Both the position numbers and the translations under genes were made by a program. Positions 1 to 64,000 of a DNA stretch of 64,000 nt are shown here, piece after piece. Each line of letters begins with the position of its first letter. Positions within the stretch are counted from its first letter, which is position 1. The notes below the pieces were generated by a model. It was not told the DNA's origin, made no database searches, and was given only the letters and a program-made list of their open reading frames with translations. Origin of the DNA: Saprospiraceae bacterium (GTDB lineage: Bacteria; Bacteroidota; Bacteroidia; Chitinophagales; Saprospiraceae); contig JAEUUP010000022.1 in assembly GCA_016787525.1 (NCBI GenBank), positions 30,718-94,717 of the forward strand, in the 5' to 3' direction.

Positions 1-374
1 ATATTTTGAATCGGTGCTGCTCCCACAGTACCTGGAATCAGCGACATATTTTCAACACCTCCTAAATTGTTCTCAATTGCCCACAAAACGAATTCATGCC
101 ATACAACACCACCGCCTATTTCGACAATTGTCCCCCCCTCAGTATCTTGTATTATCTCAATGCCCTTAATGCCATTTTTTAGAAATAACATATCATAAAA
201 TTCATTCAAAAATAACACATTCGACCCGCCACCTAAAAGAAACAAAGGAAGGGTGTTTTGAGACAAAACTTGGCACACGTCCTCAATGGATTGTACTTCA
301 ACAAAAGTCGAGCAATGCGCTTCGATGCCAAATGTATTGTAATTTTTTAAATTGAAATTTTTATGAAACTGCAT
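1..374 (-). CDS. murB: UDP-N-acetylenolpyruvoylglucosamine reductase, N-terminal part (window edge)
   Basis: Reading the minus strand from an ATG at 374-372 gives about 124 residues with the MurB FAD-binding pattern: an N-terminal NTFGI, then LFLLGGGSNVLF, GGGVVWHEFV, and GGVENMSLIPGTVGAAPIQN as the frame reaches the window edge. MurB reduces UDP-GlcNAc-enolpyruvate to UDP-MurNAc in the cytoplasm, the step after MurA. The C-terminal part lies outside the window. It sits 115 bp downstream of murA on the same strand, which puts two consecutive peptidoglycan steps together. A copy of the decamer at 135-144 encodes its TEG. Identification is firm; only the 3' end is missing. Confidence 0.93.
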   Translation of the reverse strand, partial: MQFHKNFNLKNYNTFGIEAHCSTFVEVQSIEDVCQVLSQNTLPLFLLGGGSNVLFLNEFYDMLFLKNGIKGIEIIQDTEGGTIVEIGGGVVWHEFVLWAIENNLGGVENMSLIPGTVGAAPIQN

Positions 375-397
375 GAAGGTTAATTGTTATTGGTCGT

Positions 398-480
398 TTA
401 TTACTCGTTAGTGGTTATTCGTTATTTATAATTTGTCAGGACTAATCTATCAATAACGAATAACTACTAACGAGTAGTAA
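398..480. repeat. Long intergenic inverted repeat between murA and murB
   Basis: Arms 398-426 and 452-480 are complementary over 29 bp with two mismatches, separated by 25 bp. The arms are built from words such as ACTCGTTA and TTATTCGTTATT. Similar words form a hairpin at 32212-32262. It may be a transcript-processing or attenuating hairpin in the murA-murB unit, or a copy of a small dispersed repeat. Confidence 0.7.
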
Positions 481-489
481 ATAATTAAA

Positions 490-1818
490 TCATTGAAAAT
501 CAATTTTTTGTATTTTCAAACCCATAGCTGTCAAGCGTGGGATGATGTCACCATAGCCACGTTCAATCATCGGCACACCCCTCAGTATAGTCGTGCCTTT
601 TGCCACAGAAGCGGCTATGACATATGCCAAACCTGCCCGCAAATCTGGAATAACTAAAGGTTCCTCAACGGCTGTCAGAGGCGTTGCACCACTGATAATG
701 GCTGAGTGTTCGTGTCCTTTGCCCGTAAAACGGCAGGGTAGGCTGCCGAGGCAATGCGTCGTCAACTGCACTTCTGCGCCCAGTTTTTTCAATGCTTTCA
801 GATACCCAAAACGATTTTCATATACAGTTTCGTGAATGACAGAAACGCCTTCGGCTTGTGTCAAAAATACCGCAAAGGGCTGCTGCCAATCCGTCGAAAA
901 TCCGGGCCAAACATCGGTTTCTAAGTGAATAGCTTGTGGTTTTTTCGCTCTAAAAAAGCGAATAGAATCGTAGTCCAATAACTCGAAACCACCACCTGCT
1001 TGGCGATAACTCGACAAGAAATTGCCCAAAGTTTCAGGTCTAATACCATGCACCGTGATTGACCCATCAACAGCAACAGCCATCGAAGCCCAAGAAGCTG
1101 TTTCGATGCGGTCGCCCAGAATATTCATTGTGCAACCTGTCAGTTCCTTCACCCCTTCAACACGGAATTGACGACCTGAGTCCGTAAAAATAACAGCACC
1201 CATAGCCCGTAACATCGTCACCAACTCCATGATTTCGGGTTCAATCGCTACATTTTCGATGATGGATGTACCCTCCGCCAGCACAGCCAAGAACAAACAT
1301 GTCTCAGTTGCTCCAACAGATGGGTATTTCAGATGAAAATGTGAGCCTTTCAATCGGCGCGACTTCTGTGCGATATACCCCTCAGTACCTTCGATGATTT
1401 TTGCCCCAAAATCTTGAATCGCATCAAGGTGAAAATCAACGCCTCGTGCGCCTATGATGCAACCACCCAACATCGGTACACTCACCTCATCGAAACGGTG
1501 CAAAAGTGCGCCCAACATGAGAATAGGCATTCGATTCGCTCCTGAATGTGGTTGTCGCACATGCGCATCGGTTGCAGTGGTTGGGTCAATGGTCATCATT
1601 TTGGCTTCTTTATCCCAATGAATCGTTACGCCGAGCGAGCGCAACATATCCACCGTGATTTCGACATCGCCAATCGGAGGCACATTGGTCAAAGTAGTGG
1701 CAGAAGAGCCAAGGAGGGTAGCAATCATCGCTTTAGTAGCGAAGTTTTTTGCACCATAACATGTAATTTCGCCGTGTAACGGATTGCCACCGACGATTTG
1801 ATAAGCTGTATTGGACAT
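490..1818 (-). CDS. murA: UDP-N-acetylglucosamine 1-carboxyvinyltransferase
   Basis: 442 residues, close to the usual family length of about 420-440. MurA transfers enolpyruvate from PEP to UDP-GlcNAc, the first committed step of peptidoglycan synthesis, in the cytoplasm. The substrate-binding Lys-Asn pair is at residues 24-25 (GAKN), and the catalytic loop GGCIIGARGVDFH carries the active-site cysteine at residue 120, the residue fosfomycin alkylates in this family. The repeated beta/alpha units of the EPSP-synthase fold are visible throughout. It is followed by murB after a long inverted repeat. Two decamer copies (578-587 and 1378-1387) lie inside, read as LRG and TEG. Confidence 0.95.
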   Translation of the reverse strand: MSNTAYQIVGGNPLHGEITCYGAKNFATKAMIATLLGSSATTLTNVPPIGDVEITVDMLRSLGVTIHWDKEAKMMTIDPTTATDAHVRQPHSGANRMPILMLGALLHRFDEVSVPMLGGCIIGARGVDFHLDAIQDFGAKIIEGTEGYIAQKSRRLKGSHFHLKYPSVGATETCLFLAVLAEGTSIIENVAIEPEIMELVTMLRAMGAVIFTDSGRQFRVEGVKELTGCTMNILGDRIETASWASMAVAVDGSITVHGIRPETLGNFLSSYRQAGGGFELLDYDSIRFFRAKKPQAIHLETDVWPGFSTDWQQPFAVFLTQAEGVSVIHETVYENRFGYLKALKKLGAEVQLTTHCLGSLPCRFTGKGHEHSAIISGATPLTAVEEPLVIPDLRAGLAYVIAASVAKGTTILRGVPMIERGYGDIIPRLTAMGLKIQKIDFQ

Positions 1819-1864
1819 AAAAGGGTTTGTAGTTGTTTGAAATTGAAGCGTAAGGTAGCGTATT

Positions 1865-2455
1865 TTAGAAAGTTTTCAGAATATGATGCCAAGTACCTAA
1901 AATCGTTGGTAAATCCGTTAGCGTTTTATTATCAATGTAGAAAATATTGTCTTCAAATTTAATAAAACGCCATTCAATACCATCGGTTGCACACCCATAA
2001 ATGATAGGAATATTTCTACCTTCCATCTCATTATACAATTTTGCACCATACATTTGAGCAGCACATTGTGCTATACCCCATTCCATATCTTCGTCTTTAC
2101 TTTCAGCTAATGAAATAATAGGTGCTTCAATGTATAATTTGGGTGCTTGTAGCGAAAAGAAAAAATCACAAGGTCTCGACAAATCGTCTTCTGATTTGAC
2201 ATTAATATCTTCACCTGAAAACAACGAAATTTTATGACGATACTGCTTTGCCACTTCTAATAAAATTGGTGAAACAATGCGTTCTGATTTCGATTTTTCA
2301 TTCGTTAATGGTGCGATTTCGGCAATTTCGAGCGTTTCAACCAACCAATTACTCGGTTCAACGGGTTCTACTTTCCCAAATAAAGTAACCAATTGCATAT
2401 CAAGGTTGAATTTTTTAACAACCGTTTTAATTTTCTTATAGTTACTATATCCCAT
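1865..2455 (-). CDS. Conserved hypothetical protein, PD-(D/E)XK nuclease-like
   Basis: 196 residues of a pattern I recognise as a conserved family common in cyanobacteria and Bacteroidota. Features are DFFFSLQAPKLYIEAPIISLAE, then SKDEDMEWGIAQCAAQM, IPIIYGCATDGIEWRFIKFE, and an ILGTWHHI tail. The Asp ... Glu-x-x arrangement followed by the GIAQ helix resembles a restriction-endonuclease-like fold, but no activity is established. It lies 45 bp downstream of the large helicase-like gene on the same strand, so the two may be co-transcribed. The patchy distribution of the family suggests transfer; that is inference. Confidence 0.6.
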   Translation of the reverse strand: MGYSNYKKIKTVVKKFNLDMQLVTLFGKVEPVEPSNWLVETLEIAEIAPLTNEKSKSERIVSPILLEVAKQYRHKISLFSGEDINVKSEDDLSRPCDFFFSLQAPKLYIEAPIISLAESKDEDMEWGIAQCAAQMYGAKLYNEMEGRNIPIIYGCATDGIEWRFIKFEDNIFYIDNKTLTDLPTILGTWHHILKTF

Positions 2456-2499
2456 ATTTTAAACAATTTGACGGCAAATATAAGTCATTCTTGATAAAA

Positions 2500-5400
2500 C
2501 TATGCTTTTATCTCCGCACATAACTTGTCAACCTCTTCGCCCACATTTTTCCACCAATAGTACGACCATACAGAAACCACTCGCACATTCAGTCGCTCCA
2601 AATCTTGTAACATACGGCGTTCCCAATCGGCATTGAAATAAGTGGCATCGGTACTCAATCGCCCGTCAATGCGGACGACAACCGCAGCATCTTCCGCGTT
2701 ATCGGGTAAAATGACCAACGGAAAGATTTGATTTTCAATAACAAAATTGGTTTTCATGTGCTTAGGCTCGATTTTATCGGACAAGGCAGCGATGATTTCA
2801 TGCACAAAAATGGACGATTTAGGCTCTTTCGTTTTTACATACAATTTATTCAACTGACTGAAAATGGCTTCATACTGAGGGGTATTGTCGAGCGATAAAT
2901 TCTCCGCCAATAGTATCAAATTGGACATCAAAAACGGCATTTCATAATCTCGACTTTGAGCCGAAGCTTCCAAGAGTTCGCGTGAAATAGCGTTTATCCA
3001 GTACAATTTTTGAGTAAAACAGTTCAATAATTGCCGAAATTCTCGTTTCGGGAAACTCATTTTATCAAAATCAGGATACGTGCCACTCACTATGAGAATG
3101 TCGAATTGCAAGCCTGCCAGTTCATCTATATTCAGAATTGTCAACCCATTACGTTGAATATGCTCAATTTTTTCCCAACCCCACAGTGTTTTTTGTACCA
3201 CATTCAGCAAGGTCATATTAATGGTATTCCTCTGCTGACGTGTCATGGTCACAATGGCAATGCGTGGATAGGTATTGAACGGCGTTGCCGAAATTTCTTT
3301 CAACAACTCAATAATTTCAGTGATTTCAGCTTCATTGGTTCTGATTTTTTCAGAATATAAATTCTTTACATGACGAACTTCTACACTTTGTTTAGTCGCC
3401 ACTTGTCGGAATGGAATGTCCAAATTAGGGTAAAAAACAGCCTGATTGATGCGCCTAGTCGTTTCGCTGGCGGCACGGTGAATGTAGTTGAGCCTGACAT
3501 AAGCGGCCTCTTTTTCTTTGAGTTTAGCTGCCAGAGATTGGGGGACAGTCGTATCTTCAGCTAATGCAACGACCCCCTCAGTATTTCGCAAAATCGGCAC
3601 AACTTGTTCTGAATCAATATCTTGAGCATTGTCGAATACCACCAAATCAAACTCTTTGCCTTCTCCTTCAATGATTTGTGTAGCAACTTGTGGTGTCAAT
3701 AAAAGCACGGGATAGACCTCGGTCAGAGTGTGAATAGTGTTTTTGAGAATATCTTTCAAGTATTGTGTCTTCGCTAATTTCAGATTTTTAGAGTTAAAAA
3801 ACAGCTTATAACCTTCTGGATTTTTTTCCTTCATTTCGCGGATAGCGACTTTTTTTCGGTCATTCCACATCGAAGCAATTTGTTTAGGAATATGCAAACG
3901 AAGACGATCTTCTACTTCATTCATATTGTTCATCAAAATATCATTGTCGAGTGTATCTGTTTGATAATGAACAACTAAGGTATTGTGAAAATACCAACTG
4001 TCGAATGCCGCTGCCCAATTGTCAGGCTTCACTTTTGTCAGTGCTGTAATCAACCGATGACCATTTTCGGGCAATGAAACCCAAAATTTTTGCCATGCGT
4101 AGAAGTGGTCGAAATCGCGCATATTCAACTGCGTTTCTTCCAATTTTTCGATGGTTTCTTCGATGAACAACATACGTTTGGGCAGTGTCAACATCTTGTG
4201 TCCGAGTGGGTCAGCATAAATTTTCGCTTCGTTGATGGCTGTTAAAAGATTATCGAGATCGGTTTCGAGTTGCAAAATATCTTCCGCCAATGGTTTATCA
4301 AAATGGTTCGCTGTTTTTGAATTCAGTCGCTGCAACTCTTCTTGAACTGTATTGGGCAAAGCTTTGCGCCATCCCCTCAGTAAAGATTCGAAAGTTTCAA
4401 GATTGAGTTTGAGTTTATCAAAATCTTTTCTGTCCGAACCTTTCAAAAAATCGTGGATAAAATGGCGGCGCGAATCATATGTTTTCACCAATTCGTCGTA
4501 ACGATTGCTTGCTTCTTCTTTTGCGGATAAAATATTTTTTGAACGACCGCTGAAAAGAGAGCTGGCATATAAACCGCTGACTCTGAATACGTTAGAGGAT
4601 TTGAAAGCGTCGCCATATTGAAACTCATAGTCTGAATTGGCTTCTTTCAAATGCCGCAATTGACCCCGTTGTTCGATATAGTAGCTTTCGTAATAATTCA
4701 TCAATTTTTGGGCATAAGCATCATAAACAGCGATGTATCGGTGGTGCAAAGCCTTGAATTTCTCGATAAATTCAGATAGTTTTTTCAACAGTTCGTCGCG
4801 ATTTGTCGCACTTTTTTCGGCGGCAAATGCCTGTGGATGAATATTACTGAGGGGGTGCTTGAGTGTATTGACATCATTGTAGAGTCGTTCACTGGTTTCA
4901 ATTTCAGCGCGTAAACGCTCGTATTCTTCTTTTGTGAATGTATAATCCGATGCGTTGATATGATTTGCAAGCAGTTCTCGACCTGCATTCTTTTGGCTCG
5001 CAAGATAATGACCGACCACCTCGGCAAAGTTTTCATCGCCAAAAACGGGCTGATGCAATGTGTGATGCGTTTCATCGGACTTTGCTAAATACCGACGAGC
5101 TTGTTTGAGCGCAATTTTAAAGTCTTCTTCTCCTTTGAAATCCACTGTGCGGCTTGTGGTTTCCTTGCGAATCACATCTAAAAGTAAGTTTTTGTCGTGA
5201 TACATATCTTTCAAAAGGAAAGTCAAATTGCCAATGCCAAGGTTGACAAAGGCATTTTGAATTTGCATCAAACTGGCAACATCATGGGCAACAACGGCTG
5301 TTTTTTGCCCATTCGACAGGGCATTGAGCAAAATATTGGCTGCCAAATGCGTTTTCCCTGTGCCATGACCACCTTCCACAAGCGTCATTTTGTTGCGCAA

Positions 5401-6174
5401 AACAGTCCGCAAAGCTGTGCGTTGATAGAGGTCTTCGGGCAATACAGTGAACTCGTGCGTATGTTCAGCTGTCCATGTAAAATTTTGAAAGTCAATACTT
5501 TCTGCGTCTTTTTCGCCGATTGCACCTTCTGGATGTTGGAACAAACCCACTGCACCGCACCAACCAATATGCCCTTTTGCTGCCAACTCATCCGCATATC
5601 GAGGCGAAGGGCATTGAATGATTGCCGCATTACTTTGCAGCGTAAATTTGAGTTTGGCTTCCAAATCTTTCAAAAAAGCTTGGAAACCGATATATGTAAA
5701 GGGTGGATTTTGAATATATTGTGCCAAATGCTCACCCAAATCAAGTCCTTGTTTTTCCTTAAAATGAGTCACAAGGTATTCGTTGACAGCCACGCTACCA
5801 TTTTCGTCATAAGACAGCACCCACGAATCGCGCCGAGTCGGATGAGGTTTGATGTTTAGGTACCAAATAAATAACGGTGCGGCGACTGTCTCCCCCTCAG
5901 TATTTTTGTCGAAAACAAAGGGGAAACCAAAGCCAAACGGGTGCTGACCACGGGTTTTTTGTATATTTTTTGTCTCAAAATAGAATTGGCGAAACTGCTC
6001 AGAATTGTGAAATTCAGCGTGAATATCCGTCTCAAATGCCGTTTGATTGTAGAATAACTCCGTCCATTTGGTCATTTGAGGATGTATGCCATTGAAAACA
6101 GCAAACATATCAAGTTTGTCGTCGCCGAGTGGGAGCGCGTTGAGATATGCTTTTGAACTCTTATTGTGTCTCAT
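2500..6174 (-). CDS. Large SF1 (DNA2/NAM7-like) helicase-like protein with degenerate motifs
   Basis: 1224 residues. A Walker A motif GGHGTGKTH is at about 268-276, within a typical QRTALRTVLRNKMTLVEGG context. A Walker B-like VVFDNAQDI is at about 845, with Asn replacing the Glu of DEAQ. The following LAEDTTVPQS stands where GDxxQLPP is usual. A late LNIDELAGLQFDILIVSG segment resembles motif V, but the motif VI arginines (normally VALTRAK-like) are not recognisable in LLNCFTQKLYWI. The middle (residues 330-700) is rich in predicted helix and probably coiled. The C-terminus (RIDGRLSTD ... WERRMLQDLERLNVRVVSVWSYYWW) resembles the DUF559-like tail of DUF4011-type helicases. ATP binding is likely; unwinding is doubtful. 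The role is unknown; defence or repair is possible. Confidence 0.7.
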   Translation of the reverse strand: MRHNKSSKAYLNALPLGDDKLDMFAVFNGIHPQMTKWTELFYNQTAFETDIHAEFHNSEQFRQFYFETKNIQKTRGQHPFGFGFPFVFDKNTEGETVAAPLFIWYLNIKPHPTRRDSWVLSYDENGSVAVNEYLVTHFKEKQGLDLGEHLAQYIQNPPFTYIGFQAFLKDLEAKLKFTLQSNAAIIQCPSPRYADELAAKGHIGWCGAVGLFQHPEGAIGEKDAESIDFQNFTWTAEHTHEFTVLPEDLYQRTALRTVLRNKMTLVEGGHGTGKTHLAANILLNALSNGQKTAVVAHDVASLMQIQNAFVNLGIGNLTFLLKDMYHDKNLLLDVIRKETTSRTVDFKGEEDFKIALKQARRYLAKSDETHHTLHQPVFGDENFAEVVGHYLASQKNAGRELLANHINASDYTFTKEEYERLRAEIETSERLYNDVNTLKHPLSNIHPQAFAAEKSATNRDELLKKLSEFIEKFKALHHRYIAVYDAYAQKLMNYYESYYIEQRGQLRHLKEANSDYEFQYGDAFKSSNVFRVSGLYASSLFSGRSKNILSAKEEASNRYDELVKTYDSRRHFIHDFLKGSDRKDFDKLKLNLETFESLLRGWRKALPNTVQEELQRLNSKTANHFDKPLAEDILQLETDLDNLLTAINEAKIYADPLGHKMLTLPKRMLFIEETIEKLEETQLNMRDFDHFYAWQKFWVSLPENGHRLITALTKVKPDNWAAAFDSWYFHNTLVVHYQTDTLDNDILMNNMNEVEDRLRLHIPKQIASMWNDRKKVAIREMKEKNPEGYKLFFNSKNLKLAKTQYLKDILKNTIHTLTEVYPVLLLTPQVATQIIEGEGKEFDLVVFDNAQDIDSEQVVPILRNTEGVVALAEDTTVPQSLAAKLKEKEAAYVRLNYIHRAASETTRRINQAVFYPNLDIPFRQVATKQSVEVRHVKNLYSEKIRTNEAEITEIIELLKEISATPFNTYPRIAIVTMTRQQRNTINMTLLNVVQKTLWGWEKIEHIQRNGLTILNIDELAGLQFDILIVSGTYPDFDKMSFPKREFRQLLNCFTQKLYWINAISRELLEASAQSRDYEMPFLMSNLILLAENLSLDNTPQYEAIFSQLNKLYVKTKEPKSSIFVHEIIAALSDKIEPKHMKTNFVIENQIFPLVILPDNAEDAAVVVRIDGRLSTDATYFNADWERRMLQDLERLNVRVVSVWSYYWWKNVGEEVDKLCAEIKA

Positions 6175-6298
6175 AGACTAAAATTTAGTAATGCCAATTT
6201 TTTGGTTTGGCTAAATTTGGTTTTTAAAAAATATGCTGTTCGTTTTGAGCAAATTTAGACAAAACTTGTAAAACAAGTAATGATTTCGCTATAATGTT

Positions 6299-6327
6299 TT
6301 GATTTTCATCACTTTTGTCTATTTTTG
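6299..6327 (+). promoter_or_regulatory. Candidate Bacteroidota promoter for the AcpH gene
   Basis: TTG at 6299-6301, an 18-bp gap, then TATTTTTG at 6320-6327 matches the TTG/TAnnTTTG form with one base less than the usual 19. It would start transcription about 16 bp before the ATG at 6350. Confidence 0.55.
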
Positions 6328-6349
6328 AGAAAAAAGCAACCAAATCAAG

Positions 6350-6946
6350 ATGAATCATTTAGCACACTTCTTCCTCTCAGGCGACGACGAGGATTTGGCG
6401 ATTGGCAACTTTGTGGCAGATTTTATTACAAATAAAGAATTACCCCAATTTACTGAGGGGGTGCAACGAGGCATCATTCTGCATCGTGAGATAGACGCAT
6501 TCACAGATGCACATCCGATTGTGAAACAGAGTACGAAGCGTCTGCACCCATTTCACCACAAATATTCTCCTGTGATTGTGGATATTTATTATGATTTTTT
6601 ATTGGCTAAAAACTGGCAAAATTATAGCCTAACCGACCCCTCAGTATGGAATGATAGTTTGAGAGATTTTACAAATAAGATGTATAGAATATTGACAGAT
6701 AGGCATATAGAGTTGCCAGAAAGATTGAAAACTCGCTTGCCTCGTATGATTGCCGACGATTGGTTGATGAAATATACAACTTACAAAGGCTTGCATGGTG
6801 CGTTTTTACGGATTGAAAAGGCGGCTGCTTTCCCAGGTAATTTTGGCAATGCTGCGAAGCATTTGGAGCAGTTTTTAGAAGCATTTGATGCAGAATTCAA
6901 TCAATTTTTTCCTGAATTACAAAAGCACGTAGCAAGTAAAGTTTGA
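6350..6946 (+). CDS. Acyl carrier protein phosphodiesterase (AcpH/DUF479 family)
   Basis: 198 residues, full length for the family. AcpH removes the 4'-phosphopantetheine group from holo-ACP. The family signature is present: MNHLAHFFLS at the start, GNFVADFI at about 19-26, LHREIDAFTDAHPIV, and VDIYYDFLLAKNW. The Asp and His residues of the metal-binding HD-like core lie in these segments. It is divergently transcribed from the helicase-like gene and ends in its own terminator. Two decamer copies (6451-6460, 6637-6646) are read as TEG and PSV. The family assignment is firm. The exact substrate rests on the E. coli homologue. Confidence 0.85.
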   Translation: MNHLAHFFLSGDDEDLAIGNFVADFITNKELPQFTEGVQRGIILHREIDAFTDAHPIVKQSTKRLHPFHHKYSPVIVDIYYDFLLAKNWQNYSLTDPSVWNDSLRDFTNKMYRILTDRHIELPERLKTRLPRMIADDWLMKYTTYKGLHGAFLRIEKAAAFPGNFGNAAKHLEQFLEAFDAEFNQFFPELQKHVASKV

Positions 6947-6971
6947 TTTTGAACCCTCAAAACCCCTCAGT

Positions 6972-7021
6972 AAAATAGCCTTGTAGAGGACTTAAATTGT
7001 CCTGTGCAAGGCTATTTTTTT
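6972..7021 (+). terminator. Rho-independent terminator after AcpH
   Basis: AAAATAGCCTTG (6972-6983) pairs with CAAGGCTATTTT (from 7007), with an inner AGGAC/GTCCT stem and a following T tract. A decamer copy (6963-6972) abuts the 5' side of the stem. Confidence 0.85.
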
Positions 7022-7038
7022 ACAGAAAGAGTCGTCTA

Positions 7039-8925
7039 TTAACGTTCCGCACGTCGCTCCAAATCAGCTCGTTTGAGTGTAATCAAATGCCCAATAGGTT
7101 GTCCATTGCGGTAGTTCTGAACGCGTAAAGTGATAGGACCATCGGGTAATTCGACAGATTGAGTGAATTTTGAGCAATATTTATCGGGCATAGCATCGTC
7201 AATTGTGTAGTAGGTGTCAATACCCTTGATTTCATTTTCCAAAGTAAGCCACATTTTGCCATCTTTCATTTTAGTTTTCACAACCGCATCGTAAACGGCA
7301 CGGCTGGCGTTGATTTCGGCGACATCAGCTCTTTCAAAATGATTTTCCATGCGTTTGGCGAAATCATCCCAATTTTTTGCCGATTTTTGAGACCAATAGA
7401 CCTCCGACAATGCCCACGCACGTGGGTAAGTCATGTACTGCACGTAGCGAAAAGTAGGCGTTTGCTCTGTCCACAGATTGCCTTGACCGCCTAAAATGTA
7501 TTTGGCATCTATACCATCAGGTACAGGCTCGAAACTGTAACTTTTGCTCACACGCAGACCCGCATAAATCGGTGGGTCAACAGTCATTTCGCCTTGATTG
7601 TAGTCTAAATAGGCATAAGTAGTTGGAGTCATCACCACTTCATGCCCTTCTTTTGCGGCTTGAATACCGCCTTTTGTGCCACGCCAGCTCATCACAGCCG
7701 CCGTTGGCGAAATGCCACCTTCCAAGATTTCGTCCCAACCGATGAGTTTTTTGCCTTTGGCTTGCAATATTTTTTCGACACGACCCATAAAATAGCCTTG
7801 TAAATCTTCGACATGGTGGATTTTCAACTTGCTCATCAAAGCTTGGCAGCCTTCGTCTTGCGCCCAATAACCTTTATAACATTCGTCGCCACCGACATGG
7901 ATATAAGGGTGCGGGAACAATTGCGCGACCTCCGTAAAAACTTTGTCGAGAAACGTATAAACTTCTTCGTTTGAAGGGTTTAAGGTGTTGTCAACCAGCA
8001 TTTTAAATGTGCCATTGCCATACCACTCTGAGAATTTATGACCACAGCTGACCATTGTATTGGGGTTTTTGGTGCAACTCAATTCTGGATAAGCGGCAAC
8101 GGCTGCCATGCTGTGACCAGGAACATCAATCTCTGGCAAAATTGCCACATTGCGTTCTTGTGCGTAGGCAATCACTTCTTTGATGTCTTCGTGCGTGTAG
8201 AAACCTCCAACAGGCGTAGGTTCGCCAATTTTGGGTGCTTCACGGTCGCCGAAATGACCCGCACGTTTCACGCGCCATGCACCAATCGAAGTGAGTTTGG
8301 GTAGCGATTTGATTTCGATGCGCCAGCCTTCATCATCGGTCAAGTGCCAGTGCAAAGTGTTGTATTTGAGGCGAGCGATTTGGTCAATATAGGTTTTGAC
8401 TTCTTCTTTCGTAAAAAAGTGGCGACTGACATCGAACATAATGCCACGCCATGCAAAACGCGGATAATCTTTGACTTTTACTGAGGGGATAACCCAATTG
8501 CCTTTGGTCGCAGTTTTGCTTTCAATTTCTTTGGGCAATAGTTGCAAAAGCGTTTGCATACCATAGAAAAGTCCTGCTGTTTGGTTGGCAGAAATCATGA
8601 CACCTTTAGGCGTTGACTCCAGAATATAGCCTTCTTTGCCGATTTCGGCATTGGGCGAAGCGTTCAAATTGAGTTGTATTGCACCTAATTTCCCTTGTTG
8701 AGCTTTGAGAGAAAATCCTGTGGGTGCATTTAATTTTTGAATCAACATATCAGCGACCTTTTGGCTTTCGGCTTTGTCGTAGCTGATAGTTGAGGCAGAA
8801 GTTAGGGTGTAAGAACCGGTGGTTGTTTTGATTTCGACAGGCTGTGGAATCAAATTTATAGCATTATTTTGTGCTTTTAGCATCGTCATAGCTGTTAAAA
8901 ACAAGAACAGAGACAGTTTTTTCAT
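7039..8925 (-). CDS. Beta-N-acetylhexosaminidase, GH20, exported
   Basis: 628 residues with an N-terminal signal peptide (MKKLSLFLFLTAMTMLKA, cleavage near 18). The GH20b domain occupies about 25-155 and the GH20 catalytic barrel about 155-510. The signature HVGGDECYKGYW carries the catalytic Asp-Glu pair at D347/E348, and WHLTDDEGWRIEI and the tryptophan-rich barrel strands are present. The enzyme releases terminal GlcNAc/GalNAc from chitin oligomers, glycans or peptidoglycan fragments in the periplasm or outside the cell. About 100 C-terminal residues form a small beta domain. There is no type IX sorting domain. It appears to be monocistronic. One decamer copy (8479-8488) encodes PSV. Confidence 0.93.
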   Translation of the reverse strand: MKKLSLFLFLTAMTMLKAQNNAINLIPQPVEIKTTTGSYTLTSASTISYDKAESQKVADMLIQKLNAPTGFSLKAQQGKLGAIQLNLNASPNAEIGKEGYILESTPKGVMISANQTAGLFYGMQTLLQLLPKEIESKTATKGNWVIPSVKVKDYPRFAWRGIMFDVSRHFFTKEEVKTYIDQIARLKYNTLHWHLTDDEGWRIEIKSLPKLTSIGAWRVKRAGHFGDREAPKIGEPTPVGGFYTHEDIKEVIAYAQERNVAILPEIDVPGHSMAAVAAYPELSCTKNPNTMVSCGHKFSEWYGNGTFKMLVDNTLNPSNEEVYTFLDKVFTEVAQLFPHPYIHVGGDECYKGYWAQDEGCQALMSKLKIHHVEDLQGYFMGRVEKILQAKGKKLIGWDEILEGGISPTAAVMSWRGTKGGIQAAKEGHEVVMTPTTYAYLDYNQGEMTVDPPIYAGLRVSKSYSFEPVPDGIDAKYILGGQGNLWTEQTPTFRYVQYMTYPRAWALSEVYWSQKSAKNWDDFAKRMENHFERADVAEINASRAVYDAVVKTKMKDGKMWLTLENEIKGIDTYYTIDDAMPDKYCSKFTQSVELPDGPITLRVQNYRNGQPIGHLITLKRADLERRAER

Positions 8926-9019
8926 TGGAAAAGCAATTTTATTGATTTGATTTAGTAAGCGTCAAAACTATAAATTCCTTTTCAAACAACAGGCCTGTGG
9001 CACAAGATTTTATAAAAAA

Positions 9020-9050
9020 GGTGAAAAATACCCCCTCAGTATTTTTCACC
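9020..9050. terminator. Bidirectional terminator with the decamer in its loop
   Basis: GGTGAAAAATAC (9020-9031) and GTATTTTTCACC (9039-9050) pair perfectly over 12 bp. The 7-nt loop CCCCTCA plus the first stem bases GTA make up the decamer (9032-9041). T tracts on both strands (TTTTT at 9051; six A at 9014-9019) make it usable in either direction. It mainly ends the gene at 9085-9477. Confidence 0.9.
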
Positions 9051-9084
9051 TTTTTCGTTATTTCCTCTTACGCAAAACAGTTTC

Positions 9085-9477
9085 TTAAAGAATGACATCT
9101 TCTACGATTTGCGAAGTGGCTGCCCCTTTTTCATTTTGACCTTCCAAATCGAGGTTGCGAGAGTTTGATGTTTCTACCAAATCGCCATAGTGTTTACGGA
9201 ATACACGAACTGTCAAACCATAGCGGCTTTGGAGTGCATTTTCAAATTCGGCAACCGTAATATTTGGTGAAAAAGTGAAATGCTCATCGAATTGAGGCAA
9301 GTTGTCTGACAATTCAGACAAAAGAATTTGATTATTCAAAACCATGTGATTAGCCCAAAAATCATTGGGTTCTTCCATTGGGTTGCGAAAAAATACGGCT
9401 TTCAAATACGGAAAATAAGTGTTGAAAGCATTTTGAAAGTCTGCGACTGACGCGTTTTTACGAATATTCAATGTCAT
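9085..9477 (-). CDS. Hypothetical protein, 130 residues
   Basis: I do not recognise this protein. It is a soluble 130-residue chain without signal peptide or membrane segment, starting MTLNIRKNASVADFQNAFNT. Two similar segments, VADFQNAFNTYFPYLKAVFF and VAEFENALQSRYGLTVRVF, suggest an internal duplication of a short helix-strand unit of about 60 residues. It is a single gene with a strong terminator just downstream. Its start is an ATG with A/T-rich upstream sequence. A decamer copy (9538-9547) lies about 60 bp upstream of the start. Confidence 0.7.
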   Translation of the reverse strand: MTLNIRKNASVADFQNAFNTYFPYLKAVFFRNPMEEPNDFWANHMVLNNQILLSELSDNLPQFDEHFTFSPNITVAEFENALQSRYGLTVRVFRKHYGDLVETSNSRNLDLEGQNEKGAATSQIVEDVIL

Positions 9478-9756
9478 TTTTTAAAATTTATATTGTTAAA
9501 CAATCAGGTGAAATATCTCGTGTTGCAATAAAGACTTTACTGAGGGGTATTGGTAACGGAATTTAGTGTCATTTTTACATTAAGCTTACAAAGCTATATA
9601 AACGCATATTTTGGACGAATAGTTCGCGCGTGGAAAGGATAAAATTAAGAGAATGAGATGCGACAAATTTTATAACTTTGCAGCGACTTCGATAGAAAAT
9701 CGAAGCTTTGGAAAAGCAAAATGCAATATATTCTTTGGTCTGTAAAACGATGAAGC

Positions 9757-10047
9757 ATGAGAAAGACAAACGATGAGCCTTTGGCAGACGTTCTGCAACA
9801 AATGGTTAGAGCTTTTAAGTTGGGTGACAATCTGAATAAGACAAAAATAGAAAACCTTTGGGAAGAAAAAATGGGTCGAACCATTGCAACTTACACACGA
9901 GAGTTGCGCGTTCGAGACAAGATTTTGTATGTCAGGATTGAGTCTGCTTCGTTGCGTTCTGAGTTGCACATGGGGCGTGAAAAGATAAGGCAAATGCTGA
10001 ATAATGAAATAGGAGAAGAGTTTTTGAAGGAGGTGATTATTAGCTAA
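9757..10047 (+). CDS. DUF721 (DciA-like) protein
   Basis: 96 residues matching the DUF721 pattern: an N-terminal helix (LADVLQQMVRAFKLGDNL), IENLWEEKMGRTIATYTRELRV, then ILYVRIESASLRSELHMGREKIRQMLN. DUF721 includes DciA, the replicative helicase (DnaB) loader or operator of bacteria lacking DnaC/DnaI. The short Bacteroidota form contains only the KH-like core. A TAACTTTG element at 9673-9680 could be the -7 promoter box. Family assignment is good. The helicase-loading role is inferred from DciA. Confidence 0.8.
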   Translation: MRKTNDEPLADVLQQMVRAFKLGDNLNKTKIENLWEEKMGRTIATYTRELRVRDKILYVRIESASLRSELHMGREKIRQMLNNEIGEEFLKEVIIS

Positions 10048-10227
10048 AATTGTTTGAAAGTATTGTTTTACAATGTTTTATTACTTTTTAGAATTCTCTT
10101 TGATGATGTCATACTTAAAAAAATGAAGTAAGAGTTATGTTTTTCGGAAAAACAGATTTAATTTTGTTTTTGAAAGTCACAATTTTTACTAACGAAAGAA
10201 AAGACGCATAGCTAAAAATTCTACTAC

Positions 10228-11031
10228 ATGAAACCTGAAATTGATATTCATAAAGAGCCAGAACTGGCTCTTAACTCCTTACTCGATGAAATAAATAAGC
10301 AGAGGCGATTGAATAGCGAGCTGCAGTCGGAGTTGAGAACGATGCGGACACGCGAAATTCGTTTGAACAAAAATTCTGAAATATTAAAGTCGGATAATAA
10401 TCGCCTCAAACAAGATTTAACCATTCTGGAGCAAAAACTAAGAGAACTCGAAATTCAATTAACACTCCCTGAAAGTGACCGTACATTTGTTCCCGCTCGT
10501 CCAATTGAACCTTTTCCTAGAAAACCTTTTTATAAAAAAATTAATTGGGCGTATGTTATTGTGCCGATTATCGTCATTGGTGCTATCGGCGTATTCAAAT
10601 GGCAGTCGAATAAAAACATTGCGGCTCAAACAGCGGCTGTCGCTGCAACGGCAACTAATACTGAGGGGGGGGCATCTGCTGCACCACAACCAGAGCCATC
10701 TGGTGTCACAACGCCTGTCGCCACGAGTCCTACACCCATTGCGAATAATAATACACCACAAACCATAGAAGAGGGATATTTGATGATTCAAAATCCATTG
10801 GACAATGAAGGTATGGTGCGTGTCATGGATGGTTATACACAAAAAGCTCGTGTTTTGGCATGGATTAATCCAGGTGAAAAATATCGAATCAGAGCGCAAA
10901 GTCCGACTAAAATGCGTCGTACTTATGTGAAAGATGGCAAAAACGTTACTTTTGAAGACTATTTCTACAAGATTAGCGATAAAGAGCAATGGGTTTTTGG
11001 TTATTTTACCACTAAGAAACTTGCACAATAA
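10228..11031 (+). CDS. Coiled-coil, single-pass membrane protein with SH3-like C-terminal region
   Basis: 267 residues. Residues 15-85 are a heptad-rich coiled coil, about 107-123 are one membrane segment (WAYVIVPIIVIGAIGVF), and 125-175 are an Ala/Thr/Pro-rich low-complexity linker. The C-terminal 90 residues (YLMIQNPLDNEGMVRVMDGY ... KWVFGYFTTKKL-like end) resemble a bacterial SH3-like beta domain. The layout suggests a cytoplasmic coiled coil with an envelope-facing domain binding wall or periplasmic partners. I do not know the function. A decamer copy (10659-10668) in the linker encodes TEG followed by Gly. The gene is followed by a bidirectional terminator. Confidence 0.75.
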   Translation: MKPEIDIHKEPELALNSLLDEINKQRRLNSELQSELRTMRTREIRLNKNSEILKSDNNRLKQDLTILEQKLRELEIQLTLPESDRTFVPARPIEPFPRKPFYKKINWAYVIVPIIVIGAIGVFKWQSNKNIAAQTAAVAATATNTEGGASAAPQPEPSGVTTPVATSPTPIANNNTPQTIEEGYLMIQNPLDNEGMVRVMDGYTQKARVLAWINPGEKYRIRAQSPTKMRRTYVKDGKNVTFEDYFYKISDKEQWVFGYFTTKKLAQ

Positions 11032-11132
11032 GGTAGTTTAGTAGTAGTCATTAAATGGTTTTAGACATTCTTTCTGACCTAATCATTGTTAGAAAAAAGT
11101 CAAAAGCTAAAGCTTAATGGCTTAAAAGCATA

Positions 11133-11165
11133 AAAAAAGCGACCCTCAGTAAGGGTCGCTTTTTT
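11133..11165. terminator. Bidirectional terminator with a near-decamer in its loop
   Basis: AAAAAAGCGACCCT (11133-11146) pairs with AGGGTCGCTTTTTT (11152-11165) across the 5-nt loop CAGTA. The sequence CCCTCAGTA (11143-11151), nine of the ten motif bases, spans stem and loop. It separates two convergent genes. Confidence 0.92.
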
Positions 11166-11181
11166 GTTTTATGCGTTACCG

Positions 11182-12966
11182 TTATTTGATTTTGATTTGA
11201 TATGGCACACGCATTTGAGGTGTTTTCCAAGTTTTCATTTTCTTGAAATAGCCATAAACTTCTGCGTATTCACCCAACTCTGATTTGATGAGCGAGGTTT
11301 TTAACTCATCGGGATTCATTTTCTCACCAGTTAGGTTCTCAATAAATTTCTCGATGCCCTGTTTCAGTTTAGGATATTCGGTCGTTTTGTAATCGGAAAT
11401 GCCTGCTTTTTTAGCTGCTGCTGCAATGGCGTCATTGAGACCACCGATTTGATCCACTAGACCAATGTCTTTTGCCTTAGTACCCAACCAAATACGCCCT
11501 TGAGCAATGGCGTGAACTTGGTCACGACTCATCTTGCGATTAGTACCGACGCGATTGAGGAATGTTTCGTAAATGCTGTCGGTTTGCATTTGCAAGATTT
11601 TGGCTTCATAGTCATCAATTTCAAAAAAGACATCCGCTCCGCCTGCATGGGCAGTTGTTTTAACGGTGTCGAAACTGATGCCCAATTTGTTTTTAAATGT
11701 CTTTTGAAGACTGGGTATCATACTAAAAACGCCAATCGAACCAGTCAAAGTCATGGGTTCTGCAAAAACAGAGTCTGAAGCACATGAAATATAATAGCCT
11801 CCCGAAGCCGCATAGTCGCCAAATGATGAAACGACAACTTTACCTTGTTTGCGCGCTAAGTCAAGTTCACGCCAAATCATATCAGATGAAAGCGATGAGC
11901 CACCACCTGAATTGATGCGTAAGACAATGGCCTTCACATTTTCATCATTACGCAACTTACGAATGATTTTGGCATAGCGAGGGCCATCAATCGTGCCGTT
12001 TGTCTCTTCACCATTTGTAGAGTAACCAATTTCACCTTCGGCATAAACGACGGCAATTTTATTTTTGCTCTTGCTGGTTTTCTTTTTGACCGTTTGAGCA
12101 TAATCAGTTAATGAAATAGATGGAATCTTGGCGTTGGCTTTCAAACCTAATTTACTACGCAATGCAGCCAAAGCCACATCGTAGTACCCCTCAGTATCCA
12201 CCATTTTGAGACGAACAGCTTGGTGCGCACTGGTGACTTTCAATTCGTTGGCATAAGAATAAAGGTCTTTTTTATCTATTTTTCTGGATTTTGCAATATC
12301 GTTGAGGTACATATCGTACATGCCAGAAAGGTATTCGCGAAGTTGCATACGGTTTTGGTCGCTCATCTTGTCTAAGCGAAATGGCTCGGTTGCACTTTTG
12401 AATTGACCTGCATAATAAATTTGCCATTTGACATCGAGGCGGTCAAACATATCTTTCATAAAAGGAATTTCAGCCGCAAAGCCTTTAAAATCAATATCAC
12501 CATTCGGGTTGAGGCAAATAGAATCAGCAACTGAAGCCAGATAGTAGCCGCCTTGTGAGTAGAAATCGGCATAAGCATAGACAAACTTGCCGCTTTGTTT
12601 GAACTTTTCGATGGCTTTGCGGATAGCCGCTGCTTTTGTAAATTCAGTGGCGATAAAACGAGAATTAATAAAAATACCCTTTATTTTATTGTCAGTAGCA
12701 GCGTGTTCGATGGCATCAACCAAAGCGGTTTGACCAATGACTTTTTTATTGTCAAAAAAGTTGTCGCTTTCCGTATTACCAGTCAGCTCAGGTACTGATT
12801 CTTCGAGTTTGATTTCGAGGATGCTGTTGGATTCTACGGATTTGACATTGTCACCTGAGGCAGCTGCAAAACCTGCCATAGTGATAACGCCAAATAATGT
12901 CATAGCTACAAGTGCGAGGAAAACACCTAAGCAAGAGGCAAACACGAATTTAAAAAACTGCTGCAT
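11182..12966 (-). CDS. sppA: Signal peptide peptidase SppA, 67K type
   Basis: The open frame begins at 13098, but I place the start at the ATG 12966. The protein then begins MQQFFKFVFASCLGVFLALV, a good membrane anchor, and a promoter -7 box (TACTTTTG, 13026-13033) lies inside the longer frame. The resulting 594 residues are the length of the double-domain SppA. The N-terminal domain carries the catalytic Lys (GQFKSATEPF) and the C-terminal domain the nucleophilic Ser (YAASGGYYIS). SppA digests cleaved signal peptides in the inner membrane as a Ser-Lys protease. A decamer copy (12187-12196) encodes TEG. Confidence 0.92.
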   Translation of the reverse strand: MQQFFKFVFASCLGVFLALVAMTLFGVITMAGFAAASGDNVKSVESNSILEIKLEESVPELTGNTESDNFFDNKKVIGQTALVDAIEHAATDNKIKGIFINSRFIATEFTKAAAIRKAIEKFKQSGKFVYAYADFYSQGGYYLASVADSICLNPNGDIDFKGFAAEIPFMKDMFDRLDVKWQIYYAGQFKSATEPFRLDKMSDQNRMQLREYLSGMYDMYLNDIAKSRKIDKKDLYSYANELKVTSAHQAVRLKMVDTEGYYDVALAALRSKLGLKANAKIPSISLTDYAQTVKKKTSKSKNKIAVVYAEGEIGYSTNGEETNGTIDGPRYAKIIRKLRNDENVKAIVLRINSGGGSSLSSDMIWRELDLARKQGKVVVSSFGDYAASGGYYISCASDSVFAEPMTLTGSIGVFSMIPSLQKTFKNKLGISFDTVKTTAHAGGADVFFEIDDYEAKILQMQTDSIYETFLNRVGTNRKMSRDQVHAIAQGRIWLGTKAKDIGLVDQIGGLNDAIAAAAKKAGISDYKTTEYPKLKQGIEKFIENLTGEKMNPDELKTSLIKSELGEYAEVYGYFKKMKTWKTPQMRVPYQIKIK

Positions 12967-13025
12967 ATTTCGCTTTTTGAAATTTAGTTGTGATTTAATT
13001 TTTAAAAAAGTCGTCTGGCATGTTA

Positions 13026-13033
13026 CAAAAGTA
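13026..13033 (-). promoter_or_regulatory. Candidate -7 box for sppA
   Basis: CAAAAGTA on the plus strand reads TACTTTTG on the minus strand, a TAnnTTTG match placing transcription start about 55 bp before the ATG at 12966. No clear TTG lies at the right distance. Confidence 0.45.
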
Positions 13034-13212
13034 GGAGAGAGTCCATGAACGACCTTATTTTTTAGATAAAGTTGTGTAAACGAAAGATGTTTAGACATAT
13101 TTTAAGTACGTAAGAAGGTACTGTATAGTTGTTTGTCCGAAAATACTGAGGGAAAGCGATGAAAATTTGTTATTACTGAAAAAGCGTTACAATTTTGTGA
13201 AACTTGCGTCTG

Positions 13213-13220
13213 TACATTTG
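13213..13220 (+). promoter_or_regulatory. Candidate -7 box for msrA
   Basis: TACATTTG matches TAnnTTTG and lies inside the longest open frame (from 13204), supporting the later ATG at 13273. TTG at 13195-13197 is only 15 bp upstream, shorter than usual. Confidence 0.45.
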
Positions 13221-13272
13221 CATCGTACAAAACTTAATTTTGAAAAAACTGTTCATTACAAAAATTCAAAAA

Positions 13273-13953
13273 ATGTTAAAACGGATGTGGATAGGAATTT
13301 ATAGTGTAGTAGCTTTTTTGGCGTGTAATCCCAAAACGGACACCCCCTCAGTATCAAAAAATTCTGAAACAAAAAAAGTATTGATTACGATGCAAGACAC
13401 AATCAAAAAAGAAGGTCTCGAAATAGCAACCTTAGGTGGCGGCTGTTTTTGGTGTATTGAAGCCGTCTTCGATGAACTCCAAGGTGTTGAAAAAGCTGTT
13501 AGTGGCTATTCGGGTGGGACAAAAAATAACCCAACTTATCGTGAGGTTTGTTATGGCAATACAGGTCATGCAGAGGTCATAAATGTGTATTTTGACCCTA
13601 AAATCATCTCTTACGAAGATATTTTGAGGGTGTTTTTTCATGTACATGACCCTACTACTTTGAACAGACAAGGCAACGATGTTGGTCCTCAATACCGTTC
13701 AGTTATCTTTTATCATAGTGAGGCTCAAAAAGAGTCAGCAAAAAAAATTATAGAAGAAATTGAAAAAAATGGTCTTTGGGCTAACAAGATTGTAACAGAA
13801 ATTACTAACTTTGCACGTTTCTTTCCTGCTGAAGATTACCATCAGGAGTACTATAAATTAAATGGACATGAGCCTTATTGCTCCTACGTTATTTCACCAA
13901 AAATAACAAAATTTAGGAAAGAATTTAAAGATAAATTGAAAAGTAAGGGGTAA
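13273..13953 (+). CDS. msrA: Peptide methionine sulfoxide reductase A, lipoprotein
   Basis: I choose the ATG at 13273 over the upstream TTG because it exposes a lipoprotein signal: MLKRMWIGIYSVVAFLAC, with the lipobox cysteine at residue 18. The MsrA domain begins near residue 50, with the catalytic motif GGGCFWC (nucleophile Cys58), YSGG, GHAEV, and the C-terminal EDYHQEYY. MsrA reduces methionine-S-sulfoxide in proteins. The lipobox places this copy in the envelope, probably repairing oxidised envelope proteins. There is no fused MsrB domain. The decamer at 13344-13353 falls in the low-complexity linker after the lipobox and encodes PSV. Confidence 0.93.
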   Translation: MLKRMWIGIYSVVAFLACNPKTDTPSVSKNSETKKVLITMQDTIKKEGLEIATLGGGCFWCIEAVFDELQGVEKAVSGYSGGTKNNPTYREVCYGNTGHAEVINVYFDPKIISYEDILRVFFHVHDPTTLNRQGNDVGPQYRSVIFYHSEAQKESAKKIIEEIEKNGLWANKIVTEITNFARFFPAEDYHQEYYKLNGHEPYCSYVISPKITKFRKEFKDKLKSKG

Positions 13954-14469
13954 ATTGTAGAAAACTCACTGTTATCAAAAGATATTGTGTGGGTCGAAAA
14001 TATCCTTTCAGAAGATATTAATGTTTGATAATTAATTGGTTTTTAGTTGGAGGCAGTACAGGGCGTACTGCCTTTTTTGTTTAGAATGCTTCAGAATAAA
14101 AAAGAATGCAACATGCCGTTTTTGAAATATTGGAATTGTATTTGTAAGTGTGGTGTGTTCGACAGAAAGTTCTAAGTGGTTAGAAATAGCCCATTGGACT
14201 AATAAAAATGGAAATCGCAACAAAAGATTCATTTTTTAAGTAAAAGAGTTATATTTGCACGCCTTTTGAGAAGAGGCTTTTAGAATATTTATTTGTTTAA
14301 AAATAATTTTTGTAAAACGGTAATAATCAATCGTTTAGAAACTCTCTACAAAATAATTGACAACCAAAAACCGCTCAGAAACTTAGAAACGATAAGAAAG
14401 TTTAAGTGTTGAAGCTCAAAATAATGAGTTGATACTGAGGGGTAGGATTTAAAAAAAATTTTATAAGCG
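13954..14469. other. Intergenic region with secDF leader
   Basis: No gene was found here. It holds the msrA terminator (14051-14081), then a TATATTTG -7-like box (14250-14257) and an A/T-rich leader of about 200 nt before secDF. A decamer copy (14433-14442) sits 28 bp before the secDF start. Confidence 0.5.
14051..14081 (+). terminator. Terminator downstream of msrA
   Basis: AGGCAGTAC and GTACTGCCT form a 9-bp stem around a GGC-containing loop, followed by TTTTTTG. It lies 100 bp past the msrA stop. Confidence 0.8.
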
Positions 14470-17400
14470 ATGCAAGCGAAAGGAATTATTAAGTTTTTCT
14501 TGGTGCTACTGTTGCTGATTTGTGCAGCACAGTTTATTTACTACATTCCCACGAACAGAGTAGAGCGTGATGCTGAAAACTACGCAAAAAATGTAGCTGC
14601 TGTGGCAGCACCTGAAAACAAAGCAGCTGCTGAAAAAGCGGCTCGTTTATCGTATCTCGACTCTATGTCGAGCGAGAAGATTTGGAATGTGCCATTGATT
14701 GGTAGCTACACTTATCAAGATTTAAAATCGAAGCAATTAGCTTTGGGTCTTGACTTGAAAGGTGGTATGAGCGTTTTGTTACAAGTGGATTTGAAAGACT
14801 TCCTTGTGTCATTGAGTGGTAACTCAACAGATCCAAACTTTACGAAAGCTATTGAGAACGCAAATGCTCAAAGAGCAAACTCGACAGCGGATTTCATCAC
14901 TCTTTTTGTACAAGAGTACAAAAAATTAGCTGGTGACAACCGTTTGGCTTCGATTTTTGCACGCAACGAGTCATTGAAGCAATCTATTAATATTGAATCA
15001 AGCGACAATGCTGTTCAAAATATCATTCGTCAGAAAGCGGACGAAACTGTGGGTGAAACGTTCAAACGTTTGACTCAACGTATTGACAAATTAGGCGTTG
15101 TCCAACCGAATGTATCTTTGGATAAATCGCGTGACATCATCGTTGTCGAGTTACCAGGTATTGAAAACCCTGAGCGCGCACGTAGCTTCTTGCAAAAAGC
15201 TGCTAAATTAGAGTTTTGGGAAGTGTATCGCGCTTCTGATAATGGCATTTTAGCAGGGATACAACAAGCAGACAATACGCTTAAAGCCATCCAATCTGGT
15301 GCAAAAGTAGATTCATTGTCAAAAGACACGACTTCATCTATCGCAGGCGGAGGTCCGCTTTTAGCAATTTTGCAACCTAACCCAGGTACTATGTCGCCTG
15401 CAGTTATTGGTTCGGCTGATAAAAATAAACGTAAACAAATTTCTGAATATTTGACAAAACCAGAAGTTGCGTCAAAATTTCCTTCAGATTTGAAATTTGT
15501 TTGGTCAAAAGACCCTGTTGCTGATCAAACAGGCAAAGCAACTGGTCAATATGAATTGTATGCGTTGAAAAAAACAGCTGGTAAAGAAGGACCTGCTCTT
15601 GACGGCGAACGTGTAACAGATGCTCGTGCGAACAGCACCGAAAAAGGTGGTAGCGGTATGGAAGTATCGTTGCAAATGGATGCTCAAGGTGCAGCGACTT
15701 GGGGACAATTGACAAGCCAATGCGCTCGTGACAACAATCGTGAGGTGGCTATCGTGTTGGACGAAGAGGTGGTGTCTGCTCCACGTGTTATCAGCCCAAT
15801 TTTGGAAGGTCGTTCTTCTATCACAGGTAACTATTCTGTTCAAGAAGCTCAAGACTTGGCATCAATTCTTCAAGTTGGTAAATTGCCAGCAAAAGCAGAA
15901 ATCATTCAAGAAAATACGGTCGGTCCATCTTTGGGTGCGGAGAACATTCGCAACTCTGTCATGGCTTTGGGCTTGTCTTTCTTAGCTATTTTGGCTTTCA
16001 TGGTTATCTATTATAGCACAGGTGGTTTCATCTCTATCGTAGCTCTGTTTGCTAACTTGTTCTTCATCATTGGTTCTTTGACTTCTTATGGTACAGTTTT
16101 GACTTTGCCTGGTATCGCTGGTATCTTGTTGACAATGGCGATGGCAGTTGACGCAAACGTTATCATTTACGAGCGTATTCGTGAAGAATTGGCGGCTGGC
16201 AAATCAACGAGTCAGGCGATTGCAGATGGATTCAAACACTCAATGTCAGCTGTTATTGACGGTCACGTCACAGGTTTATTGACTTCATTGGTTTTGATTT
16301 GGCAAGGTATCGGAGCTATTAAAGGCTTCGGTGTTGTCTTAGCGATTGGTGTTATTTTTACGCTTTTCACAGCTATTTTGGTCAGCCGTTTGATTGTTGA
16401 CTATTTGATAGGTAAAGGTAAAGATATTCGTTTCTTTGCAAAATTCAGTGAAGGTGCATTCAAAAACATTCATTGGGACTGGATGGCAATGCGTAAAAAG
16501 TCTTACGCCTTCTCTTTGGCTATTATTGCAGCTGGTTTGGTCAGTTTCTTCGTGCGTGGTTTTGAGTTGGGTGTTGACTTCACAGGTGGCTACAAATACG
16601 AAGTTGCTTTCGACCGTGCTGTCAATGCAGACCAATTGCGTGATGTTTTGACAAAATCATTTGAAGGGCAATCTACTATCGTCAAAGCCGTTAATTCTGA
16701 CAATACATTCGACATTACAACATCTTATATGAGCAAAGAAACAGGCTCTGATGCTCAAGATAAAGTATTGACAAAGTTACATGAAGGTGTGAACAGTTTA
16801 GTCGGCGGTAATTTGGCATTAGATAATTTCAAAAGCCATGATGTTAGTACAACACATATTAAATCATCTGTAAAAGTAGGCCCAACAGTAGCAGACGACA
16901 TCAAACGTAGTTCATTATTGACAACATTGTTTGGTGTACTTATCATCGGTGCATACATCTTGATTCGATTCAACCGTTGGCAATATTCTTTGGGTCTTGT
17001 TATTGCAGCATTACACGACGTTTTGATCACTGTAGCTTTCTTCACATTGTTACACGGTATTGTGCCTTGGAGCATGGAAATCAACCAAGACTTCATTGCT
17101 GCCTTGTTGACCATCATTGGTTTCTCGGTCAATGACACTGTTATCGTTTACGACCGTATTCGTGAATACATGCGTAAATATACCAGTAAACCAGTAGCAG
17201 AAGTCATCAACGATGGTATCAATTCTACGTTAAGCCGTACCATCATTACGTCTTTGACTGTTTTGATTGTGACTTTCATCTTGTTCTTGGTCGGTGGTGC
17301 AAGTATCAAAGGTTTTGCTTTTGCGTTGTTCATTGGTATGTTGGCAGGTACATATTCTTCAATCTTTGTGGCTGCGCCAATCATGATGGACTTCTCTAAA

Positions 17401-17481
17401 AACCTCGATCTTTCTGAATACAAACCTGAAACTACCACTTCAGGTGATGCAAAAAAGAAGACTTTGAAAGAAAAAGCATAG
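14470..17481 (+). CDS. secDF: Protein translocase subunit SecDF, fused
   Basis: 1003 residues with SecD and SecF in one chain, as is usual in Bacteroidota. Residues 1-25 are the first membrane helix. The first periplasmic domain has the SecD signatures LGLDLKGGMSVLLQVD (near 95) and RIDKLGVVQPNV, and the P1 head follows. The SecD membrane bundle (about 500-650) includes MAMAVDANVIIYERIREEL. The SecF half begins near 675 with ELGVDFTGGYKYEV and carries IGFSVNDTVIVYDRIREYM. SecDF uses proton flow to help pull secreted proteins through SecYEG. It contains no decamer copy over 3 kb, although one lies just before it and one in its terminator. Confidence 0.97.
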   Translation: MQAKGIIKFFLVLLLLICAAQFIYYIPTNRVERDAENYAKNVAAVAAPENKAAAEKAARLSYLDSMSSEKIWNVPLIGSYTYQDLKSKQLALGLDLKGGMSVLLQVDLKDFLVSLSGNSTDPNFTKAIENANAQRANSTADFITLFVQEYKKLAGDNRLASIFARNESLKQSINIESSDNAVQNIIRQKADETVGETFKRLTQRIDKLGVVQPNVSLDKSRDIIVVELPGIENPERARSFLQKAAKLEFWEVYRASDNGILAGIQQADNTLKAIQSGAKVDSLSKDTTSSIAGGGPLLAILQPNPGTMSPAVIGSADKNKRKQISEYLTKPEVASKFPSDLKFVWSKDPVADQTGKATGQYELYALKKTAGKEGPALDGERVTDARANSTEKGGSGMEVSLQMDAQGAATWGQLTSQCARDNNREVAIVLDEEVVSAPRVISPILEGRSSITGNYSVQEAQDLASILQVGKLPAKAEIIQENTVGPSLGAENIRNSVMALGLSFLAILAFMVIYYSTGGFISIVALFANLFFIIGSLTSYGTVLTLPGIAGILLTMAMAVDANVIIYERIREELAAGKSTSQAIADGFKHSMSAVIDGHVTGLLTSLVLIWQGIGAIKGFGVVLAIGVIFTLFTAILVSRLIVDYLIGKGKDIRFFAKFSEGAFKNIHWDWMAMRKKSYAFSLAIIAAGLVSFFVRGFELGVDFTGGYKYEVAFDRAVNADQLRDVLTKSFEGQSTIVKAVNSDNTFDITTSYMSKETGSDAQDKVLTKLHEGVNSLVGGNLALDNFKSHDVSTTHIKSSVKVGPTVADDIKRSSLLTTLFGVLIIGAYILIRFNRWQYSLGLVIAALHDVLITVAFFTLLHGIVPWSMEINQDFIAALLTIIGFSVNDTVIVYDRIREYMRKYTSKPVAEVINDGINSTLSRTIITSLTVLIVTFILFLVGGASIKGFAFALFIGMLAGTYSSIFVAAPIMMDFSKNLDLSEYKPETTTSGDAKKKTLKEKA

Positions 17482-17510
17482 TTTCTGAACGATAATGCGA
17501 TAAATATAAA

Positions 17511-17543
17511 GCCGATATTGAGACCCCTCAGTATCGGCTTTTG
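17511..17543 (+). terminator. secDF terminator with the decamer in the loop
   Basis: GCCGATA (17511-17517) pairs with TATCGGC (17532-17538), followed by TTTTGTTTTT. The decamer (17524-17533) occupies the loop and the first bases of the descending arm. Confidence 0.88.
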
Positions 17544-17573
17544 TTTTTGGAAGAATGAAGAACCTGAAATAAC

Positions 17574-17763
17574 TAACTTAAGTTGTCAGTTAAGCGGCAG
17601 AGCCGCCAGATATTTGTAGAAAGTTGATTCAACACATGTTATTAAGGTGCAGCGCACTTTGATATTTCGGTGCGCTGCACCTTTAGAATCTATTTTATAG
17701 CTACTCCTACAAATATTATAGTGCGCTGCACTGTCTTCTTTATATGACTGGCAACTTGAGTTA
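17574..17763. mobile_element. MITE-like structured element with nested inverted repeats
   Basis: End repeats at 17574-17590 and 17747-17763 are complementary at 15 of 17 positions. Inside are a GCGGC/GCCGC hairpin (17594-17606), a perfect 14-bp hairpin AAGGTGCAGCGCAC/GTGCGCTGCACCTT (17644-17657 with 17670-17683), a third copy of the same core at 17720-17732, and matching ATATTTGTAG/CTACAAATAT segments. No coding frame is credible. It could be a non-autonomous inverted-repeat element or a structured RNA. Confidence 0.45.
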
Positions 17764-17829
17764 AATATCACATAAATTGTCTCCTCTTATTGTTATTTTT
17801 GGAAAAAAACTGAAAACACTACATCGTGA

Positions 17830-18045
17830 GACATAATTATGTCCGATTCGTAGAAAATATGTCGTTTTGGACATAATTATGTCTTTTTCGTAGAAAATAT
17901 GTCTTATCAAGAGATAATTATGTCCAATTCTCAGAAATTATGTCGTATTGGACATAATTATGTCGTTTTGATAGAAAATATGTCTTACCAAGAAATAATT
18001 ATGTCCATTTCATAAAAATTATGTCTGAAACGACATAATTATCTC
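17830..18045. repeat. 40/41-bp-period palindrome array (5.5 units)
   Basis: The 14-bp palindrome GACATAATTATGTC or a close variant starts at 17830, 17870, 17911, 17951, 17992 and 18032, a spacing of 40, 41, 40, 41 and 40 bp. Between each pair lies a half-site segment ending in AATATGTC or AATTATGTC, so an ATGTC end recurs roughly every 20 bp, about two helical turns. It lies between two convergent genes (secDF and pntB), not in a normal promoter position. Units are similar throughout, with no unique spacers, so it is not CRISPR. Confidence 0.85.
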
Positions 18046-18080
18046 TTTAAAAGTGGTCTCTAAACTCAAAATAAGGTCAT

Positions 18081-18098
18081 TGATACTGAGGGGTATCA
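18081..18098 (-). other. Decamer-built hairpin overlapping the pntB stop codon
   Basis: TGATAC (18081-18086) and GTATCA (18093-18098) pair across TGAGGG. The decamer is 18084-18093, and the stop codon of pntB (18096-18098) is part of the stem. Only a short stem is formed and the T tract is weak, so termination is uncertain. Confidence 0.5.
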
Positions 18099-19493
18099 AG
18101 ACATCGCTTTCAATTCCGACACCAAGGAAGTCAAAGCCTTTTTCGCGTCACCAAAAAACATACTCGTCTTTGGGTCATAAAACAATAAATTATCAATACC
18201 TGCATAGCCCGCACTCATCGAACGTTTGTTGACAATGATGTGTTTGGCTTTATCCACTTCCAAAATAGGCATACCAAAAATCGGAGAAGCAGGGTCAGAT
18301 TTTGCTGCTGGATTGACGACATCGTTTGCACCCACTACTAAAACCACGTCAGTTTGGTCGAATTCAGGGTTAATTTCCTCCATTTCAACCAATTTGCCAT
18401 AATCTACATTCGATTCCGCTAACAAAACGTTCATGTGTCCGGGCATACGTCCTGCAACAGGGTGAATCGCATATTTGACTTCCACGCCGCGCTCTTCCAA
18501 GAGCAATTCTAACTCGTGTATGATGTGTTGTGCATGAGCAACTGCTAATCCATAGCCCGGTACGATGACCACTTTTTTAGAATAATTCATCAAAACAGCC
18601 AAGTCTGAGACAGAAATATCTTTGATGCTACCCCCCTCAGTATTTGAGCCGCCACCTGCTGCCGATGACTTACCGAATGCACCGAAAATGACACTACTCA
18701 ACGAGCGATTCATGGCATTGCACATCACAATTGTCAAAAGCGTACCTGCCGAGCCGACCAAAATACCACCCGTCAACATAACTTTATTGTCGTACAAAAA
18801 GCCACCAAAAGCCGCTGCCAGACCTGTGAATGAGTTCAAAAGAGAAATCACAACAGGCATATCCGCCCCACCAATCGGAATGACGAACATAACACCATAA
18901 ATCAATGCACAAGCAAAAAGACCATACAATAAAGGCGAATTTTCAACATCGCTGAAAATAAGATAGCCACAGAGTGCCAATACGCCAACGAGAACAATCG
19001 TATTCAAAATATTGTATGAAGGCAAGCGGATGGGTTTATCCATCGTACCATTCAATTTCAAAAAGGCTATCACACTGCCTGCAAACGAGACACTGCCAAT
19101 CACCATGCCTAAAACAGTCGGCAACAACGTATTGATATTGCCCACATTATGATGATATTCCATTAAACCAATCAAAGCTGCACACGCACCGCCCATACCA
19201 TTGAACATAGATACCAATTCGGGCATCTTCGTCATCTGCACACGTTTGGCAGTCATCCAGCCGATAACCGTTCCGATGGCAATAGCCGCAAAGATTAAGA
19301 TAAGTTTGAGTGATTCGCGCGATGTTTTACTGCTTTCGTACAGAAAAATAGTGCCTAAAATGGCTATGGTCATCCCAACAGCTGCCACCATATTTCCTTT
19401 TCTGGCAGTTTTGGGGTTACTCATCATTTTAAGTCCGAATATGAAAGTTACAGATGCTATCAAGTAGCAAATTTCGAGGATATGCTGTCCCAT
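18096..19493 (-). CDS. pntB: NAD(P) transhydrogenase subunit beta
   Basis: 465 residues, family-typical. The first 180-260 residues are the membrane domain II helices (for example AALIGLMEYHHN and PVVISLLNSFTGLAAAFGGF). The last 180 residues are the NADP(H)-binding domain III: IVPGYGLAVAHAQH, YAIHPVAGRMPGHMNVLLAE, DVVLVVGANDVVNPAA and KRSMSAGYAGIDN. The enzyme couples hydride transfer between NADH and NADP+ to proton movement across the inner membrane. It follows the small alpha-2 membrane subunit. A decamer (18633-18642) encodes NTEGG in the linker between domains II and III. Confidence 0.95.
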   Translation of the reverse strand: MGQHILEICYLIASVTFIFGLKMMSNPKTARKGNMVAAVGMTIAILGTIFLYESSKTSRESLKLILIFAAIAIGTVIGWMTAKRVQMTKMPELVSMFNGMGGACAALIGLMEYHHNVGNINTLLPTVLGMVIGSVSFAGSVIAFLKLNGTMDKPIRLPSYNILNTIVLVGVLALCGYLIFSDVENSPLLYGLFACALIYGVMFVIPIGGADMPVVISLLNSFTGLAAAFGGFLYDNKVMLTGGILVGSAGTLLTIVMCNAMNRSLSSVIFGAFGKSSAAGGGSNTEGGSIKDISVSDLAVLMNYSKKVVIVPGYGLAVAHAQHIIHELELLLEERGVEVKYAIHPVAGRMPGHMNVLLAESNVDYGKLVEMEEINPEFDQTDVVLVVGANDVVNPAAKSDPASPIFGMPILEVDKAKHIIVNKRSMSAGYAGIDNLLFYDPKTSMFFGDAKKALTSLVSELKAMS

Positions 19494-19567
19494 ATATTAG
19501 TGATTGGTTAGGAAGTTATTTGGTTAGTTAGTCATTGAATGACGCATCTAAACATCAAACACAACGA

Positions 19568-19873
19568 TTATTTCTTTTTAAACATTTCTAACATGCGATC
19601 GGTCACGACAAAGCCGCCCACAACATTGAGCGTACCGAGAACAACCGCGATAAAACCTAAAATTAAGGAAAGAATGTTATCCGTTTCGGTATCGAGCATC
19701 ACGATGATGGCTCCGATGATAACAACGCCGTGAATGGCATTCGCACCACTCATCAAAGGAGTGTGCAAGATGGTAGGCACTTTTTCGATGACCTCTACAC
19801 CAACGAAAATAGCGAGCAAGATGAAGTATATCGCCTCCTTGTGTTCGCTGACAAAACTTAGAATATTTTCCAT
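19568..19873 (-). CDS. pntAB: NAD(P) transhydrogenase subunit alpha part 2 (membrane part)
   Basis: 101 residues with three hydrophobic helices (YFILLAIFVGVEVIEKVP, AIHGVVIIGAIIVM, LSLILGFIAVVLGTLNVVGGFVVTDRML). This is the PntA-2 membrane subunit of the three-gene transhydrogenase. Normally a PntA-1 gene carrying the NAD(H)-binding domain I precedes it. Here the next gene upstream is era, so domain I must be encoded elsewhere or be absent. The start ATG (19871-19873) and the spacing of 75 bp to pntB are consistent with one operon. Confidence 0.92.
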   Translation of the reverse strand: MENILSFVSEHKEAIYFILLAIFVGVEVIEKVPTILHTPLMSGANAIHGVVIIGAIIVMLDTETDNILSLILGFIAVVLGTLNVVGGFVVTDRMLEMFKKK

Positions 19874-20045
19874 ATAAAATGATTGTTAGTTTGCAGCGCA
19901 AGAACTCCTTTTTTTTCTTTTTTTACAAGAATTTAGGCAATAAAATTTTTTTAATGGTCTATAAAAGAAAATATTTAATCAATAAACGAATGTCCTGTGC
20001 AAATAAAGATTGGAAGTTTGACATCGTACCTTCCGACGGAGACTT

Positions 20046-20942
20046 TTACATATTGTATCCAAAGTGTTTCAACATCTTCTCATCGTCGCGCCAGTTTTCA
20101 CGCACTTTGACAGTCATTTCTAAGAACACCTTGTAGTCTAAAAATTTCTCGATGTCTTTTCGAGCATCCATGCCCAATTTCTTCATAGCCAAACCATTTT
20201 TACCTATGAGAATCACTTTTTGATTGTCGCGACCGACAAAGATTGTCGCATTGATGCGTGCCAACTTTTCGCCTTTATTGGTTTGCGTTTCCTTGAAATC
20301 TTCTATCACAACTTCGCAAGCATAGGGGATTTCGTCGCGATAATTCAACAAAATCTTTTCTCTGATGATTTCGGCACAGAAAAAACGCTCAGGTCTGTCG
20401 GTCAATTGGTCTTTTGGATAGTATTCTGGTCCCTCGGGCAATGTCTCCTGAACGGCTGAAAGCAACCCCTCAGTATTTTGCTTTTTAAGAGCCGAAATGC
20501 GTATCACTTTTTGAAAATCAACCAATTTGTTCAAATCTTCCTCATAGCTGTCCATGACTGAGGGGTCGAATTTATCCATTTTGTTCAGCACCAAAAACTT
20601 TGGATAGGGTAGCCCTTTCAGTTTTTGAATAATCGGGTCATCTTCATTGAATGCTTCGCTGGGTTCGGTGACAAACAACATAATGTCAGCATCTTCAAAA
20701 GTCTCTTTCACAAACGAATTCATCGCCTCGTGCATCTTATAAGTGGGTTTGCGGACATAACCTGGGGTATCCGAAAAGACAATTTGGAAATCGTCGCCAC
20801 TCAATATGCCGATGATGCGGTGTCGCGTCGTCTGTGGTTTCGCCGTGATGATGCTCATGCGTTCGCCCACGAGCGCATTCATTAAAGTGGATTTGCCCAC
20901 ATTTGGGCGACCTATGATGTTTACAAAACCTGATTTGTGCAT
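20046..20942 (-). CDS. era: GTPase Era
   Basis: 298 residues, full length. The GTPase domain has G1 GRPNVGKS (11-18), G3 DTPGY, and G4 NKMD. The KH RNA-binding domain at the C-terminus includes the Era-typical EIPYACEVVIEDF and IFVGRDNQKVILIGKNG. Era binds the 3' end of 16S rRNA and assists 30S subunit assembly. It is divergent from the ABC operon. Decamer 20466-20475 encodes TEG, and a nine-base match lies at 20557-20565. Confidence 0.96.
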   Translation of the reverse strand: MHKSGFVNIIGRPNVGKSTLMNALVGERMSIITAKPQTTRHRIIGILSGDDFQIVFSDTPGYVRKPTYKMHEAMNSFVKETFEDADIMLFVTEPSEAFNEDDPIIQKLKGLPYPKFLVLNKMDKFDPSVMDSYEEDLNKLVDFQKVIRISALKKQNTEGLLSAVQETLPEGPEYYPKDQLTDRPERFFCAEIIREKILLNYRDEIPYACEVVIEDFKETQTNKGEKLARINATIFVGRDNQKVILIGKNGLAMKKLGMDARKDIEKFLDYKVFLEMTVKVRENWRDDEKMLKHFGYNM

Positions 20943-20962
20943 TTTTTCTTTCTATTTTGTCG

Positions 20963-20970
20963 CAAAGGTA
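20963..20970 (-). promoter_or_regulatory. Candidate -7 box for era
   Basis: CAAAGGTA reads TACCTTTG on the minus strand and lies about 21 bp before the era ATG (20942), implying a leader of roughly 15 nt. A near-decamer (TACTGAGGG, 20989-20997) lies near where the -33 region would be. Confidence 0.5.
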
Positions 20971-21089
20971 CTGAAAAGGTGCGAGAGATACTGAGGGAGG
21001 TAGAAATCAATTAGACTAAATGTCGTCTATCAACACATTTCGGTGCGATGATATGATTCGCGTGCAGAAAGCTTTACCATCGAGTTTAT

Positions 21090-21122
21090 GCCAGTCCCAA
21101 ATTGTTTGGGCTGGCTTTTTTG
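21090..21122 (+). terminator. Orphan terminator upstream of the ABC operon
   Basis: GCCAG-T-CCCAAA pairs with TTTGGG-CTGGC (21090-21115) around TTG with one bulge, followed by TTTTTTGTTTT. No plus-strand gene precedes it, since era is divergent. It would therefore end a short leader or small RNA, or attenuate the ABC operon. A decamer copy (21131-21140) follows directly. Confidence 0.7.
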
Positions 21123-21227
21123 TTTTGCTATACTGAGGGGGGACTTTTTTGCATTAAAACACAGCCATTCTGTACAACTTTCACTGTTTTCTACGTTGAA
21201 TACGAAAACGTTACTAAACCAATATAC

Positions 21228-22427
21228 ATGACAGATAAACTTCAATCTATTAAGCAACTGCTCGAAAGTGACAGCGCACTACTGGAAATGACTTTGAAAG
21301 AAGCATTAGACTTTGTGGAAGAATACAACAACGATTCGGATATAAAAAAAAGAGTAGTCGAAGTCAGTTGGCAGTTGAGGCAACTGAAAAAGCAAGGTCG
21401 TACGAGAGAGAACGCATTCAATGCCTACCATGAGGAAATGCTCAGTATGTTAACGACAATCGCCGCTAGCCCCCTCAGTATCGTGCCGATTTCAAAGTCA
21501 GAGTCTATTGTAGTTCTGAAGAACATCGGGAAAAGCTACCAATCACATAATTTTACATTGCAACAAGTGAATTTGAATTTTAGTCTGGGTCACATCACGG
21601 GGATTGTTGGCGCAAACGCAAATGGTAAATCAACTTTGATAAAGATTATGGTTGGTGAGCTGTTGCCCAATGTCGGAGAAGTGATTTTCCCAAGTTTGAC
21701 ACACAATAACAAACAACTGCCGTGGCTTGAGTTGAAGAAACACATTGCTTATATCCCACAAGACTTACCAGAGTGGCATGGCAGTTTGCGCGATAATTTG
21801 CACATAGAAACAACTTTGCACAATATCTCAGGTAAAGAAAATATTCTTCGAGTTGACTTTATATTAGAACGTTTGGGACTGACAGAGTATGTTGACCGTC
21901 GTTGGCATGAGCTATCGGGTGGCTACAAATTACGCTTTTCTTTGGCTAAAGCCTTGGTCTGGAAGCCTCGATTCTTGGTTTTAGACGAACCCCTTGCCAA
22001 TCTGGATATGGCTTCTCAAATGATTGTACTTCAAGATTTGAAAGACTTGGTGAAAAGTGAGCGTTTTCCTTTGGGAATAGTCATTACATCGCAACACATA
22101 CATGAAATCGAGCAAATTGCTGACCAATTGATTGTATTGGAACAAGGGCAAATTGTTTACAATGGCAAACCCAAAGCTTTTAAGGCAGACACGGAGAACT
22201 ATATTTTTGAATTTACTTGCGAGGCGGAATGGTCAGAGATAGTGGACATACTGAGGGGGAGTCCTTTACAATCCATCCAGCGTCAGGGCAGATATATCAT
22301 TGTCCAGTTCAGTAAAAACGAGTATTCGACGACTGAGTTTCTTACTTTATTGATGAAAAATGGGGTGCATTTAACGTATTTTAGAGACATCACACATTCT
22401 GTCAAACAATTATTCTTGAACATATAA
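21228..22427 (+). CDS. ABC transporter ATP-binding protein with an extra N-terminal domain
   Basis: Start at ATG 21228; the open frame extends upstream, but the terminator and decamer lie there. 399 residues. Residues 1-75 are a helical segment (LLESDSALLEMTLKEALDFVEEYNND ... QLRQLKKQ) whose pattern resembles effector-associated domains. The ATPase has Walker A GANANGKST, a Q-loop within IPQDLPEWHG, signature LSGGYKLRFSLAKAL, Walker B FLVLDEP and an H-loop in VITSQHIHEIE. The C-terminal 80 residues resemble the regulatory tail of ABC-2 ATPases. It forms an operon with the membrane protein 12 bp downstream. The substrate is unknown. Decamers 21471-21480 (PLS, in the linker) and 22249-22258 (LRG). 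Confidence 0.85.
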   Translation: MTDKLQSIKQLLESDSALLEMTLKEALDFVEEYNNDSDIKKRVVEVSWQLRQLKKQGRTRENAFNAYHEEMLSMLTTIAASPLSIVPISKSESIVVLKNIGKSYQSHNFTLQQVNLNFSLGHITGIVGANANGKSTLIKIMVGELLPNVGEVIFPSLTHNNKQLPWLELKKHIAYIPQDLPEWHGSLRDNLHIETTLHNISGKENILRVDFILERLGLTEYVDRRWHELSGGYKLRFSLAKALVWKPRFLVLDEPLANLDMASQMIVLQDLKDLVKSERFPLGIVITSQHIHEIEQIADQLIVLEQGQIVYNGKPKAFKADTENYIFEFTCEAEWSEIVDILRGSPLQSIQRQGRYIIVQFSKNEYSTTEFLTLLMKNGVHLTYFRDITHSVKQLFLNI

Positions 22428-22439
22428 TCCGCAAGTAAA

Positions 22440-24842
22440 ATGACATACCTTAATTTTCTCATTCCACCTTTTTTGAATCGTATTGATGATTATTTGAAAT
22501 TGCAAGCACCCCATATCTGGCGTACGCGCATTCACTTTGTCCTTTTCTATGGGCTTATAGCTTGGGGTGTTTTGTTCTCCATAGGCTTATTTTACCCCCT
22601 CAGTATGTATGATATATCGAGAACGCCTTATGCTGTTGAAGAGATTAAGCGTGTTTCTTTTTTATTTTTATTGGTTTGTGGCTTTTTTAGTATCGTTTAC
22701 TGGTGGCAACAAGTAGCAAAGTTCAGGATTTTAGCAGCGAGGTGGTATCACGCCTTTTGGGAGTGTATTTTGTTTTTTATCGGAATTTTAGTGTTGTGGC
22801 AATCTGTGAATGCTTTTCAATATGGTTTGAATACCAATATTGCTTATCGAGTGGGCAATAAGATAACTCTTGAAGACAGAGAACGACTATATGCTCATAA
22901 TTTTTATTTGCCCGGGTATATCGCTTTTAACACGAATGATTTGACGAGACTTTCGCCAGATGACACAACGGCTATTGACTCTTTCTTCCCTTTATTTTTC
23001 TTGGAAGCCGAAAAACTAATGCAGGTCTATCATAATCGAATAATGAGGAATGATGTTGTACAAGATTCTCAGTTTTTGGTGCGAAGTGGTTTTCTATCTG
23101 ACAAATTGCAGGAATACGACAATGATAAATACAGATATTACTATCATTCAGGATGCTATGGCGAATGGCAAGATTCAATAAATCGTAAAGCTCAAAAATA
23201 TGTCAAACCTCACCTTGCTTTAGTTGAAAAATGGGATGCTAAAAATGATGAGTTTATTAATAAATGGGAGTTTACACCTTTTTCCAGTTACGATTATTTT
23301 ACGCTTGATTCGGTCTATCAGCTTTTTACAAATTATGATAAGTATCAAGTTGATTCTGTTAAAAATGTATCCATAAATACTTTGGTTGATAGATTTCGTA
23401 AGGAACACAATCTCGATATGCCAAATATCCTATCTTCAATTAGACGTAGAGATATAGTTGCCGTTTTGGATACTTGTAGTAATGTATTTTTCAATCATCA
23501 AGGTTTGACTTATTTGGATTTACTCAAATCAGAAAATAAAAACTTTGAGAAGGTGTTTTGGCAGAATCAAATAGTCAATCATTTTACACAAAAAGACCTT
23601 GAAGCTTACAGGAAATATTTGACTGAAATCATGCTTTCAATGCCTGTATCGAATAGAAACGATATTCAAAAAATGGAAGTAGGTCTGTACTTTAGAAGGG
23701 ATTCATTGACTACGAACTTTTTGTCGCAACTGACACAAAAAGACAGACGAATTTATGAGGGAAGAATGGCTTTCGCAATCAATAATTTATACAAAAAAGA
23801 GGATGCCGCCACTATCGTTGGCAATCTCAAATGGAACAAACAAACAGGAAAGTACAGTGAAATCGAAAAATATTTGACAAAAGGATTTTTTGATAAAGTC
23901 GTTTACTATGCTGATTCTATTTATTTTGCAAAGTATAAGAGATCGTTTTCTTTTGACAAACTCTACAATGTCATTGATAATAATATTGGGTTTGTTTATA
24001 ACGCTTTAGAAGATTGGCAAACAAATAAAGATACTTTTTACATCGTAACGGGGAAGTGTAAATATGTCAAACGTGATTACGTATGCACTACGCTAAAAAA
24101 AATGCGGCGAGACTCCATCCCAATTGATACTGTTTTTAGATGGGAAATTGAGAAAATAGCTCAATACAATGATTTAAGCATTAAGAATGAATTATTTGAT
24201 ACAGAATTCAATAACTATAAAAAATATCGCGACACTCAAATCTCGGAGCAAGATTCTATTTTTTTAGACCGCATTTACACCCGATGTGGCTACTTGCGAG
24301 ATAGTAGCGAACACAGCCGCTTGTTTTTTCATGTCAATGCCTACTATTTATATTTAGCAGATATAACAATCAATAAAAGTCGCGCTTTTTTGTCGGGGTG
24401 GAATCCGCTCTATTTGTCCACCAACAACAAATTAGCCATCATGGCATTGAGCCTCCTGATGTTTTTTACAACTTTGGCACATAGCAACCTGTTTACAGCC
24501 ATTTTTATAGCCTTTTTCATTAATTTTGTTAACAACACACTTTTTAATTTTGGTCAAAACTTTCAAGAGATTGATAAAAGTAAACAATCACTATGGCTCT
24601 TCGGCTTGTTGGCCATTTTGGCATTGATTACGGCATGGAATGTCTTGTTTCGCACATTCAAATTGCCTATTGTTTATCAACTCATTAATATTCAGTTGTT
24701 TATTTGGTTTGGCATTTTTATTTGGTTATTTGACAGTCAAACAATTGAACAACAGAGCAATTATGGCTATTTTGTGTTGATATTTTGGTGTTTGATGGTT
24801 TGGCGATTCAGATACTATTTATCTTTACCATCGAAAACATGA
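22440..24842 (+). CDS. Large membrane protein, probable ABC permease partner
   Basis: 800 residues. Hydrophobic helices lie at about 30-55, 70-90 and 105-125. A charged, Tyr/Asn/Asp-rich region of about 500 residues (130-640) follows. Four or five helices sit near the C-terminus (about 660-790: LAIMALSLLMFFTTLAH, LFTAIFIAFFINFVNN, LWLFGLLAILALITAW, LFIWFGIFIWLF). This is the shape of an ABC-2/FtsX-like permease with a large extracytoplasmic loop. The immediate upstream ATPase gene supports that, but I recognise no family. It may instead be a sensor. It has one decamer copy, near its start (22596-22605). Confidence 0.65.
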   Translation: MTYLNFLIPPFLNRIDDYLKLQAPHIWRTRIHFVLFYGLIAWGVLFSIGLFYPLSMYDISRTPYAVEEIKRVSFLFLLVCGFFSIVYWWQQVAKFRILAARWYHAFWECILFFIGILVLWQSVNAFQYGLNTNIAYRVGNKITLEDRERLYAHNFYLPGYIAFNTNDLTRLSPDDTTAIDSFFPLFFLEAEKLMQVYHNRIMRNDVVQDSQFLVRSGFLSDKLQEYDNDKYRYYYHSGCYGEWQDSINRKAQKYVKPHLALVEKWDAKNDEFINKWEFTPFSSYDYFTLDSVYQLFTNYDKYQVDSVKNVSINTLVDRFRKEHNLDMPNILSSIRRRDIVAVLDTCSNVFFNHQGLTYLDLLKSENKNFEKVFWQNQIVNHFTQKDLEAYRKYLTEIMLSMPVSNRNDIQKMEVGLYFRRDSLTTNFLSQLTQKDRRIYEGRMAFAINNLYKKEDAATIVGNLKWNKQTGKYSEIEKYLTKGFFDKVVYYADSIYFAKYKRSFSFDKLYNVIDNNIGFVYNALEDWQTNKDTFYIVTGKCKYVKRDYVCTTLKKMRRDSIPIDTVFRWEIEKIAQYNDLSIKNELFDTEFNNYKKYRDTQISEQDSIFLDRIYTRCGYLRDSSEHSRLFFHVNAYYLYLADITINKSRAFLSGWNPLYLSTNNKLAIMALSLLMFFTTLAHSNLFTAIFIAFFINFVNNTLFNFGQNFQEIDKSKQSLWLFGLLAILALITAWNVLFRTFKLPIVYQLINIQLFIWFGIFIWLFDSQTIEQQSNYGYFVLIFWCLMVWRFRYYLSLPSKT

Positions 24843-24884
24843 CACAAGCCATCATAATAGAGCCATTCAAAAAATAGCGTCCAA

Positions 24885-25826
24885 ATGAAAAAAAGGTATC
24901 TCATCCTTGCGCTTTTTTGTTGCACACAACTGGCAGCGCACCCAGGCACAGGCATCGTCAAAGACTCAAAAGACAATATCTACTACACCGATTTGTCGAA
25001 AGTCTGGAAGCGGACAGCAGATGGGCGCACATCGGTGGTTGTGTCGGGTGTTCATACGCACGAGTTGTTTATGGACAATCGAGACAATCTGTTTGGCGAA
25101 CATTTGTGGTACACGGGTGAGACATCCAATCGGTGGTTGTTCTATTATTGGACTTTGCACGCCGATGGATTGTTCCAAAAATTGGGGCGAGATACTGAGG
25201 GGTTCAACAGACCGTTTTCTTTTGCCCGCGATTCGATGGGACGGCACTACGATAAACGCAAATGGAAGGACAGTTACGAACTCTACCGCACCCAAAAAGA
25301 TGGAACGGTGGAAGTGATGGGGCAAGGCGCATTCAAAGAGGTGACTTGGCTCTATTGTACTGAGGGGGGTACTTTGTATTTTGTTGACCACGACAAAGTA
25401 TATCAACTCAAAAATGGGCAAATAAAGTTGTTAGCAGCTCATTTGATTGATAAAACGCCCTTGTTTGGTTGGATGGACGACCGACTCAGCTTGTATGGCC
25501 TTTGGACGGATGCAGCCGAGAATGTCTATGTGGCAGTGTTGAGTGGTCAGACAATCAAAAAGATAACGCCCGATGGGTCGGTGTCCACGATTTATCAATC
25601 CAAAAGCGATTGGTCGCCCATCGGTGGGGTTTTTGACTCAAAAGGCAATCTGTGGGTCATGGAAACCTCAAAAACCAATGCGGTACAGGTCTTAAAAGTA
25701 GAAAAAGCAGAGATTAAAAAATCAGAAATGCCCTTGTCGGTGGTTTTACCTTGTTTGGTTGTGCTTTTGGTGGTGATTGCCGTCTCTCTATTTATCGAAA
25801 ATCGCCGAAGTACCCAACCACAATGA
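24885..25826 (+). CDS. Exported NHL/SMP-30-like beta-propeller protein with C-terminal anchor
   Basis: 313 residues: a signal peptide (MKKRYLILALFCCTQLAA), then repeated propeller-blade strands such as GIVKDSKDNIYYTDLSKVWK, LWTDAAENVYVAVLSGQTIKKITPDG and GGVFDSKGNLWVMETS. A final membrane helix spans about 284-303 (VVLPCLVVLLVVIAVSLFI). Blade spacing of about 40 residues fits a six-bladed NHL or SMP-30-like fold. It is third in the ABC operon (42 bp after the membrane protein) and may act with it in the periplasm. It contains two decamers (25193-25202, 25358-25367), both TEG. The enzymatic residues of SMP-30 lactonases are not evident. Confidence 0.7.
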   Translation: MKKRYLILALFCCTQLAAHPGTGIVKDSKDNIYYTDLSKVWKRTADGRTSVVVSGVHTHELFMDNRDNLFGEHLWYTGETSNRWLFYYWTLHADGLFQKLGRDTEGFNRPFSFARDSMGRHYDKRKWKDSYELYRTQKDGTVEVMGQGAFKEVTWLYCTEGGTLYFVDHDKVYQLKNGQIKLLAAHLIDKTPLFGWMDDRLSLYGLWTDAAENVYVAVLSGQTIKKITPDGSVSTIYQSKSDWSPIGGVFDSKGNLWVMETSKTNAVQVLKVEKAEIKKSEMPLSVVLPCLVVLLVVIAVSLFIENRRSTQPQ

Positions 25827-25854
25827 CTTTACTCAGACGACTTGACTTTCTGCC

Positions 25855-25884
25855 TTGTCGTTTTCAAACTCTTTCTTACCTTTG
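25855..25884 (+). promoter_or_regulatory. Bacteroidota promoter for the SDR gene
   Basis: TTG at 25855-25857, exactly 19 bp, then TACCTTTG at 25877-25884: a full TTG-N19-TAnnTTTG match. It lies inside the longer open frame and supports the ATG at 25971. Confidence 0.75.
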
Positions 25885-25970
25885 CCAAGAGGCGAATATT
25901 CGCTCGGACTCGGAGCGATGTCTCATTCGTGCAACTACTTAATTCTCAGTCTGTTCAATTAAACAAAATA

Positions 25971-26732
25971 ATGAATCACTCTTTTTCACTTGAAGGGAAA
26001 GTCGCCTTAGTGACAGGCGCATCGAAAGGAATTGGCGAAGCGATGGCGCGGGCTTTTGCTCAGATGGGCGCAAAAGTCGTCGTCAACAGTCGCAAACAAG
26101 AAGCGGTGGATGCTGTGGCGCAAGCCATCAATGCCGACGGTGGCACGGCGATAGGTGTGGCTGGGCAAGTCGGCAATATGGCTGATTGCCAACGCTTGTT
26201 CGATGCCACGATGTCGGCTTTTGGTCGCATTGACATTGTGGTGAACAATGCGGCGACGAATCCTGTCTTTGGTCCTGTCGAAAATACTGAGGGGGCCGTT
26301 TTTGATAAAATCATGGCGGTCAATGTCAAAGCACCGTTTGAGTTAGCTAAGTTGTGTTTGCCTGTGATGCAGCAGAATGGCGGTGGCTCTATCATCAATA
26401 TATCGAGTATCGGCGGTCTGAAAGCGGAACAAATGCTCGGCATCTATTCGGTCTCGAAAGCCGCTTTGATTTCGTTGACCAAAACATTGGCAGCAGAATG
26501 GGGCAAATACAATGTGCGCGCCAATGTGATTTGTCCGGGGCTTATCCAAACCAAATTCAGCGAGGCACTTTGGACAAACGATAGAATCTTGAAACACATG
26601 TTGACGCAAGTGCCACTTGGTCGCATCGGTCAACCAGAAGAAATGGTGGGTTTGGCTCTGTTCTTGGCTTCTGATGCGTCGAGTTATTGTACGGGTGGCG
26701 TTTATGTGGCGGATGGCGGTTATTTGGTTTAG
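25971..26732 (+). CDS. Short-chain dehydrogenase/reductase
   Basis: 253 residues from the ATG at 25971, placed by the upstream promoter and by the standard SDR N-terminus (FSLEGKVALVTGASKGIGEA). The Rossmann motif TGASKGIG, NNAA, the catalytic Ser (INISSIGG), YSVSK with catalytic Tyr and Lys, and PGLIQTKF are all present. It is a classical NAD(P)-dependent SDR most like 3-oxoacyl-ACP/gluconate-type reductases; the substrate cannot be told from sequence. It appears monocistronic. Decamer 26285-26294 encodes TEG in the variable loop after NNAATNPVFGP. Confidence 0.9.
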   Translation: MNHSFSLEGKVALVTGASKGIGEAMARAFAQMGAKVVVNSRKQEAVDAVAQAINADGGTAIGVAGQVGNMADCQRLFDATMSAFGRIDIVVNNAATNPVFGPVENTEGAVFDKIMAVNVKAPFELAKLCLPVMQQNGGGSIINISSIGGLKAEQMLGIYSVSKAALISLTKTLAAEWGKYNVRANVICPGLIQTKFSEALWTNDRILKHMLTQVPLGRIGQPEEMVGLALFLASDASSYCTGGVYVADGGYLV

Positions 26733-26815
26733 TGTATATGAGGTTTTAGAACTTTCAAAGTTGCCTAAACATTAAATCACCCATTTCGCTTGAAATGTGG
26801 GTGTCTCCGAAACGT

Positions 26816-26973
26816 GTTGATTCTAAGAATCAAAGAAAAATACTTGTTCGTTGGATTATAAACCTATTGTCGTTAAAATGACAACAAAAGCGGCTCTACC
26901 TACTTGTCGCGTTAGCGACGACACGTTTATAATAACTTAAACCACTTTTAACGCCTTGATTCGTAGAATCAAC
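26816..26973. repeat. Element bounded by palindromic end repeats
   Basis: GTTGATTCTAAGAATCAA (26816-26833) and TTGATTCGTAGAATCAAC (26956-26973) are inverted copies, and each is also nearly palindromic. Internal complementary words (TTATAAAC/GTTTATAA; TGTCGC/GCGACG) would fold the 158-bp unit. It could be a small non-autonomous element or a structured RNA. Confidence 0.4.
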
Positions 26974-27040
26974 ATGTTGGTTTTTTCAGTGGAATAAAGT
27001 ATCCTGTTAAACGTGAAATGATTTTTGTTAAATTTTACAT

Positions 27041-27085
27041 AAAAGGGTTGCCTTCTTTTTAATCAGAAAGCAACCCTTTTTTTAT
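27041..27085 (+). terminator. Strong terminator in the intergenic stretch
   Basis: AAAAGGGTTGC (27041-27051) pairs with GCAACCCTTTT (27070-27080), followed by TTTTTAT. It could end a long SDR transcript or a separate RNA from the 26816-26973 element. Confidence 0.85.
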
Positions 27086-27358
27086 GTTTTGCAAACTGAT
27101 ACGGGTTTAAATTTCGTAAATCTGTGCTTGACCGAAAATATTTTCCTCTTTTTTTGAAAAACCGAAATCCAAAAAGGAAACCACTGCGTAAGATTATCAA
27201 ACAACGTTCGGAGAGACGAACGGCGACCAAGATGAAAACAAAAAAGCGTACAGATTTATGATTCGCTCAGGTTTATTGATGCAGCAGAGGCTCTTTAACT
27301 TGACCGCATAAATGCGCTCATTCACTTTATTTATTATTTCTTAAAAAATCAAATTGCG

Positions 27359-27763
27359 ATGGCTCAGAATTTGTCAACCGTCGAGCATATCTATGCTTGC
27401 TTCGGACAGGGCGACGTACCCGGTATCCTTTCAAAACTCAGTTCGGATGTCTCATTTTTCAATGCAGCTGACCCCTCAGTAGCACCGTTTGGCGGTACAT
27501 TCAAGGGAAAAGAAGGTGTGGCTCAGTTTTTCACGGCATTAGGAACGACGACTCAAACAACACTTTTTCAAACATCTAATTTTGTAGAAAACGGGCGAGA
27601 AGTCTCGAATGATGTCGTCCACAGTGGTCAAGTTTTAGCGAACGGACAACCTTTTGAGGTGACAGCTCATTTTGTTTGGACATTCAATGAGCAAGGAGAG
27701 GTGATAGATTGGACTTCTTCGGGCGATTTTTCAAGCCTCAATGCCGCTATGGCTACAAGTTGA
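27359..27763 (+). CDS. NTF2-like (SnoaL/ketosteroid isomerase-like) protein
   Basis: 134 residues with the cone-shaped NTF2 fold pattern: an N-terminal helix (STVEHIYACFGQGDVPGILSKL), VSFFN, GGTFKGKEGVAQFFTAL, and paired C-terminal strands VTAHFVWTFNEQGEVIDWTSSGDF. Members include isomerases, hydratases and non-enzymatic binding proteins. No active-site set is clear enough to name an activity. The gene is monocistronic with its own terminator. Decamer 27472-27481 encodes PSV in the loop before GGTFKG. Confidence 0.8.
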   Translation: MAQNLSTVEHIYACFGQGDVPGILSKLSSDVSFFNAADPSVAPFGGTFKGKEGVAQFFTALGTTTQTTLFQTSNFVENGREVSNDVVHSGQVLANGQPFEVTAHFVWTFNEQGEVIDWTSSGDFSSLNAAMATS

Positions 27764-27790
27764 TGGTAGAAAAACGTATTGAGTTGTGAT

Positions 27791-27838
27791 AAGGGAAGCA
27801 ATATCGCTCCAACAGATTTTGCGTTTGCTTCCCTTTTT
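27791..27838 (+). terminator. Terminator after the NTF2-like gene
   Basis: AAGGGAAGCAA and TTGCTTCCCTT pair with a loop of about 20 nt, followed by a T tract. Confidence 0.85.
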
Positions 27839-27896
27839 GAAAACGGTCGTAAAAGCACCCCCTTCCAAAGGAAACCTATCGGTTCAGTATGGAGTA

Positions 27897-28625
27897 TCAA
27901 AACCGATTGTCCACATTTTGACTCAAATCAGGACGCAGCAAAAGAGCTGCCGACAAGTTCGCGAGGGTGATTTCAATCTCTTTGTCTAAACCTTTTTTAA
28001 TCCACACATTGCCTTTGTTACCTATGGTTTCGACCACGGCAACTTGTTCTCTGTCAATTGAAAAAGTATAACCAAAAATGGTGCTGGGCAGCAATCGCGG
28101 TGTTTCACCATCGGCTTTTCGGACATCTTGAATATCAATGCGGGTCGTACCATCGGTGGCATAACCCATCGAAGGATTGTTCCAGTGGAGATTGTTGGTG
28201 TTTTTGATGAAAAAATCCCACGTCGCACCGTCTTTGAACTGAATCATGCCAGAATAGACATCATTCATGTCCTCATAGATTTGAAGTCTGCCAAAAACGA
28301 GGCTTTTCATCTGAGCTTGAGCAGCGCAAAAGGTTTCGGTTTCCAAACCACCCGCTTTGAGTTTGAAGGAGAGTTTACTTTTGGCATTGTCTTGTTTTTT
28401 GAAAAACAAAACAGAGGAATTACTTGTCACCCAACCTTTTTTGACATTGGTAAAATGAAACTTGCCAAAACTCATTTCGCGTTTGAAAGCATTTTGTCTG
28501 CCCGATACGGCATATTCATTGGCTTGGTTTCGGAACGAATCACCGACATAGATGTGTAAAGTGGTACAGTTGGACAAACTGACGAGCGCGCAAAGGCTCA
28601 AAAGGTAGAAAAGATTTGTTTTCAT
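27897..28625 (-). CDS. Lipoprotein of unknown function
   Basis: 242 residues. The N-terminus MKTNLFYLLSLCALVSLSNC carries a lipobox with Cys20, so the protein is probably anchored in the outer membrane facing the periplasm or surface. The mature part is beta-rich (for example KSLVFGRLQIYEDMNDVYSG, GATWDFFIKN, LPSTIFGYTFSIDREQVAVVETIGNKGNVWI) and ends with a helix, LANLSAALLLRPDL. I do not recognise the family. It is transcribed convergently with the NTF2-like gene and divergently from the FAD oxidoreductase. Confidence 0.75.
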   Translation of the reverse strand: MKTNLFYLLSLCALVSLSNCTTLHIYVGDSFRNQANEYAVSGRQNAFKREMSFGKFHFTNVKKGWVTSNSSVLFFKKQDNAKSKLSFKLKAGGLETETFCAAQAQMKSLVFGRLQIYEDMNDVYSGMIQFKDGATWDFFIKNTNNLHWNNPSMGYATDGTTRIDIQDVRKADGETPRLLPSTIFGYTFSIDREQVAVVETIGNKGNVWIKKGLDKEIEITLANLSAALLLRPDLSQNVDNRF

Positions 28626-28851
28626 TGTGAATGGATATTTAGAGTGAAAAATAGTCTTTGAAACAGGGCTTAAAATTAGCTATTTTGAATCAAAACATTT
28701 AGATTTTACGCTTAGTTCCGATGAATTAAGCATTAGTATTTGTTTAACAAGTTGAATAAAATAATGTAAAAATCAATGCGTTAGCTCAGCAATATCCAAT
28801 GATACCCCCTCAGTATATCTCTTTATTTTTATAAAAAACCAAATATCAAAA

Positions 28852-30186
28852 ATGAAGCAACAAAATGAAAGCAATCGCGCCCAAGCCATCGTTATGGGTG
28901 CCAGTTTGGGTGGTTTGATGACGGCAAAAGTCTTGAGCCAACATTTCCAAAACGTTTTGATTATCGAAAAAGACACCGTTAATCATCAACCCGAATCACG
29001 CAAAGGTCAACCACAAACAAGACATCTTCACGGTTTACTGCCTGCGGGTTTCAATGTTATTTTACGCTATTTTCCAGACATATCGCAAGCACTTTCAGAT
29101 GCTGGTGCGAATCTTTGTGACTTTGCAGAGACGATGATTTGGCAAACGTATGGTGGCTACCGCAAAAGATTCAATATGAATTTGACAGGCGTGACCATGA
29201 GCCGACCTTTGTTGGAGCATTTGGTGCGTGAACGGGTTTTGGCATTGCCCAACGTGCAGTTAATGGACAATACAAGCGTCAAACAACTGCAAACCAATAC
29301 CGACAAAAGCCGCATCACAGGCATTCTCGTCGAACAAAAAGGCGATACACAACCCTTTGCGCTCGATGCCGACCTTGTGGTTGATGTGACAGGTCGCATA
29401 TCGCGCACCCCTCAGTGGTTGACAGAGTTGGGCTATGAAGCACCGCCTGTGAGTGAGGTCAATGTCAATGTGGGTTATGCCACAAGGGTTTATAAACGCA
29501 AAGAAAACGACCCACGAAGCAATAATTGGATGCTTTTCACGCCCAAAGCACCCGATGAAAGGCGTTTTGGTGGCATTTTCCCCATCGAAGACAATCGGTG
29601 GATTGCAACCATTGGCGGTTGGCATGGTGATAGTGCCGCCATGGATGAAAACGGCTTCAATCAATTTGCAAAAAGTCTCGGTATGCCCGAAATCGCAGAC
29701 ATTATCTGCAATTCAGAGCCACTTTCGGAGATTATGCCTTATAAATTCACGTGCAGTTTGCGCCGCCATTACGAAAAACTCAACCGTTTCCCTTTGGGCT
29801 ATTTGGTTTTAGGCGATGCGGTGTCCAGTTTTAATCCCACTTATGGTCAAGGCATGTCGTCAGCTTCACTTCAAGCGGCAGAATTGGATAGCATACTGTC
29901 TTCACAAGTTTCAGAAGAGAAATTAGCTCTTACTTTTTTCAAAAAAGCGGCAAAAGTCGTTGACATTCCGTGGCAATTGTCCGTTGGTGAAGATTTTCGT
30001 TATCCAGAAACCACTGGACCCAAGCCTGCGGGCGTAGATTTTATCAATAAATATGTCTCGAAAGTGCATAAAGCCACTTTGAAAGACCCCATCGTTTGCG
30101 AAGCCTTTTTGCGTGTGATGAGTTTGCTCAAACCACCGACTTCGTTGTTTCATCCACGCATTTTATGGCGCGTTTTGACGGCTTAG
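28852..30186 (+). CDS. FAD-dependent monooxygenase/oxidoreductase
   Basis: 444 residues of the class A flavin monooxygenase/halogenase-like fold. The ADP-binding GASLGGL motif is at about 17-23 followed by LIIEKD. RKGQPQTRHLHGLLPAG is typical of this subgroup. The flavin-binding motif GDAVSSFNPTYGQGMSSASLQA is near 320. No halogenase WxWxIP motif was seen. The substrate is unknown; homologues act on aromatic or polyprenyl compounds. The following acyltransferase gene has its own promoter-like box. A nine-base near-decamer (29408-29416) lies in the gene, and a full copy (30189-30198) starts 3 bp after the stop. Confidence 0.85.
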   Translation: MKQQNESNRAQAIVMGASLGGLMTAKVLSQHFQNVLIIEKDTVNHQPESRKGQPQTRHLHGLLPAGFNVILRYFPDISQALSDAGANLCDFAETMIWQTYGGYRKRFNMNLTGVTMSRPLLEHLVRERVLALPNVQLMDNTSVKQLQTNTDKSRITGILVEQKGDTQPFALDADLVVDVTGRISRTPQWLTELGYEAPPVSEVNVNVGYATRVYKRKENDPRSNNWMLFTPKAPDERRFGGIFPIEDNRWIATIGGWHGDSAAMDENGFNQFAKSLGMPEIADIICNSEPLSEIMPYKFTCSLRRHYEKLNRFPLGYLVLGDAVSSFNPTYGQGMSSASLQAAELDSILSSQVSEEKLALTFFKKAAKVVDIPWQLSVGEDFRYPETTGPKPAGVDFINKYVSKVHKATLKDPIVCEAFLRVMSLLKPPTSLFHPRILWRVLTA

Positions 30187-30216
30187 CCCCCCTCAGTATC
30201 AGACTTTGTGTCAAAC

Positions 30217-30254
30217 AAAAATCCTTGCAGAACCACCGTTTTGCAGGGATTTTG
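30217..30254 (+). terminator. Terminator after the FAD oxidoreductase
   Basis: AAATCCTTGCA pairs with TGCAGGGATTT with one mismatch, followed by a T-rich stretch. Confidence 0.65.
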
Positions 30255-30303
30255 TGTTTACATTTGCAGCCAAGAAGTCAAATTTTTATCAAATCTCAGA
30301 TTT

Positions 30304-31425
30304 ATGAATTCAAAATACGACGCGATACGCCCTTTTTACGACCACGAAGTCAATGTTGCCATCCAATCCATCATGCACGACCCGATGATGACGGCAATCA
30401 TGCACTATACTTTCCCAGATAAGACGGAAACGGAGCGACTCGACATCCTCCGAAGCATCAACAGCACGCAATCGTTCCAAGGCAGTATCGTTTATTTCGC
30501 TCTCAAACGCATTTTGGCGCAGAGTTCGGAGGGTTTGACGACTTCGGGCTTTGAAAAATTGGATAAAAACACGGCTTATTTGTATATTTCCAATCACCGA
30601 GACATTTTACTGGACACTTCGCTCATCAACTTCACACTTTATGAGCATGAAATGATACTGACGGCTTCTGCCATTGGCGATAATCTGGTGCGAATGCCTT
30701 TTCTCAATACTTTATCGAGAATAAATCGCAACTTCTTGGTACTGAGGGGTCTATCGCCACGCGAACTATTGCAAAGCTCACGCACGATGTCTGAATATGT
30801 GCATGAATTATTGACAAAAGACAATCGTTCGGTTTGGATTGCGCAGCGTGAAGGCAGAACCAAAGACGGAAACGATGCCACACACACAGGTGTTTTGAAA
30901 ATGCTCTCAATGGCAGCTGGAAAAGAGAATGTAGGAGCGTATTTCAAGCGTTTGCGCATTGTTCCCATTTCGATTTCGTACGAATACGACCCAACGGACT
31001 CGCTCAAATTGCCCGAATTATTGGCTGTAAAGAATAATCAGACTTATGTGAAACACGAAAAAGAAGATTTTAACTCCATTATGAAAGGTTTGACGGGGCA
31101 AAAAAAGCGGATTCACATCAGCGCAGGCGAGGTTTTGGACTCCGAAATGGACGACATCATCGCTCTGGACAATGCCAATCAGCAAATCAAGGCTTTGGCA
31201 CAACTGATTGACACACAAATCATCGGACATTACAAATTGTGGGCATCTAACTACATCGCTTATGATTTGTTGCACGAGACAAACACCTACGCGGCACACT
31301 ATTCGGAGGCTGAAAAGCAGACTTTTGCGGAGCGCATCCGCACAAAAGCGGAAAACAATGACGAAGCACGACTTTTATTGTTGACTATGTACGCCAATCC
31401 TGTTGTGAATGCTTTGGGTCATTAG
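30304..31425 (+). CDS. PlsC-like acyltransferase family protein
   Basis: 373 residues from the ATG at 30304. The longer frame starts inside the preceding terminator, and a TACATTTG box (30259-30266) lies upstream of the chosen start. The acyltransferase block has YISNHRDILLDTSL (motif I-like histidine), a middle IAQREGRTKDG (the EGR of motif III) and RIVPISISYEYDP (motif IV). The family is annotated as 1-acyl-glycerol-3-phosphate acyltransferase-like; the His is followed by Asp at +2 and +6 rather than the exact HX4D. It probably acts on phospholipid or glycolipid. Its stop codon overlaps that of the convergent response regulator. Decamer 30740-30749 encodes LRG. Confidence 0.8.
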   Translation: MNSKYDAIRPFYDHEVNVAIQSIMHDPMMTAIMHYTFPDKTETERLDILRSINSTQSFQGSIVYFALKRILAQSSEGLTTSGFEKLDKNTAYLYISNHRDILLDTSLINFTLYEHEMILTASAIGDNLVRMPFLNTLSRINRNFLVLRGLSPRELLQSSRTMSEYVHELLTKDNRSVWIAQREGRTKDGNDATHTGVLKMLSMAAGKENVGAYFKRLRIVPISISYEYDPTDSLKLPELLAVKNNQTYVKHEKEDFNSIMKGLTGQKKRIHISAGEVLDSEMDDIIALDNANQQIKALAQLIDTQIIGHYKLWASNYIAYDLLHETNTYAAHYSEAEKQTFAERIRTKAENNDEARLLLLTMYANPVVNALGH

Positions 31426-32195
31426 AATTTTGTGAATAAACTGAGAAAATCATCGCGGCGATTGCGTGCCAAAGGCAACAAACGACCGTCCGTAAGTTCT
31501 ACTTGCCCCCCCTCAGTATTCAGATAGTTTTTGATGTATTTCAAATTCACCAAATGCTGGCGATGAATGCGGAAAAAACTGTGTGATTCAAAACTTTGTA
31601 AGGCTTCTTCGAGCGAGTGAATCGGTCTGATGACCATGATTTTTGCGCCGTTGCTGAGGTGAACTTTGGTGTAGTTGCCATCGGACTCACAGGACACAAT
31701 CGCTTGAACATCAGTCAATTGGAAACCTTTTGAATGCGCTAACGCCAGACGTTGTGGCATCTTTTTTTCATCACTCTGATAGTGTTCTTTCAACAAAGAC
31801 AAACGCTCTGTCTGCGTTGACAAACGGGCTTCGATGTTCTGAATGGTTTTTATCACTTCTTCTTCGTCAATCGGTTTCAGCAAATAGTCGAAAGCACTGA
31901 ATTTGAACGCCCGAATCGCAAAACGGTCATAAGCTGTCGTAAAAACCAAAGTGAAATCAATCTGCTCTAAGGCTTCTAACATCTGAAAACCGTCCATTTT
32001 AGGCATTTCAATGTCCAAAAACACCAAATCAGGCTCATGTGTGATGATGGCTTTCAAGCCTTGCAAACCATTGGAGGCGCGCGCCACCACTTGCACTTGT
32101 GGACAATGTTTTTCCAAGACAATCTGCATCACGTCGAGACAATTTTCCTCGTCGTCAATCAATATGGTTCGCAATTGTTTCTTTTCTACCTTCAT
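31422..32195 (-). CDS. LytTR-type response regulator
   Basis: 257 residues. The receiver domain (about 9-125) has the acidic pair D14-D15, phospho-acceptor D61 in FLDIEMP, TTAYD, and LLKPID with the conserved Lys. The LytTR DNA-binding domain (about 150-257) has CESDGNYTKVHLSNG, a SFFRIHRQHLVNLKYI block and ADGRLL-like LTDGRLLPLARNRR. It lies 74 bp downstream of the sensor kinase and forms its two-component partner. The decamer copy 31509-31518 encodes NTEGG in a LytTR loop. Confidence 0.95.
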   Translation of the reverse strand: MKVEKKQLRTILIDDEENCLDVMQIVLEKHCPQVQVVARASNGLQGLKAIITHEPDLVFLDIEMPKMDGFQMLEALEQIDFTLVFTTAYDRFAIRAFKFSAFDYLLKPIDEEEVIKTIQNIEARLSTQTERLSLLKEHYQSDEKKMPQRLALAHSKGFQLTDVQAIVSCESDGNYTKVHLSNGAKIMVIRPIHSLEEALQSFESHSFFRIHRQHLVNLKYIKNYLNTEGGQVELTDGRLLPLARNRRDDFLSLFTKF

Positions 32196-32211
32196 TTTTT
32201 TTCGTTGATCA

Positions 32212-32262
32212 GTTATTTGTTACGAGTTATTCGTTGATTGCAGACTACGAGTAACAAATAAC
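32212..32262. repeat. Intergenic inverted repeat within the two-component operon
   Basis: GTTATTTGTTAC (32212-32223) pairs with GTAACAAATAAC (32251-32262). The loop contains words (TTATTCGTT, ACGAGT) also found in the 398-480 repeat. Confidence 0.6.
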
Positions 32263-32268
32263 CAGTAA

Positions 32269-34221
32269 CTAAATAGGGATTGTCAGACACACTTCTGTGC
32301 CATTCGGATTGCCCAACTCATCGTACAAGTCTTTGATGGACGATGTGGCGTTGATTTTGTAATATTGATTCAAAATATCCATGCGTTCAGACGTGATTTG
32401 TAGACCAAAAGACTTTTTTTCAGTCGCAGATTTGCTTTTGAGTTCGGCAGAGCGTTTGCGACCAACGCCGTTGTCTATAATTTTGATTATCAATTGATTG
32501 TCATCATTTTCGGAGAGAGAAATGCGGACGCAACCATTGCCTTCTTTGGGTAATAATCCATGCCAAATGGAGTTTTCGACGTAAGGCTGAATCAACATAG
32601 GCGGAATATTGATGCTGGCTGTTGAAATATCAGGTGAAATCTCAATTTTGAACTCGAATTTATCTTGAAAACGCAGCTTTTCCATCTCCAAATACAGCGA
32701 CAAAGTATCCAATTCCTCTTGCAACGAAATCCATTCGCTCCGACTGTTCTCCAAAACCAACCGCATGAGACGGCTGAACTTGGTGATATAACTCGATGCC
32801 TTATCCGTCTCGTTTTTCAGTGTCAAACTTTTGATGGAATTGAGGCAATTGAAGATAAAATGCGGATTCATTTGTGAGCGCAACGCCCGCAGCTCGGTTT
32901 CTTGCCAATGCCGTTTAGCGTCTTCCTCCGCCCGCAATTGCGCCATATGTTCGCGTTCCTCTTTTATCTTTTGGCGATAACGCAAAAAGAACCAACCAAA
33001 ACCCGCCAACAAAATCAAAAAGAAAATAGCCCCCCTCAGTAAATCGTTGTTTCGCACGTGTGCAGAGTTTTGCTTGTTGAGCAAAAGAATTTCGTTATCC
33101 TTTTTGACTGTCTCAAATTTCGTCTGCAAGGCACTCAATTCATTCAATTGATTTTGCTTAAACAAACTGTCTTTGAGCTGAATATAAGTGGTTTGAAACT
33201 CAAAGGCTTTTTGATAATTATTGGAATGAGCATAGGCATTTATTAAAATTTCGTAACCTTCGACCAGCCCTTTCACTTTTTTGATACTGTTCAGACCCTC
33301 AATGCCCAATTTGCTGAATTCAATGGCTTTTGGATAGTTACCTTGATGATTGTAAAGGTCGCCGATATTGATTTGCGTCTGCGCTATCAATTCATTGGCA
33401 TTCAATTTTTTGTATTGCTCAATAGCCGCCATGTAATGCTCCACGGCTTTAGTTGGATCGCCCAAATTCGTCGCAATCATACCCAAATTATTGAGATTGC
33501 GCCCTGTATTGAATCCCAACGACGATGAAATCTGATAAGCTCTTTCGTAGTATTCCTTTGCTTTTTGGTAATTTTTACGCCAAAAAAAGATATTACCCAT
33601 CGAAGTACAGGTGATTTCCAATTGTTTTTGGTCATTGATGCTTTCGCAAATCGTTAAAGCCTCTTGAGCATAAGTTTCCGCTTGGTCATACAGCTTTTGA
33701 TGGCTACTTGAAATGACTGCCATACGCTCCAAAATAAAAGCTTTGAGATTTAAATTTTTAGCGGCTTCCTCTGGACTGAGTTTTTCATTATAGATGGTTT
33801 GCGCTTGGGTATATAATTCAATGGCTTTGTCGAAATTCCTTTGTGCTTGTTTGATGCGTGCCAATTCGGCTAAACTATGTGCATAAAGTACATTATTTCC
33901 ATGTTTTTTATAAGCATTCGTAGCCGTATTCAACAATTCTTCCGCTTTATCAAATCCACTTCTCAAACGATGCACTTCTGCCAGTTGGCGAGCAGCCGCA
34001 CCAATTTGGTCGTCATTGCCACTTTTTTGAGCAGAATCAAAGGCTTTTTGTGCCAAGACAAGACTTTCCGCCAATTTATCACTCTTGATGAGTTGTTCAG
34101 ATTGCCCAATCCAAATAAATATGCTATCCGATTGAGCAAAAGATTGTAACCCCCTCAGTATCAATGCGATGGTGAAGAATAAAAAGATGACTTGTATTAT
34201 TTTGTTTTTATTTTTAATCAC
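32269..34221 (-). CDS. TPR-containing LytS-type sensor histidine kinase
   Basis: 650 residues: a signal peptide or anchor (to about residue 30), tetratricopeptide repeats from about 50 to 340 (for example AKNLNLKAFILERMAVIS, NYQKAKEYYERAYQISS, DPTKAVEHYMAAIEQYKKL, NYPKAIEFSKLGIEGL), then a coiled coil and a membrane helix at about 395-412. The cytoplasmic His_kinase domain carries MNPHFIFNCLNSIKSL (phospho-His near 450) and the ATPase boxes PPMLIQPYVENSIWHGL and IIKIIDNGVGR. Periplasmic TPRs suggest sensing through a protein partner. It is in an operon with the response regulator. Two decamers, 33032-33041 and 34151-34160, both encode LRG, next to the membrane helix and in the signal segment. 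Confidence 0.93.
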   Translation of the reverse strand: MIKNKNKIIQVIFLFFTIALILRGLQSFAQSDSIFIWIGQSEQLIKSDKLAESLVLAQKAFDSAQKSGNDDQIGAAARQLAEVHRLRSGFDKAEELLNTATNAYKKHGNNVLYAHSLAELARIKQAQRNFDKAIELYTQAQTIYNEKLSPEEAAKNLNLKAFILERMAVISSSHQKLYDQAETYAQEALTICESINDQKQLEITCTSMGNIFFWRKNYQKAKEYYERAYQISSSLGFNTGRNLNNLGMIATNLGDPTKAVEHYMAAIEQYKKLNANELIAQTQINIGDLYNHQGNYPKAIEFSKLGIEGLNSIKKVKGLVEGYEILINAYAHSNNYQKAFEFQTTYIQLKDSLFKQNQLNELSALQTKFETVKKDNEILLLNKQNSAHVRNNDLLRGAIFFLILLAGFGWFFLRYRQKIKEEREHMAQLRAEEDAKRHWQETELRALRSQMNPHFIFNCLNSIKSLTLKNETDKASSYITKFSRLMRLVLENSRSEWISLQEELDTLSLYLEMEKLRFQDKFEFKIEISPDISTASINIPPMLIQPYVENSIWHGLLPKEGNGCVRISLSENDDNQLIIKIIDNGVGRKRSAELKSKSATEKKSFGLQITSERMDILNQYYKINATSSIKDLYDELGNPNGTEVCLTIPI

Positions 34222-35103
34222 TTGTAGGTAGGATTGAAAAACACTGTAAATAAAATTAGAAAAAGGTAAATTGAGTCACTTGGAGAACGAATATTTGACT
34301 TGTCTAAAGAAATAAAAAGTGTCTTGAGGGTTGCATTATTCAAACAACGAAGATAAGGCAGATAACCCTTTATCAGTCTGTCATTAGTTTAAAAAGCACT
34401 TGTAAACTGACCAATGGTCGGTTTACAAGGATGAAAGGCAAATGGAAAAAAAAACGAAAAACCAAAGCTTCGTCATGTTATATGAGCTATTGACCCTCTG
34501 AAATCTACCATTTATCCTACTTGTTCGTAGCGTATTCAAAATAATATAGACTTTTGAACTGTCATTAAAAAAACAACAAATTATGAAAAAACGCTAAGAC
34601 GAAGCAAAACAAACATCACTAAGAACATCACTTTCAGAACAGATAAACAAGCCTGTAAAGGCAACTGATAGCACCTGTACATCCCTTAAGACTTATCAAC
34701 TGCCGCACCGTTGTATCAAGCAGAATAAACCGTAGCAACGGTGCAGGCAGATGGTAAATATCTAAATAAATAGACCATAGAATGCTGAAAAGCAACAAAT
34801 TATGAATACATAACACCAAAGCAACAAATTATTAAACATGTGAAAGAAAATAACAAATTACCACAATGAAAACATAAAAAGACCAAGTGAAAATGTTAAG
34901 CTGCATTTGATAGCTCTGCAAGAATTTTCTCTATTGCCGTCGCCTTCCAAAAAAGGCGGCGGCAGAGAAAGAGACGCTTAAATGAGATTAACACGATTTT
35001 TATCTCTATCTAACAAGTTGAAAATTAATCTGGAGGTTATGTATCATAGCCTCCACTTTTTATTTTTGTACATTTACGTCCTCTTTCAACTAAACCTTAC
35101 AGA
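34222..35103. other. Gene-poor stretch with hairpins and AACAAATTA repeats
   Basis: No credible coding frame. It contains four copies of AACAAATTA (about 34572, 34795, 34824, 34849), a hairpin CTGC-C-GCACCGTTG/CAACGGTGC-A-GGCAG (about 34698-34752), a hairpin TTGCCGTCGCC/GGCGGCGGCA with flanking TTTCTCT/AGAGAAA (34928-34974), and a terminator at 35031-35066. With a plus-strand terminator but no plus-strand gene before it, the stretch may encode a non-coding RNA. Confidence 0.45.
35031..35066 (+). terminator. Orphan terminator upstream of the serine hydrolase gene
   Basis: TGGAGGTTATG (35031-35041) pairs with CATAGCCTCCA (35045-35055) with one T-G wobble and a 3-nt loop, followed by CTTTTTATTTTTG. 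The tail also contains a TATTTTTG box (35061-35068) that could be the promoter of the next gene. Confidence 0.8.
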
Positions 35104-36177
35104 ATGGAAAAGATAATTTTCATCTTAATTCTATGCCCAACATTTTTATTTTCTCAACTATCCAGTAAAGACATAAATACTTTGTTTGCCCAAATCAGCA
35201 AAGAGAATACAGCAGGCTGCGCATTATTGGTGGTGCAAGGCGATAAAAAAATATTTGAGAAGGCCAAAGGTTGGGCAAACGAAGCCCGAAGTGAAAAATT
35301 GACCCCCCTCAGTAATTTTCGCATGGCATCGGTTTCGAAGCAGTTCACTGCCATGTCCATTCTAATTTTGGAAAAACAGGGCAAATTATCCTTCGATGAC
35401 CCTTTGATTAAATTTTTCCCAGACTTTTCACCCGTTGGTAAGACCATAAAAATCAAACACTTGCTCAATCACTCATCGGGTTTAATAGACTACGAGGCTT
35501 TGATGAGCGATACCTTAACTCGGCAGCTTTCCGATACAGATGTTTTGAATATGGTAAAAAATATAGATTCCACTTATTTCAAAGCAGGAGAGAGCTATCG
35601 TTACAGCAACGGTGCTTATTGCCTAATGACCTTGATTGTCGAACGTGTGTCGGGGCAATCGTTCACAACATTCATGGCTGAGCATATTTTTCAACCTTTA
35701 GGCATGGCGCACACACAAATATTTGATAATCAAGCGATAAAAAACAGGGCTTATGGTTTCGCTAAAAACAAAAAGGGGCAATTAGCCCCTCGTGACCAAA
35801 GCCTAACAAGCGCGACGCAAGGCGATGGCGGTGTTTACACGTCTCTAAACGATTATTTTTTGTGGTACAAAGCCTTGCAAAACAATTCTCTTGTGTCGTT
35901 AGATTCCATTCGACAACTTCACAAAAATCCATTGCCTCAAAATAAAGGTTTTTACAACATCGGCTGGTTTTTCAACGATGAGGGCGAACTGTTTCACTCT
36001 GGCTCAACTTGCGGATTTTCCAATGTGGTCATTTATATGCCGAAAAAGCGCGTTCTCGTTGCCTTTTTTTCCAATATTGCCGACAATCACAAGGCTTTTA
36101 GACCCATTTACGATTATTTACGCGCCAAAAAAGTTGTGCAGTCCGATATTTGGCAATGGCATGATTTAACGAATTGA
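35104..36177 (+). CDS. Serine hydrolase, beta-lactamase/PBP (class C) family, exported
   Basis: 357 residues with a signal peptide (MEKIIFILILCPTFLFS). The catalytic S76-x-x-K79 tetrad lies in MASVSKQFTAM. The second element, Tyr-x-Asn, is YSNGAY near 163. The third is HSGSTCGF near 300, a His-Ser-Gly variant of KTG. Homologues are esterases, D-aminopeptidases and DD-peptidase-like proteins. True beta-lactamase activity is not implied. It is single, with a convergent neighbour 5 bp away. Decamer 35305-35314 encodes PLS just before the SxxK block. Confidence 0.9.
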   Translation: MEKIIFILILCPTFLFSQLSSKDINTLFAQISKENTAGCALLVVQGDKKIFEKAKGWANEARSEKLTPLSNFRMASVSKQFTAMSILILEKQGKLSFDDPLIKFFPDFSPVGKTIKIKHLLNHSSGLIDYEALMSDTLTRQLSDTDVLNMVKNIDSTYFKAGESYRYSNGAYCLMTLIVERVSGQSFTTFMAEHIFQPLGMAHTQIFDNQAIKNRAYGFAKNKKGQLAPRDQSLTSATQGDGGVYTSLNDYFLWYKALQNNSLVSLDSIRQLHKNPLPQNKGFYNIGWFFNDEGELFHSGSTCGFSNVVIYMPKKRVLVAFFSNIADNHKAFRPIYDYLRAKKVVQSDIWQWHDLTN

Positions 36178-36181
36178 ACAA

Positions 36182-36937
36182 TCAACTATAAGCCAATGGA
36201 CTATTACCAACGGCTGAAACAGCATTCTCAGCCTCTTGTTGGGCAACCAATTTGTCTTCAACGATTTTCAAAACAGTTGGATTCATGCCTAAAGCCCAAT
36301 GACTGCCAACAACTTCGATATTTTGATGCAAATCATCTTCTATTTTTTCCAAACAAGCCGCCCAAGGCACAATGCCATCTTGTTTAGTATAAATCGCAGT
36401 TGTTCTAATCGGCGCAGGATTGGGTATTTGTCTGCGCCAATTGTCGTCAATTTTTGATGAATCGTGTAGCAATTCAAAAAGCCAAGTACCGTTTGTTGGC
36501 GCATAACCATCTCCAAATGGACTGCCCATCGTGATAACTTGACGGAACAAATGCGGACGCTGCTTCGCCAATTCGCGCACATAAACGCCGCCCATACTCC
36601 AACCGATGAGCGTGATTTTCGTATTGTGCTTGCGATAAATCTCATCCACACGTGCATTTAAGCGATTCAAGTCGTTCAAATCCTTCAAATCGCACATATT
36701 TCGACCCAGTTCCCAGCCATAAGCCGTGTATCCGAGCTTATTGACGAATTTACGCAAATAACGCATCGAATAATCGGTACACAAAAAACCTGGCACAGCC
36801 AAAACAGGATGCCCATCGCCTTTGTGCGTGAACCGATAACGTGCCATGAAGATTAAACACCCAATGTGTTCGATGATTGCCCGCATCCCCTCAGTAAAAA
36901 ACCAAAAAAGAGAAGGTTTTTTGATTTGATTTGCCAT
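36182..36937 (-). CDS. Alpha/beta hydrolase (lipase-like)
   Basis: 251 residues with the nucleophile elbow GWSMGGVYVRELA near 133-145, an oxyanion strand PVLAVPGFLCTD, and a late Asp and His (KQDGIVPW, GSHWALGMNP). The PGF ... DxSMRYLRKFVNKLGY segment is typical of esterases/lipases related to PGAP1-like or YheT-like proteins. There is no signal peptide, though one hydrophobic stretch (IGCLIFMARYRF) lies near 27. It lies 83 bp upstream of the ArsA-like gene stop, on the same strand. Decamer 36887-36896 encodes TEG near the N-terminus. Confidence 0.85.
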   Translation of the reverse strand: MANQIKKPSLFWFFTEGMRAIIEHIGCLIFMARYRFTHKGDGHPVLAVPGFLCTDYSMRYLRKFVNKLGYTAYGWELGRNMCDLKDLNDLNRLNARVDEIYRKHNTKITLIGWSMGGVYVRELAKQRPHLFRQVITMGSPFGDGYAPTNGTWLFELLHDSSKIDDNWRRQIPNPAPIRTTAIYTKQDGIVPWAACLEKIEDDLHQNIEVVGSHWALGMNPTVLKIVEDKLVAQQEAENAVSAVGNSPLAYS

Positions 36938-37020
36938 TTTTGAATTTTATTTAGTATCACTTTAGGCAAACTTTCAAAGAAGGTTTGCCTAAAGTGTTTC
37001 GGTCATTGTTTCTATTTTAT

Positions 37021-38178
37021 CTATTTCACCAAAGAAACCACCAACCACGGTGCTTGGAAACGATATTCTTTCAATTGCAAAAAACTGGCAAAACGCGGCA
37101 ACATCACTGATTTACGACGATTGCCAAGGTCAATAACCAATTCGTCACCAAATTTTTTCAATTCAATATCTTCTTCCTTCACAAAAGGCAGTTTTGTTTT
37201 GAAAAAATAACCGTCTTTATTCTCAATGAACTCAAATGGCTTGTCCAAATGTAAGACATCAGCCGCTTTGGTATCGCGATACATCGAATCGCCAATTTTA
37301 TCTAAAAGTTCTGTACCAAAAACTTCTTGACCTTGATGCTCGACTTTGAGAATAGGAATGGGTTTAAAACTCTCTTCAATTTCTGTCAAATACTGTTTTT
37401 GCGAAGCCACATAGTTTTTGAACGTATCGCCACCTGCGTTTTCAGGCAAAATACGGTTTACGACCACCGCATCTACATTGTAGCCATACAATTGCAAATA
37501 CGTATAAGCCCGTTTCGCTTCTTTTATGACCATCCGCTCTGGATTTGTCACAATGCGAATCGAACACACTTCTGGATTGAGAAAAACCTTTTGAATACTC
37601 TCCAATTTATTGAACAACTCATCCAGCTCTTCCAAACCTTTGTCCAAAGGCACACCCGTAAATACCCGCACACCCGAAGTGACAGCTTTCACAGCAATAT
37701 TTTTACCATTAAAAGCCTTCGTCATCCACGATTTAGCCACTTGTGGCAACGACAACAAGGTTAAAGTTTCTCCAGTCGGCGCGCTGTCAATCACAATCAA
37801 GTCATAGGCCCCCTCAGTATAATATTTCTCTAACCACAAAAAAGCAGATGCTTCTTCCATGCCCGGCAAGACCGATAATTCTTCTGCCACCACATTTTTC
37901 ACACCTTTCCAACGGAAAATCGTTTGCATCAAATGGCGCATATTATTCCAATATTTCTCCATCGAATAATACACATCGAACTCTTGTGCGAATAAATTGG
38001 GTAAGATTTCAGTCGGCTCAGGCGAGAGTTTGATGTTCAAAGCATCAGAAAGACTGTGGGCTGGGTCTGTGGAAATGACAAGTGTTTTTAAGCCGTCTTG
38101 GGCGGCTTTCATAGCCGTAGCGGCAGCAGAAGTTGTTTTGCCAACACCTCCTTTGCCCGTGAAAAGTATGATACGCAT
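37021..38178 (-). CDS. ArsA-family (TRC40/GET3-like) ATPase
   Basis: 385 residues. The P-loop GKGGVGKTTSAAA starts at residue 8, and the switch DPAHSLSDAL, the IVIDSAPTGETLTLL block and the late RIVTNPERMVIKEAKR are family markers. The C-terminal 80 residues (LPFVKEEDIELKKFGDELVID ... LPRFASFLQLKEYRF) form an alpha-crystallin-like domain found in bacterial ArsA homologues. No Cys triad for arsenite is apparent and no arsenical genes are nearby. A tail-anchored-protein or storage-granule-linked role is therefore more likely than arsenite export; this is inference. It is followed by lipase-like and preceded by phasin-like genes on the same strand. Decamer 37810-37819 encodes TEG. Confidence 0.88.
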   Translation of the reverse strand: MRIILFTGKGGVGKTTSAAATAMKAAQDGLKTLVISTDPAHSLSDALNIKLSPEPTEILPNLFAQEFDVYYSMEKYWNNMRHLMQTIFRWKGVKNVVAEELSVLPGMEEASAFLWLEKYYTEGAYDLIVIDSAPTGETLTLLSLPQVAKSWMTKAFNGKNIAVKAVTSGVRVFTGVPLDKGLEELDELFNKLESIQKVFLNPEVCSIRIVTNPERMVIKEAKRAYTYLQLYGYNVDAVVVNRILPENAGGDTFKNYVASQKQYLTEIEESFKPIPILKVEHQGQEVFGTELLDKIGDSMYRDTKAADVLHLDKPFEFIENKDGYFFKTKLPFVKEEDIELKKFGDELVIDLGNRRKSVMLPRFASFLQLKEYRFQAPWLVVSLVK

Positions 38179-38227
38179 GATTTTTTACTATAAAAATGGT
38201 GATTTCTTAGAAAATGCTCAAAAACGA

Positions 38228-38267
38228 AAAATTGGCTATTGGTAACGTCAACCAATAACCAATTTTT
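38228..38267 (-). terminator. Terminator after the larger phasin-like gene
   Basis: AAAATTGG-c-TATTGGT pairs with ACCAATA-a-CCAATTTTT around a 7-nt loop. The minus-strand tail TTTTTCGTTTTTG suits the gene ending at 38320. Confidence 0.75.
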
Positions 38268-38319
38268 ACAACGAGTGAATCAGCCAGTTGACTAATCAAC
38301 ACAACAACAAAGACATCAA

Positions 38320-39102
38320 TTAGTTTTTGATGATGTTTTTCAAACGGTTGGCACTGTTCAAGAATTGACCTTTGACCGTTTCAAGTGTCGAAAACACGAT
38401 GTCTTGTTGTCTTTCAGCCAATTTCAAACCTGTTTTGAATGCTTTGTTAGCCAAACCTTGCCATTTTTCGCCATTTGTTGCGAAACCTTCAACGAAGTCT
38501 TCTGCTGTTTCGTAAGCAAAACTGTTCGCATTTTTCACTGCTTTTTTGATAGAAGCGACCCCCTCAGTAATATCCACATTTTCGATGGCTTCAACAGCGA
38601 TTTTGTTCGTTTTTGCTTGCAATTCTTTGGCACTTGTTTTCGCATCAGCAACCAATTCAGAAGCTGTTGCTTGGATTTGGCTGTTGACTTTCTTAGCAGT
38701 CTCTTTGATTTTGTTGATGTTCTCAGTCACGTGAATTTTTTCAGCCACCTCTTTCGCACTCTTCTCAGCGATGTTTTTCACTGCTTTTGAGTTCGCTTTC
38801 ACTTCTTTCACAATCTCAGCTGCTGTTTCTTTCACCTCAGCATTCACTGTTTTTGCTGTTTTTTTGATTTTATTGACACTTTTAGCCATTTCCAATTTTT
38901 TCGCAGCATCTTTAACTGTCTTAGTTGCTACTTCGCTGACTTCTTTTGTGCTGGTTGCCAAATCTTTAGCGATGTTTTCCACTGTTTCAACCACATCTGA
39001 ATTGATGGTTTTAGCCGTTGCTGTGATTTTATCCAAACCGTTTACAGTTGTTGTTTCGGTTGTTTCTACTTTTTTCGCTGCTTTTTTTTCTTTATTTTCC
39101 AT
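38320..39102 (-). CDS. Phasin-like/apolipoprotein-like amphipathic repeat protein
   Basis: 260 residues, Lys/Ala/Glu/Thr-rich, almost fully helical. About three and a half degenerate repeats of about 53 residues begin LDKITATAKTINSDV, VNKIKKTAKTVNAEV, INKIKETAKKVNSQI and VASIKKAVKNANSFA. The last 60 residues (GEKWQGLANKAFKTGLKLAERQ ... ETVKGQFLNSANRL) match the C-terminal core of the next protein upstream (KWQDLGEKVLTTGVKMLAVQ). Such proteins coat polyhydroxyalkanoate granules or lipid surfaces. No PHA synthase is in the window. Decamer 38560-38569 encodes TEG between the third repeat and the core. Confidence 0.75.
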   Translation of the reverse strand: MENKEKKAAKKVETTETTTVNGLDKITATAKTINSDVVETVENIAKDLATSTKEVSEVATKTVKDAAKKLEMAKSVNKIKKTAKTVNAEVKETAAEIVKEVKANSKAVKNIAEKSAKEVAEKIHVTENINKIKETAKKVNSQIQATASELVADAKTSAKELQAKTNKIAVEAIENVDITEGVASIKKAVKNANSFAYETAEDFVEGFATNGEKWQGLANKAFKTGLKLAERQQDIVFSTLETVKGQFLNSANRLKNIIKN

Positions 39103-39241
39103 TTCTATATTTTCGATAAAATGTTATTCAATATTGTTTAAAATAAATAAAAGAGTGTGAACTTCTGCGGTAATGTTCTTATCTGTTTCTGATTCAAAGC
39201 CCTTGATACTAAATTATACTGAGGGGGAGACTTTCGACGAA

Positions 39242-39655
39242 TTAGGCAACTTGAACGTCTGTTTTTTTCTTAGAATTTGTTGTTTTTTTAGGTTTTGCTA
39301 CGGTTTCAGCCATCAATTCATCAATAGTCAAGTCGCTTTCTATTTGCGTATCGGCTTCAACTTTAGCTTTTTTTGCAGGTTTGTTACCAACCAATTTGTT
39401 GAAACGTTTGCGGCTTGCTGCGAACTGACCAACGATTGTTTCAATTGCCGATAAAGTCACTTCTTGCTGAACTGCCAACATTTTTACGCCTGTTGTCAAA
39501 ACTTTTTCACCCAAATCTTGCCATTTTTCAACGACTTTTGCTGAGTTATCAACCAATTCGTTTGATGCTTGGAGCAATTCTTTGTTCAAAACCGTTGCTT
39601 GTTTTTTCAAAGCTGCTGTAATTGTTTTTTCTGTTGCTGCACTTGACGTTGCCAT
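39242..39655 (-). CDS. Phasin-like protein
   Basis: 137 residues from the ATG at 39655; the longer frame begins upstream of the promoter's expected start site. The N-terminal 80 residues are a phasin-like helix bundle (TITAALKKQATVLNKELLQASNELVDN ... KWQDLGEKVLTTGVKMLAVQQEVTLSAIETIVGQF). The last 45 are a Lys-rich, disordered tail (KPAKKAKVEA, AKPKKTTNSKKKTD) that could bind nucleic acid, as PhaF-type proteins do. It is a paralogue of the neighbouring 260-residue protein. It has a consensus promoter (39706-39735), which suggests strong expression. A decamer (39217-39226) lies 16 bp past the stop. Confidence 0.78.
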   Translation of the reverse strand: MATSSAATEKTITAALKKQATVLNKELLQASNELVDNSAKVVEKWQDLGEKVLTTGVKMLAVQQEVTLSAIETIVGQFAASRKRFNKLVGNKPAKKAKVEADTQIESDLTIDELMAETVAKPKKTTNSKKKTDVQVA

Positions 39656-39705
39656 CGTATTTATGATTTTTAATGATGTAAAAACTAATTTTTTCTTTTG
39701 ATGAC

Positions 39706-39735
39706 ACAAAGGTAGGATGAGGGAGTTACAGACAA
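39706..39735 (-). promoter_or_regulatory. Consensus Bacteroidota promoter for the phasin-like gene
   Basis: On the minus strand, TTG (39735-39733), exactly 19 bp, then TACCTTTG (39713-39706). Transcription would start near 39699, about 45 nt before the ATG at 39655. Confidence 0.78.
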
Positions 39736-39882
39736 GTTACAGATGAGTTACAGTGAGCCAGATAAAAGATTTTTTTTCAAAAAAAAGCTATTGATTTTTC
39801 ATCGTGGCTTTTGAACCAAATTTTTATGTTTGTATCATCAAGCTACGATTTCATCAACCGAGCAGAAACAGGTTCAAAATCA

Positions 39883-40485
39883 ATGGATTTCATTCAATTC
39901 GCTTCCTATTTAGGCACATTTGTGTTTGCCATAACAGGCGCACTCAAAGCGCGAAAGCACCAAATGGATATTTTGGGTGCAGCGATGCTGGCTTTTGTCA
40001 CAGCTTACGGCGGTGGCACAGTCCGCGATATTTTGATTGGGGTGCGCCCGCTGAGTTGGATAAATGACTATACCGCGCTCGTTTTAGTCGTTTTGGCAGT
40101 TGCTATTGTATTTTTATTCAAAAAAAATGTCATCAAGTTTCGCCGCACCATTTTTATAACCGATGCTGTGGGCTTGGGACTTTTTACGGTTTTGGGCATC
40201 CACAAATGTATGCAAGCAGACATTAACAGCGGTTATGCCATCATTTTGGGTACGATAGGCGCAACTTTTGGCGGTTTGCTGGCCGACATATTGAGCAATA
40301 ACATCCCCGATTTGCTCAAAACAGGTGAACTCTATGCTACGGCTTGTTTGATAGGAGGTACAATTCAAGTATTATTAGAGAAACAAGGTATTGGCGAAAA
40401 TTGGACACTGCTGATTTGCATTTTCATTGTCGTTGGTATCCGCATTGTTTCAAAATGGAAGCGGATTTCGTTGCCAGAAATTTAA
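39883..40485 (+). CDS. TRIC-type (UPF0126/YicG) cation channel family protein
   Basis: 200 residues from the ATG at 39883, where homologues begin (FIQFASYLGTFVFAITGALKA). There are six or seven membrane helices in two repeats, each with the glycine-rich kink of the family: YGGGTVRDILIG in the first and TIGATFGGLLADIL in the second. Bacterial TRIC homologues form trimeric monovalent-cation channels in the inner membrane. The longer frame from 39811 adds a poor leader. A TATGTTTG box (39825-39832) fits transcription starting just before 39883. A nine-base near-decamer (40487-40495) lies directly after the stop. Confidence 0.88.
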   Translation: MDFIQFASYLGTFVFAITGALKARKHQMDILGAAMLAFVTAYGGGTVRDILIGVRPLSWINDYTALVLVVLAVAIVFLFKKNVIKFRRTIFITDAVGLGLFTVLGIHKCMQADINSGYAIILGTIGATFGGLLADILSNNIPDLLKTGELYATACLIGGTIQVLLEKQGIGENWTLLICIFIVVGIRIVSKWKRISLPEI

Positions 40486-40749
40486 TCCCTCAGTATATTT
40501 CCATACAAAGTCCTATCATCTTTTATCATTAGACAAAGGTTTTGTGGGTGTTACAAATGATTGTTTCATTTGTAATTTCCTAAAAAATCTTCTAATCGTT
40601 TTTTTTATTTTCGATTATTTTCTATTTTTGCTACCGAAGCAAAAATAAAGAAATATTTAAACAAAGAAAAATAAAAAACCTATCAGTTTTCATCAGTACT
40701 TTCGATTTCTGTAAGATAGGTCACGCTTAAAACATCATAATACAACCTT

Positions 40750-41166
40750 ATGAAATACTTTTTGCTCATTTTACTATTCGTACATCTATCGTGTCAACAT
40801 TCATCTCAAGATAACAGTACAAACACAGTTAAAATAGACGAAAATACGCCCAATCCTCACTCAAAAGAGACAGTAAAATCCACAACAGAACACCAACGAA
40901 ATAGCCATACCGATGCAGTAATAGACTCTGTCGTTGATAGAATCTATCAATTAGAAAAAGTTCAACTTTTAAATAAATCGCATAAAGTATCCATATTGAC
41001 AGAAGAACCGACTACGCCAGATGATTTTTACAATTTTAAGGTCGGTTTCAATGGAACTGAGAGATTTGAAACATACTATATTTTTTCATTCAAAATAAGC
41101 GACTCCACCATATACTATTACGATGTTGTCAACGACGAATTAATAGATATTAAAAACTGGAAATAA
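40750..41166 (+). CDS. Small lipoprotein, unknown
   Basis: 138 residues: MKYFLLILLFVHLSC with lipobox Cys15, then a Ser/Thr/Asn/His-rich linker to about 55. A small C-terminal domain follows (AVIDSVVDRIYQLEKVQLLNK, FYNFKVGFNGTERFETYYIFSFKI, YYYDVVNDELIDIKNW). I recognise no family. It lies 8 bp before the DUF1593 gene and may be translated with it. Confidence 0.72.
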   Translation: MKYFLLILLFVHLSCQHSSQDNSTNTVKIDENTPNPHSKETVKSTTEHQRNSHTDAVIDSVVDRIYQLEKVQLLNKSHKVSILTEEPTTPDDFYNFKVGFNGTERFETYYIFSFKISDSTIYYYDVVNDELIDIKNWK

Positions 41167-41198
41167 CAGCATAAATGAAAGATAATCAAAATAGTAAA

Positions 41199-42743
41199 AT
41201 GAAAAACAAATTCTTATATCTCGTCCTGTTCTGCTTGATTTTACCCCCCTCAGTACAATACGCTCAGGTGGTAAAACCCGAACCTAAAACCCAAACGGTG
41301 AAGCCCAAAAAGCCTCGTACAATCGTGACCACCGATGGCGAATTAGACGATGTGGACTCGTTCATTCGTATGCTTTTGTATTCAAATGAATATAATGTCG
41401 AAGGCTTAATTATCAGTTCGTCGCAATGGCATTATAAGGGTGATGGCAAAGGGACAAAATTTACATCAGAACTGGATATGACTAAACGTATTTATGGCGA
41501 ACGCACTGAATTGCGCTGGCCTGGCGAGCAGTGGATTTATGATTTAGTGGATGCTTATACAAAGGTGTATCCGAATTTAAAAAAACACGCTGAGGGCTAT
41601 CCGACAGGTGAGCATTTAAAAAGTTTGATTCGTATCGGAAATATTGATTTTGAGGGCGAAATGGCTAAAAATACTGAGGGGTCTGATTTTATCAAAAAGA
41701 AACTTTTAGATAATACGACTGAACCGATTTATCTACAAGTATGGGGCGGTACAAATACCATTGCTCGTGCTTTAAAATCTATTGAAGAGGAATACAGTAA
41801 AAAGCCGAATTGGAAAGCAATTTACCAAAAAGTTAGTAAAAAAGCGATTATTTATGCCATTTTAGATCAAGATGCGACCTATAGAAAGTACATTTCTGTG
41901 AAATGGCCTGACATTAAAATTTTCTACAACTCCAATCAATTTTGGTCATTTGCTTACTTCTGGAAACGTGCTGTTCCGCAACAATTACACTATCTTTTGG
42001 AAGGAAAATTCATGACCAATATCATCCACAATAAAGGTGCTTTGACTAAAATGTATTACAGTTATGGTGACGGCAATCCACCAAAAGGCGAGATTGACGA
42101 CATTTACAGTAGCATGGAAAAAGCCAAAAAGAACCAATGGGGAAGTTTTACGCAATATGATTTCATTTCAGAAGGCGACTCTCCAGCGTTTTTACACTTG
42201 GTTGATGTGGGTCTCAATAATTTAAATAATCCTCATTTTGGAGGTTGGGGCGGTCGTTTAGTTCAGTCTGAAAAACAACCTAATCGTTGGGAAGATGGTG
42301 GTGCAACGGCTGAATTTAATCCATACACTCAAAAGCAAAGAGACTCAGCGTATGCGCAAGTACGTTGGATTGAAGCCATTCAAAAGGATTTTGTAAACAG
42401 AGCCGATTGGTGTATAAAAGACTATAAAAATGCCAATCATGCCCCCTCAGTAAAATTGCTTCATGCCAATAAACTGAGTGCAAAAGCCAATCAAAAAGTG
42501 CTTTTAAAAGGTAGAGCAACCGACCCCGATGGCGACAAATTGACTTATCGTTGGTGGAATTATGATGAAGTTGGTACTTATAAAGGCAGCGTAGATATTA
42601 ATAATTCAGATACTCAAAACGCTTCTTTTATAATGCCAAGCGATATTAAAAAAGGTGAAACTGTCCACGTCATTTTAGAAGTGTCTGATACAAGAGAATT
42701 TAATTTGACACGCTATCAAAGGATAATTATTACAGCGAACTAA
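41199..42743 (+). CDS. Exported DUF1593 (nucleoside hydrolase-like/Sde182) protein
   Basis: 514 residues from the ATG at 41199; an ATG at 41175 is also possible. A signal peptide (MKNKFLYLVLFCLILPPSVQYAQ) is followed by the DUF1593 domain. Its start, RTIVTTDGELDDVDSFIRMLLY, parallels the Asp-rich Ca-binding motif of nucleoside hydrolases. VWGGTNTIARALKSI and a late VDVGLNNLNNPHFGGWGGRL are also family features. The C-terminal 95 residues form a beta-sandwich (VLLKGRATDPDGDKLTYRWWNYDE). Family members sit in polysaccharide or glycoside catabolic loci. Three decamers: 41246-41255 (PSV, inside the signal peptide), 41672-41681 (TEG) and 42443-42452 (PSV, at the domain junction). Confidence 0.86.
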   Translation: MKNKFLYLVLFCLILPPSVQYAQVVKPEPKTQTVKPKKPRTIVTTDGELDDVDSFIRMLLYSNEYNVEGLIISSSQWHYKGDGKGTKFTSELDMTKRIYGERTELRWPGEQWIYDLVDAYTKVYPNLKKHAEGYPTGEHLKSLIRIGNIDFEGEMAKNTEGSDFIKKKLLDNTTEPIYLQVWGGTNTIARALKSIEEEYSKKPNWKAIYQKVSKKAIIYAILDQDATYRKYISVKWPDIKIFYNSNQFWSFAYFWKRAVPQQLHYLLEGKFMTNIIHNKGALTKMYYSYGDGNPPKGEIDDIYSSMEKAKKNQWGSFTQYDFISEGDSPAFLHLVDVGLNNLNNPHFGGWGGRLVQSEKQPNRWEDGGATAEFNPYTQKQRDSAYAQVRWIEAIQKDFVNRADWCIKDYKNANHAPSVKLLHANKLSAKANQKVLLKGRATDPDGDKLTYRWWNYDEVGTYKGSVDINNSDTQNASFIMPSDIKKGETVHVILEVSDTREFNLTRYQRIIITAN

Positions 42744-42754
42744 TATTTATTTTA

Positions 42755-43252
42755 ATGGAATCAGAAAACACCTATCATTTCACTTCTCATATTGGTGACG
42801 AAACGTGGGGTCATTGTTTCGGAGTTCCATCTATTTATGCTGAGATGTTCAAGTCGGAAGATGGTTCTCGGCGGGTGGTTTGTGTTCTTAATGATTCATT
42901 GACTTTACATGCAGCGATTATGCCTCACGGCAATGGCTGGGTAATTAGCATGAATAAACCTAATTTAAAGAAATTGGGCTTAAAAGTCGGTTCACCTGTC
43001 CAAGTTGAAATACGGAAAGATACGAGTGAATTTGGCTTGCCCATGTCCGAAGAATTTAGAGAAGTTTTAGAGCAAGACCCTGAAGCAAAAGGCTATTTTG
43101 ATGTTTTGACAGCAGGTAAAAAACGATCGCTGATTCACTTCGTTACAGGTGTTAAAAATATAGATAAACGCATTGAACGAGCCTTTATGATTGCAGAAAA
43201 ATTGAAAGAGAGTAAAGGAATCATTAAATCAAATGAGCTTTGGGGTGGGTGA
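42755..43252 (+). CDS. DUF1905/YdeI-like protein
   Basis: 165 residues. The first 95 fit the DUF1905 beta-barrel (WGHCFGVPSIYAEMF ... RVVCVLNDSLTLHAAIMPHGNGWVISMNK). The C-terminal part fits the YdeI/OmpD-associated helical domain (LPMSEEFREVLEQDPEAKGYFDVLTAGKKRSLIHFVTGV, with IDKRIERAFMIAEKL). Cytoplasmic. The biochemical role is not established. It is 11 bp after the DUF1593 gene, in the same run. Confidence 0.82.
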   Translation: MESENTYHFTSHIGDETWGHCFGVPSIYAEMFKSEDGSRRVVCVLNDSLTLHAAIMPHGNGWVISMNKPNLKKLGLKVGSPVQVEIRKDTSEFGLPMSEEFREVLEQDPEAKGYFDVLTAGKKRSLIHFVTGVKNIDKRIERAFMIAEKLKESKGIIKSNELWGG

Positions 43253-43337
43253 TTTAGAATACCCCTCAGTAAAACCGTGAATTTAAAATCAAAAATAGCA
43301 ATTTGTCATTCGTAAATCCAAAATAGTAAATCAAAAT

Positions 43338-44111
43338 ATGCCTTCAAATTATTCATTAAAAATAGCAGTAGTAACAGGCGCAGCAAGGGGCATCGGCTTG
43401 GCGATTGCTCAACGTTTTCACGCCGAGAAGTACCACGTTATCATCTTAGATTATGATAAAACAGGTTTGCAAAATTGTAAAACGGCTTTAAAAGGTCAAA
43501 AAAGATATTCTTTTTACCTCTGTGATGTGTCCAATCCCAAGCAAGTGCAAGCGACTTTTCAAAAAATTACGGCTCAATTTTCGGCTATTCACGCACTTGT
43601 GAATAACGCAGGGATTGCTATTTTTAAACCAGCTGAAGAAGTGACTTTTGAGGATTGGAGTACGGTTTTAGGGACTAATCTGAATGGTACTTTTTTGTGT
43701 AGTCAAGCCTGTTTTCCAGCTCTTTTGGAGGGTAAAGGGAGCATTGTCAATATTGCGAGCATTTCGGGTGTGCGTGCCAGCACTTTGCGGATTGCTTACG
43801 GCACGAGCAAAGCAGCGATTATGCACCTCACCAAACAGCAAGCGGTGGAATATGGCAATAAAGGTGTGCGTGCCAATGCGATTGCTCCCGGCCCTGTCGA
43901 GACAGAAATGGCAAAATTGGTGCATAGCGCAGACATCAGAACGTCTTATAATGATGCCATACCGTTGGCTCGATACGGTACGATGGAAGAAATGGCGAAT
44001 ACGGTTTATTTTTTATGCAGCCCCGAAGCGGCTTATATTAATGGTCAAATTATTGCGGTTGATGGGGGTTTTGATGCGTCGGGTGTGGGTTTGCCGAGTT
44101 TACGCACTTAA
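43338..44111 (+). CDS. Short-chain dehydrogenase/reductase
   Basis: 257 residues with complete SDR motifs: cofactor loop TGAARGIG (13-20), Asp37-Tyr of an NAD-preferring site (IILDYD), NNAG, catalytic Ser in NIASISG, YGTSK with Tyr and Lys, and APGPVETEM. It is unrelated in detail to the SDR at 25971. Position between a DUF1593 hydrolase and an esterase/MFS pair suggests a sugar or polyol substrate. Upstream 85 bp contain a decamer (43262-43271). Confidence 0.92.
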   Translation: MPSNYSLKIAVVTGAARGIGLAIAQRFHAEKYHVIILDYDKTGLQNCKTALKGQKRYSFYLCDVSNPKQVQATFQKITAQFSAIHALVNNAGIAIFKPAEEVTFEDWSTVLGTNLNGTFLCSQACFPALLEGKGSIVNIASISGVRASTLRIAYGTSKAAIMHLTKQQAVEYGNKGVRANAIAPGPVETEMAKLVHSADIRTSYNDAIPLARYGTMEEMANTVYFLCSPEAAYINGQIIAVDGGFDASGVGLPSLRT

Positions 44112-44173
44112 AATGCATACCAATCGCACCCCCTCAGTATAAATGACTTTTCATTCATTTAAAACAATACAAA

Positions 44174-45058
44174 ATGACATTTAATAAAATACGTTTTTGG
44201 ATTTTATCAATTACGAATCTTTCCGTTTTTGCCTTAAATGCAGCTACAGTTGATACAATTGACGTAGCAAGTCCTTCAATGAACACGACTTATAAAGCCG
44301 CCGTAGCCATACCCGCCTCTTATGCAAAAAACATGGCTTCTTACCCTGTTTTATATCTATTGCATGGCGCAAATGGGCATTTTCGTTCATGGTCTATCCG
44401 TCCGCCGAATGATAAAAAATTGGTTGAAAAAATGGCTGACCAGTACAATATGATTATTGTTATGCCCGAAGGTGAGGTATTTGGTTGGTATTACGACAGC
44501 CCTTTTAATAAAGAAAATCAATTTGAAAGCCATGTCATCAAGGAGGTAATTCCAAAAATTGATGCCACTTATCGCACAGTGAAAAGCAATAAAGGGCGTG
44601 TTATATCAGGTCTTTCAATGGGTGGACATGGGGCTGTTTATCTCTCTACTCGTCACCCCGATATGTTTTGTGCAGCAGGCACGATGAGTGGGGCAATGGA
44701 TATGAATTTTTCAAAATACAGAACAACACAACCTTCCACTCCTGAACAAAAAGAACGGTACGTGAAATTATTTGGCAGTTCTGACCCCACGAGTGCAGAA
44801 TTTGTTAAAAATTCGGTTATCAATATGATTGATGCCATTAAAAAAAATGGCTTACCACTTATCGTTGACTGTGGTGTGGACGATTTTTTATTAGATGTGA
44901 ATCGTGAATTTCACGCTCGATTGGTCTATAACAATGTCCCACACGATTATACGGAACGCCCCGGCGACCACACTTGGGCATATTGGGAAAATGCTTTGCC
45001 ATATCATATGATTTTCTTTCAAAAAGTTTTAAAAAAGCACGGCGTAACAGTGGAATAA
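44174..45058 (+). CDS. Exported esterase (esterase D/feruloyl-esterase-like)
   Basis: 294 residues with a hydrophobic N-terminal signal (FWILSITNLSVFALNA). Alpha/beta-hydrolase features are the strand VLYLLHGANGHFRSW, MPEG, the nucleophile elbow GLSMGGHGAVYLS with Ser near 150, the acid DCGVDDFL and the His in RPGDHTW. It is similar to S-formylglutathione hydrolase and acetyl/feruloyl esterases acting on decorated polysaccharides. It follows the SDR (62 bp, with a decamer at 44130-44139 in the gap) and precedes the MFS transporter. Confidence 0.87.
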   Translation: MTFNKIRFWILSITNLSVFALNAATVDTIDVASPSMNTTYKAAVAIPASYAKNMASYPVLYLLHGANGHFRSWSIRPPNDKKLVEKMADQYNMIIVMPEGEVFGWYYDSPFNKENQFESHVIKEVIPKIDATYRTVKSNKGRVISGLSMGGHGAVYLSTRHPDMFCAAGTMSGAMDMNFSKYRTTQPSTPEQKERYVKLFGSSDPTSAEFVKNSVINMIDAIKKNGLPLIVDCGVDDFLLDVNREFHARLVYNNVPHDYTERPGDHTWAYWENALPYHMIFFQKVLKKHGVTVE

Positions 45059-45129
45059 AATAATAAAGTGTACAGTGTTTAGATTTCTAAACACTATACA
45101 CTTTATAAAAAAATACCAACTTTTAACAA

Positions 45130-46335
45130 ATGAAAAAACATATCTGGCTTGCTATTATCGCTTCGGCTTTAGGCTTTTTTGTGGATTTGTACGATATTAT
45201 TATCCTCAGTATTGTGCGCTCAAAAAGCCTTTTAGAATTGGGTGTTCAACAATCCGATTTGCTTACAAAAGGCGTATCCCTTATCAATATCCAAATGGCA
45301 GGTATGTTGATTGGCGGCTTCATTTGGGGCATCATTGGCGACAAATTCGGACGATTGTCGGTGCTTTTTGGCTCAATTATTTTGTATTCTTCTGCCACAT
45401 TTGCCAATGCTTATGCCCCCAACTTTGACATATATTTGATGTTACGCTTTTTAGCGGGTATTGGCTTGGCAGGCGAATTGGGTGCTGCGATTACGCTTGT
45501 AACGGAGCAAATGCCGCAAAAATATAGAGGTATTGGTCCTGCTTTGATTGGCGGTTGTGGTATGTTGGGAGCTATTTTTGGTGCTTATATTGGCGGTAAA
45601 TATTCTTGGCAATTCACCTATCAATTAGGCGGCGGATTAGGCTTTGTTCTGCTTATTTTGCGATTAGGTGTACTTGAATCAGGTCTTTTTAACCAAATGA
45701 AAGAGAAAACAAGCACTAAAGGCGATTTACGTTTATTGTTTAAAAATAAGAATTATATTAAAAAATACGTTAGTATTTGCGTTTTAGGCTTCCCCGTTTG
45801 GTTCGTCAATGGTGTTGTTATGACTTTTACACCCGAAATCGGTAAGGCTTGGGGCATGAACCCGACCCCCTCAGTATCCGCCGTGTTTACCTACTATTTT
45901 ATTGGTTTGACATTTGGTGATTTGACAGGCGGTTTTGTCAGTCAATATCTCCAAAGTCGGAAAAAAGCCATTCGTTTGTATTTGACAATGTATGCCATTG
46001 GGGCTGCCGTTTTCTTCGCATTTGCGAATCAATCGTTGATGGTTTATTACGGGCTTTTATTATTTCTCGGCTTTTGCGTCGGTTATTCGATTGTCCTTCT
46101 AACATTGGCAGCTGAACAATATGGAACGAATATTCGAGCCACTGTCACTACTTCTTCATTGAATATTTTAAGAGCAACGGTCATTCCTCAAACACTTTTA
46201 TTTGGTTTTTTAAACCCTTATATTGGTACTGTAAATGCGGCGATGGTAGTGGGTGTTCTGGCAATATTGATAGCGTTTTGGGGTTTGAGCAATTTGGAAG
46301 AAACCTTTCATAAGGATTTGAACTATACGGAATGA
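45130..46335 (+). CDS. MFS transporter
   Basis: 401 residues with about 12 hydrophobic helices. The loop 2-3 signature is GIIGDKFGRLSVLFGS, and helix 4 and 5 features (RFLAGIGLAGELGAAITLV) match the sugar/metabolite:H+ symporter-type MFS, such as the aromatic acid or sialic acid group. It is last in the catabolic run and likely imports the product of the exported hydrolases. An eight-base partial motif (45204-45211) and a full decamer (45867-45876, PSV in a central loop) lie inside. Confidence 0.9.
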   Translation: MKKHIWLAIIASALGFFVDLYDIIILSIVRSKSLLELGVQQSDLLTKGVSLINIQMAGMLIGGFIWGIIGDKFGRLSVLFGSIILYSSATFANAYAPNFDIYLMLRFLAGIGLAGELGAAITLVTEQMPQKYRGIGPALIGGCGMLGAIFGAYIGGKYSWQFTYQLGGGLGFVLLILRLGVLESGLFNQMKEKTSTKGDLRLLFKNKNYIKKYVSICVLGFPVWFVNGVVMTFTPEIGKAWGMNPTPSVSAVFTYYFIGLTFGDLTGGFVSQYLQSRKKAIRLYLTMYAIGAAVFFAFANQSLMVYYGLLLFLGFCVGYSIVLLTLAAEQYGTNIRATVTTSSLNILRATVIPQTLLFGFLNPYIGTVNAAMVVGVLAILIAFWGLSNLEETFHKDLNYTE

Positions 46336-46344
46336 AATAATCTT

Positions 46345-46600
46345 AGAACCTGATGTTACGCACGATACAATTACTAACTGTTTTCCATCTCATCGGCTTG
46401 GTGGTGCAATATGCGCTCATGGCTACGCAAAAAAGACGTACTAAGAAACTACTTTTTTAGACCGAAGTTAATTTTTCAATCGCTTGCGATTGGAAAATTA
46501 ACTTCGGTCTGATAGATTCTTTTTATTGTACGCTTTTTTTGCGTAGCAAAAAACAGTGCGTAACCTCTACATTTCGTAACATCAGTTAGAACTTAGGTTT
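46345..46600. mobile_element. MITE-like element with nested inverted repeats
   Basis: Outer TGATGTTACG (about 46354) matches CGTAACATCA (about 46577). Inside, TACGCAAAAAAG-CGTAC pairs with GTACGCTTTTTTGCGTA, and the centre is AGACCGAAGTTAATTTTTCA... against its complement, a stem of about 25 bp with one mismatch and a 2-nt turn (about 46459-46511). There is no coding frame. A hairpin this long with terminal repeats fits a non-autonomous transposable unit. Confidence 0.5.
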
Positions 46601-46801
46601 GCGATTGGTGATTTATGAATGTGAGTATCCTTTAAATTCACAAATTCCAAAATCGCAAATTTACTGAGGGGGTAAAAGTAGCTGTTAAAATCAATAAGGC
46701 TTGTTTGTATATTTTAAAATGTTTATGTATAAAAAGTAAAATAGACGCTCATTACCCTACTTTTTCGGCGATAGAGCCGCAAATGAGTATCTAAAAAATT
46801 C

Positions 46802-48053
46802 ACGTTCTGTGACAATTTATGTGTTTTAGGCTTTATAAGCAAAACACCGCGCTTTGAAGTGTTCAAAATTAGTCATATTGAAAGTAAACCTTTTGACAGT
46901 TCTAAGTAAGTTATTATTGCCCTCCGTACAGGCATTAGAAACAGGATGTTTGAAAAAATTAGTAATGGGTTCAAATTGTCGTTCAAGAAATTTTATAAAT
47001 TCATCCAGTTTTTCATTTTTTAAATTCTTAGCTTGTTCTAACCAGAGATTTACTTGTTGTATGGCAAAATCATAATTAAATTGACATTCAAAAATAGCGA
47101 TAAATGTGTTTTTCATATAATAAAGTTCTTCCAAAATAGGAGATAAAGTCAAAGCGTTTTGTAAAACATTCGTCTCATTTTCTGTATTTTGGTCAGGTTG
47201 CTTAAAAAGTAACCATTTGATACTTTTGAAGGCTTCCTGTTTAGGAAACTCTTTTCGCAAGGCTTTTCTGGTCGCGTCTAAAACATTATTGATATAGGTC
47301 GTCCAGTGAAAACGGTCACCAATAACTGTGGCATTTGGGAACTCGTTTTTGATAATATCTAAAAACGGTCCCCAAAAATCGCAACTGGCTATTTTGACTT
47401 GTTCCTTAAATAATACACCATTTTTCAAGGTAATACTTTGAAAATGAGCTATTAAAGCCTCTTTTTGACGCGTTTGTAAAATGTCAATCGTTTCGCCATT
47501 TTCTAAATTCGTCAAAACACAGATGTAATCTTTTTTGCCTTTACGAAACGAAAATTCGTCAATGCCTAATTGAGTGACACCTTCATAACGTTCATAGCCA
47601 TTTACTTGACTATGTTCATAAAATATCCGCTCAACCGTTTTTGAATGGGTATTAGTTAGCGCACCTACTTCACTCAATGGTTGTTTGATACTTAATTCAA
47701 ATATCCATTTTGACTGACGTTTCGTATGACTTTTATTCGGTTCGATGAAATCTGGTATATCTATAAAATACCGACCACAGGTACACTCATATTGCTTCAA
47801 TCGCAAATGTAGATACACTTCTCTACCCGAAATATTTAAATCACGAACTATATGTGTCGTGTATTGATTTACTTTTATTGACCGTTTTTGACATACAGGA
47901 CACATCCCTGAAGTATTCAAATGATGGCAATAAATACGTATTGTTTTGTTTTCTAACTCTACTCTTTCTACTTTTAATTCAGGTAGGTTCAAGAGTAATT
48001 CATATACTGTAGTATCCATTCACTAAGATACCACAAAAATTGTCACAGAACGT
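46802..48053 (-). mobile_element. ISL3-family insertion sequence
   Basis: The transposase gene is flanked by inverted repeats of about 22 bp: ACGTTCTGTGACAATTTATG at 46802 onward, and its complement at 48032-48053 with one mismatch. I could not find a convincing 8-bp target duplication at the flanks. No decamer occurs within the element. It lies against the 5' end of a secreted-protein gene. Confidence 0.85.
46826..48019 (-). CDS. ISL3 family transposase
   Basis: 397 residues. The N-terminal zinc-finger (CPVCQKR near 38 and YECTCGRYF near 95) and the helix-turn-helix region precede the DDE domain: GIDEFSFRKGKKDYICVLTN (first Asp), VIGDRFHWTTYIN (second Asp) and a late ACTEGNNNLLRTVKRFTFNM (Glu). 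It appears intact, with both terminal repeats present, so the element could still move. Confidence 0.92.
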   Translation of the reverse strand: MDTTVYELLLNLPELKVERVELENKTIRIYCHHLNTSGMCPVCQKRSIKVNQYTTHIVRDLNISGREVYLHLRLKQYECTCGRYFIDIPDFIEPNKSHTKRQSKWIFELSIKQPLSEVGALTNTHSKTVERIFYEHSQVNGYERYEGVTQLGIDEFSFRKGKKDYICVLTNLENGETIDILQTRQKEALIAHFQSITLKNGVLFKEQVKIASCDFWGPFLDIIKNEFPNATVIGDRFHWTTYINNVLDATRKALRKEFPKQEAFKSIKWLLFKQPDQNTENETNVLQNALTLSPILEELYYMKNTFIAIFECQFNYDFAIQQVNLWLEQAKNLKNEKLDEFIKFLERQFEPITNFFKHPVSNACTEGNNNLLRTVKRFTFNMTNFEHFKARCFAYKA

Positions 48054-48067
48054 TCTTTTTGGCTGTT

Positions 48068-49033
48068 ATGTCACTAAAAGCGCAACAAGCTCCCATTATT
48101 GTACAAACTGGTACGACTTCTCGCATTGTTCCGACATTAGATTCTGCTGTACGCAGTGCTTTAAACGGTGATTTTATCATAATTCCAGGCGGAACATTTA
48201 GGCTCAGTGTTCCTATCAATAAACGTTTAACAATCTATGGAAATGGATATAGAGCCGATTCGGCGGGTGTATCAGGTGTAACAACTTTGTTGGCAGATTA
48301 TTTTGTATTTAGTGGAAGTGGTGTTGAAAACACAATTATTAGTGGTATTGACTTTAAAGGGGTTGTTTATTTAGATGGAACACCCAAGAGTCTTACTTTC
48401 AATAGCTGTTTCTTTTTAGGTTTAATTAGCGAACGTATCAATAACCCTATTACTAATGTTAATTTTAAAGATTGTGTTTTTGGCTGGGAAAATTATGACC
48501 GTTTATATTCCGCAAACTTTACGTTTGACAATTGTATTATGTATTCCAGCAGTGGATTTGACTGTTTTTATGGGTGTAATCAAAATTTTAATAATTGTGT
48601 ATTCAATTATCGCGCTCCCAATAGCGATCTTCTTTTTAGGATTGATGGTAATTCTTATGTCACTGTCAAAAACTCAATACTATTCTATATATTTCGAGGT
48701 TGGGTTCCTATACAAACTGGGGGTCGCTTTGCCAGTTCCAATAACTTAGTAGTAACAGAAGAAAATGATATTACCCGTTTAGGCATGGATATAAATTCCA
48801 ACCAGTTCAAATCTGCCAATTTTGTGGACAGCGTTTTTATTAGAGGGACAGGGGGTTTCTTTGATTATGATTTGCATACAACTTCGCGTTGTAATTGTGC
48901 TGACAAAGGTATTTACAGTGGTACACAACCTTTCCGTGATGTTCCACAAATACCTTATGTCTTCTCACGGACTATCACACCAAGCGGCAATACCTTAAAT
49001 ATCCGAGTAACAGCCAAAGCAGGTTCAAACTAA
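48068..49033 (+). CDS. Secreted beta-helix-like protein, 5' end replaced by the IS
   Basis: The open frame runs back into the insertion sequence. Immediately after the IS, the translation is FFLAVMSLKAQQAP, the last half of a signal peptide with its cleavage site. The first half and start codon are missing. ATG 48068 or a TTG at 48059 are the only nearby starts, and neither restores a full signal. The mature part (about 310 residues) has pectate-lyase-like stacked strands: FIIIPGGTFRLSVPINKRLTIYGNG, IISGIDFKGVVYLDG, SLTFNSCFFLG, VNFKDCVFGW. Product export is probably lost or reduced. The gene is 13 bp before the T9SS substrate gene and may form a unit with it. Confidence 0.65.
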   Translation: MSLKAQQAPIIVQTGTTSRIVPTLDSAVRSALNGDFIIIPGGTFRLSVPINKRLTIYGNGYRADSAGVSGVTTLLADYFVFSGSGVENTIISGIDFKGVVYLDGTPKSLTFNSCFFLGLISERINNPITNVNFKDCVFGWENYDRLYSANFTFDNCIMYSSSGFDCFYGCNQNFNNCVFNYRAPNSDLLFRIDGNSYVTVKNSILFYIFRGWVPIQTGGRFASSNNLVVTEENDITRLGMDINSNQFKSANFVDSVFIRGTGGFFDYDLHTTSRCNCADKGIYSGTQPFRDVPQIPYVFSRTITPSGNTLNIRVTAKAGSN

Positions 49034-49046
49034 AAACCACCACATC

Positions 49047-52000
49047 ATGGCAAAATCTATCAAAAACCGCAGGTTGAATTGGTTTTGGCTGATAGTCGTG
49101 GGCTTGTGGGCAACACCACTATTGGCACAACAACCGACAGGTTGGGAATATTGGTTCGACCAAAACTTTTCCAATCGCATCAATACCCCCCTCAGTACAA
49201 ATAGTATCAATGAGACTGTCAGCACGTCTGATTTATCCGATGGTGTTCATATTTTTAATATGCGCTTACAACGAGGTGGAGTTTGGGGAAGCGTTTCAAG
49301 CCAAATTTTCATAAAAAATAGTCAAGCTACAAGCGAAGGTTTTACGGCTTATGAATATTGGTTTGACCAAAGTTTTCAAACTCGGACAAACATCCCCCTC
49401 AGTATAAGTAGCATTAACGAGACTATTAGCACGTCAAATTTGCCCGATGGTGTTCATGTTTTTAATATGCGCTTACAACGAGGTGGAGTTTGGGGGAGCG
49501 TTTCGAGCCAATTATTCATTAAAAATAGCCAAGCCACAGGCGAAGGATTTACGGCTTATGAATATTGGATTGATAATAACTTTAACTCGCGCATAAAAAA
49601 AACGATTAGTTCTGCTTTAGATAGTTTAGTTTTTAATGATAACATTAACATAGACACGCTTTGCAGAGAGGCTTATGCTTTCAATATCCGTTTTTTAGGG
49701 AAGAATGGTTGGAGTGCGGTGAAACGTGATACGTTTTTTAAGGAAACGTATAGTTCAACCCAAGTTATGGCAAAGTACATCTATCATACTGAGCCACAAA
49801 CCTTGTCCGTTTCCTTTACCGATTCATCAAAAAACGTGGTCTCGCGGGTGTGGGATTTTGGCGATGGTAAAAAAGACACTCTCAAAACAAATCCGACTTA
49901 TGTTTACAGCAGAGCAGGCATTTACAAAGTCTGTTTGACTTGTAAGAATAGACTCGCGCCGCCTTGTGGAGTGGATTCCTTTTGTCAAAATGTCGTTATA
50001 AAAGGCATTACAGGTATATCGCCTAATCGCGCCTCTAATTCAAGTTATGCGATAACCACTCTTAGCGGTTTTGGGTTGAATAGAGCGACAAAAGTTGAAT
50101 TATTCCGCAATACGGATATTATCAAACCTGATTCTATCATTTTTGTAGATAGTTCGCGCCTAAAAGTCAATTTTCGTTTTGATAATTCGCCTGTTGGCAA
50201 GTGGTCACTTCGCGCCATTGACGGACGTGATACATTCATTATACGCGATACGTTTACAATTGAATTGTCAAGACGTTTGCCGCCCGAAATTGTTATTATC
50301 GGACCAGGCAGAATACTGAGGGGTAGAGAATTTGATTATCAAGTCGTGGTTAAAAATCCTGGTAATGAGCCATTGGTTGGTGTTGATGTATTGATAACAG
50401 TAGATACAAGTGTTACAATTAGAGTAGTAGATAGTTTGGATTATACGTTTGGTAACATTCCACGCAATGTAATAGACAGCATAAGAATACCTACAAATTT
50501 CTTTGTGTATGATGATACTTCATTGATAAAACCATTAAAAGTCTGTTGGCTAATGATACCTTATCTTCCTGCGGATGCCACAGGAACAATAAATATAAAA
50601 GCAACATCAAATATTGCGACAACTACTGATTTAGATGTGAGTGTTTCGCAATCTTTATTGTCAGATTCTACAATGGCTTCAATTTTTCAAACTATCAACA
50701 GCGTTATCTGCCCAACAACTGGTGATGAATGTTATGATGCTTTGATAGGAGTAGGATATGATTATATCAAAAAATATGCGCCAATTCCATTTCCAATAAG
50801 TTGTGGACTTAAGTTCAGAGATATTTATTGTGATTTTAGAAAAGCATTGAAAGACGATAACGTTATTACTAAAAATATAAAAGCAGTTGATATTGGTGCA
50901 ACTATGGCAAGTATACTTATAGATTGTTTACCAGGAGGTAGATTAGCCAAAAAATTAGGTTATACAGGAGGAATAGAGGCAGCTCTCAAAAAACATAAGC
51001 AATTTAATAAGTTCAAGAAACCAGCCTTAATTACTTATAAATGCTTTGATAAAATAGTCAACAAAGCCAAACAAATCATTCAGATAGTCACCTCACTTGA
51101 CCCAAATCTAAAAGAAGGCATTAAAGGCATCAATAACTTAAATTGTGTCAATACCATTTCTGTTATGCCTTATAATATATCATTTGAAAATGCAGACAGT
51201 GCTTTAGCACCAGCGAGTGAGGTAAGGATTTATGATACTTTGGATAAAACTAAGTTTCAAATCAACTCTTTTAGATTTACAGGTTTTGGTTTTGGGAGTA
51301 ATCGGTACTATTTGCCCAAAATAGCAAAGTCTTTTGTAAGAGAAATTGATTTACGCCCCAGTAAAAACATCATTCTTCGTGTGACAGGTGATGTTGATTC
51401 AAATGGTATTGTCAATTGGTATTTTGGTTCTCTCGACCCGCGTACAACAGCATTGACTCAAAATATTGACAACGGTTTTTTACCACCTAACAAGCGAAAG
51501 CCCGAAGGTGAGGGGTATGTCAATTTTGAAATCACGCCAATTGAGAGTTTACAGCATTTAACAACAATTTCTAACAAAGCAAGTATTGTTTTTGATTATG
51601 AAACGCCTGTCATAACACCTACTTGGCGCAATACAGTGGATAAAGTATTACCTCAAAGTCGTGTATTGACAGCAGAAAAAAGTAGAACTGAGAATGCTTT
51701 GGTTGTTCGTTGGTCTGGTACAGATACACACGCAGGTATTTTGGATTATTTCATTTATGTTTCAGAGGATAATGGACCTTATCAAGCATGGTTACAAGGT
51801 ATTTCTTCTGATTCAGCTTATTTTGTAGGCAGAAACAGCAGTCGTTATGCATTTTACAGTGTTGCACGCGATTATGTTGGCAATATTGAAAACAAAACGC
51901 CCACAGCCGAAGTAACAGCTACGTTTACAGTAGCAACCCGCGAAGTCAATGCTGATAAGTTATGGCTTGGTCAAAACCGCCCCAATCCATTCAGCAACAC

Positions 52001-52220
52001 AACTACTATTGATTTTAATCTTGACAAAGCGTATAGTCAAGTCGAGTTAAAGGTTTTTGATGTAGTTGGACAATCTGTTTTTTCAATAAAAAAAGGTGCG
52101 CTTACTGAGGGGGTGCATAGTATTGATTTAGATTTATCGAATTTGGCTGCGGGTGTCTATTTTTATCAATTGAATACAGATGGACGTGTCCAAGTACGAA
52201 AAATGACTTTAATAAAATAG
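49047..52220 (+). CDS. Type IX secretion substrate with PKD-like domain and tandem N-terminal modules
   Basis: 1057 residues. Signal peptide at about 8-28 (LNWFWLIVVGLWATPLLAQQ). Two nearly identical modules of about 69 residues (from YWFDQNF and YWFDQSF, each ending FIKNSQAT) are followed by a third divergent half copy. A PKD-like domain lies near 255-325 (SRVWDFGDGKKDTLKTNPTYVYSRAGIYKV). Long CARDB-like and unassigned regions follow. The C-terminal 80 residues are a type A sorting domain (NRPNPFSNTTTIDFNLD ... VELKVFDVVGQSV ... LAAGVYFYQL). It is exported by T9SS to the surface, probably an adhesin. Decamers: 49188-49197 and 49395-49404 at equivalent places in the two modules, 50314-50323 and 52103-52112. 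Confidence 0.9.
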   Translation: MAKSIKNRRLNWFWLIVVGLWATPLLAQQPTGWEYWFDQNFSNRINTPLSTNSINETVSTSDLSDGVHIFNMRLQRGGVWGSVSSQIFIKNSQATSEGFTAYEYWFDQSFQTRTNIPLSISSINETISTSNLPDGVHVFNMRLQRGGVWGSVSSQLFIKNSQATGEGFTAYEYWIDNNFNSRIKKTISSALDSLVFNDNINIDTLCREAYAFNIRFLGKNGWSAVKRDTFFKETYSSTQVMAKYIYHTEPQTLSVSFTDSSKNVVSRVWDFGDGKKDTLKTNPTYVYSRAGIYKVCLTCKNRLAPPCGVDSFCQNVVIKGITGISPNRASNSSYAITTLSGFGLNRATKVELFRNTDIIKPDSIIFVDSSRLKVNFRFDNSPVGKWSLRAIDGRDTFIIRDTFTIELSRRLPPEIVIIGPGRILRGREFDYQVVVKNPGNEPLVGVDVLITVDTSVTIRVVDSLDYTFGNIPRNVIDSIRIPTNFFVYDDTSLIKPLKVCWLMIPYLPADATGTINIKATSNIATTTDLDVSVSQSLLSDSTMASIFQTINSVICPTTGDECYDALIGVGYDYIKKYAPIPFPISCGLKFRDIYCDFRKALKDDNVITKNIKAVDIGATMASILIDCLPGGRLAKKLGYTGGIEAALKKHKQFNKFKKPALITYKCFDKIVNKAKQIIQIVTSLDPNLKEGIKGINNLNCVNTISVMPYNISFENADSALAPASEVRIYDTLDKTKFQINSFRFTGFGFGSNRYYLPKIAKSFVREIDLRPSKNIILRVTGDVDSNGIVNWYFGSLDPRTTALTQNIDNGFLPPNKRKPEGEGYVNFEITPIESLQHLTTISNKASIVFDYETPVITPTWRNTVDKVLPQSRVLTAEKSRTENALVVRWSGTDTHAGILDYFIYVSEDNGPYQAWLQGISSDSAYFVGRNSSRYAFYSVARDYVGNIENKTPTAEVTATFTVATREVNADKLWLGQNRPNPFSNTTTIDFNLDKAYSQVELKVFDVVGQSVFSIKKGALTEGVHSIDLDLSNLAAGVYFYQLNTDGRVQVRKMTLIK

Positions 52221-52239
52221 ACGTATTTTGATTTTCGCT

Positions 52240-52285
52240 CAAAAAAGAGGATGCAAAATGAAAAACATTTCTGCATCCTCTTTTT
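52240..52285. terminator. Bidirectional terminator between convergent genes
   Basis: AAAAGAGGATGCA pairs with TGCATCCTCTTTT across a loop of about 16 nt, with T tracts on both strands. Confidence 0.9.
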
Positions 52286-52288
52286 TAT

Positions 52289-53431
52289 TTAAACGGTTTT
52301 TAATTGCCGTATCAATACTATCATACCAATCGAACAACATAATACAAAACCAAACCCCCATCGCAACGACCCTATATCACCCAAAAAGCCAATAACAAGC
52401 GGGGCTGCAAAATAAGCCGCGTAACCCAATTGCGATATTTTGGCAATAGAAACAGAGGGATTCGTAGATACCCAATGTCCAGCAATGGAATAAACCAACG
52501 GCACAATGGTAGAAATACCCAATCCTGTCATAAAGAAACCCAATAAAGCCGTTTGCAATTGTGTCGCAAGAATAAGCGTACTCAAACCGATGAGGGTCAC
52601 AATTGTATTCCAAAATAGCAAGGAGTAGTTGCCAAATTTAGCACGGAGTCTATCGCCCAAAAGCCGACCGAGTGTTACACCACTGATAAAAATAGTGTAG
52701 GCAAGTGTTGCCGATGTCGCGCCCGCTTTAAGAACCTGTTCGGTATAGATACCCGCCCAATCATTCATCGCACTGTCACCAAGCATTGCACAAAAAGCAA
52801 TGCCACCCAACAAAAGGCTTATTTTACTCCATGATAGGGAGGGGGTCGTCGTATCCACTTCTTGGCTAATCGTTTTAGAGTGCATAAACAAATAAGGTAT
52901 GCCCACCAACAAAATAACTAAGCACAACAAGGCAATAATAGCAAAATGATGGAATAAATCCAGACCCAAATGCACAAACTCCAATCCCGTGCTTGCACCC
53001 ACAAATAAACCCATCGTACCTATGGCATGAAAAGAAGACATCAAAGGTTTTTTGTACTGACTTTCCAAAACAACTGCTTGTTCATTCATGATTATATCTT
53101 TTGCACCATCTGTCATACCATAAATAAAAAACAAAGGAAAAGTCAACCAATCCCCATTAATAATTGGGGCAAGCATCATCATACCACTACCCACAACAAT
53201 AGCCATCAAAAGGATTGTTTTACGTTCAAAAGGTAAGTGTTTTTTGCTTAAAAAAGTCGCAATGGTCATATTGCCAACAGCAATACACAAAAGTATAACG
53301 CCTAATTTGCTATCCGATATGCCATATACTTTCTTAAGCTCAGGCAATCGCGAACTCAGATTAGCCAAGTTAAAACCATAAATAAAAAAGAAAACGCTGA
53401 CTGCGATACGTTTGATTGTAGTAGATTGCAT
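52289..53431 (-). CDS. MFS transporter (YbjJ-like)
   Basis: 380 residues with 12 hydrophobic segments. The N-terminus IAVSVFFFIYGFNLANLSSRLPELKKVYGIS and the helix 4-5 region FPLFFIYGMTDGAKDIIMNEQAV fit the MFS group of YbjJ and related sugar or peptide-like carriers. The substrate is unknown. CAAAGCTA at 53436-53443 reads TAGCTTTG on the minus strand, so the transcript may begin at or within a few bases of the ATG. It contains no decamer. Confidence 0.85.
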   Translation of the reverse strand: MQSTTIKRIAVSVFFFIYGFNLANLSSRLPELKKVYGISDSKLGVILLCIAVGNMTIATFLSKKHLPFERKTILLMAIVVGSGMMMLAPIINGDWLTFPLFFIYGMTDGAKDIIMNEQAVVLESQYKKPLMSSFHAIGTMGLFVGASTGLEFVHLGLDLFHHFAIIALLCLVILLVGIPYLFMHSKTISQEVDTTTPSLSWSKISLLLGGIAFCAMLGDSAMNDWAGIYTEQVLKAGATSATLAYTIFISGVTLGRLLGDRLRAKFGNYSLLFWNTIVTLIGLSTLILATQLQTALLGFFMTGLGISTIVPLVYSIAGHWVSTNPSVSIAKISQLGYAAYFAAPLVIGFLGDIGSLRWGFGFVLCCSIGMIVLIRQLKTV

Positions 53432-53563
53432 ATTGCAAAGCTAATGAGAGAGCAAGATGCAGTTTGTAAAATAGTTAGGAAATTTTCAAAAAAATTATCG
53501 CTCGTGACGATCTCCAGACCGTTCACGCCCTATCAAAACGTCTCTGACGTGTCCGCCAAAATA

Positions 53564-53620
53564 GCTTTTATACTGAGGGGGTGCTTTTCGCCATGAAAAG
53601 CACCCCCTCAGTATAAAAGC
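53564..53620. repeat. Inverted pair of extended decamers forming a 26-bp-arm hairpin
   Basis: The left arm starts GCTTTTATACTGAGGGGGTG at 53564 and the right arm ends with its exact complement at 53620. The arms of 26 bp meet across the 5-nt loop GCCAT. Each arm holds one full decamer (53571-53580 and 53604-53613). The outer sequence AAAAGC...GCTTTT is shared with single copies at 54893-54917 and 57102-57131. Confidence 0.95.
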
Positions 53621-53712
53621 ATCAAAAAAGCGGATTATGTGTAGAAAAAATATGTTTTAGCGACCGTACCGCCCATTAGAGAAAGTGTAGCTTTGCCAAA
53701 GTCATTCATAAA

Positions 53713-54783
53713 ATGGACGGAATAATGGATATCAACAAAGATACAGAAGGCTTGTATTTAGGCATTAGCCAATTGATAGACAGCAGCAAACAAAGGCTGG
53801 CTATTGCCGTGAATACAGAATTGCCAATGTTATATTGGCAAGTGGGCAATCATACAAAAACCTTTATTTTGCAAGGTGAACGTGCTGCTTATGGTCAAAA
53901 AATAATCGTCTCTTTATCCAAACGCCTTATTTTGAAATATGGTAAAGGTTGGTCATCACAACATTTGAGACATTGTCTCCGCATTGCGGAGACTTTTGTT
54001 GAATCTGAAATTGTCTACGCAGTGCGTAGACAATTGAGTTGGACACATTTGAGAACAATTTCTTATGAAAATGACCCGTTAAAACGCTCATTTTATCTCA
54101 AAATGGCAATTGAATTTCGTTGGAATACCAGAGACTTGTCTGACCAAATGGATAAAATGCTGTTTGAACGAACCGTTTTAGCCCAAAAACCAGAAGAACA
54201 AATCAAGGAAGCATTGGGAGAATTAGAAGACAACAAAACCCTTGACCCCGACTTAGTCTTTAAAAGCAGCTATCTTTTAGATTTTTTAGGCTTGCAAAAC
54301 ACTTATTCAGAAAAGAATTTGGAAGATGCTTTGATTACACATTTGCAGCAGTTTATTCAGGAGTTAGGCAATGGTTTTGCTTTTTTAGAGCGTCAAAAGT
54401 GCATTATGATTGACGGAGAAGATTATCATTTGGATTTACTGTTTTTTCATAGAAAACTCAAACGTTTGGTGGCTATTGATTTAAAATTGGGCAAATTTAA
54501 ACCCAAATACAAGGCACAAATGGAATTGTATCTGCGTTGGTTGGAACGGAACGAAATGGAAGAAGGCGAACAAAAACCAATTGGACTCTTGTTGTGCAGC
54601 GAAGGCAATACAGAACATATTGAACTACTTATGCTCGATGAATCAGAGATAAAAGTCGCACAATATCTTACAGAATTACCCAGTAAAGAATGGTTTACGG
54701 AAAAACTTCATAGAGCTATCGAGATTACAAAAATGAATCAAGATTCGATAAATCAGAGCAAAAAATCTAAGAAGATAGAATAG
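53713..54783 (+). CDS. DUF1016 (YhcG-type) PD-(D/E)XK nuclease-like protein
   Basis: 356 residues. The N-terminal DUF1016 helical domain has YWQVGNHTKTFIL, YGQKIIVSLSKRL and WSSQHLRHCLRIAETF. The C-terminal nuclease-like domain has YLLDFLGLQNTYSEKNLEDALI, then FLERQKCIMIDGEDYHLDLLFFHRKLKRLVAIDLKLGKF, containing the Asp ... Asp-x-Lys core. YhcG-like proteins are common in accessory and defence-rich regions and next to type I restriction systems; function is poorly known. ATG 53713 or the second ATG at 53725 could be the start. A TAGCTTTG box lies at 53688-53695. It sits just after the large hairpin. Confidence 0.85.
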   Translation: MDGIMDINKDTEGLYLGISQLIDSSKQRLAIAVNTELPMLYWQVGNHTKTFILQGERAAYGQKIIVSLSKRLILKYGKGWSSQHLRHCLRIAETFVESEIVYAVRRQLSWTHLRTISYENDPLKRSFYLKMAIEFRWNTRDLSDQMDKMLFERTVLAQKPEEQIKEALGELEDNKTLDPDLVFKSSYLLDFLGLQNTYSEKNLEDALITHLQQFIQELGNGFAFLERQKCIMIDGEDYHLDLLFFHRKLKRLVAIDLKLGKFKPKYKAQMELYLRWLERNEMEEGEQKPIGLLLCSEGNTEHIELLMLDESEIKVAQYLTELPSKEWFTEKLHRAIEITKMNQDSINQSKKSKKIE

Positions 54784-54892
54784 TCCCGCTTTCATCGGGT
54801 TGTAAAATATTTTCCCCTAATTTCCCTCAAAACCACTGAAATGCCCTTATGCCGATGGGATAGGCTTTTAACGGGGCAGGAATCCTACTTCA

Positions 54893-54917
54893 AAAAAGCA
54901 CCCCTCAGTATAAAAGC
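54893..54917. repeat. Single extended decamer copy
   Basis: AAAAAGCACCCCTCAGTATA plus AAAGC matches the right arm of the 53564-53620 hairpin except for one C. It lies between the DUF1016 gene and a broken nuclease gene. Confidence 0.8.
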
Positions 54918-54968
54918 ATGAAAAATTGAAACTTAAACAAGCAAAGGAAGCAAAAAAGGTATCAATAC

Positions 54969-55410
54969 TCATTGTTTAAAATTTTTAGGTGTGAAATTTT
55001 GAAAGGGAAAGAGTGTAAAAACGTCCTCATGAAGGATAGCTAAATAAATACCTTTTTTGCGAAGCACGTTTTTCATATTTTCGGGTGCGTGAACACAGGC
55101 AATGATACCATACAGTTTTTTGTCGGCATGGTCAGGAAAGAATTTAGGGAATTTTTGCATCGTTTCTTCCAATTGTTCAATGGCATCTTCTCTCAAATGG
55201 CTTTTAATTTCTACCACAACGGCCGTGTTAACCGTACTATTTTCGTAGCCAAAAGCACCCGCTCGGCAGGGAACTTAGCTAGATTAACGCACATTCCCCA
55301 CTGTGCTAAGTCTTCCATAATTTTCACATGGAAAGTATTTTCAAACCCTTTATGCCTGTATAGTCTTTGGTATCGTCCGTAAAAAGTGTGTCGAATGGTA
55401 GGTCAGAAGT
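54969..55410 (-). pseudogene. Broken PD-(D/E)XK-type nuclease gene
   Basis: The last 95 residues read in one frame: GAFGYENSTVNTAVVVEIKS, then HLREDAIEQLEETMQKFPKF and LYGIIACVHAPENMKNVLRKKGIYLA, a pattern known from DUF3782-like restriction-endonuclease-fold proteins. Upstream, the protein continues in other frames (FENTFHVKIMEDLAQWG...LAKFPAER before about 55260; LPFDTLFTDDTKDYTGI before about 55350). At least two frame breaks are therefore present. No full start is left; the remaining 82-residue open frame begins only at a GTG. Confidence 0.6.
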
Positions 55411-55411
55411 A

Positions 55412-55687
55412 TTAAGGAAAGCGGTTATAGAAATCGCCTCTTGGACCGACATCTATCAAAAAGACAGCGTTATTGCTATTATCGTACTTGAAGCCGAGCC
55501 GATAGTCGCCAAAACGGATACGATAGTAACCTTTGTTCTTTTTGCCTTGCATTTCTTTACAATTGGGTAAGTCAGAAAGTCTTTCAGCCGCTTCGATTGT
55601 ATTTAACACAAGTGCCAATCGTTTTCGATTTTCGTCCGACAACTGACGGGCGGCTTTGCGGAAATGGGAGGATGTTGAGTAGTTCAT
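55412..55687 (-). CDS. RelE/ParE-family toxin
   Basis: 91 residues with the RelE/ParE pattern: HFRKAARQLSDENRKRLALVLNTIEAAERLSDLPNCKEMQG, then the strands YYRIRFGDYRLGFKYD and VFLIDVGPRGDFYNRFP. RelE-like toxins cleave mRNA at the ribosome, whereas ParE-like ones inhibit gyrase; sequence alone does not decide. Its ATG overlaps the end of the antitoxin gene by 4 bp (translational coupling), the standard antitoxin-first order. Confidence 0.85.
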   Translation of the reverse strand: MNYSTSSHFRKAARQLSDENRKRLALVLNTIEAAERLSDLPNCKEMQGKKNKGYYRIRFGDYRLGFKYDNSNNAVFLIDVGPRGDFYNRFP

Positions 55688-55998
55688 AAGTTTGCCCAGC
55701 TGTTGATTTCGTTTTTGAAGTCCGCTTCTTCATCCGCACTCAAAGGCGTGGTTTGCCCTGTTTCTTCAAGAAACAACATGGATTCAAGCAAGGCAGCGTC
55801 TTCTTTTTCGTCCAGCGTCATAGCGTTCCATTCGCCTGTTGAGACATATTTATCATGCAGCCTTTCCCGAATCGCTAAGTCTTCAGGCGAAACAGTTGGC
55901 GATGGTTCAAAGCTAAAAGGGATATGCTCTCTGTAAAGAAATTGAAGCAGACGTTCAATTTTTGAAGGCTCAACGGAATTTGAAAAAGAAATAGTCAT
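55684..55998 (-). CDS. Antitoxin partner of the RelE-like toxin
   Basis: 104 residues, acidic, without a recognisable DNA-binding domain at the N-terminus (SVEPSKIERLLQFLYREHIP). The C-terminal half (EWNAMTLDEKEDAALLESMLFLEE and DEEADFKNEINSWANL) is helix-rich and probably wraps the toxin. Identification rests mainly on size, charge, the 4-bp overlap and order with the toxin. Confidence 0.75.
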   Translation of the reverse strand: MTISFSNSVEPSKIERLLQFLYREHIPFSFEPSPTVSPEDLAIRERLHDKYVSTGEWNAMTLDEKEDAALLESMLFLEETGQTTPLSADEEADFKNEINSWANL

Positions 55999-56119
55999 GA
56001 CAATATTGAATTAAAAAGTATCGAAAAATAGCAAATGGTATGACAAAGATAGTTCAAAAAATCAAAACAGTTAAAAATTCATTGTCAACACACGTATAAA
56101 AGCAAAACAAACAATACCT

Positions 56120-56175
56120 ACTGTTTCAAATTCTTAAGTATGAAACTTTGAAAAGGAAAAAGCGTAAGAAAATGT
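56120..56175 (-). pseudogene. Second remnant of the nuclease gene 3' end
   Basis: The minus strand reads LTLFPFQSFILKNLKQ and stop, closely matching the end of the broken nuclease at 54969 (FTLFPFQNFTPKNFKQ, stop), with similar DNA. Nothing upstream is readable as the same protein. The two remnants flank the toxin-antitoxin pair. Confidence 0.5.
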
Positions 56176-56284
56176 AAGACCTATGTGGTAAATAGGTTTT
56201 AAAACAGTTTCTAAAAACATCGCCCTCTCCCGAAGAGTTCCTTAAACAGTGTTTGTAGTTTATAATTTTTAAAATACCTAAAAA

Positions 56285-57049
56285 ATGGCAAAAAAGAAAA
56301 GCGAGAAAATCCCACAGCCGCAACCCGACGAACATTTGGCTTTTAGCGACATTGACTATGTGATTCAAAAGTTGACATTTACTTATTCATTCGCCCAAGA
56401 GTCGGTTTTTCAGGCAGACTTGGACATCAAAGTGCCTGACGAGTACATTGCTTATCCGATTAACATCTGTATTCCGATTTCGGTGTTACTCACACAAGCT
56501 GCGCTGGTTGATGAACCGATGACGCAGTATGTCCAAAAGGTGATTGATGGCTTCGATGACCCTATGACGCGCGAAAAACAGGCGTTCGACTTGTTGGCGG
56601 AAGAAGGTTTTGACTTAGAACGTTTGGTGCGTTGTGCATTGTCGAGAATCCATATTGACCCGAAGCATGTCCCGAAGCCGCAGACAGAACCCGAATATAA
56701 AATCATCACGCTTGGCGAAATTGACTATGAATTTAAAGGCGTGAGCATGGGTTACGATGATAAACCGCCGCATGTCTGCTTTTTCAATCTGTCACTCAAA
56801 CTACCCGACCATATTTTCCAAGAAAATGTCCAATTGGGCTTAGGATTGGAAAGCGCTTTGCCACTTGTCGAGAAATACGATGTGGGCATGACAAAATACA
56901 TGCGTCAAGCTCTGTCGGAAAACAAAGGTGCGCACCAGTATGAAGTCCATACGATTCAGTCTTTGATAAATGAAGGTTTTGATTTGTTGCTCTTTTTGAC
57001 TCATGCCTTAAAAAGTTATCAAATCCGAATTTCAAAAACCCGTTCGTAA
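56285..57049 (+). CDS. Unknown protein with two-fold internal repeat
   Basis: 254 residues, no signal or membrane segment. Two halves of about 100 residues are similar in layout: DIDYVIQKLTFTYSF...LDIKVPDEYIAYP...LAEEGFDLERLVRCALSRI, and EIDYEFKGVSMGYDD...LSLKLPDHIFQENV...INEGFDLLLFLTHALKSY. Each ends in an EGFDL-hydrophobic helix. I recognise no family. It lies between the toxin-antitoxin pair and an extended decamer copy. Confidence 0.7.
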   Translation: MAKKKSEKIPQPQPDEHLAFSDIDYVIQKLTFTYSFAQESVFQADLDIKVPDEYIAYPINICIPISVLLTQAALVDEPMTQYVQKVIDGFDDPMTREKQAFDLLAEEGFDLERLVRCALSRIHIDPKHVPKPQTEPEYKIITLGEIDYEFKGVSMGYDDKPPHVCFFNLSLKLPDHIFQENVQLGLGLESALPLVEKYDVGMTKYMRQALSENKGAHQYEVHTIQSLINEGFDLLLFLTHALKSYQIRISKTRS

Positions 57050-57094
57050 GTGGTTTTGATGTGCTTGTTGGAGGGGTTCAGTTCTCGCTCAAAA

Positions 57095-57133
57095 CCGCCC
57101 CAAAATAGCTTTTATACTGAGGGGGGCTTTTCG
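57095..57133. repeat. Extended decamer copy bracketing the accessory block
   Basis: CCGCCCCAAAATAGCTTTTA followed by TACTGAGGGGGGCTTTTCG matches 53553-53590 apart from a 2-bp insertion and one base. The match extends well beyond the decamer on both sides, unlike ordinary copies elsewhere. Confidence 0.85.
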
Positions 57134-57299
57134 TAGTACAAAGTTTCAGCATCTTCACAAAAAAAAAACAACTCAAACACAAAAATTAACGTTTTACATA
57201 TACTTCATTTCCATAAATGGTACAATTCTTGTTATGTAAATCCTGTTGATTCAACACGACAATAAACCATCATTGTTCAATATTTTAAAAGAAATTGGA

Positions 57300-58226
57300 A
57301 TGAATAAGATTGAAAACGAAAAGTATATGAATGCGCGCAGCGTGATTGAGTATGTCAATCACAACAAAGAGCGCGCTCAAAGAGTCCCAGCTTTTGTGCA
57401 GCTTATCGAAAAATTGGAGGCGCAGTTAAACCTCATATCAGCAGCCGAAACCCAATCGAAACAAGACACCACAGGCTCAACAAAGCAAAAAAATAAGAAT
57501 AAAGACGAAGTCAAAGCGGCCATCACACGCCTCAGCCAATTGATGCTGGCGTATGCGGATGCACAAGACAATATCATTCTGGAAAATAAATTGAAAGCGA
57601 TACGCACTAAATTGTCACGAGCGAAACAAGCCGAATTTCCGACACAATGTCGCGAAGTGTTGACAGAAGCCAAAACCTTGAATGGCTCATTGGCGGCTTA
57701 CGGCTATACAATGGAAGATATGTTGGATTTAGAAGCCCAAGTAGATACATTCGACTCAAAAACGCCTCAAACGACTCAACTCTTGGGGCAAAAAAAGGCA
57801 GGCACAAAAGCCAAAAGATTAATTTTTACGAAAGTGAACAAAATCACCAATAAACAAATCAAAAATGCCGCCGCTGCATTCGTAGGCACTGACGATGAGT
57901 TTTACAGCAGTGTGATGGATTGTATCAAAATGAAAAAACGCGCCACTCCGCCACCCACATTTATCAAATTGATATTCAATTCATCCGACAATCAAAGGGG
58001 ATTGCTACCCGTCCAAGACATCAAAAACAATAAAAGTCTGAAAAGTACCAAAATCGTGGAAACCAATAAAGCGGGTAAAATGAATAAAAAAGGCGAGATG
58101 TTTTTCAAATTGTCTAAAAGTGGTACATTTTCATTGAATATTCCTCTGGAGGATGGAAGTGTCAAAGTGATTCCAAATATCATTGTCAAACGAGGTCAAA
58201 CAAGCGAAGTTGAAGTAGCTATCTGA
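57300..58226 (+). CDS. Unknown coiled-coil-rich protein
   Basis: 308 residues from the ATG at 57300; a TTG at 57246 would add 18 residues. The first 160 residues are helical (SVIEYVNHNKERAQRVPAFVQLIEKLEAQL; LSQLMLAYADAQDNIILENKLKAIRTKLSRA). A second helical stretch, TNKQIKNAAAAFVGTDDEFYSSVMDCIKMKK, precedes a beta-rich C-terminal domain (GTFSLNIPLEDGSVKVIPNIIVKRGQTSEVEVAI) that looks like a small carboxypeptidase-regulatory-like or adhesive domain. There is no signal peptide. I do not recognise the family. Confidence 0.68.
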   Translation: MNKIENEKYMNARSVIEYVNHNKERAQRVPAFVQLIEKLEAQLNLISAAETQSKQDTTGSTKQKNKNKDEVKAAITRLSQLMLAYADAQDNIILENKLKAIRTKLSRAKQAEFPTQCREVLTEAKTLNGSLAAYGYTMEDMLDLEAQVDTFDSKTPQTTQLLGQKKAGTKAKRLIFTKVNKITNKQIKNAAAAFVGTDDEFYSSVMDCIKMKKRATPPPTFIKLIFNSSDNQRGLLPVQDIKNNKSLKSTKIVETNKAGKMNKKGEMFFKLSKSGTFSLNIPLEDGSVKVIPNIIVKRGQTSEVEVAI

Positions 58227-58243
58227 TGACTATTTATCAATAA

Positions 58244-58290
58244 CAAACAGCGAGCCGTCTCAAACTGCATTTGAGACGGCTCGCTGTTTG
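58244..58290. terminator. Perfect 21-bp hairpin downstream of the coiled-coil gene
   Basis: CAAACAGCGAGCCGTCTCAAA (first 20 bases paired to 58290) folds on 58270-58290 with the loop CTGCA. No long T tract follows, so it may be a processing or stability hairpin rather than a classic terminator. Confidence 0.65.
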
Positions 58291-58621
58291 CATACCATAA
58301 GAAGGGAACGCAGTGATATACTGAGGCTTACCGACCTTACATATCAATTACAGCAAAAGTGTTTGGCACTCCTTCGTAAGTAGATCTCTGCCCCCTCCGT
58401 TTAGCTCCTCGGTGCATGACCATACAAGCTAAATGCACCTTGAGACACTCTCATCGCGCCAACTACAAGCCACAACAAAAGGACAAATCTTCTGTTTTAT
58501 CAAAACAAAATGGAAAAATACTGAGGGGGTTAATGAATTGAGTAGGCTTTTCCTATTTTTGCGTTTTAAAAGGACTTTTTGAGAAGTAGGTGACAAAATC
58601 CTTGAATCCTAACCACGAAAT
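58291..58621. other. Gene-free stretch before the carboxylase gene
   Basis: No gene was found. It holds an eight-base partial motif (58319-58326), a small GGTGCAT/ATGCACC hairpin (about 58412-58438), a decamer (58519-58528) and a TATTTTTG -7-like box near 58554, which probably belongs to the promoter of the next gene. Confidence 0.45.
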
Positions 58622-60259
58622 ATGACAAAACAAGAATTAGAAGCTGCCCAAAATGAAGACGCAATGAAATTAGCCGTGTCGAATATCAATCGGCAATTGG
58701 CAAAAATCTACGAAGGCGGCGGCAAAAAACGCTTAGAAAAACAAAAAGCGGAGGGCAAAATGACGGCTCGTGAGCGCATTGCCTTCCTACTGGATGCAGG
58801 TGCGCCACAAATCGAAATCGGTGCTTTTGCAGGCTACGATATGTACAATGAGTATGGTGGTTGTCCTGCGGCAGGTGTGATTGTGGTCATCGGTTATATC
58901 AAAAAAAGGCAAGTCATTGTCGTTGCCAACGATGCGACAGTCAAGGCAGGCGCATGGTTTCCCATCACAGGCAAAAAAAATCTCCGCGCACAAGAAATAG
59001 CTATGGAAAACCGACTGCCCATCATCTACTTGGTGGACTCAGCAGGTGTTTTCCTCCCGATGCAAGACGAAATTTTTCCAGATAAAGAACATTTTGGGCG
59101 CATTTTCCGTAACAATGCCAAAATGAGTTCAATGGGGATTCCACAAATTGCCGCCATCATGGGCAGTTGTGTGGCGGGTGGTGCGTATCTGCCCATCATG
59201 TCCGACGAAGCCCTGATTGTGGATGGACAAGGCTCGGTTTTTTTAGCCGGTCCTTATTTGGTCAAAGCCGCCATTGGCGAAGATGCTGACCAAAAAGTTT
59301 TAGGCGGTGCCAAAACACACTCCGAAATCAGCGGCGTGACGGACTACAAAGTGCCAAACGACACCGTTTGCTTAGAAACCATCAAAAATTTGGTGGATAA
59401 ATTTGGAAAATTTGACAATGCAGGCTTTTCGAGAGAGCCATCAGCACCCCCTCAGTATAAACCCAAAGAATTGCTTGAAATTTTCCCTGCCGACAACCGC
59501 ACAAAACCTTACGACACCGTCGAAATACTGAAACGCATCGTTGATAATTCCGAATTGACACAATACAAAGAGGAATACGGCAAAACAATCGTCTGCGCCT
59601 ATGCCCGCATTGACGGCTGGGCAGTCGGAATAGTCGCCAATCAACGCACAGTGGTCAAAAATGGTAAAGGAGAGATGCAATTCGGCGGCGTTATTTACTC
59701 CGATTCTGCCGATAAAGCCACGCGTTTCATCATGAATTGCAACCAAAAGAAGATTCCACTCGTGTTTCTACACGATGTCACAGGTTTCATGGTCGGTACG
59801 CGTTCCGAACACGGCGGTATCATCAAAGACGGTGCAAAAATGGTGAATGCTGTTGCCAATTCGACCGTTCCGAAGTTCAGTATTGTCATCGGCAATTCGT
59901 ATGGGGCAGGCAATTACGCCATGTGTGGCAAAGCCTACGACCCTCGCTTAATCGTTGCTTGGCCTTCTGCTAAAATAGCCGTCATGGGTGGCGCACAAGC
60001 CGCAAAAGTGTTGATGCAAATCCAAACGTCTTCGATGAAAGCCAAAGGGCAAGTGCCAACGCAAGAAGAAGAGCAAAGCCTATACGACGAAATAAAGAGC
60101 CGTTACGACAATCAGACCACCCCTCAGTATGCAGCCGCCAGATTGTGGGTAGATGCCATCATTGACCCGCTCGAAACGCGAAAATGGATAAGCATGGGCA
60201 TCGAAGCCGCCAATAATGCACCCGTTGAGAAATTCAATGTCGGTGTCATTCAAACATAA
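58622..60259 (+). CDS. Acyl-CoA carboxylase carboxyltransferase subunit (methylcrotonoyl/propionyl type)
   Basis: 545 residues with crotonase-like N and C carboxyltransferase halves. Features: GGGKKRLEKQKAEGKMTARERI, oxyanion-forming GSCVAGGAYLPIMSDEALIV, DEIFPDKEHFGRIFRNNAKMS (typical of methylcrotonoyl-CoA carboxylase beta), DVTGFMVGTRSEHGGIIKDGAKM and GNSYGAGNYAMCGKAYDPR. It transfers a carboxyl group from carboxybiotin to an acyl-CoA. The biotin-carrying alpha subunit is not in the window. Two decamers (59448-59457, 60120-60129) encode PQY. The next gene follows after 15 bp. Confidence 0.92.
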   Translation: MTKQELEAAQNEDAMKLAVSNINRQLAKIYEGGGKKRLEKQKAEGKMTARERIAFLLDAGAPQIEIGAFAGYDMYNEYGGCPAAGVIVVIGYIKKRQVIVVANDATVKAGAWFPITGKKNLRAQEIAMENRLPIIYLVDSAGVFLPMQDEIFPDKEHFGRIFRNNAKMSSMGIPQIAAIMGSCVAGGAYLPIMSDEALIVDGQGSVFLAGPYLVKAAIGEDADQKVLGGAKTHSEISGVTDYKVPNDTVCLETIKNLVDKFGKFDNAGFSREPSAPPQYKPKELLEIFPADNRTKPYDTVEILKRIVDNSELTQYKEEYGKTIVCAYARIDGWAVGIVANQRTVVKNGKGEMQFGGVIYSDSADKATRFIMNCNQKKIPLVFLHDVTGFMVGTRSEHGGIIKDGAKMVNAVANSTVPKFSIVIGNSYGAGNYAMCGKAYDPRLIVAWPSAKIAVMGGAQAAKVLMQIQTSSMKAKGQVPTQEEEQSLYDEIKSRYDNQTTPQYAAARLWVDAIIDPLETRKWISMGIEAANNAPVEKFNVGVIQT

Positions 60260-60274
60260 TCCGTTGATATAGAC

Positions 60275-62365
60275 ATGAAAGTTTATTATAGCCTTGAAGA
60301 TTTGCCCGCATTTCAGAACACAGTTGTTACAATTGGGTCATTTGACGGTGTTCATTGTGGACATCAACACATATTAGAGCGCGTTAAACAACTATCACAA
60401 AGCGTTGATAGTCAGTCAGTTGTTATTACATTCAATCCGCATCCTCGTTTGGTCGCACAACCCAACGATAAGTCTGTTGTATTGCTCAATTCGGTAGAAG
60501 AAAAGGTGGATTTATTGGAAAAATATGGGATTGATGTCGTCGTTGTTGTGCCTTTTACAAAGTCTTTTTCGGAACAAACGCCCGAAGCCTATATTGAAAA
60601 CTTCTTATACAAGCTATTTAAACCAACGTATATCGTTATTGGCTACGACCACCGTTTTGGGGCAAACAGGGTAGGAGATACCGACTTTTTGCGCAGCCTT
60701 TCCCCTAAATTTGGTTACGAAGTCATCGAAATTGAGAAACAAGTCATTGACGACATCGCCGTTTCTTCCACCAAAATCAGAAAAGCCATCGAAGCCACCG
60801 ACATCAAAACAGCTACTCGGCTTTTAGGTCACTATTTTAGCTTCACAGGCGAAGTCGTTAAAGGACAACAAATAGGCAGAGAGATTGGATTTCCGACTGC
60901 CAATTTGCAAGTGACAGAACGCAATAAACTTCTGCCACCACATGGTATTTATACCGTTTTAGTGCATTTGCCTGATGGAAAAGTCCGCCAAGGCATGATG
61001 TATCGAGGCGACAGACCCGTTTTGAAAGAACACGATAATATCACTATTGAAGTTAATATTTTTGATTTTAAAGACGATATTTATGGTCAGAAGATGAAAG
61101 TAGAGATAGTAGAATTCATCCGTCCTGACCGATATTTTGATAGTTTAGAATCTCTCGTCATTCAGTTAGCAGATGACGAAAGAGCCAGCCGAGAAATCTT
61201 GCAAGCTATTGAAAATCAAAAGATTCCACGTGTTGCCATCGTTATTTTAAATTGGAATACCCCTCAGTATTTGAAGCTGTTTTTGCCTTCGGTTTGCGGT
61301 TCAAGATATGGCAATTTCGATGTCATCGTTGCTGACAACGGCTCAACGGACAATAGTATAGAAACTGTCAGAGAACTCAATTTGGACGGCATTCCTGCTG
61401 CAATGGGTGTGGATAGAGTCAAAGTTGTTGAATTAAAAGAAAACTATGGCTTTGCAAAAGGCTATAATATGGCTTTAAAACACGAAAAACTCCGCCCACG
61501 ATCAAAAGATACGCCCAATGGTTACGACTATTACGTGCTACTAAATTCAGATTGTCGAACTTCACAAGGTTGGTTGACACCCATCATCTCAATGATGGAA
61601 AAGGATAGGGCAGTGGCAGCTGTACAACCTAAAGTATTGAGTTACAATAAGAAACGCAAGTTCGAGTATGCGGGTGCAGGTGGCGGTTGGCTGGATGCTT
61701 TGGGTTATCCATTCAGTCGCGGGCGTGTGTTCGACAATCTCGAAAAAGACCGCAAACAATATGATGACGAAGCCGAAATCTTTTGGGCTTCAGGTGCAGC
61801 TATGGTCGTTAGAGCCGATTTATGGCATCGTTTCGGTGGCTTCGACGAAGATTTTTGGGCGCACATGGAGGAAATAGATGTCTGTTGGCGTATGAAAAGA
61901 GCTGGATACAAGGTGATGGTACAACCCAAAGGCGTTGTTAGGCATGTTGGAGGCGGCACAATGGACTATCTCAGCCCACGAAAAACATATTTAAATTTTA
62001 GAAACAGCCTTTACACATTGTTAAAAAATGAACCCCTCAGTAAATTATTGTGGTTGATTCCGTTGCGATTGGTTTTAGACGGTGTTGCTGGTGTAAAATT
62101 TTTGTTTGACGGTCAACGCAAACATGTTTGGTCTATCATGAAAGCACATTTTAGTTTTTATGGCAATTTTTTCTATATGCTAAAAAAACGTCGTGAAACA
62201 GCTCAACTGATTGAAAAAGAACGCATTGCGCCTGAAAATCGTGCTGGCATACTGAGGGGGTCAATCGTTTGGCAGTATTATGTCAATAAAAAAACAACTT
62301 TTTCAGAAATCGTTTATGACAAAAAAGAGAAAATTGCAGACAACGAAAATGATGAAAATGAGTAA
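60275..62365 (+). CDS. RibF (riboflavin kinase/FAD synthetase) fused to a family 2 glycosyltransferase
   Basis: 696 residues in one uninterrupted frame. Residues 1-185 are the FMN adenylyltransferase domain (IGSFDGVHCGHQHIL, ITFNPHPR, VIGYDHRFG, VSSTKIR). Residues 186-315 are the riboflavin kinase domain (GEVVKGQQIGREIGFPTANL, HGIYTV). From about 325 begins a GT2 domain: VAIVILNWNTPQYLKLFLPSV, VIVADNGSTDNS, NYGFAKGYNMAL, LLNSDC, then FWASGAAMVVRADLW and GGFDEDFWAHMEEIDVCWR. The C-terminal 110 residues are basic with a hydrophobic helix (LLWLIPLRLVLDGVAGVKFLF). RibF makes FMN and FAD; the GT2 part resembles rhamnosyltransferases. Decamers: 61260-61269 (PQY, at the start of the GT domain), 62033-62042 and 62250-62259. 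Confidence 0.9.
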   Translation: MKVYYSLEDLPAFQNTVVTIGSFDGVHCGHQHILERVKQLSQSVDSQSVVITFNPHPRLVAQPNDKSVVLLNSVEEKVDLLEKYGIDVVVVVPFTKSFSEQTPEAYIENFLYKLFKPTYIVIGYDHRFGANRVGDTDFLRSLSPKFGYEVIEIEKQVIDDIAVSSTKIRKAIEATDIKTATRLLGHYFSFTGEVVKGQQIGREIGFPTANLQVTERNKLLPPHGIYTVLVHLPDGKVRQGMMYRGDRPVLKEHDNITIEVNIFDFKDDIYGQKMKVEIVEFIRPDRYFDSLESLVIQLADDERASREILQAIENQKIPRVAIVILNWNTPQYLKLFLPSVCGSRYGNFDVIVADNGSTDNSIETVRELNLDGIPAAMGVDRVKVVELKENYGFAKGYNMALKHEKLRPRSKDTPNGYDYYVLLNSDCRTSQGWLTPIISMMEKDRAVAAVQPKVLSYNKKRKFEYAGAGGGWLDALGYPFSRGRVFDNLEKDRKQYDDEAEIFWASGAAMVVRADLWHRFGGFDEDFWAHMEEIDVCWRMKRAGYKVMVQPKGVVRHVGGGTMDYLSPRKTYLNFRNSLYTLLKNEPLSKLLWLIPLRLVLDGVAGVKFLFDGQRKHVWSIMKAHFSFYGNFFYMLKKRRETAQLIEKERIAPENRAGILRGSIVWQYYVNKKTTFSEIVYDKKEKIADNENDENE

Positions 62366-62467
62366 AAACGCGAAAAACGCGTTAAAGTAATTAACATAAG
62401 GTAAATTATAGAAAAAAAACATAAACCATTGAAAATCAATAATTTAATTAAATAAGTTTGAAACAAA

Positions 62468-62797
62468 ATGAGAAAACCGATTGTCAAAAAACTAAGTATG
62501 AAAAAATACTATTCTTTCTATGTGGGTTTGCCAAAATCCTTAAAGTCTGAATGGGTTTTATTAGACGACAAAATACCTGCCTTTAATCCTTTTCAAGCTA
62601 TCGTTTTTCATTATTGGATAAGTCACAATAAAGATTTTGTACGTTGCCGTGTGCCGTCGTCCCTCAGTATTTCAAATTATTATCGAATGTTAGTAGAATT
62701 TGAACGTGTCGAACCTTCGCACAAAGGTTTTACGATTGCACAATTTCACCAAACACGGTTTATTTATTCACACGATTTCTTAAAAATGTTCAAATGA
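62468..62797 (+). CDS. Small hypothetical protein
   Basis: 109 residues, basic, aromatic-rich (KKYYSFYVGLPKSLKSEWVL, PFQAIVFHYWISHNKDFVRC, FTIAQFHQTRFIYSHDF). No signal peptide or known family. It precedes the methyltransferase by 138 bp, and the two may belong to the same acquired segment. A nine-base near-decamer (62661-62669) lies in the middle. Confidence 0.55.
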   Translation: MRKPIVKKLSMKKYYSFYVGLPKSLKSEWVLLDDKIPAFNPFQAIVFHYWISHNKDFVRCRVPSSLSISNYYRMLVEFERVEPSHKGFTIAQFHQTRFIYSHDFLKMFK

Positions 62798-62880
62798 AAG
62801 TGTGAATAAAATAAACTCAAATCGTACATATTTTTTACAAAGTGTGAACTTTTTAAACTTACTTTGCGTTTAAAAGTGTG
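62795..62880. repeat. Three direct AAAGTGTGAA repeats upstream of the methyltransferase
   Basis: Copies at 62795-62804, 62837-62846 and 62871-62880. The last begins 65 bp before the chosen methyltransferase ATG. An inverted relative (TTATTCACAC) lies just upstream. They could be operator sites, possibly for autoregulation. Confidence 0.55.
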
Positions 62881-62935
62881 AATGAGCTTTATTAACTCAT
62901 TCCTGATAACTCACATTTTAAAAAATAAGTACATT

Positions 62936-63880
62936 ATGCAAGTAGTTTTAAGTCTTTTTACGGGGATTGGAATGTTGGATATTGGTTTTAAAGAACTTGG
63001 TTTTTGTGTCGTGTCTGCTGGCGACACGATTTTAGGCGAACACCACGATATTAGAAAGTTCAAAGCTAAAAAGGGTGTCTTTGATGGTATTATTGCGGGG
63101 CCTCCGTGTCAAGATTTCAGCAAAGCCCGCCGAACCGCCCCAACGGGCGAAGGTTTAGAGTTATTAAACGAATTTTGCCGAATTGTTGAAGAAGCTAAAC
63201 CACGTTGGTTTATTATGGAAAATGTCCCAACTGTGCCAAATGTCAAAATTGATGATTATTTCGTACAACGGTTTGACCTAAACGCAAAAAATTGCGGGTC
63301 AATGCAAAACCGTAATCGTCACTTTCAATTTGGCTCATATACGTGTGACTTTGACAACGAATTGCCAACATTGATTTTAAATATAAAACGTGACCCGTCG
63401 CCCCCCTCAGTATCTCGATGCGTCACAGCAAGCGAAGGGAAGCAAAAAGACCGCCGCGACTTTGCGGACTTTTGCGAACTGCAAGGACTACCGCAAGACT
63501 TTGACCTACCCAATTTTAACCAATCGGCAAAATATCGCGCCGTCGGAAATGGTGTAAATGTGCTTGTGTCGCGCCGCATCGCCGAAGCCGTGAAAGTTGC
63601 AACCGAAGATAAAGAATACATAAAAGAGCATGAACTTACGATGTATGGGGACTTATGCGCCTGTGGTTGTGGTCGGCTCTTGACGGGTAGGCAAAAATCA
63701 GCTACGCCCAACTGTCGTAAAAGATTGGAAAAAAAGAGAAAGTTAGAAAAGTCTTTAAACTTGCCGTCAACTGTGCCGCCCGATGATGTTTTTAAACAAC
63801 GGATTGAAATAAATAGAACGGCAAGAGCTATTGAAAAAATTACTGAAAAGTATAAAAAAATGTACGAAAATGAGGATTAA
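62936..63880 (+). CDS. DNA (cytosine-5-)-methyltransferase
   Basis: 314 residues from the ATG at 62936, where the catalytic domain begins; an ATG at 62882 adds 18 non-conserved residues. Motif I is LSLFTGIGMLDIGF, motif IV GPPCQDFSKARR with the catalytic Cys, motif VI FIMENVP, motif VIII QNRNRHFQFG, and motif X AVGNGVNVLVSRRIAEAV. The target-recognition region between VIII and IX is short (about 70 residues). A C-terminal cysteine cluster (CACGCGRLLTGRQ, PNCRKRLEKK) looks like a small zinc ribbon. No restriction enzyme is visible beside it, so it may be an orphan or phage-type enzyme. Decamer 63403-63412 encodes PSV in the recognition region. Confidence 0.92.
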   Translation: MQVVLSLFTGIGMLDIGFKELGFCVVSAGDTILGEHHDIRKFKAKKGVFDGIIAGPPCQDFSKARRTAPTGEGLELLNEFCRIVEEAKPRWFIMENVPTVPNVKIDDYFVQRFDLNAKNCGSMQNRNRHFQFGSYTCDFDNELPTLILNIKRDPSPPSVSRCVTASEGKQKDRRDFADFCELQGLPQDFDLPNFNQSAKYRAVGNGVNVLVSRRIAEAVKVATEDKEYIKEHELTMYGDLCACGCGRLLTGRQKSATPNCRKRLEKKRKLEKSLNLPSTVPPDDVFKQRIEINRTARAIEKITEKYKKMYENED

Positions 63881-64000
63881 AACAACCTGCCGCAAAATGT
63901 GGCAAAATATGAGACACAGCCGTTTGCCTATTGCGTTTATTTTCAAAAAAAGTGATATTCACGAAGGTTTTAGGGATTTATACAGAATTATGAACGAACA
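63870..64000 (+). CDS. Start of a hypothetical protein (window edge)
   Basis: An ATG at 63870 overlaps the end of the methyltransferase gene by 11 bp and stays open to the window edge (about 43 codons: MRIKTTCRKMWQNMRHSRLP and onward). Overlap suggests translational coupling. Too little is present to name it. Confidence 0.45.
   Translation, partial: MRIKTTCRKMWQNMRHSRLPIAFIFKKSDIHEGFRDLYRIMNE

Follow-up and report, generated by a model that had tools for sequence, protein, structure and literature searches.

The window analysed here, a whole stretch of 64,000 nucleotides of Saprospiraceae DNA, raises the question of why a single ten-base word, CCCCTCAGTA, should recur throughout it. The window contains 63 exact copies, 40 on the forward and 23 on the reverse strand, where dinucleotide shuffles predict 0.03, together with seven copies that carry one mismatch. 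The initial annotation had counted 62 exact copies between positions 135 and 63412; the range is correct, the number is 63 on recount, and its seven nine-out-of-ten matches were found again (exact copies in Table 1). It had also named beforehand, as an outcome that would speak against its reading, an excess confined to this window. The excess is instead genome-wide, with 6,920 exact copies in 7,267,541 bases (7.27 Mb), which bears out the proposed frequency of about one per kb; these are divided into 3,463 and 3,457 by strand, compared with 3 (2 + 1 by strand) for the reversed word used as a control. In 1.487 Mb of the genome, 1,446 exact copies stand against 218 for all 30 one-mismatch words together. 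Chance accounts for about 39 of these 218, as estimated from 40 permuted words, and 18 of them differ in positions 4-8 of the decamer. The word is not palindromic and shows no orientation bias in this sample (725/723). A density of about one copy per kb, far above chance, and the predominance of perfect copies over near misses are both hallmarks of USS and DUS. The answer proposed here, which is quite probably right, is that CCCCTCAGTA represents a lineage-specific candidate uptake signal, whose predicted receptor is probably not a pilin.

Table 1. Exact matches to CCCCTCAGTA in the window and the perfect inverted repeat that contains two of them; "intergenic" is according to our own ORF caller.
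Feature	Position	Strand	Location
Decamer	135..144	+	in ORF ending at 374(-)
Decamer	578..587	+	in ORF 490-1818(-), EPSP synthase family
Decamer	1378..1387	+	in ORF 490-1818(-)
Decamer	2873..2882	-	in ORF 2500-6174(-)
Decamer	3574..3583	+	in ORF 2500-6174(-)
Decamer	4373..4382	+	in ORF 2500-6174(-)
Decamer	4845..4854	-	in ORF 2500-6174(-)
Decamer	5893..5902	+	in ORF 2500-6174(-)
Decamer	6451..6460	-	in ORF 6350-6946(+)
Decamer	6637..6646	+	in ORF 6350-6946(+)
Decamer	6963..6972	+	intergenic, after ORF 6350-6946
Decamer	8479..8488	-	in ORF 7039-8925(-), GH20
Decamer	9032..9041	+	intergenic; between arms of short inverted repeat
Decamer	9538..9547	-	intergenic
Decamer	10659..10668	-	in ORF 10228-11031(+)
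Decamer	12187..12196	+	in ORF 11182-13098(-), peptidase S49
Decamer	13344..13353	+	in ORF 13204-13953(+)
Decamer	14433..14442	-	intergenic
Decamer	17524..17533	+	intergenic, after SecDF ORF 14470-17481; within inverted repeat
Decamer	18084..18093	-	intergenic
Decamer	18633..18642	+	in ORF 18096-19493(-), PNTB
Decamer	20466..20475	+	in ORF 20046-20942(-)
Decamer	21131..21140	-	in ORF 21102-22427(+)
Decamer	21471..21480	+	in ORF 21102-22427(+)
Decamer	22249..22258	-	in ORF 21102-22427(+)
Decamer	22596..22605	+	in ORF 22440-24842(+)
Decamer	25193..25202	-	in ORF 24885-25826(+)
Decamer	25358..25367	-	in ORF 24885-25826(+)
Decamer	26285..26294	-	in ORF 25842-26732(+)
Decamer	27472..27481	+	in ORF 27359-27763(+)
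Decamer	28806..28815	+	intergenic
Decamer	30189..30198	+	intergenic
Decamer	30740..30749	-	in ORF 30208-31425(+)
Decamer	31509..31518	+	in ORF 31422-32195(-)
Decamer	33032..33041	+	in ORF 32269-34221(-)
Decamer	34151..34160	+	in ORF 32269-34221(-)
Decamer	35305..35314	+	intergenic by own caller, yet inside ORF 35104-36177
Decamer	36887..36896	+	in ORF 36182-36937(-)
Decamer	37810..37819	+	in ORF 37021-38178(-)
Decamer	38560..38569	+	in ORF 38320-39102(-)
Decamer	39217..39226	-	intergenic
Decamer	41246..41255	+	in ORF 41175-42743(+)
Decamer	41672..41681	-	in ORF 41175-42743(+)
Decamer	42443..42452	+	in ORF 41175-42743(+)
Decamer	43262..43271	+	intergenic, just after ORF 42755-43252
Decamer	44130..44139	+	intergenic, just after ORF 43338-44111
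Decamer	45867..45876	+	in ORF 45130-46335(+)
Decamer	46662..46671	-	intergenic
Decamer	49188..49197	+	in ORF 49047-52220(+)
Decamer	49395..49404	+	in ORF 49047-52220(+)
Decamer	50314..50323	-	in ORF 49047-52220(+)
Decamer	52103..52112	-	in ORF 49047-52220(+)
Inverted repeat, perfect	53564..53620	.	two 26-base arms, 5-base loop; one decamer per arm
Decamer, left arm of inverted pair	53571..53580	-	
Decamer, right arm of inverted pair	53604..53613	+	
Decamer	54901..54910	+	intergenic
Decamer	57115..57124	-	intergenic
Decamer	58519..58528	-	intergenic
Decamer	59448..59457	+	in ORF 58622-60259(+)
Decamer	60120..60129	+	in ORF 58622-60259(+)
Decamer	61260..61269	+	in ORF 60275-62365(+)
Decamer	62033..62042	+	in ORF 60275-62365(+)
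Decamer	62250..62259	-	in ORF 60275-62365(+)
Decamer	63403..63412	+	intergenic by own caller, yet inside ORF 62882-63880

The even spread of the copies noted initially can be stated more sharply, as they are spaced more evenly than random placement would give (CV 0.71 versus 0.99 ± 0.03, in 1.096 Mb of the genome). In 5-kb bins the variance/mean ratio is 0.36 and none of the 134 bins is empty, and gaps are depleted both under 200 bp (92 versus 255 expected) and over 3 kb (27 versus 72 expected). This regularity is blind to orientation, close neighbours being avoided either way round, and the orientation of the copies does not correlate with GC skew (r = -0.16, p = 0.21; 66 windows of 20 kb). 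All 15 neighbour pairs less than 40 bp apart in 1.487 Mb are inverted, with none in tandem, and form hairpins; the perfect inverted repeat in Table 1 was not reported by a consensus terminator scan of the stretch. Lack of strand bias, over-regular spacing and close inverted pairs are likewise hallmarks of USS and DUS. Less in keeping with such a signal, neighbouring copies share their orientation in 785 cases and oppose each other in 628.

A longer conserved context, which had initially been thought absent, does accompany the word. The base preceding the word (-1) is preferentially C or A and the base following it (+1) T or A, an A-rich stretch lies at -8 to -5, and the 3' flank has AT peaks around +20, +31 and +42, one every 10.5 bp; beyond such weak base preferences, the copies share no flank. 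The AT amplitude of the 3' flank is 0.104, while none of 129 sampled 5-mers exceeds 0.024 and none of 15 chosen words exceeds 0.040. The amplitude of the 5' flank (0.034) falls inside the control range (up to 0.040). An AT/GC period of 10.55-10.65 bp extends beyond 100 bp on both sides and is roughly mirror-symmetric (correlation up to 0.78), although part of it is accounted for by a general AA/TT period of about 11 bp in this genome, also present in DNA of the same genus, and only the 3' side rises clearly above the control words. AT-rich segments on the 3' side, about one helical turn apart, are a trait of the Pasteurellaceae-type USS.

Regarding their placement, our own simple ORF caller locates 44 copies of the window inside ORFs and 19 between them, in line with the initial description of copies in both genes and intergenic gaps; two of these 19 (35305 and 63403) lie inside long ORFs omitted by the caller. 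With the same kind of simple caller, the density is 0.89 per kb in coding DNA (778 copies), 1.29 per kb in intergenic DNA (282 copies) and 1.96 per kb in convergent gaps. Coding copies are found in sense (406) and antisense (372), and they use five of the six reading frames, leaving out only the one that contains a stop. An excess in non-coding DNA together with many genic copies is also typical of USS and DUS, as is an origin by substitution instead of insertion, which emerged when homologous loci were aligned as the initial annotation had suggested. The decamer is free of gaps in 148 of 177 alignments of sites with homologues (84%; control 89%), gaps in the remaining 29 (16%) being slightly commoner than at control positions (11%), and residue identity at decamer sites is 26%, versus 37% at control residues. 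Ungapped gain or loss of the word is seen in paralogues and phages, including a phage portal gene.

Among the genomes compared, the abundance of the decamer is restricted to a single one. None of the 357 relatives searched, whose inspection had been proposed at the outset, exceeds 14 copies, compared with 6,920 here; the word is thus found in one species of those compared, unlike USS and DUS, which are common to related species and family-wide. Among 205 viral loci, 16 carry at least three copies, from nine contigs that correspond to eight distinct phages; these contigs were retrieved by patterns containing the decamer itself. Only a Mu-like phage, with 25 copies in 26.5 kb, is clearly of a temperate type. 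In the stretches examined, the phage density is mostly 0.4-1.0 per kb, with one value of 0.21 and one of 2.0 in a 1.5-kb stretch, and it reaches up to that of the genome analysed here. As a yardstick, USS occur at 0.40-0.54 per kb in phages HP1, HP2 and Aaphi23, and USS carriage by temperate phages of USS hosts is described in PMC6776037.

Several other explanations can be considered for these observations. The large excess of perfect over one-mismatch copies, as in young transposons, could suggest that a small mobile element inserted or left its footprints at these sites, but this origin is largely refuted by the gap test and is scarcely credible: the copies have no common flank beyond the weak preferences, most homologues align across the decamer ungapped, substitutions without gaps occur in paralogues and in the portal gene, and the stop frame alone is excluded. 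Neither a shared longer unit nor an insertion footprint of the kind left by mobile repeats (MITE, REP) was found at the copies, and the initial view that they are not transposon remnants is upheld. The word might also serve as an intracellular self-mark, Chi-like or a password, protecting the DNA that bears it against a nuclease or defence system and required by phages for their survival, which would agree with its density in phages; however, since temperate phages of USS hosts carry USS, phage carriage fits uptake as well. The decamer resembles Chi, KOPS and HIP1 in being an oligomer iterated in one lineage. HIP1 is a palindrome, unlike the decamer, and Chi and KOPS are strand-oriented, acting in one orientation and usually being skewed with replication. 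In contrast to the latter, the decamer is equal on both strands, independent of GC skew in its orientation and depleted of close neighbours either way; judged by strand counts and GC skew, no strand polarity with replication was found. A self-mark is quite improbable.

The decamer could also be the site of an abundant DNA-wrapping protein, such as gyrase or a sequence-specific nucleoid protein; if this were needed about once per kb, the chromosome and its resident phages would all carry the word. The two-sided, roughly mirror-symmetric period and the regular, orientation-blind spacing agree with this, and helical AT/GC periodicity is shared with the E. coli gyrase motif, where GC content oscillates with a 10.75-bp period on either side, across about 130 bp (PMC6379681). 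However, the genome has its general period of about 11 bp, only the 3' side of the decamer clearly exceeds controls, and the gyrase motif is extensive and degenerate according to the same source, whereas the decamer core is rigid; the two-sided 10-11 bp periodicity at a degenerate centre that distinguishes strong gyrase sites was not found at the decamer. Scarce near misses are, moreover, unlike intracellular binding sites (an argument of PMC1626085), and the word is absent at comparable abundance from the 357 relatives. A wrapping site is therefore unlikely.

If the decamer is an uptake signal, the genome should be considered with regard to its competence genes, which the initial annotation had proposed to look for. 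ComEC, a ComEA-like protein with four HHH motifs encoded by the adjoining ORF, and DprA are all present, and the ComEC channel and DprA, which USS and DUS systems possess, also occur in relatives without the decamer. In a set of 20 genomes including this one, ComEC was found in 19, HHH_3 in 20 and DprA in 18; as the other genomes lack the decamer, these genes do not explain it. USS and DUS are known to depend on type IV pili, DUS being read by the pilin ComP. In this genome, which is 98% complete, PF00437 (T2SSE, PilB/PilT-type ATPase) gave no match over the cut-off and four sub-threshold matches, and PF07963 (N_methyl prepilin) gave none; accordingly, the search did not recover a type IV pilus apparatus with a receptor pilin. 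A pilin of the ComP or ComN type is therefore an improbable receptor. DUF5689 domains are present here in two nuclease-type proteins, and no DUF5689 protein of this genome resembles the Riemerella transformation protein RS04920.

Under the uptake reading, competent cells of this lineage would recognise DNA of their own kind by the decamer tag. A surface or periplasmic receptor may bind the core and bend the DNA through the phased AT segments, after which ComEC would receive the DNA, perhaps with the aid of the ComEA-like product of the neighbouring ORF. Integration into the chromosome would then take place through recombination by DprA and RecA. Since decamer-bearing fragments would enter more often, recombination would spread and repair the copies, a molecular drive under which near misses should be fewer than perfect copies, a typical fragment should hold about one copy and decamers should slowly build up in resident prophages.

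A literature search for uptake signals in Bacteroidota found no earlier one, in agreement with the initial annotation, so that, as far as this search reaches, the decamer would be the first. The annotation's proposal of a DUS/USS-like motif peculiar to this lineage has passed the sequence tests that were run, and the decamer stands as a candidate. The broader possibility, for which the chances seem about even, is a third independent invention of sequence-specific uptake, in Bacteroidota, with core binding and DNA bending carried out at the surface by a non-pilin receptor, a four-HHH ComEA-like partner that would lead to ComEC, and a whole phage set converted to the same dialect. Within the phylum, Riemerella columbina prefers its own DNA in competition, but a k-mer search there found only A-rich 7-10-mers, the top 9-mers at 0.5-0.6 per kb (PMC7965970), and no sharp word like the decamer. 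In its relative R. anatipestifer, ComEC and DprA are required along with proteins that do not resemble the known machines (PMC8459023).

The closest likeness in the 3' AT-peak flank is to the Pasteurellaceae USS (Hin AAGTGCGGT, Apl ACAAGCGGT). These share with the decamer a frequency of about one per kb, a strong consensus with equal use of both strands, regular spacing, the occurrence of inverted pairs, a non-coding excess, an origin by substitution and AT-rich segments 3' of the core, spaced by roughly a helical turn (PMC1626085, PMC6776037). USS are carried by temperate phages, and the decamer by phage contigs of which the Mu-like one is clearly of temperate type. The decamer differs from the Pasteurellaceae USS in its unrelated sequence, in its phylum, in having three detectable 3' AT peaks instead of two and in the type IV pilus genes not found in its genome. 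The Neisseriaceae DUS (GCCGTCTGAA) resembles it in its ten-base core, its frequency of about one per kb and its location in genes and in close inverted pairs; DUS lacks a flanking motif (PMC1626085), whereas the decamer has a flanking context.

The word CCCCTCAGTA probably works as a USS-type uptake signal, judging from its letters and distribution, which display the sequence features tested for membership of the USS and DUS groups. The window holds 63 exact copies against 0.03 expected, so the excess reported in the initial annotation stands with a corrected count (62 there), and the seven one-mismatch copies reported were found again. A count across the source genome (G000; 7.27 Mb in 169 contigs, 98% complete), which the annotation had proposed as a check, extends the excess beyond the window: 3,463 copies on one strand and 3,457 on the other (6,920) face 2 and 1 copies of the word written backwards. 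Neighbouring copies share their orientation more often than by chance (785 vs 628 in the sample of this genome), despite the equal strand totals. An apparent run of copies all on the plus strand, at 37-98 kb of contig C6, was rejected, as the strands are mixed in the sequence.

The exact form is strongly favoured over its neighbours. In a sample of 1.487 Mb, from which masked contig C25 and 2 of the 1,448 exact sites (those without full flanks) were excluded, 1,446 exact copies stand against 218 summed over all 30 one-mismatch words, about 39 of these being attributable to chance (40 permuted words, mean 1.3). The mismatches lie mainly at the edges of the decamer (C>T at position 0, 33; position 9, 81 in total), and the core TCAGT accounts for 18. 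Spacing is more regular than chance, with a mean of 1.0 kb, a coefficient of variation of 0.71 vs 0.99 ± 0.03, a variance-to-mean ratio of 0.36 in 5-kb bins and a largest decamer-free gap of 4,806 bp. Neighbours less than 40 bp apart form 15 inverted and no tandem pairs, with stems mostly longer than the decamer itself. Single intergenic copies lie within inverted repeats (stem of at least 7) in 13.8% of cases against a null of 5.2% (n=261), coding copies in 2.3% against 2.7% (n=778). The intergenic single copies also tend to lie near stop codons, and convergent gaps are the densest, at 1.96 decamers per kb vs 1.40 and 1.39. These inverted repeats, stop-codon proximity and richness in convergent gaps recall how DUS and USS occur in terminators.

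With respect to genes, delimited by a simple in-house ORF caller (744 genes, 80% coding), 778 copies are genic (0.89 per kb), 282 intergenic (1.29 per kb) and 3 on edges. Since the genic copies are divided into 406 sense and 372 antisense and five reading frames are in use, the sixth giving a stop, the signal would work as DNA rather than RNA. The tetrapeptides most commonly encoded are NTEG, TPSV, ILRG, DPSV and DTEG. The octile of genes lowest in GC is poorer in decamers (0.58 per kb vs 0.87-1.07), which slow gain of the word by foreign DNA would predict; the C-rich decamer may also be harder to form in AT-rich genes. Five copies fall within one 1,224-aa ORF of the window, whose only matches are weak helicase-like ones (DEAD, ResIII).

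The initial annotation described the copies as lacking a conserved longer context, a description that the flanks contradict. In a first sample (1.096 Mb, 1,063 exact copies), base -1 is C or A (59 and 37%) and base +1 T or A (59 and 24%). On the 3' side the AT content oscillates with a period of 10.55 bp, with peaks near +20, +31 and +42 and troughs at +16, +26 and +36, and AA/TT spans 10% to 45%; the 5' side is A-rich at -8 to -5. Copies with one mismatch at tolerated positions display this pattern too, a little weaker (phase score 0.125 vs 0.168 for exact copies and 0.002 for random sites). A weak AA/TT period of about 11 bp is present genome-wide and also in same-genus DNA, and the flanks were therefore compared with those of control words. 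Its strength is 0.0050-0.0075 in G000 (1.487 Mb), another genome (G046, loci L154-L156) and locus L066, and 0.0013-0.0040 in the other Bacteroidota groups examined. The 3' amplitude of the decamer is 0.104, against at most 0.024 in 129 sampled 5-mers and 0.009-0.040 in 15 chosen control words; the highest of these, CTCAGTA outside exact copies (n=166; 0.040), probably includes decayed decamers. The 5' amplitude (0.034) lies inside the control range (up to 0.040), so the 3' side, which alone clearly exceeds controls, is the special part. Reading the flank as gyrase- or nucleosome-like looked strong at first but was rejected, given this same restriction to the 3' side and the general period in the genome and in same-genus DNA. 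In the Pasteurellaceae USS the special part of the flank is likewise a 3' AT pattern, with two AT-rich segments at roughly helical-turn spacing (PMC1626085, in excerpt).

The gain of copies by point mutation, another check that had been proposed, was addressed with a gap test patterned after the USS one, in which 24% of alignments were gapped anywhere in the segment, mostly outside the core (PMC1626085, in excerpt). The 724 ORFs searched against 550 kb of relatives' sequence (at least 120 aa, six frames, shadow ORFs included) hold 1,195 copies. Only the top match for each ORF and locus was kept, with an E-value no higher than 1e-15, and sites close to alignment ends were excluded, which left 177 site-homologue pairs at 109 sites. 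Gaps inside the decamer affect 29 pairs (16%) vs 11% at random positions of the same alignments, and gaps within 3 residues 55 pairs (31% vs 23%), while identity of the encoded residues is 26% vs 37%. The slight gap excess and lower identity can be read as copies sitting at variable positions. Ungapped differences are seen in repeats of contig C33, where a copy is opposite a non-copy four substitutions apart, and in a portal gene that two phages (about 70% identical) carry, where one decamer is common to both though the flanks diverge and a second is present in one only, ungapped within the word.

The word is not common to the family, nor shared by related species: among 357 relatives (149 of the family and 208 further, G000 excluded) no genome has more than 14 copies, and the sole same-genus genome searched has 3. 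Among named relatives, the best SecDF matches are 'Chitinophagales' and 'Saprospiraceae' MAGs, with a top identity of 59%, which makes a Saprospiraceae-like bacterium likely; records very close to G000 may lie outside that search. Neither 20 stretches drawn from 18 genomes of the family (four below 7 kb, two of those only N) nor 80 named relatives' loci (4.6-23 kb) gave a comparable word, apart from an unrelated palindromic one in L141 (Microscillaceae bacterium Prado074, 20.7 kb). There TGATAATCA is iterated (21 copies in 19 300-bp bins vs 1.3 expected), with TGATTATCAA also elevated; being palindromic, it is closer to HIP1 than to an uptake word. The absence of the decamer as an iterated word from the 357 relatives suggests that its specificity is recent or fast-changing, in which case one may be able to study how a system of this kind arises.

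The competence genes sought at the suggestion of the annotation were found in part: G000 encodes ComEC, an adjacent ComEA-like ORF (402 aa, four HHH_3 domains) and DprA, and no type IV pilus genes were found in this 98% complete assembly. In 8 of 19 ComEC-bearing genomes (20-genome set), ComEC and HHH_3 matches share a contig and are no more than about 1 kb apart. Relatives without the decamer possess ComEC, HHH_3 and DprA too, so these genes leave the word unaccounted for. A pilus machine is a feature of USS and DUS systems, and ComP is a pilin receptor of this kind. Known or predicted receptors for these words are pilins (PMC12616744, in excerpt). Transformation of Riemerella anatipestifer requires ComEC, DprA, ComF, RecA and four role-unassigned proteins, one of which has an HHH domain and is predicted to be periplasmic (PMC8459023, in excerpt). 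R. columbina shows a preference for its own DNA (PMC7965970, in excerpt). Some Bacteroidota, at least, thus transform by a non-classical machine, which fits the missing pilus genes. DUF5689 is also present in a Riemerella transformation protein (PMC8459023, in excerpt); a search of G000 through this domain for Riemerella-type outer-membrane factors returned nuclease-type proteins only.

Locations of competence-related, decamer-related and phage features
Feature	Location	Strand	Genome	Remark
ComEC	C7:138523-139329		G000	
Nuclease-type protein	L188:244-2490	-		PLD-like; DUF5689, type IX sorting tail
Nuclease-type protein	L189:8414-11428	-		endonuclease/exonuclease/phosphatase; DUF5689, type IX sorting tail
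Inverted decamer pair	window 53564-53620			two perfect 26-base arms; the window's one close pair
1,224-aa ORF	window 2500-6174	-		
Mu F-like head protein	L209:1110-2429	+		
ParB-like/methyltransferase gene	L260:10225-11631	+		

According to a 2006 paper (PMC1626085, in excerpt), Pasteurellaceae and Neisseriaceae were the only families with known uptake sequences. In agreement with the annotation, the searched literature, outside which lie most subscription journals and all preprints, yielded none in Bacteroidota, and papers containing the decamer letters on either strand looked unrelated by title among the matches listed. If the reading as an uptake signal is true, this would be a third case of an uptake word, in another phylum and without pilus genes; self-recognition in transformation could then evolve with a different receptor, and the non-classical entry route of Bacteroidota would become tractable, with the decamer as a bait of known sequence. 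The word would also be a marker that may link phages to hosts in metagenomes.

Five IMG/VR scans with decamer-containing patterns gave 205 viral loci (one fetched by place), 172 with one copy (L377 and L378 among them), 17 with two and 16 with at least three. The last fall on 9 contigs; since two of them are 99.96% identical over a common 7.4 kb, the 9 represent 8 distinct phages, all marked as such by PHROGs matches (portal, terminase, sheath, tape-measure, tail-spike, endolysin), weakly in 3300022748_000105 (portal, E 3e-5) and 3300048573_000410 (tape measure, E 4e-5). In phage DNA, 87 distinct copies share the -1/+1 preferences and 3' AT swing of the copies in G000. A Mu-like phage (26,484 bases) carries 25 decamers and none reversed (0.94 per kb); densities are 0.84 to 0.21 per kb in parts of 3300048573_000410 and 0.21 in L302. 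The objection that phage carriage contradicts uptake was dropped because phages HP1, HP2 and Aaphi23 hold 17 Hin-form USS each (0.53, 0.54 and 0.40 per kb) and phages lysogenizing Pasteurellaceae are reported to gather USS, which big, likely lytic ones do not (PMC6776037, in excerpt); PHL101 has 6 of the Apl form (0.17 per kb). The 11.9-kb L209 phage part gave only three matches to G000, of 40-52 query bases, among the 40 of 326 candidates scored. The head protein of L209 bears a C-terminal ADP-ribosyltransferase-like domain, and a phage gene of L260 has both ParB-like and DNA methyltransferase matches.
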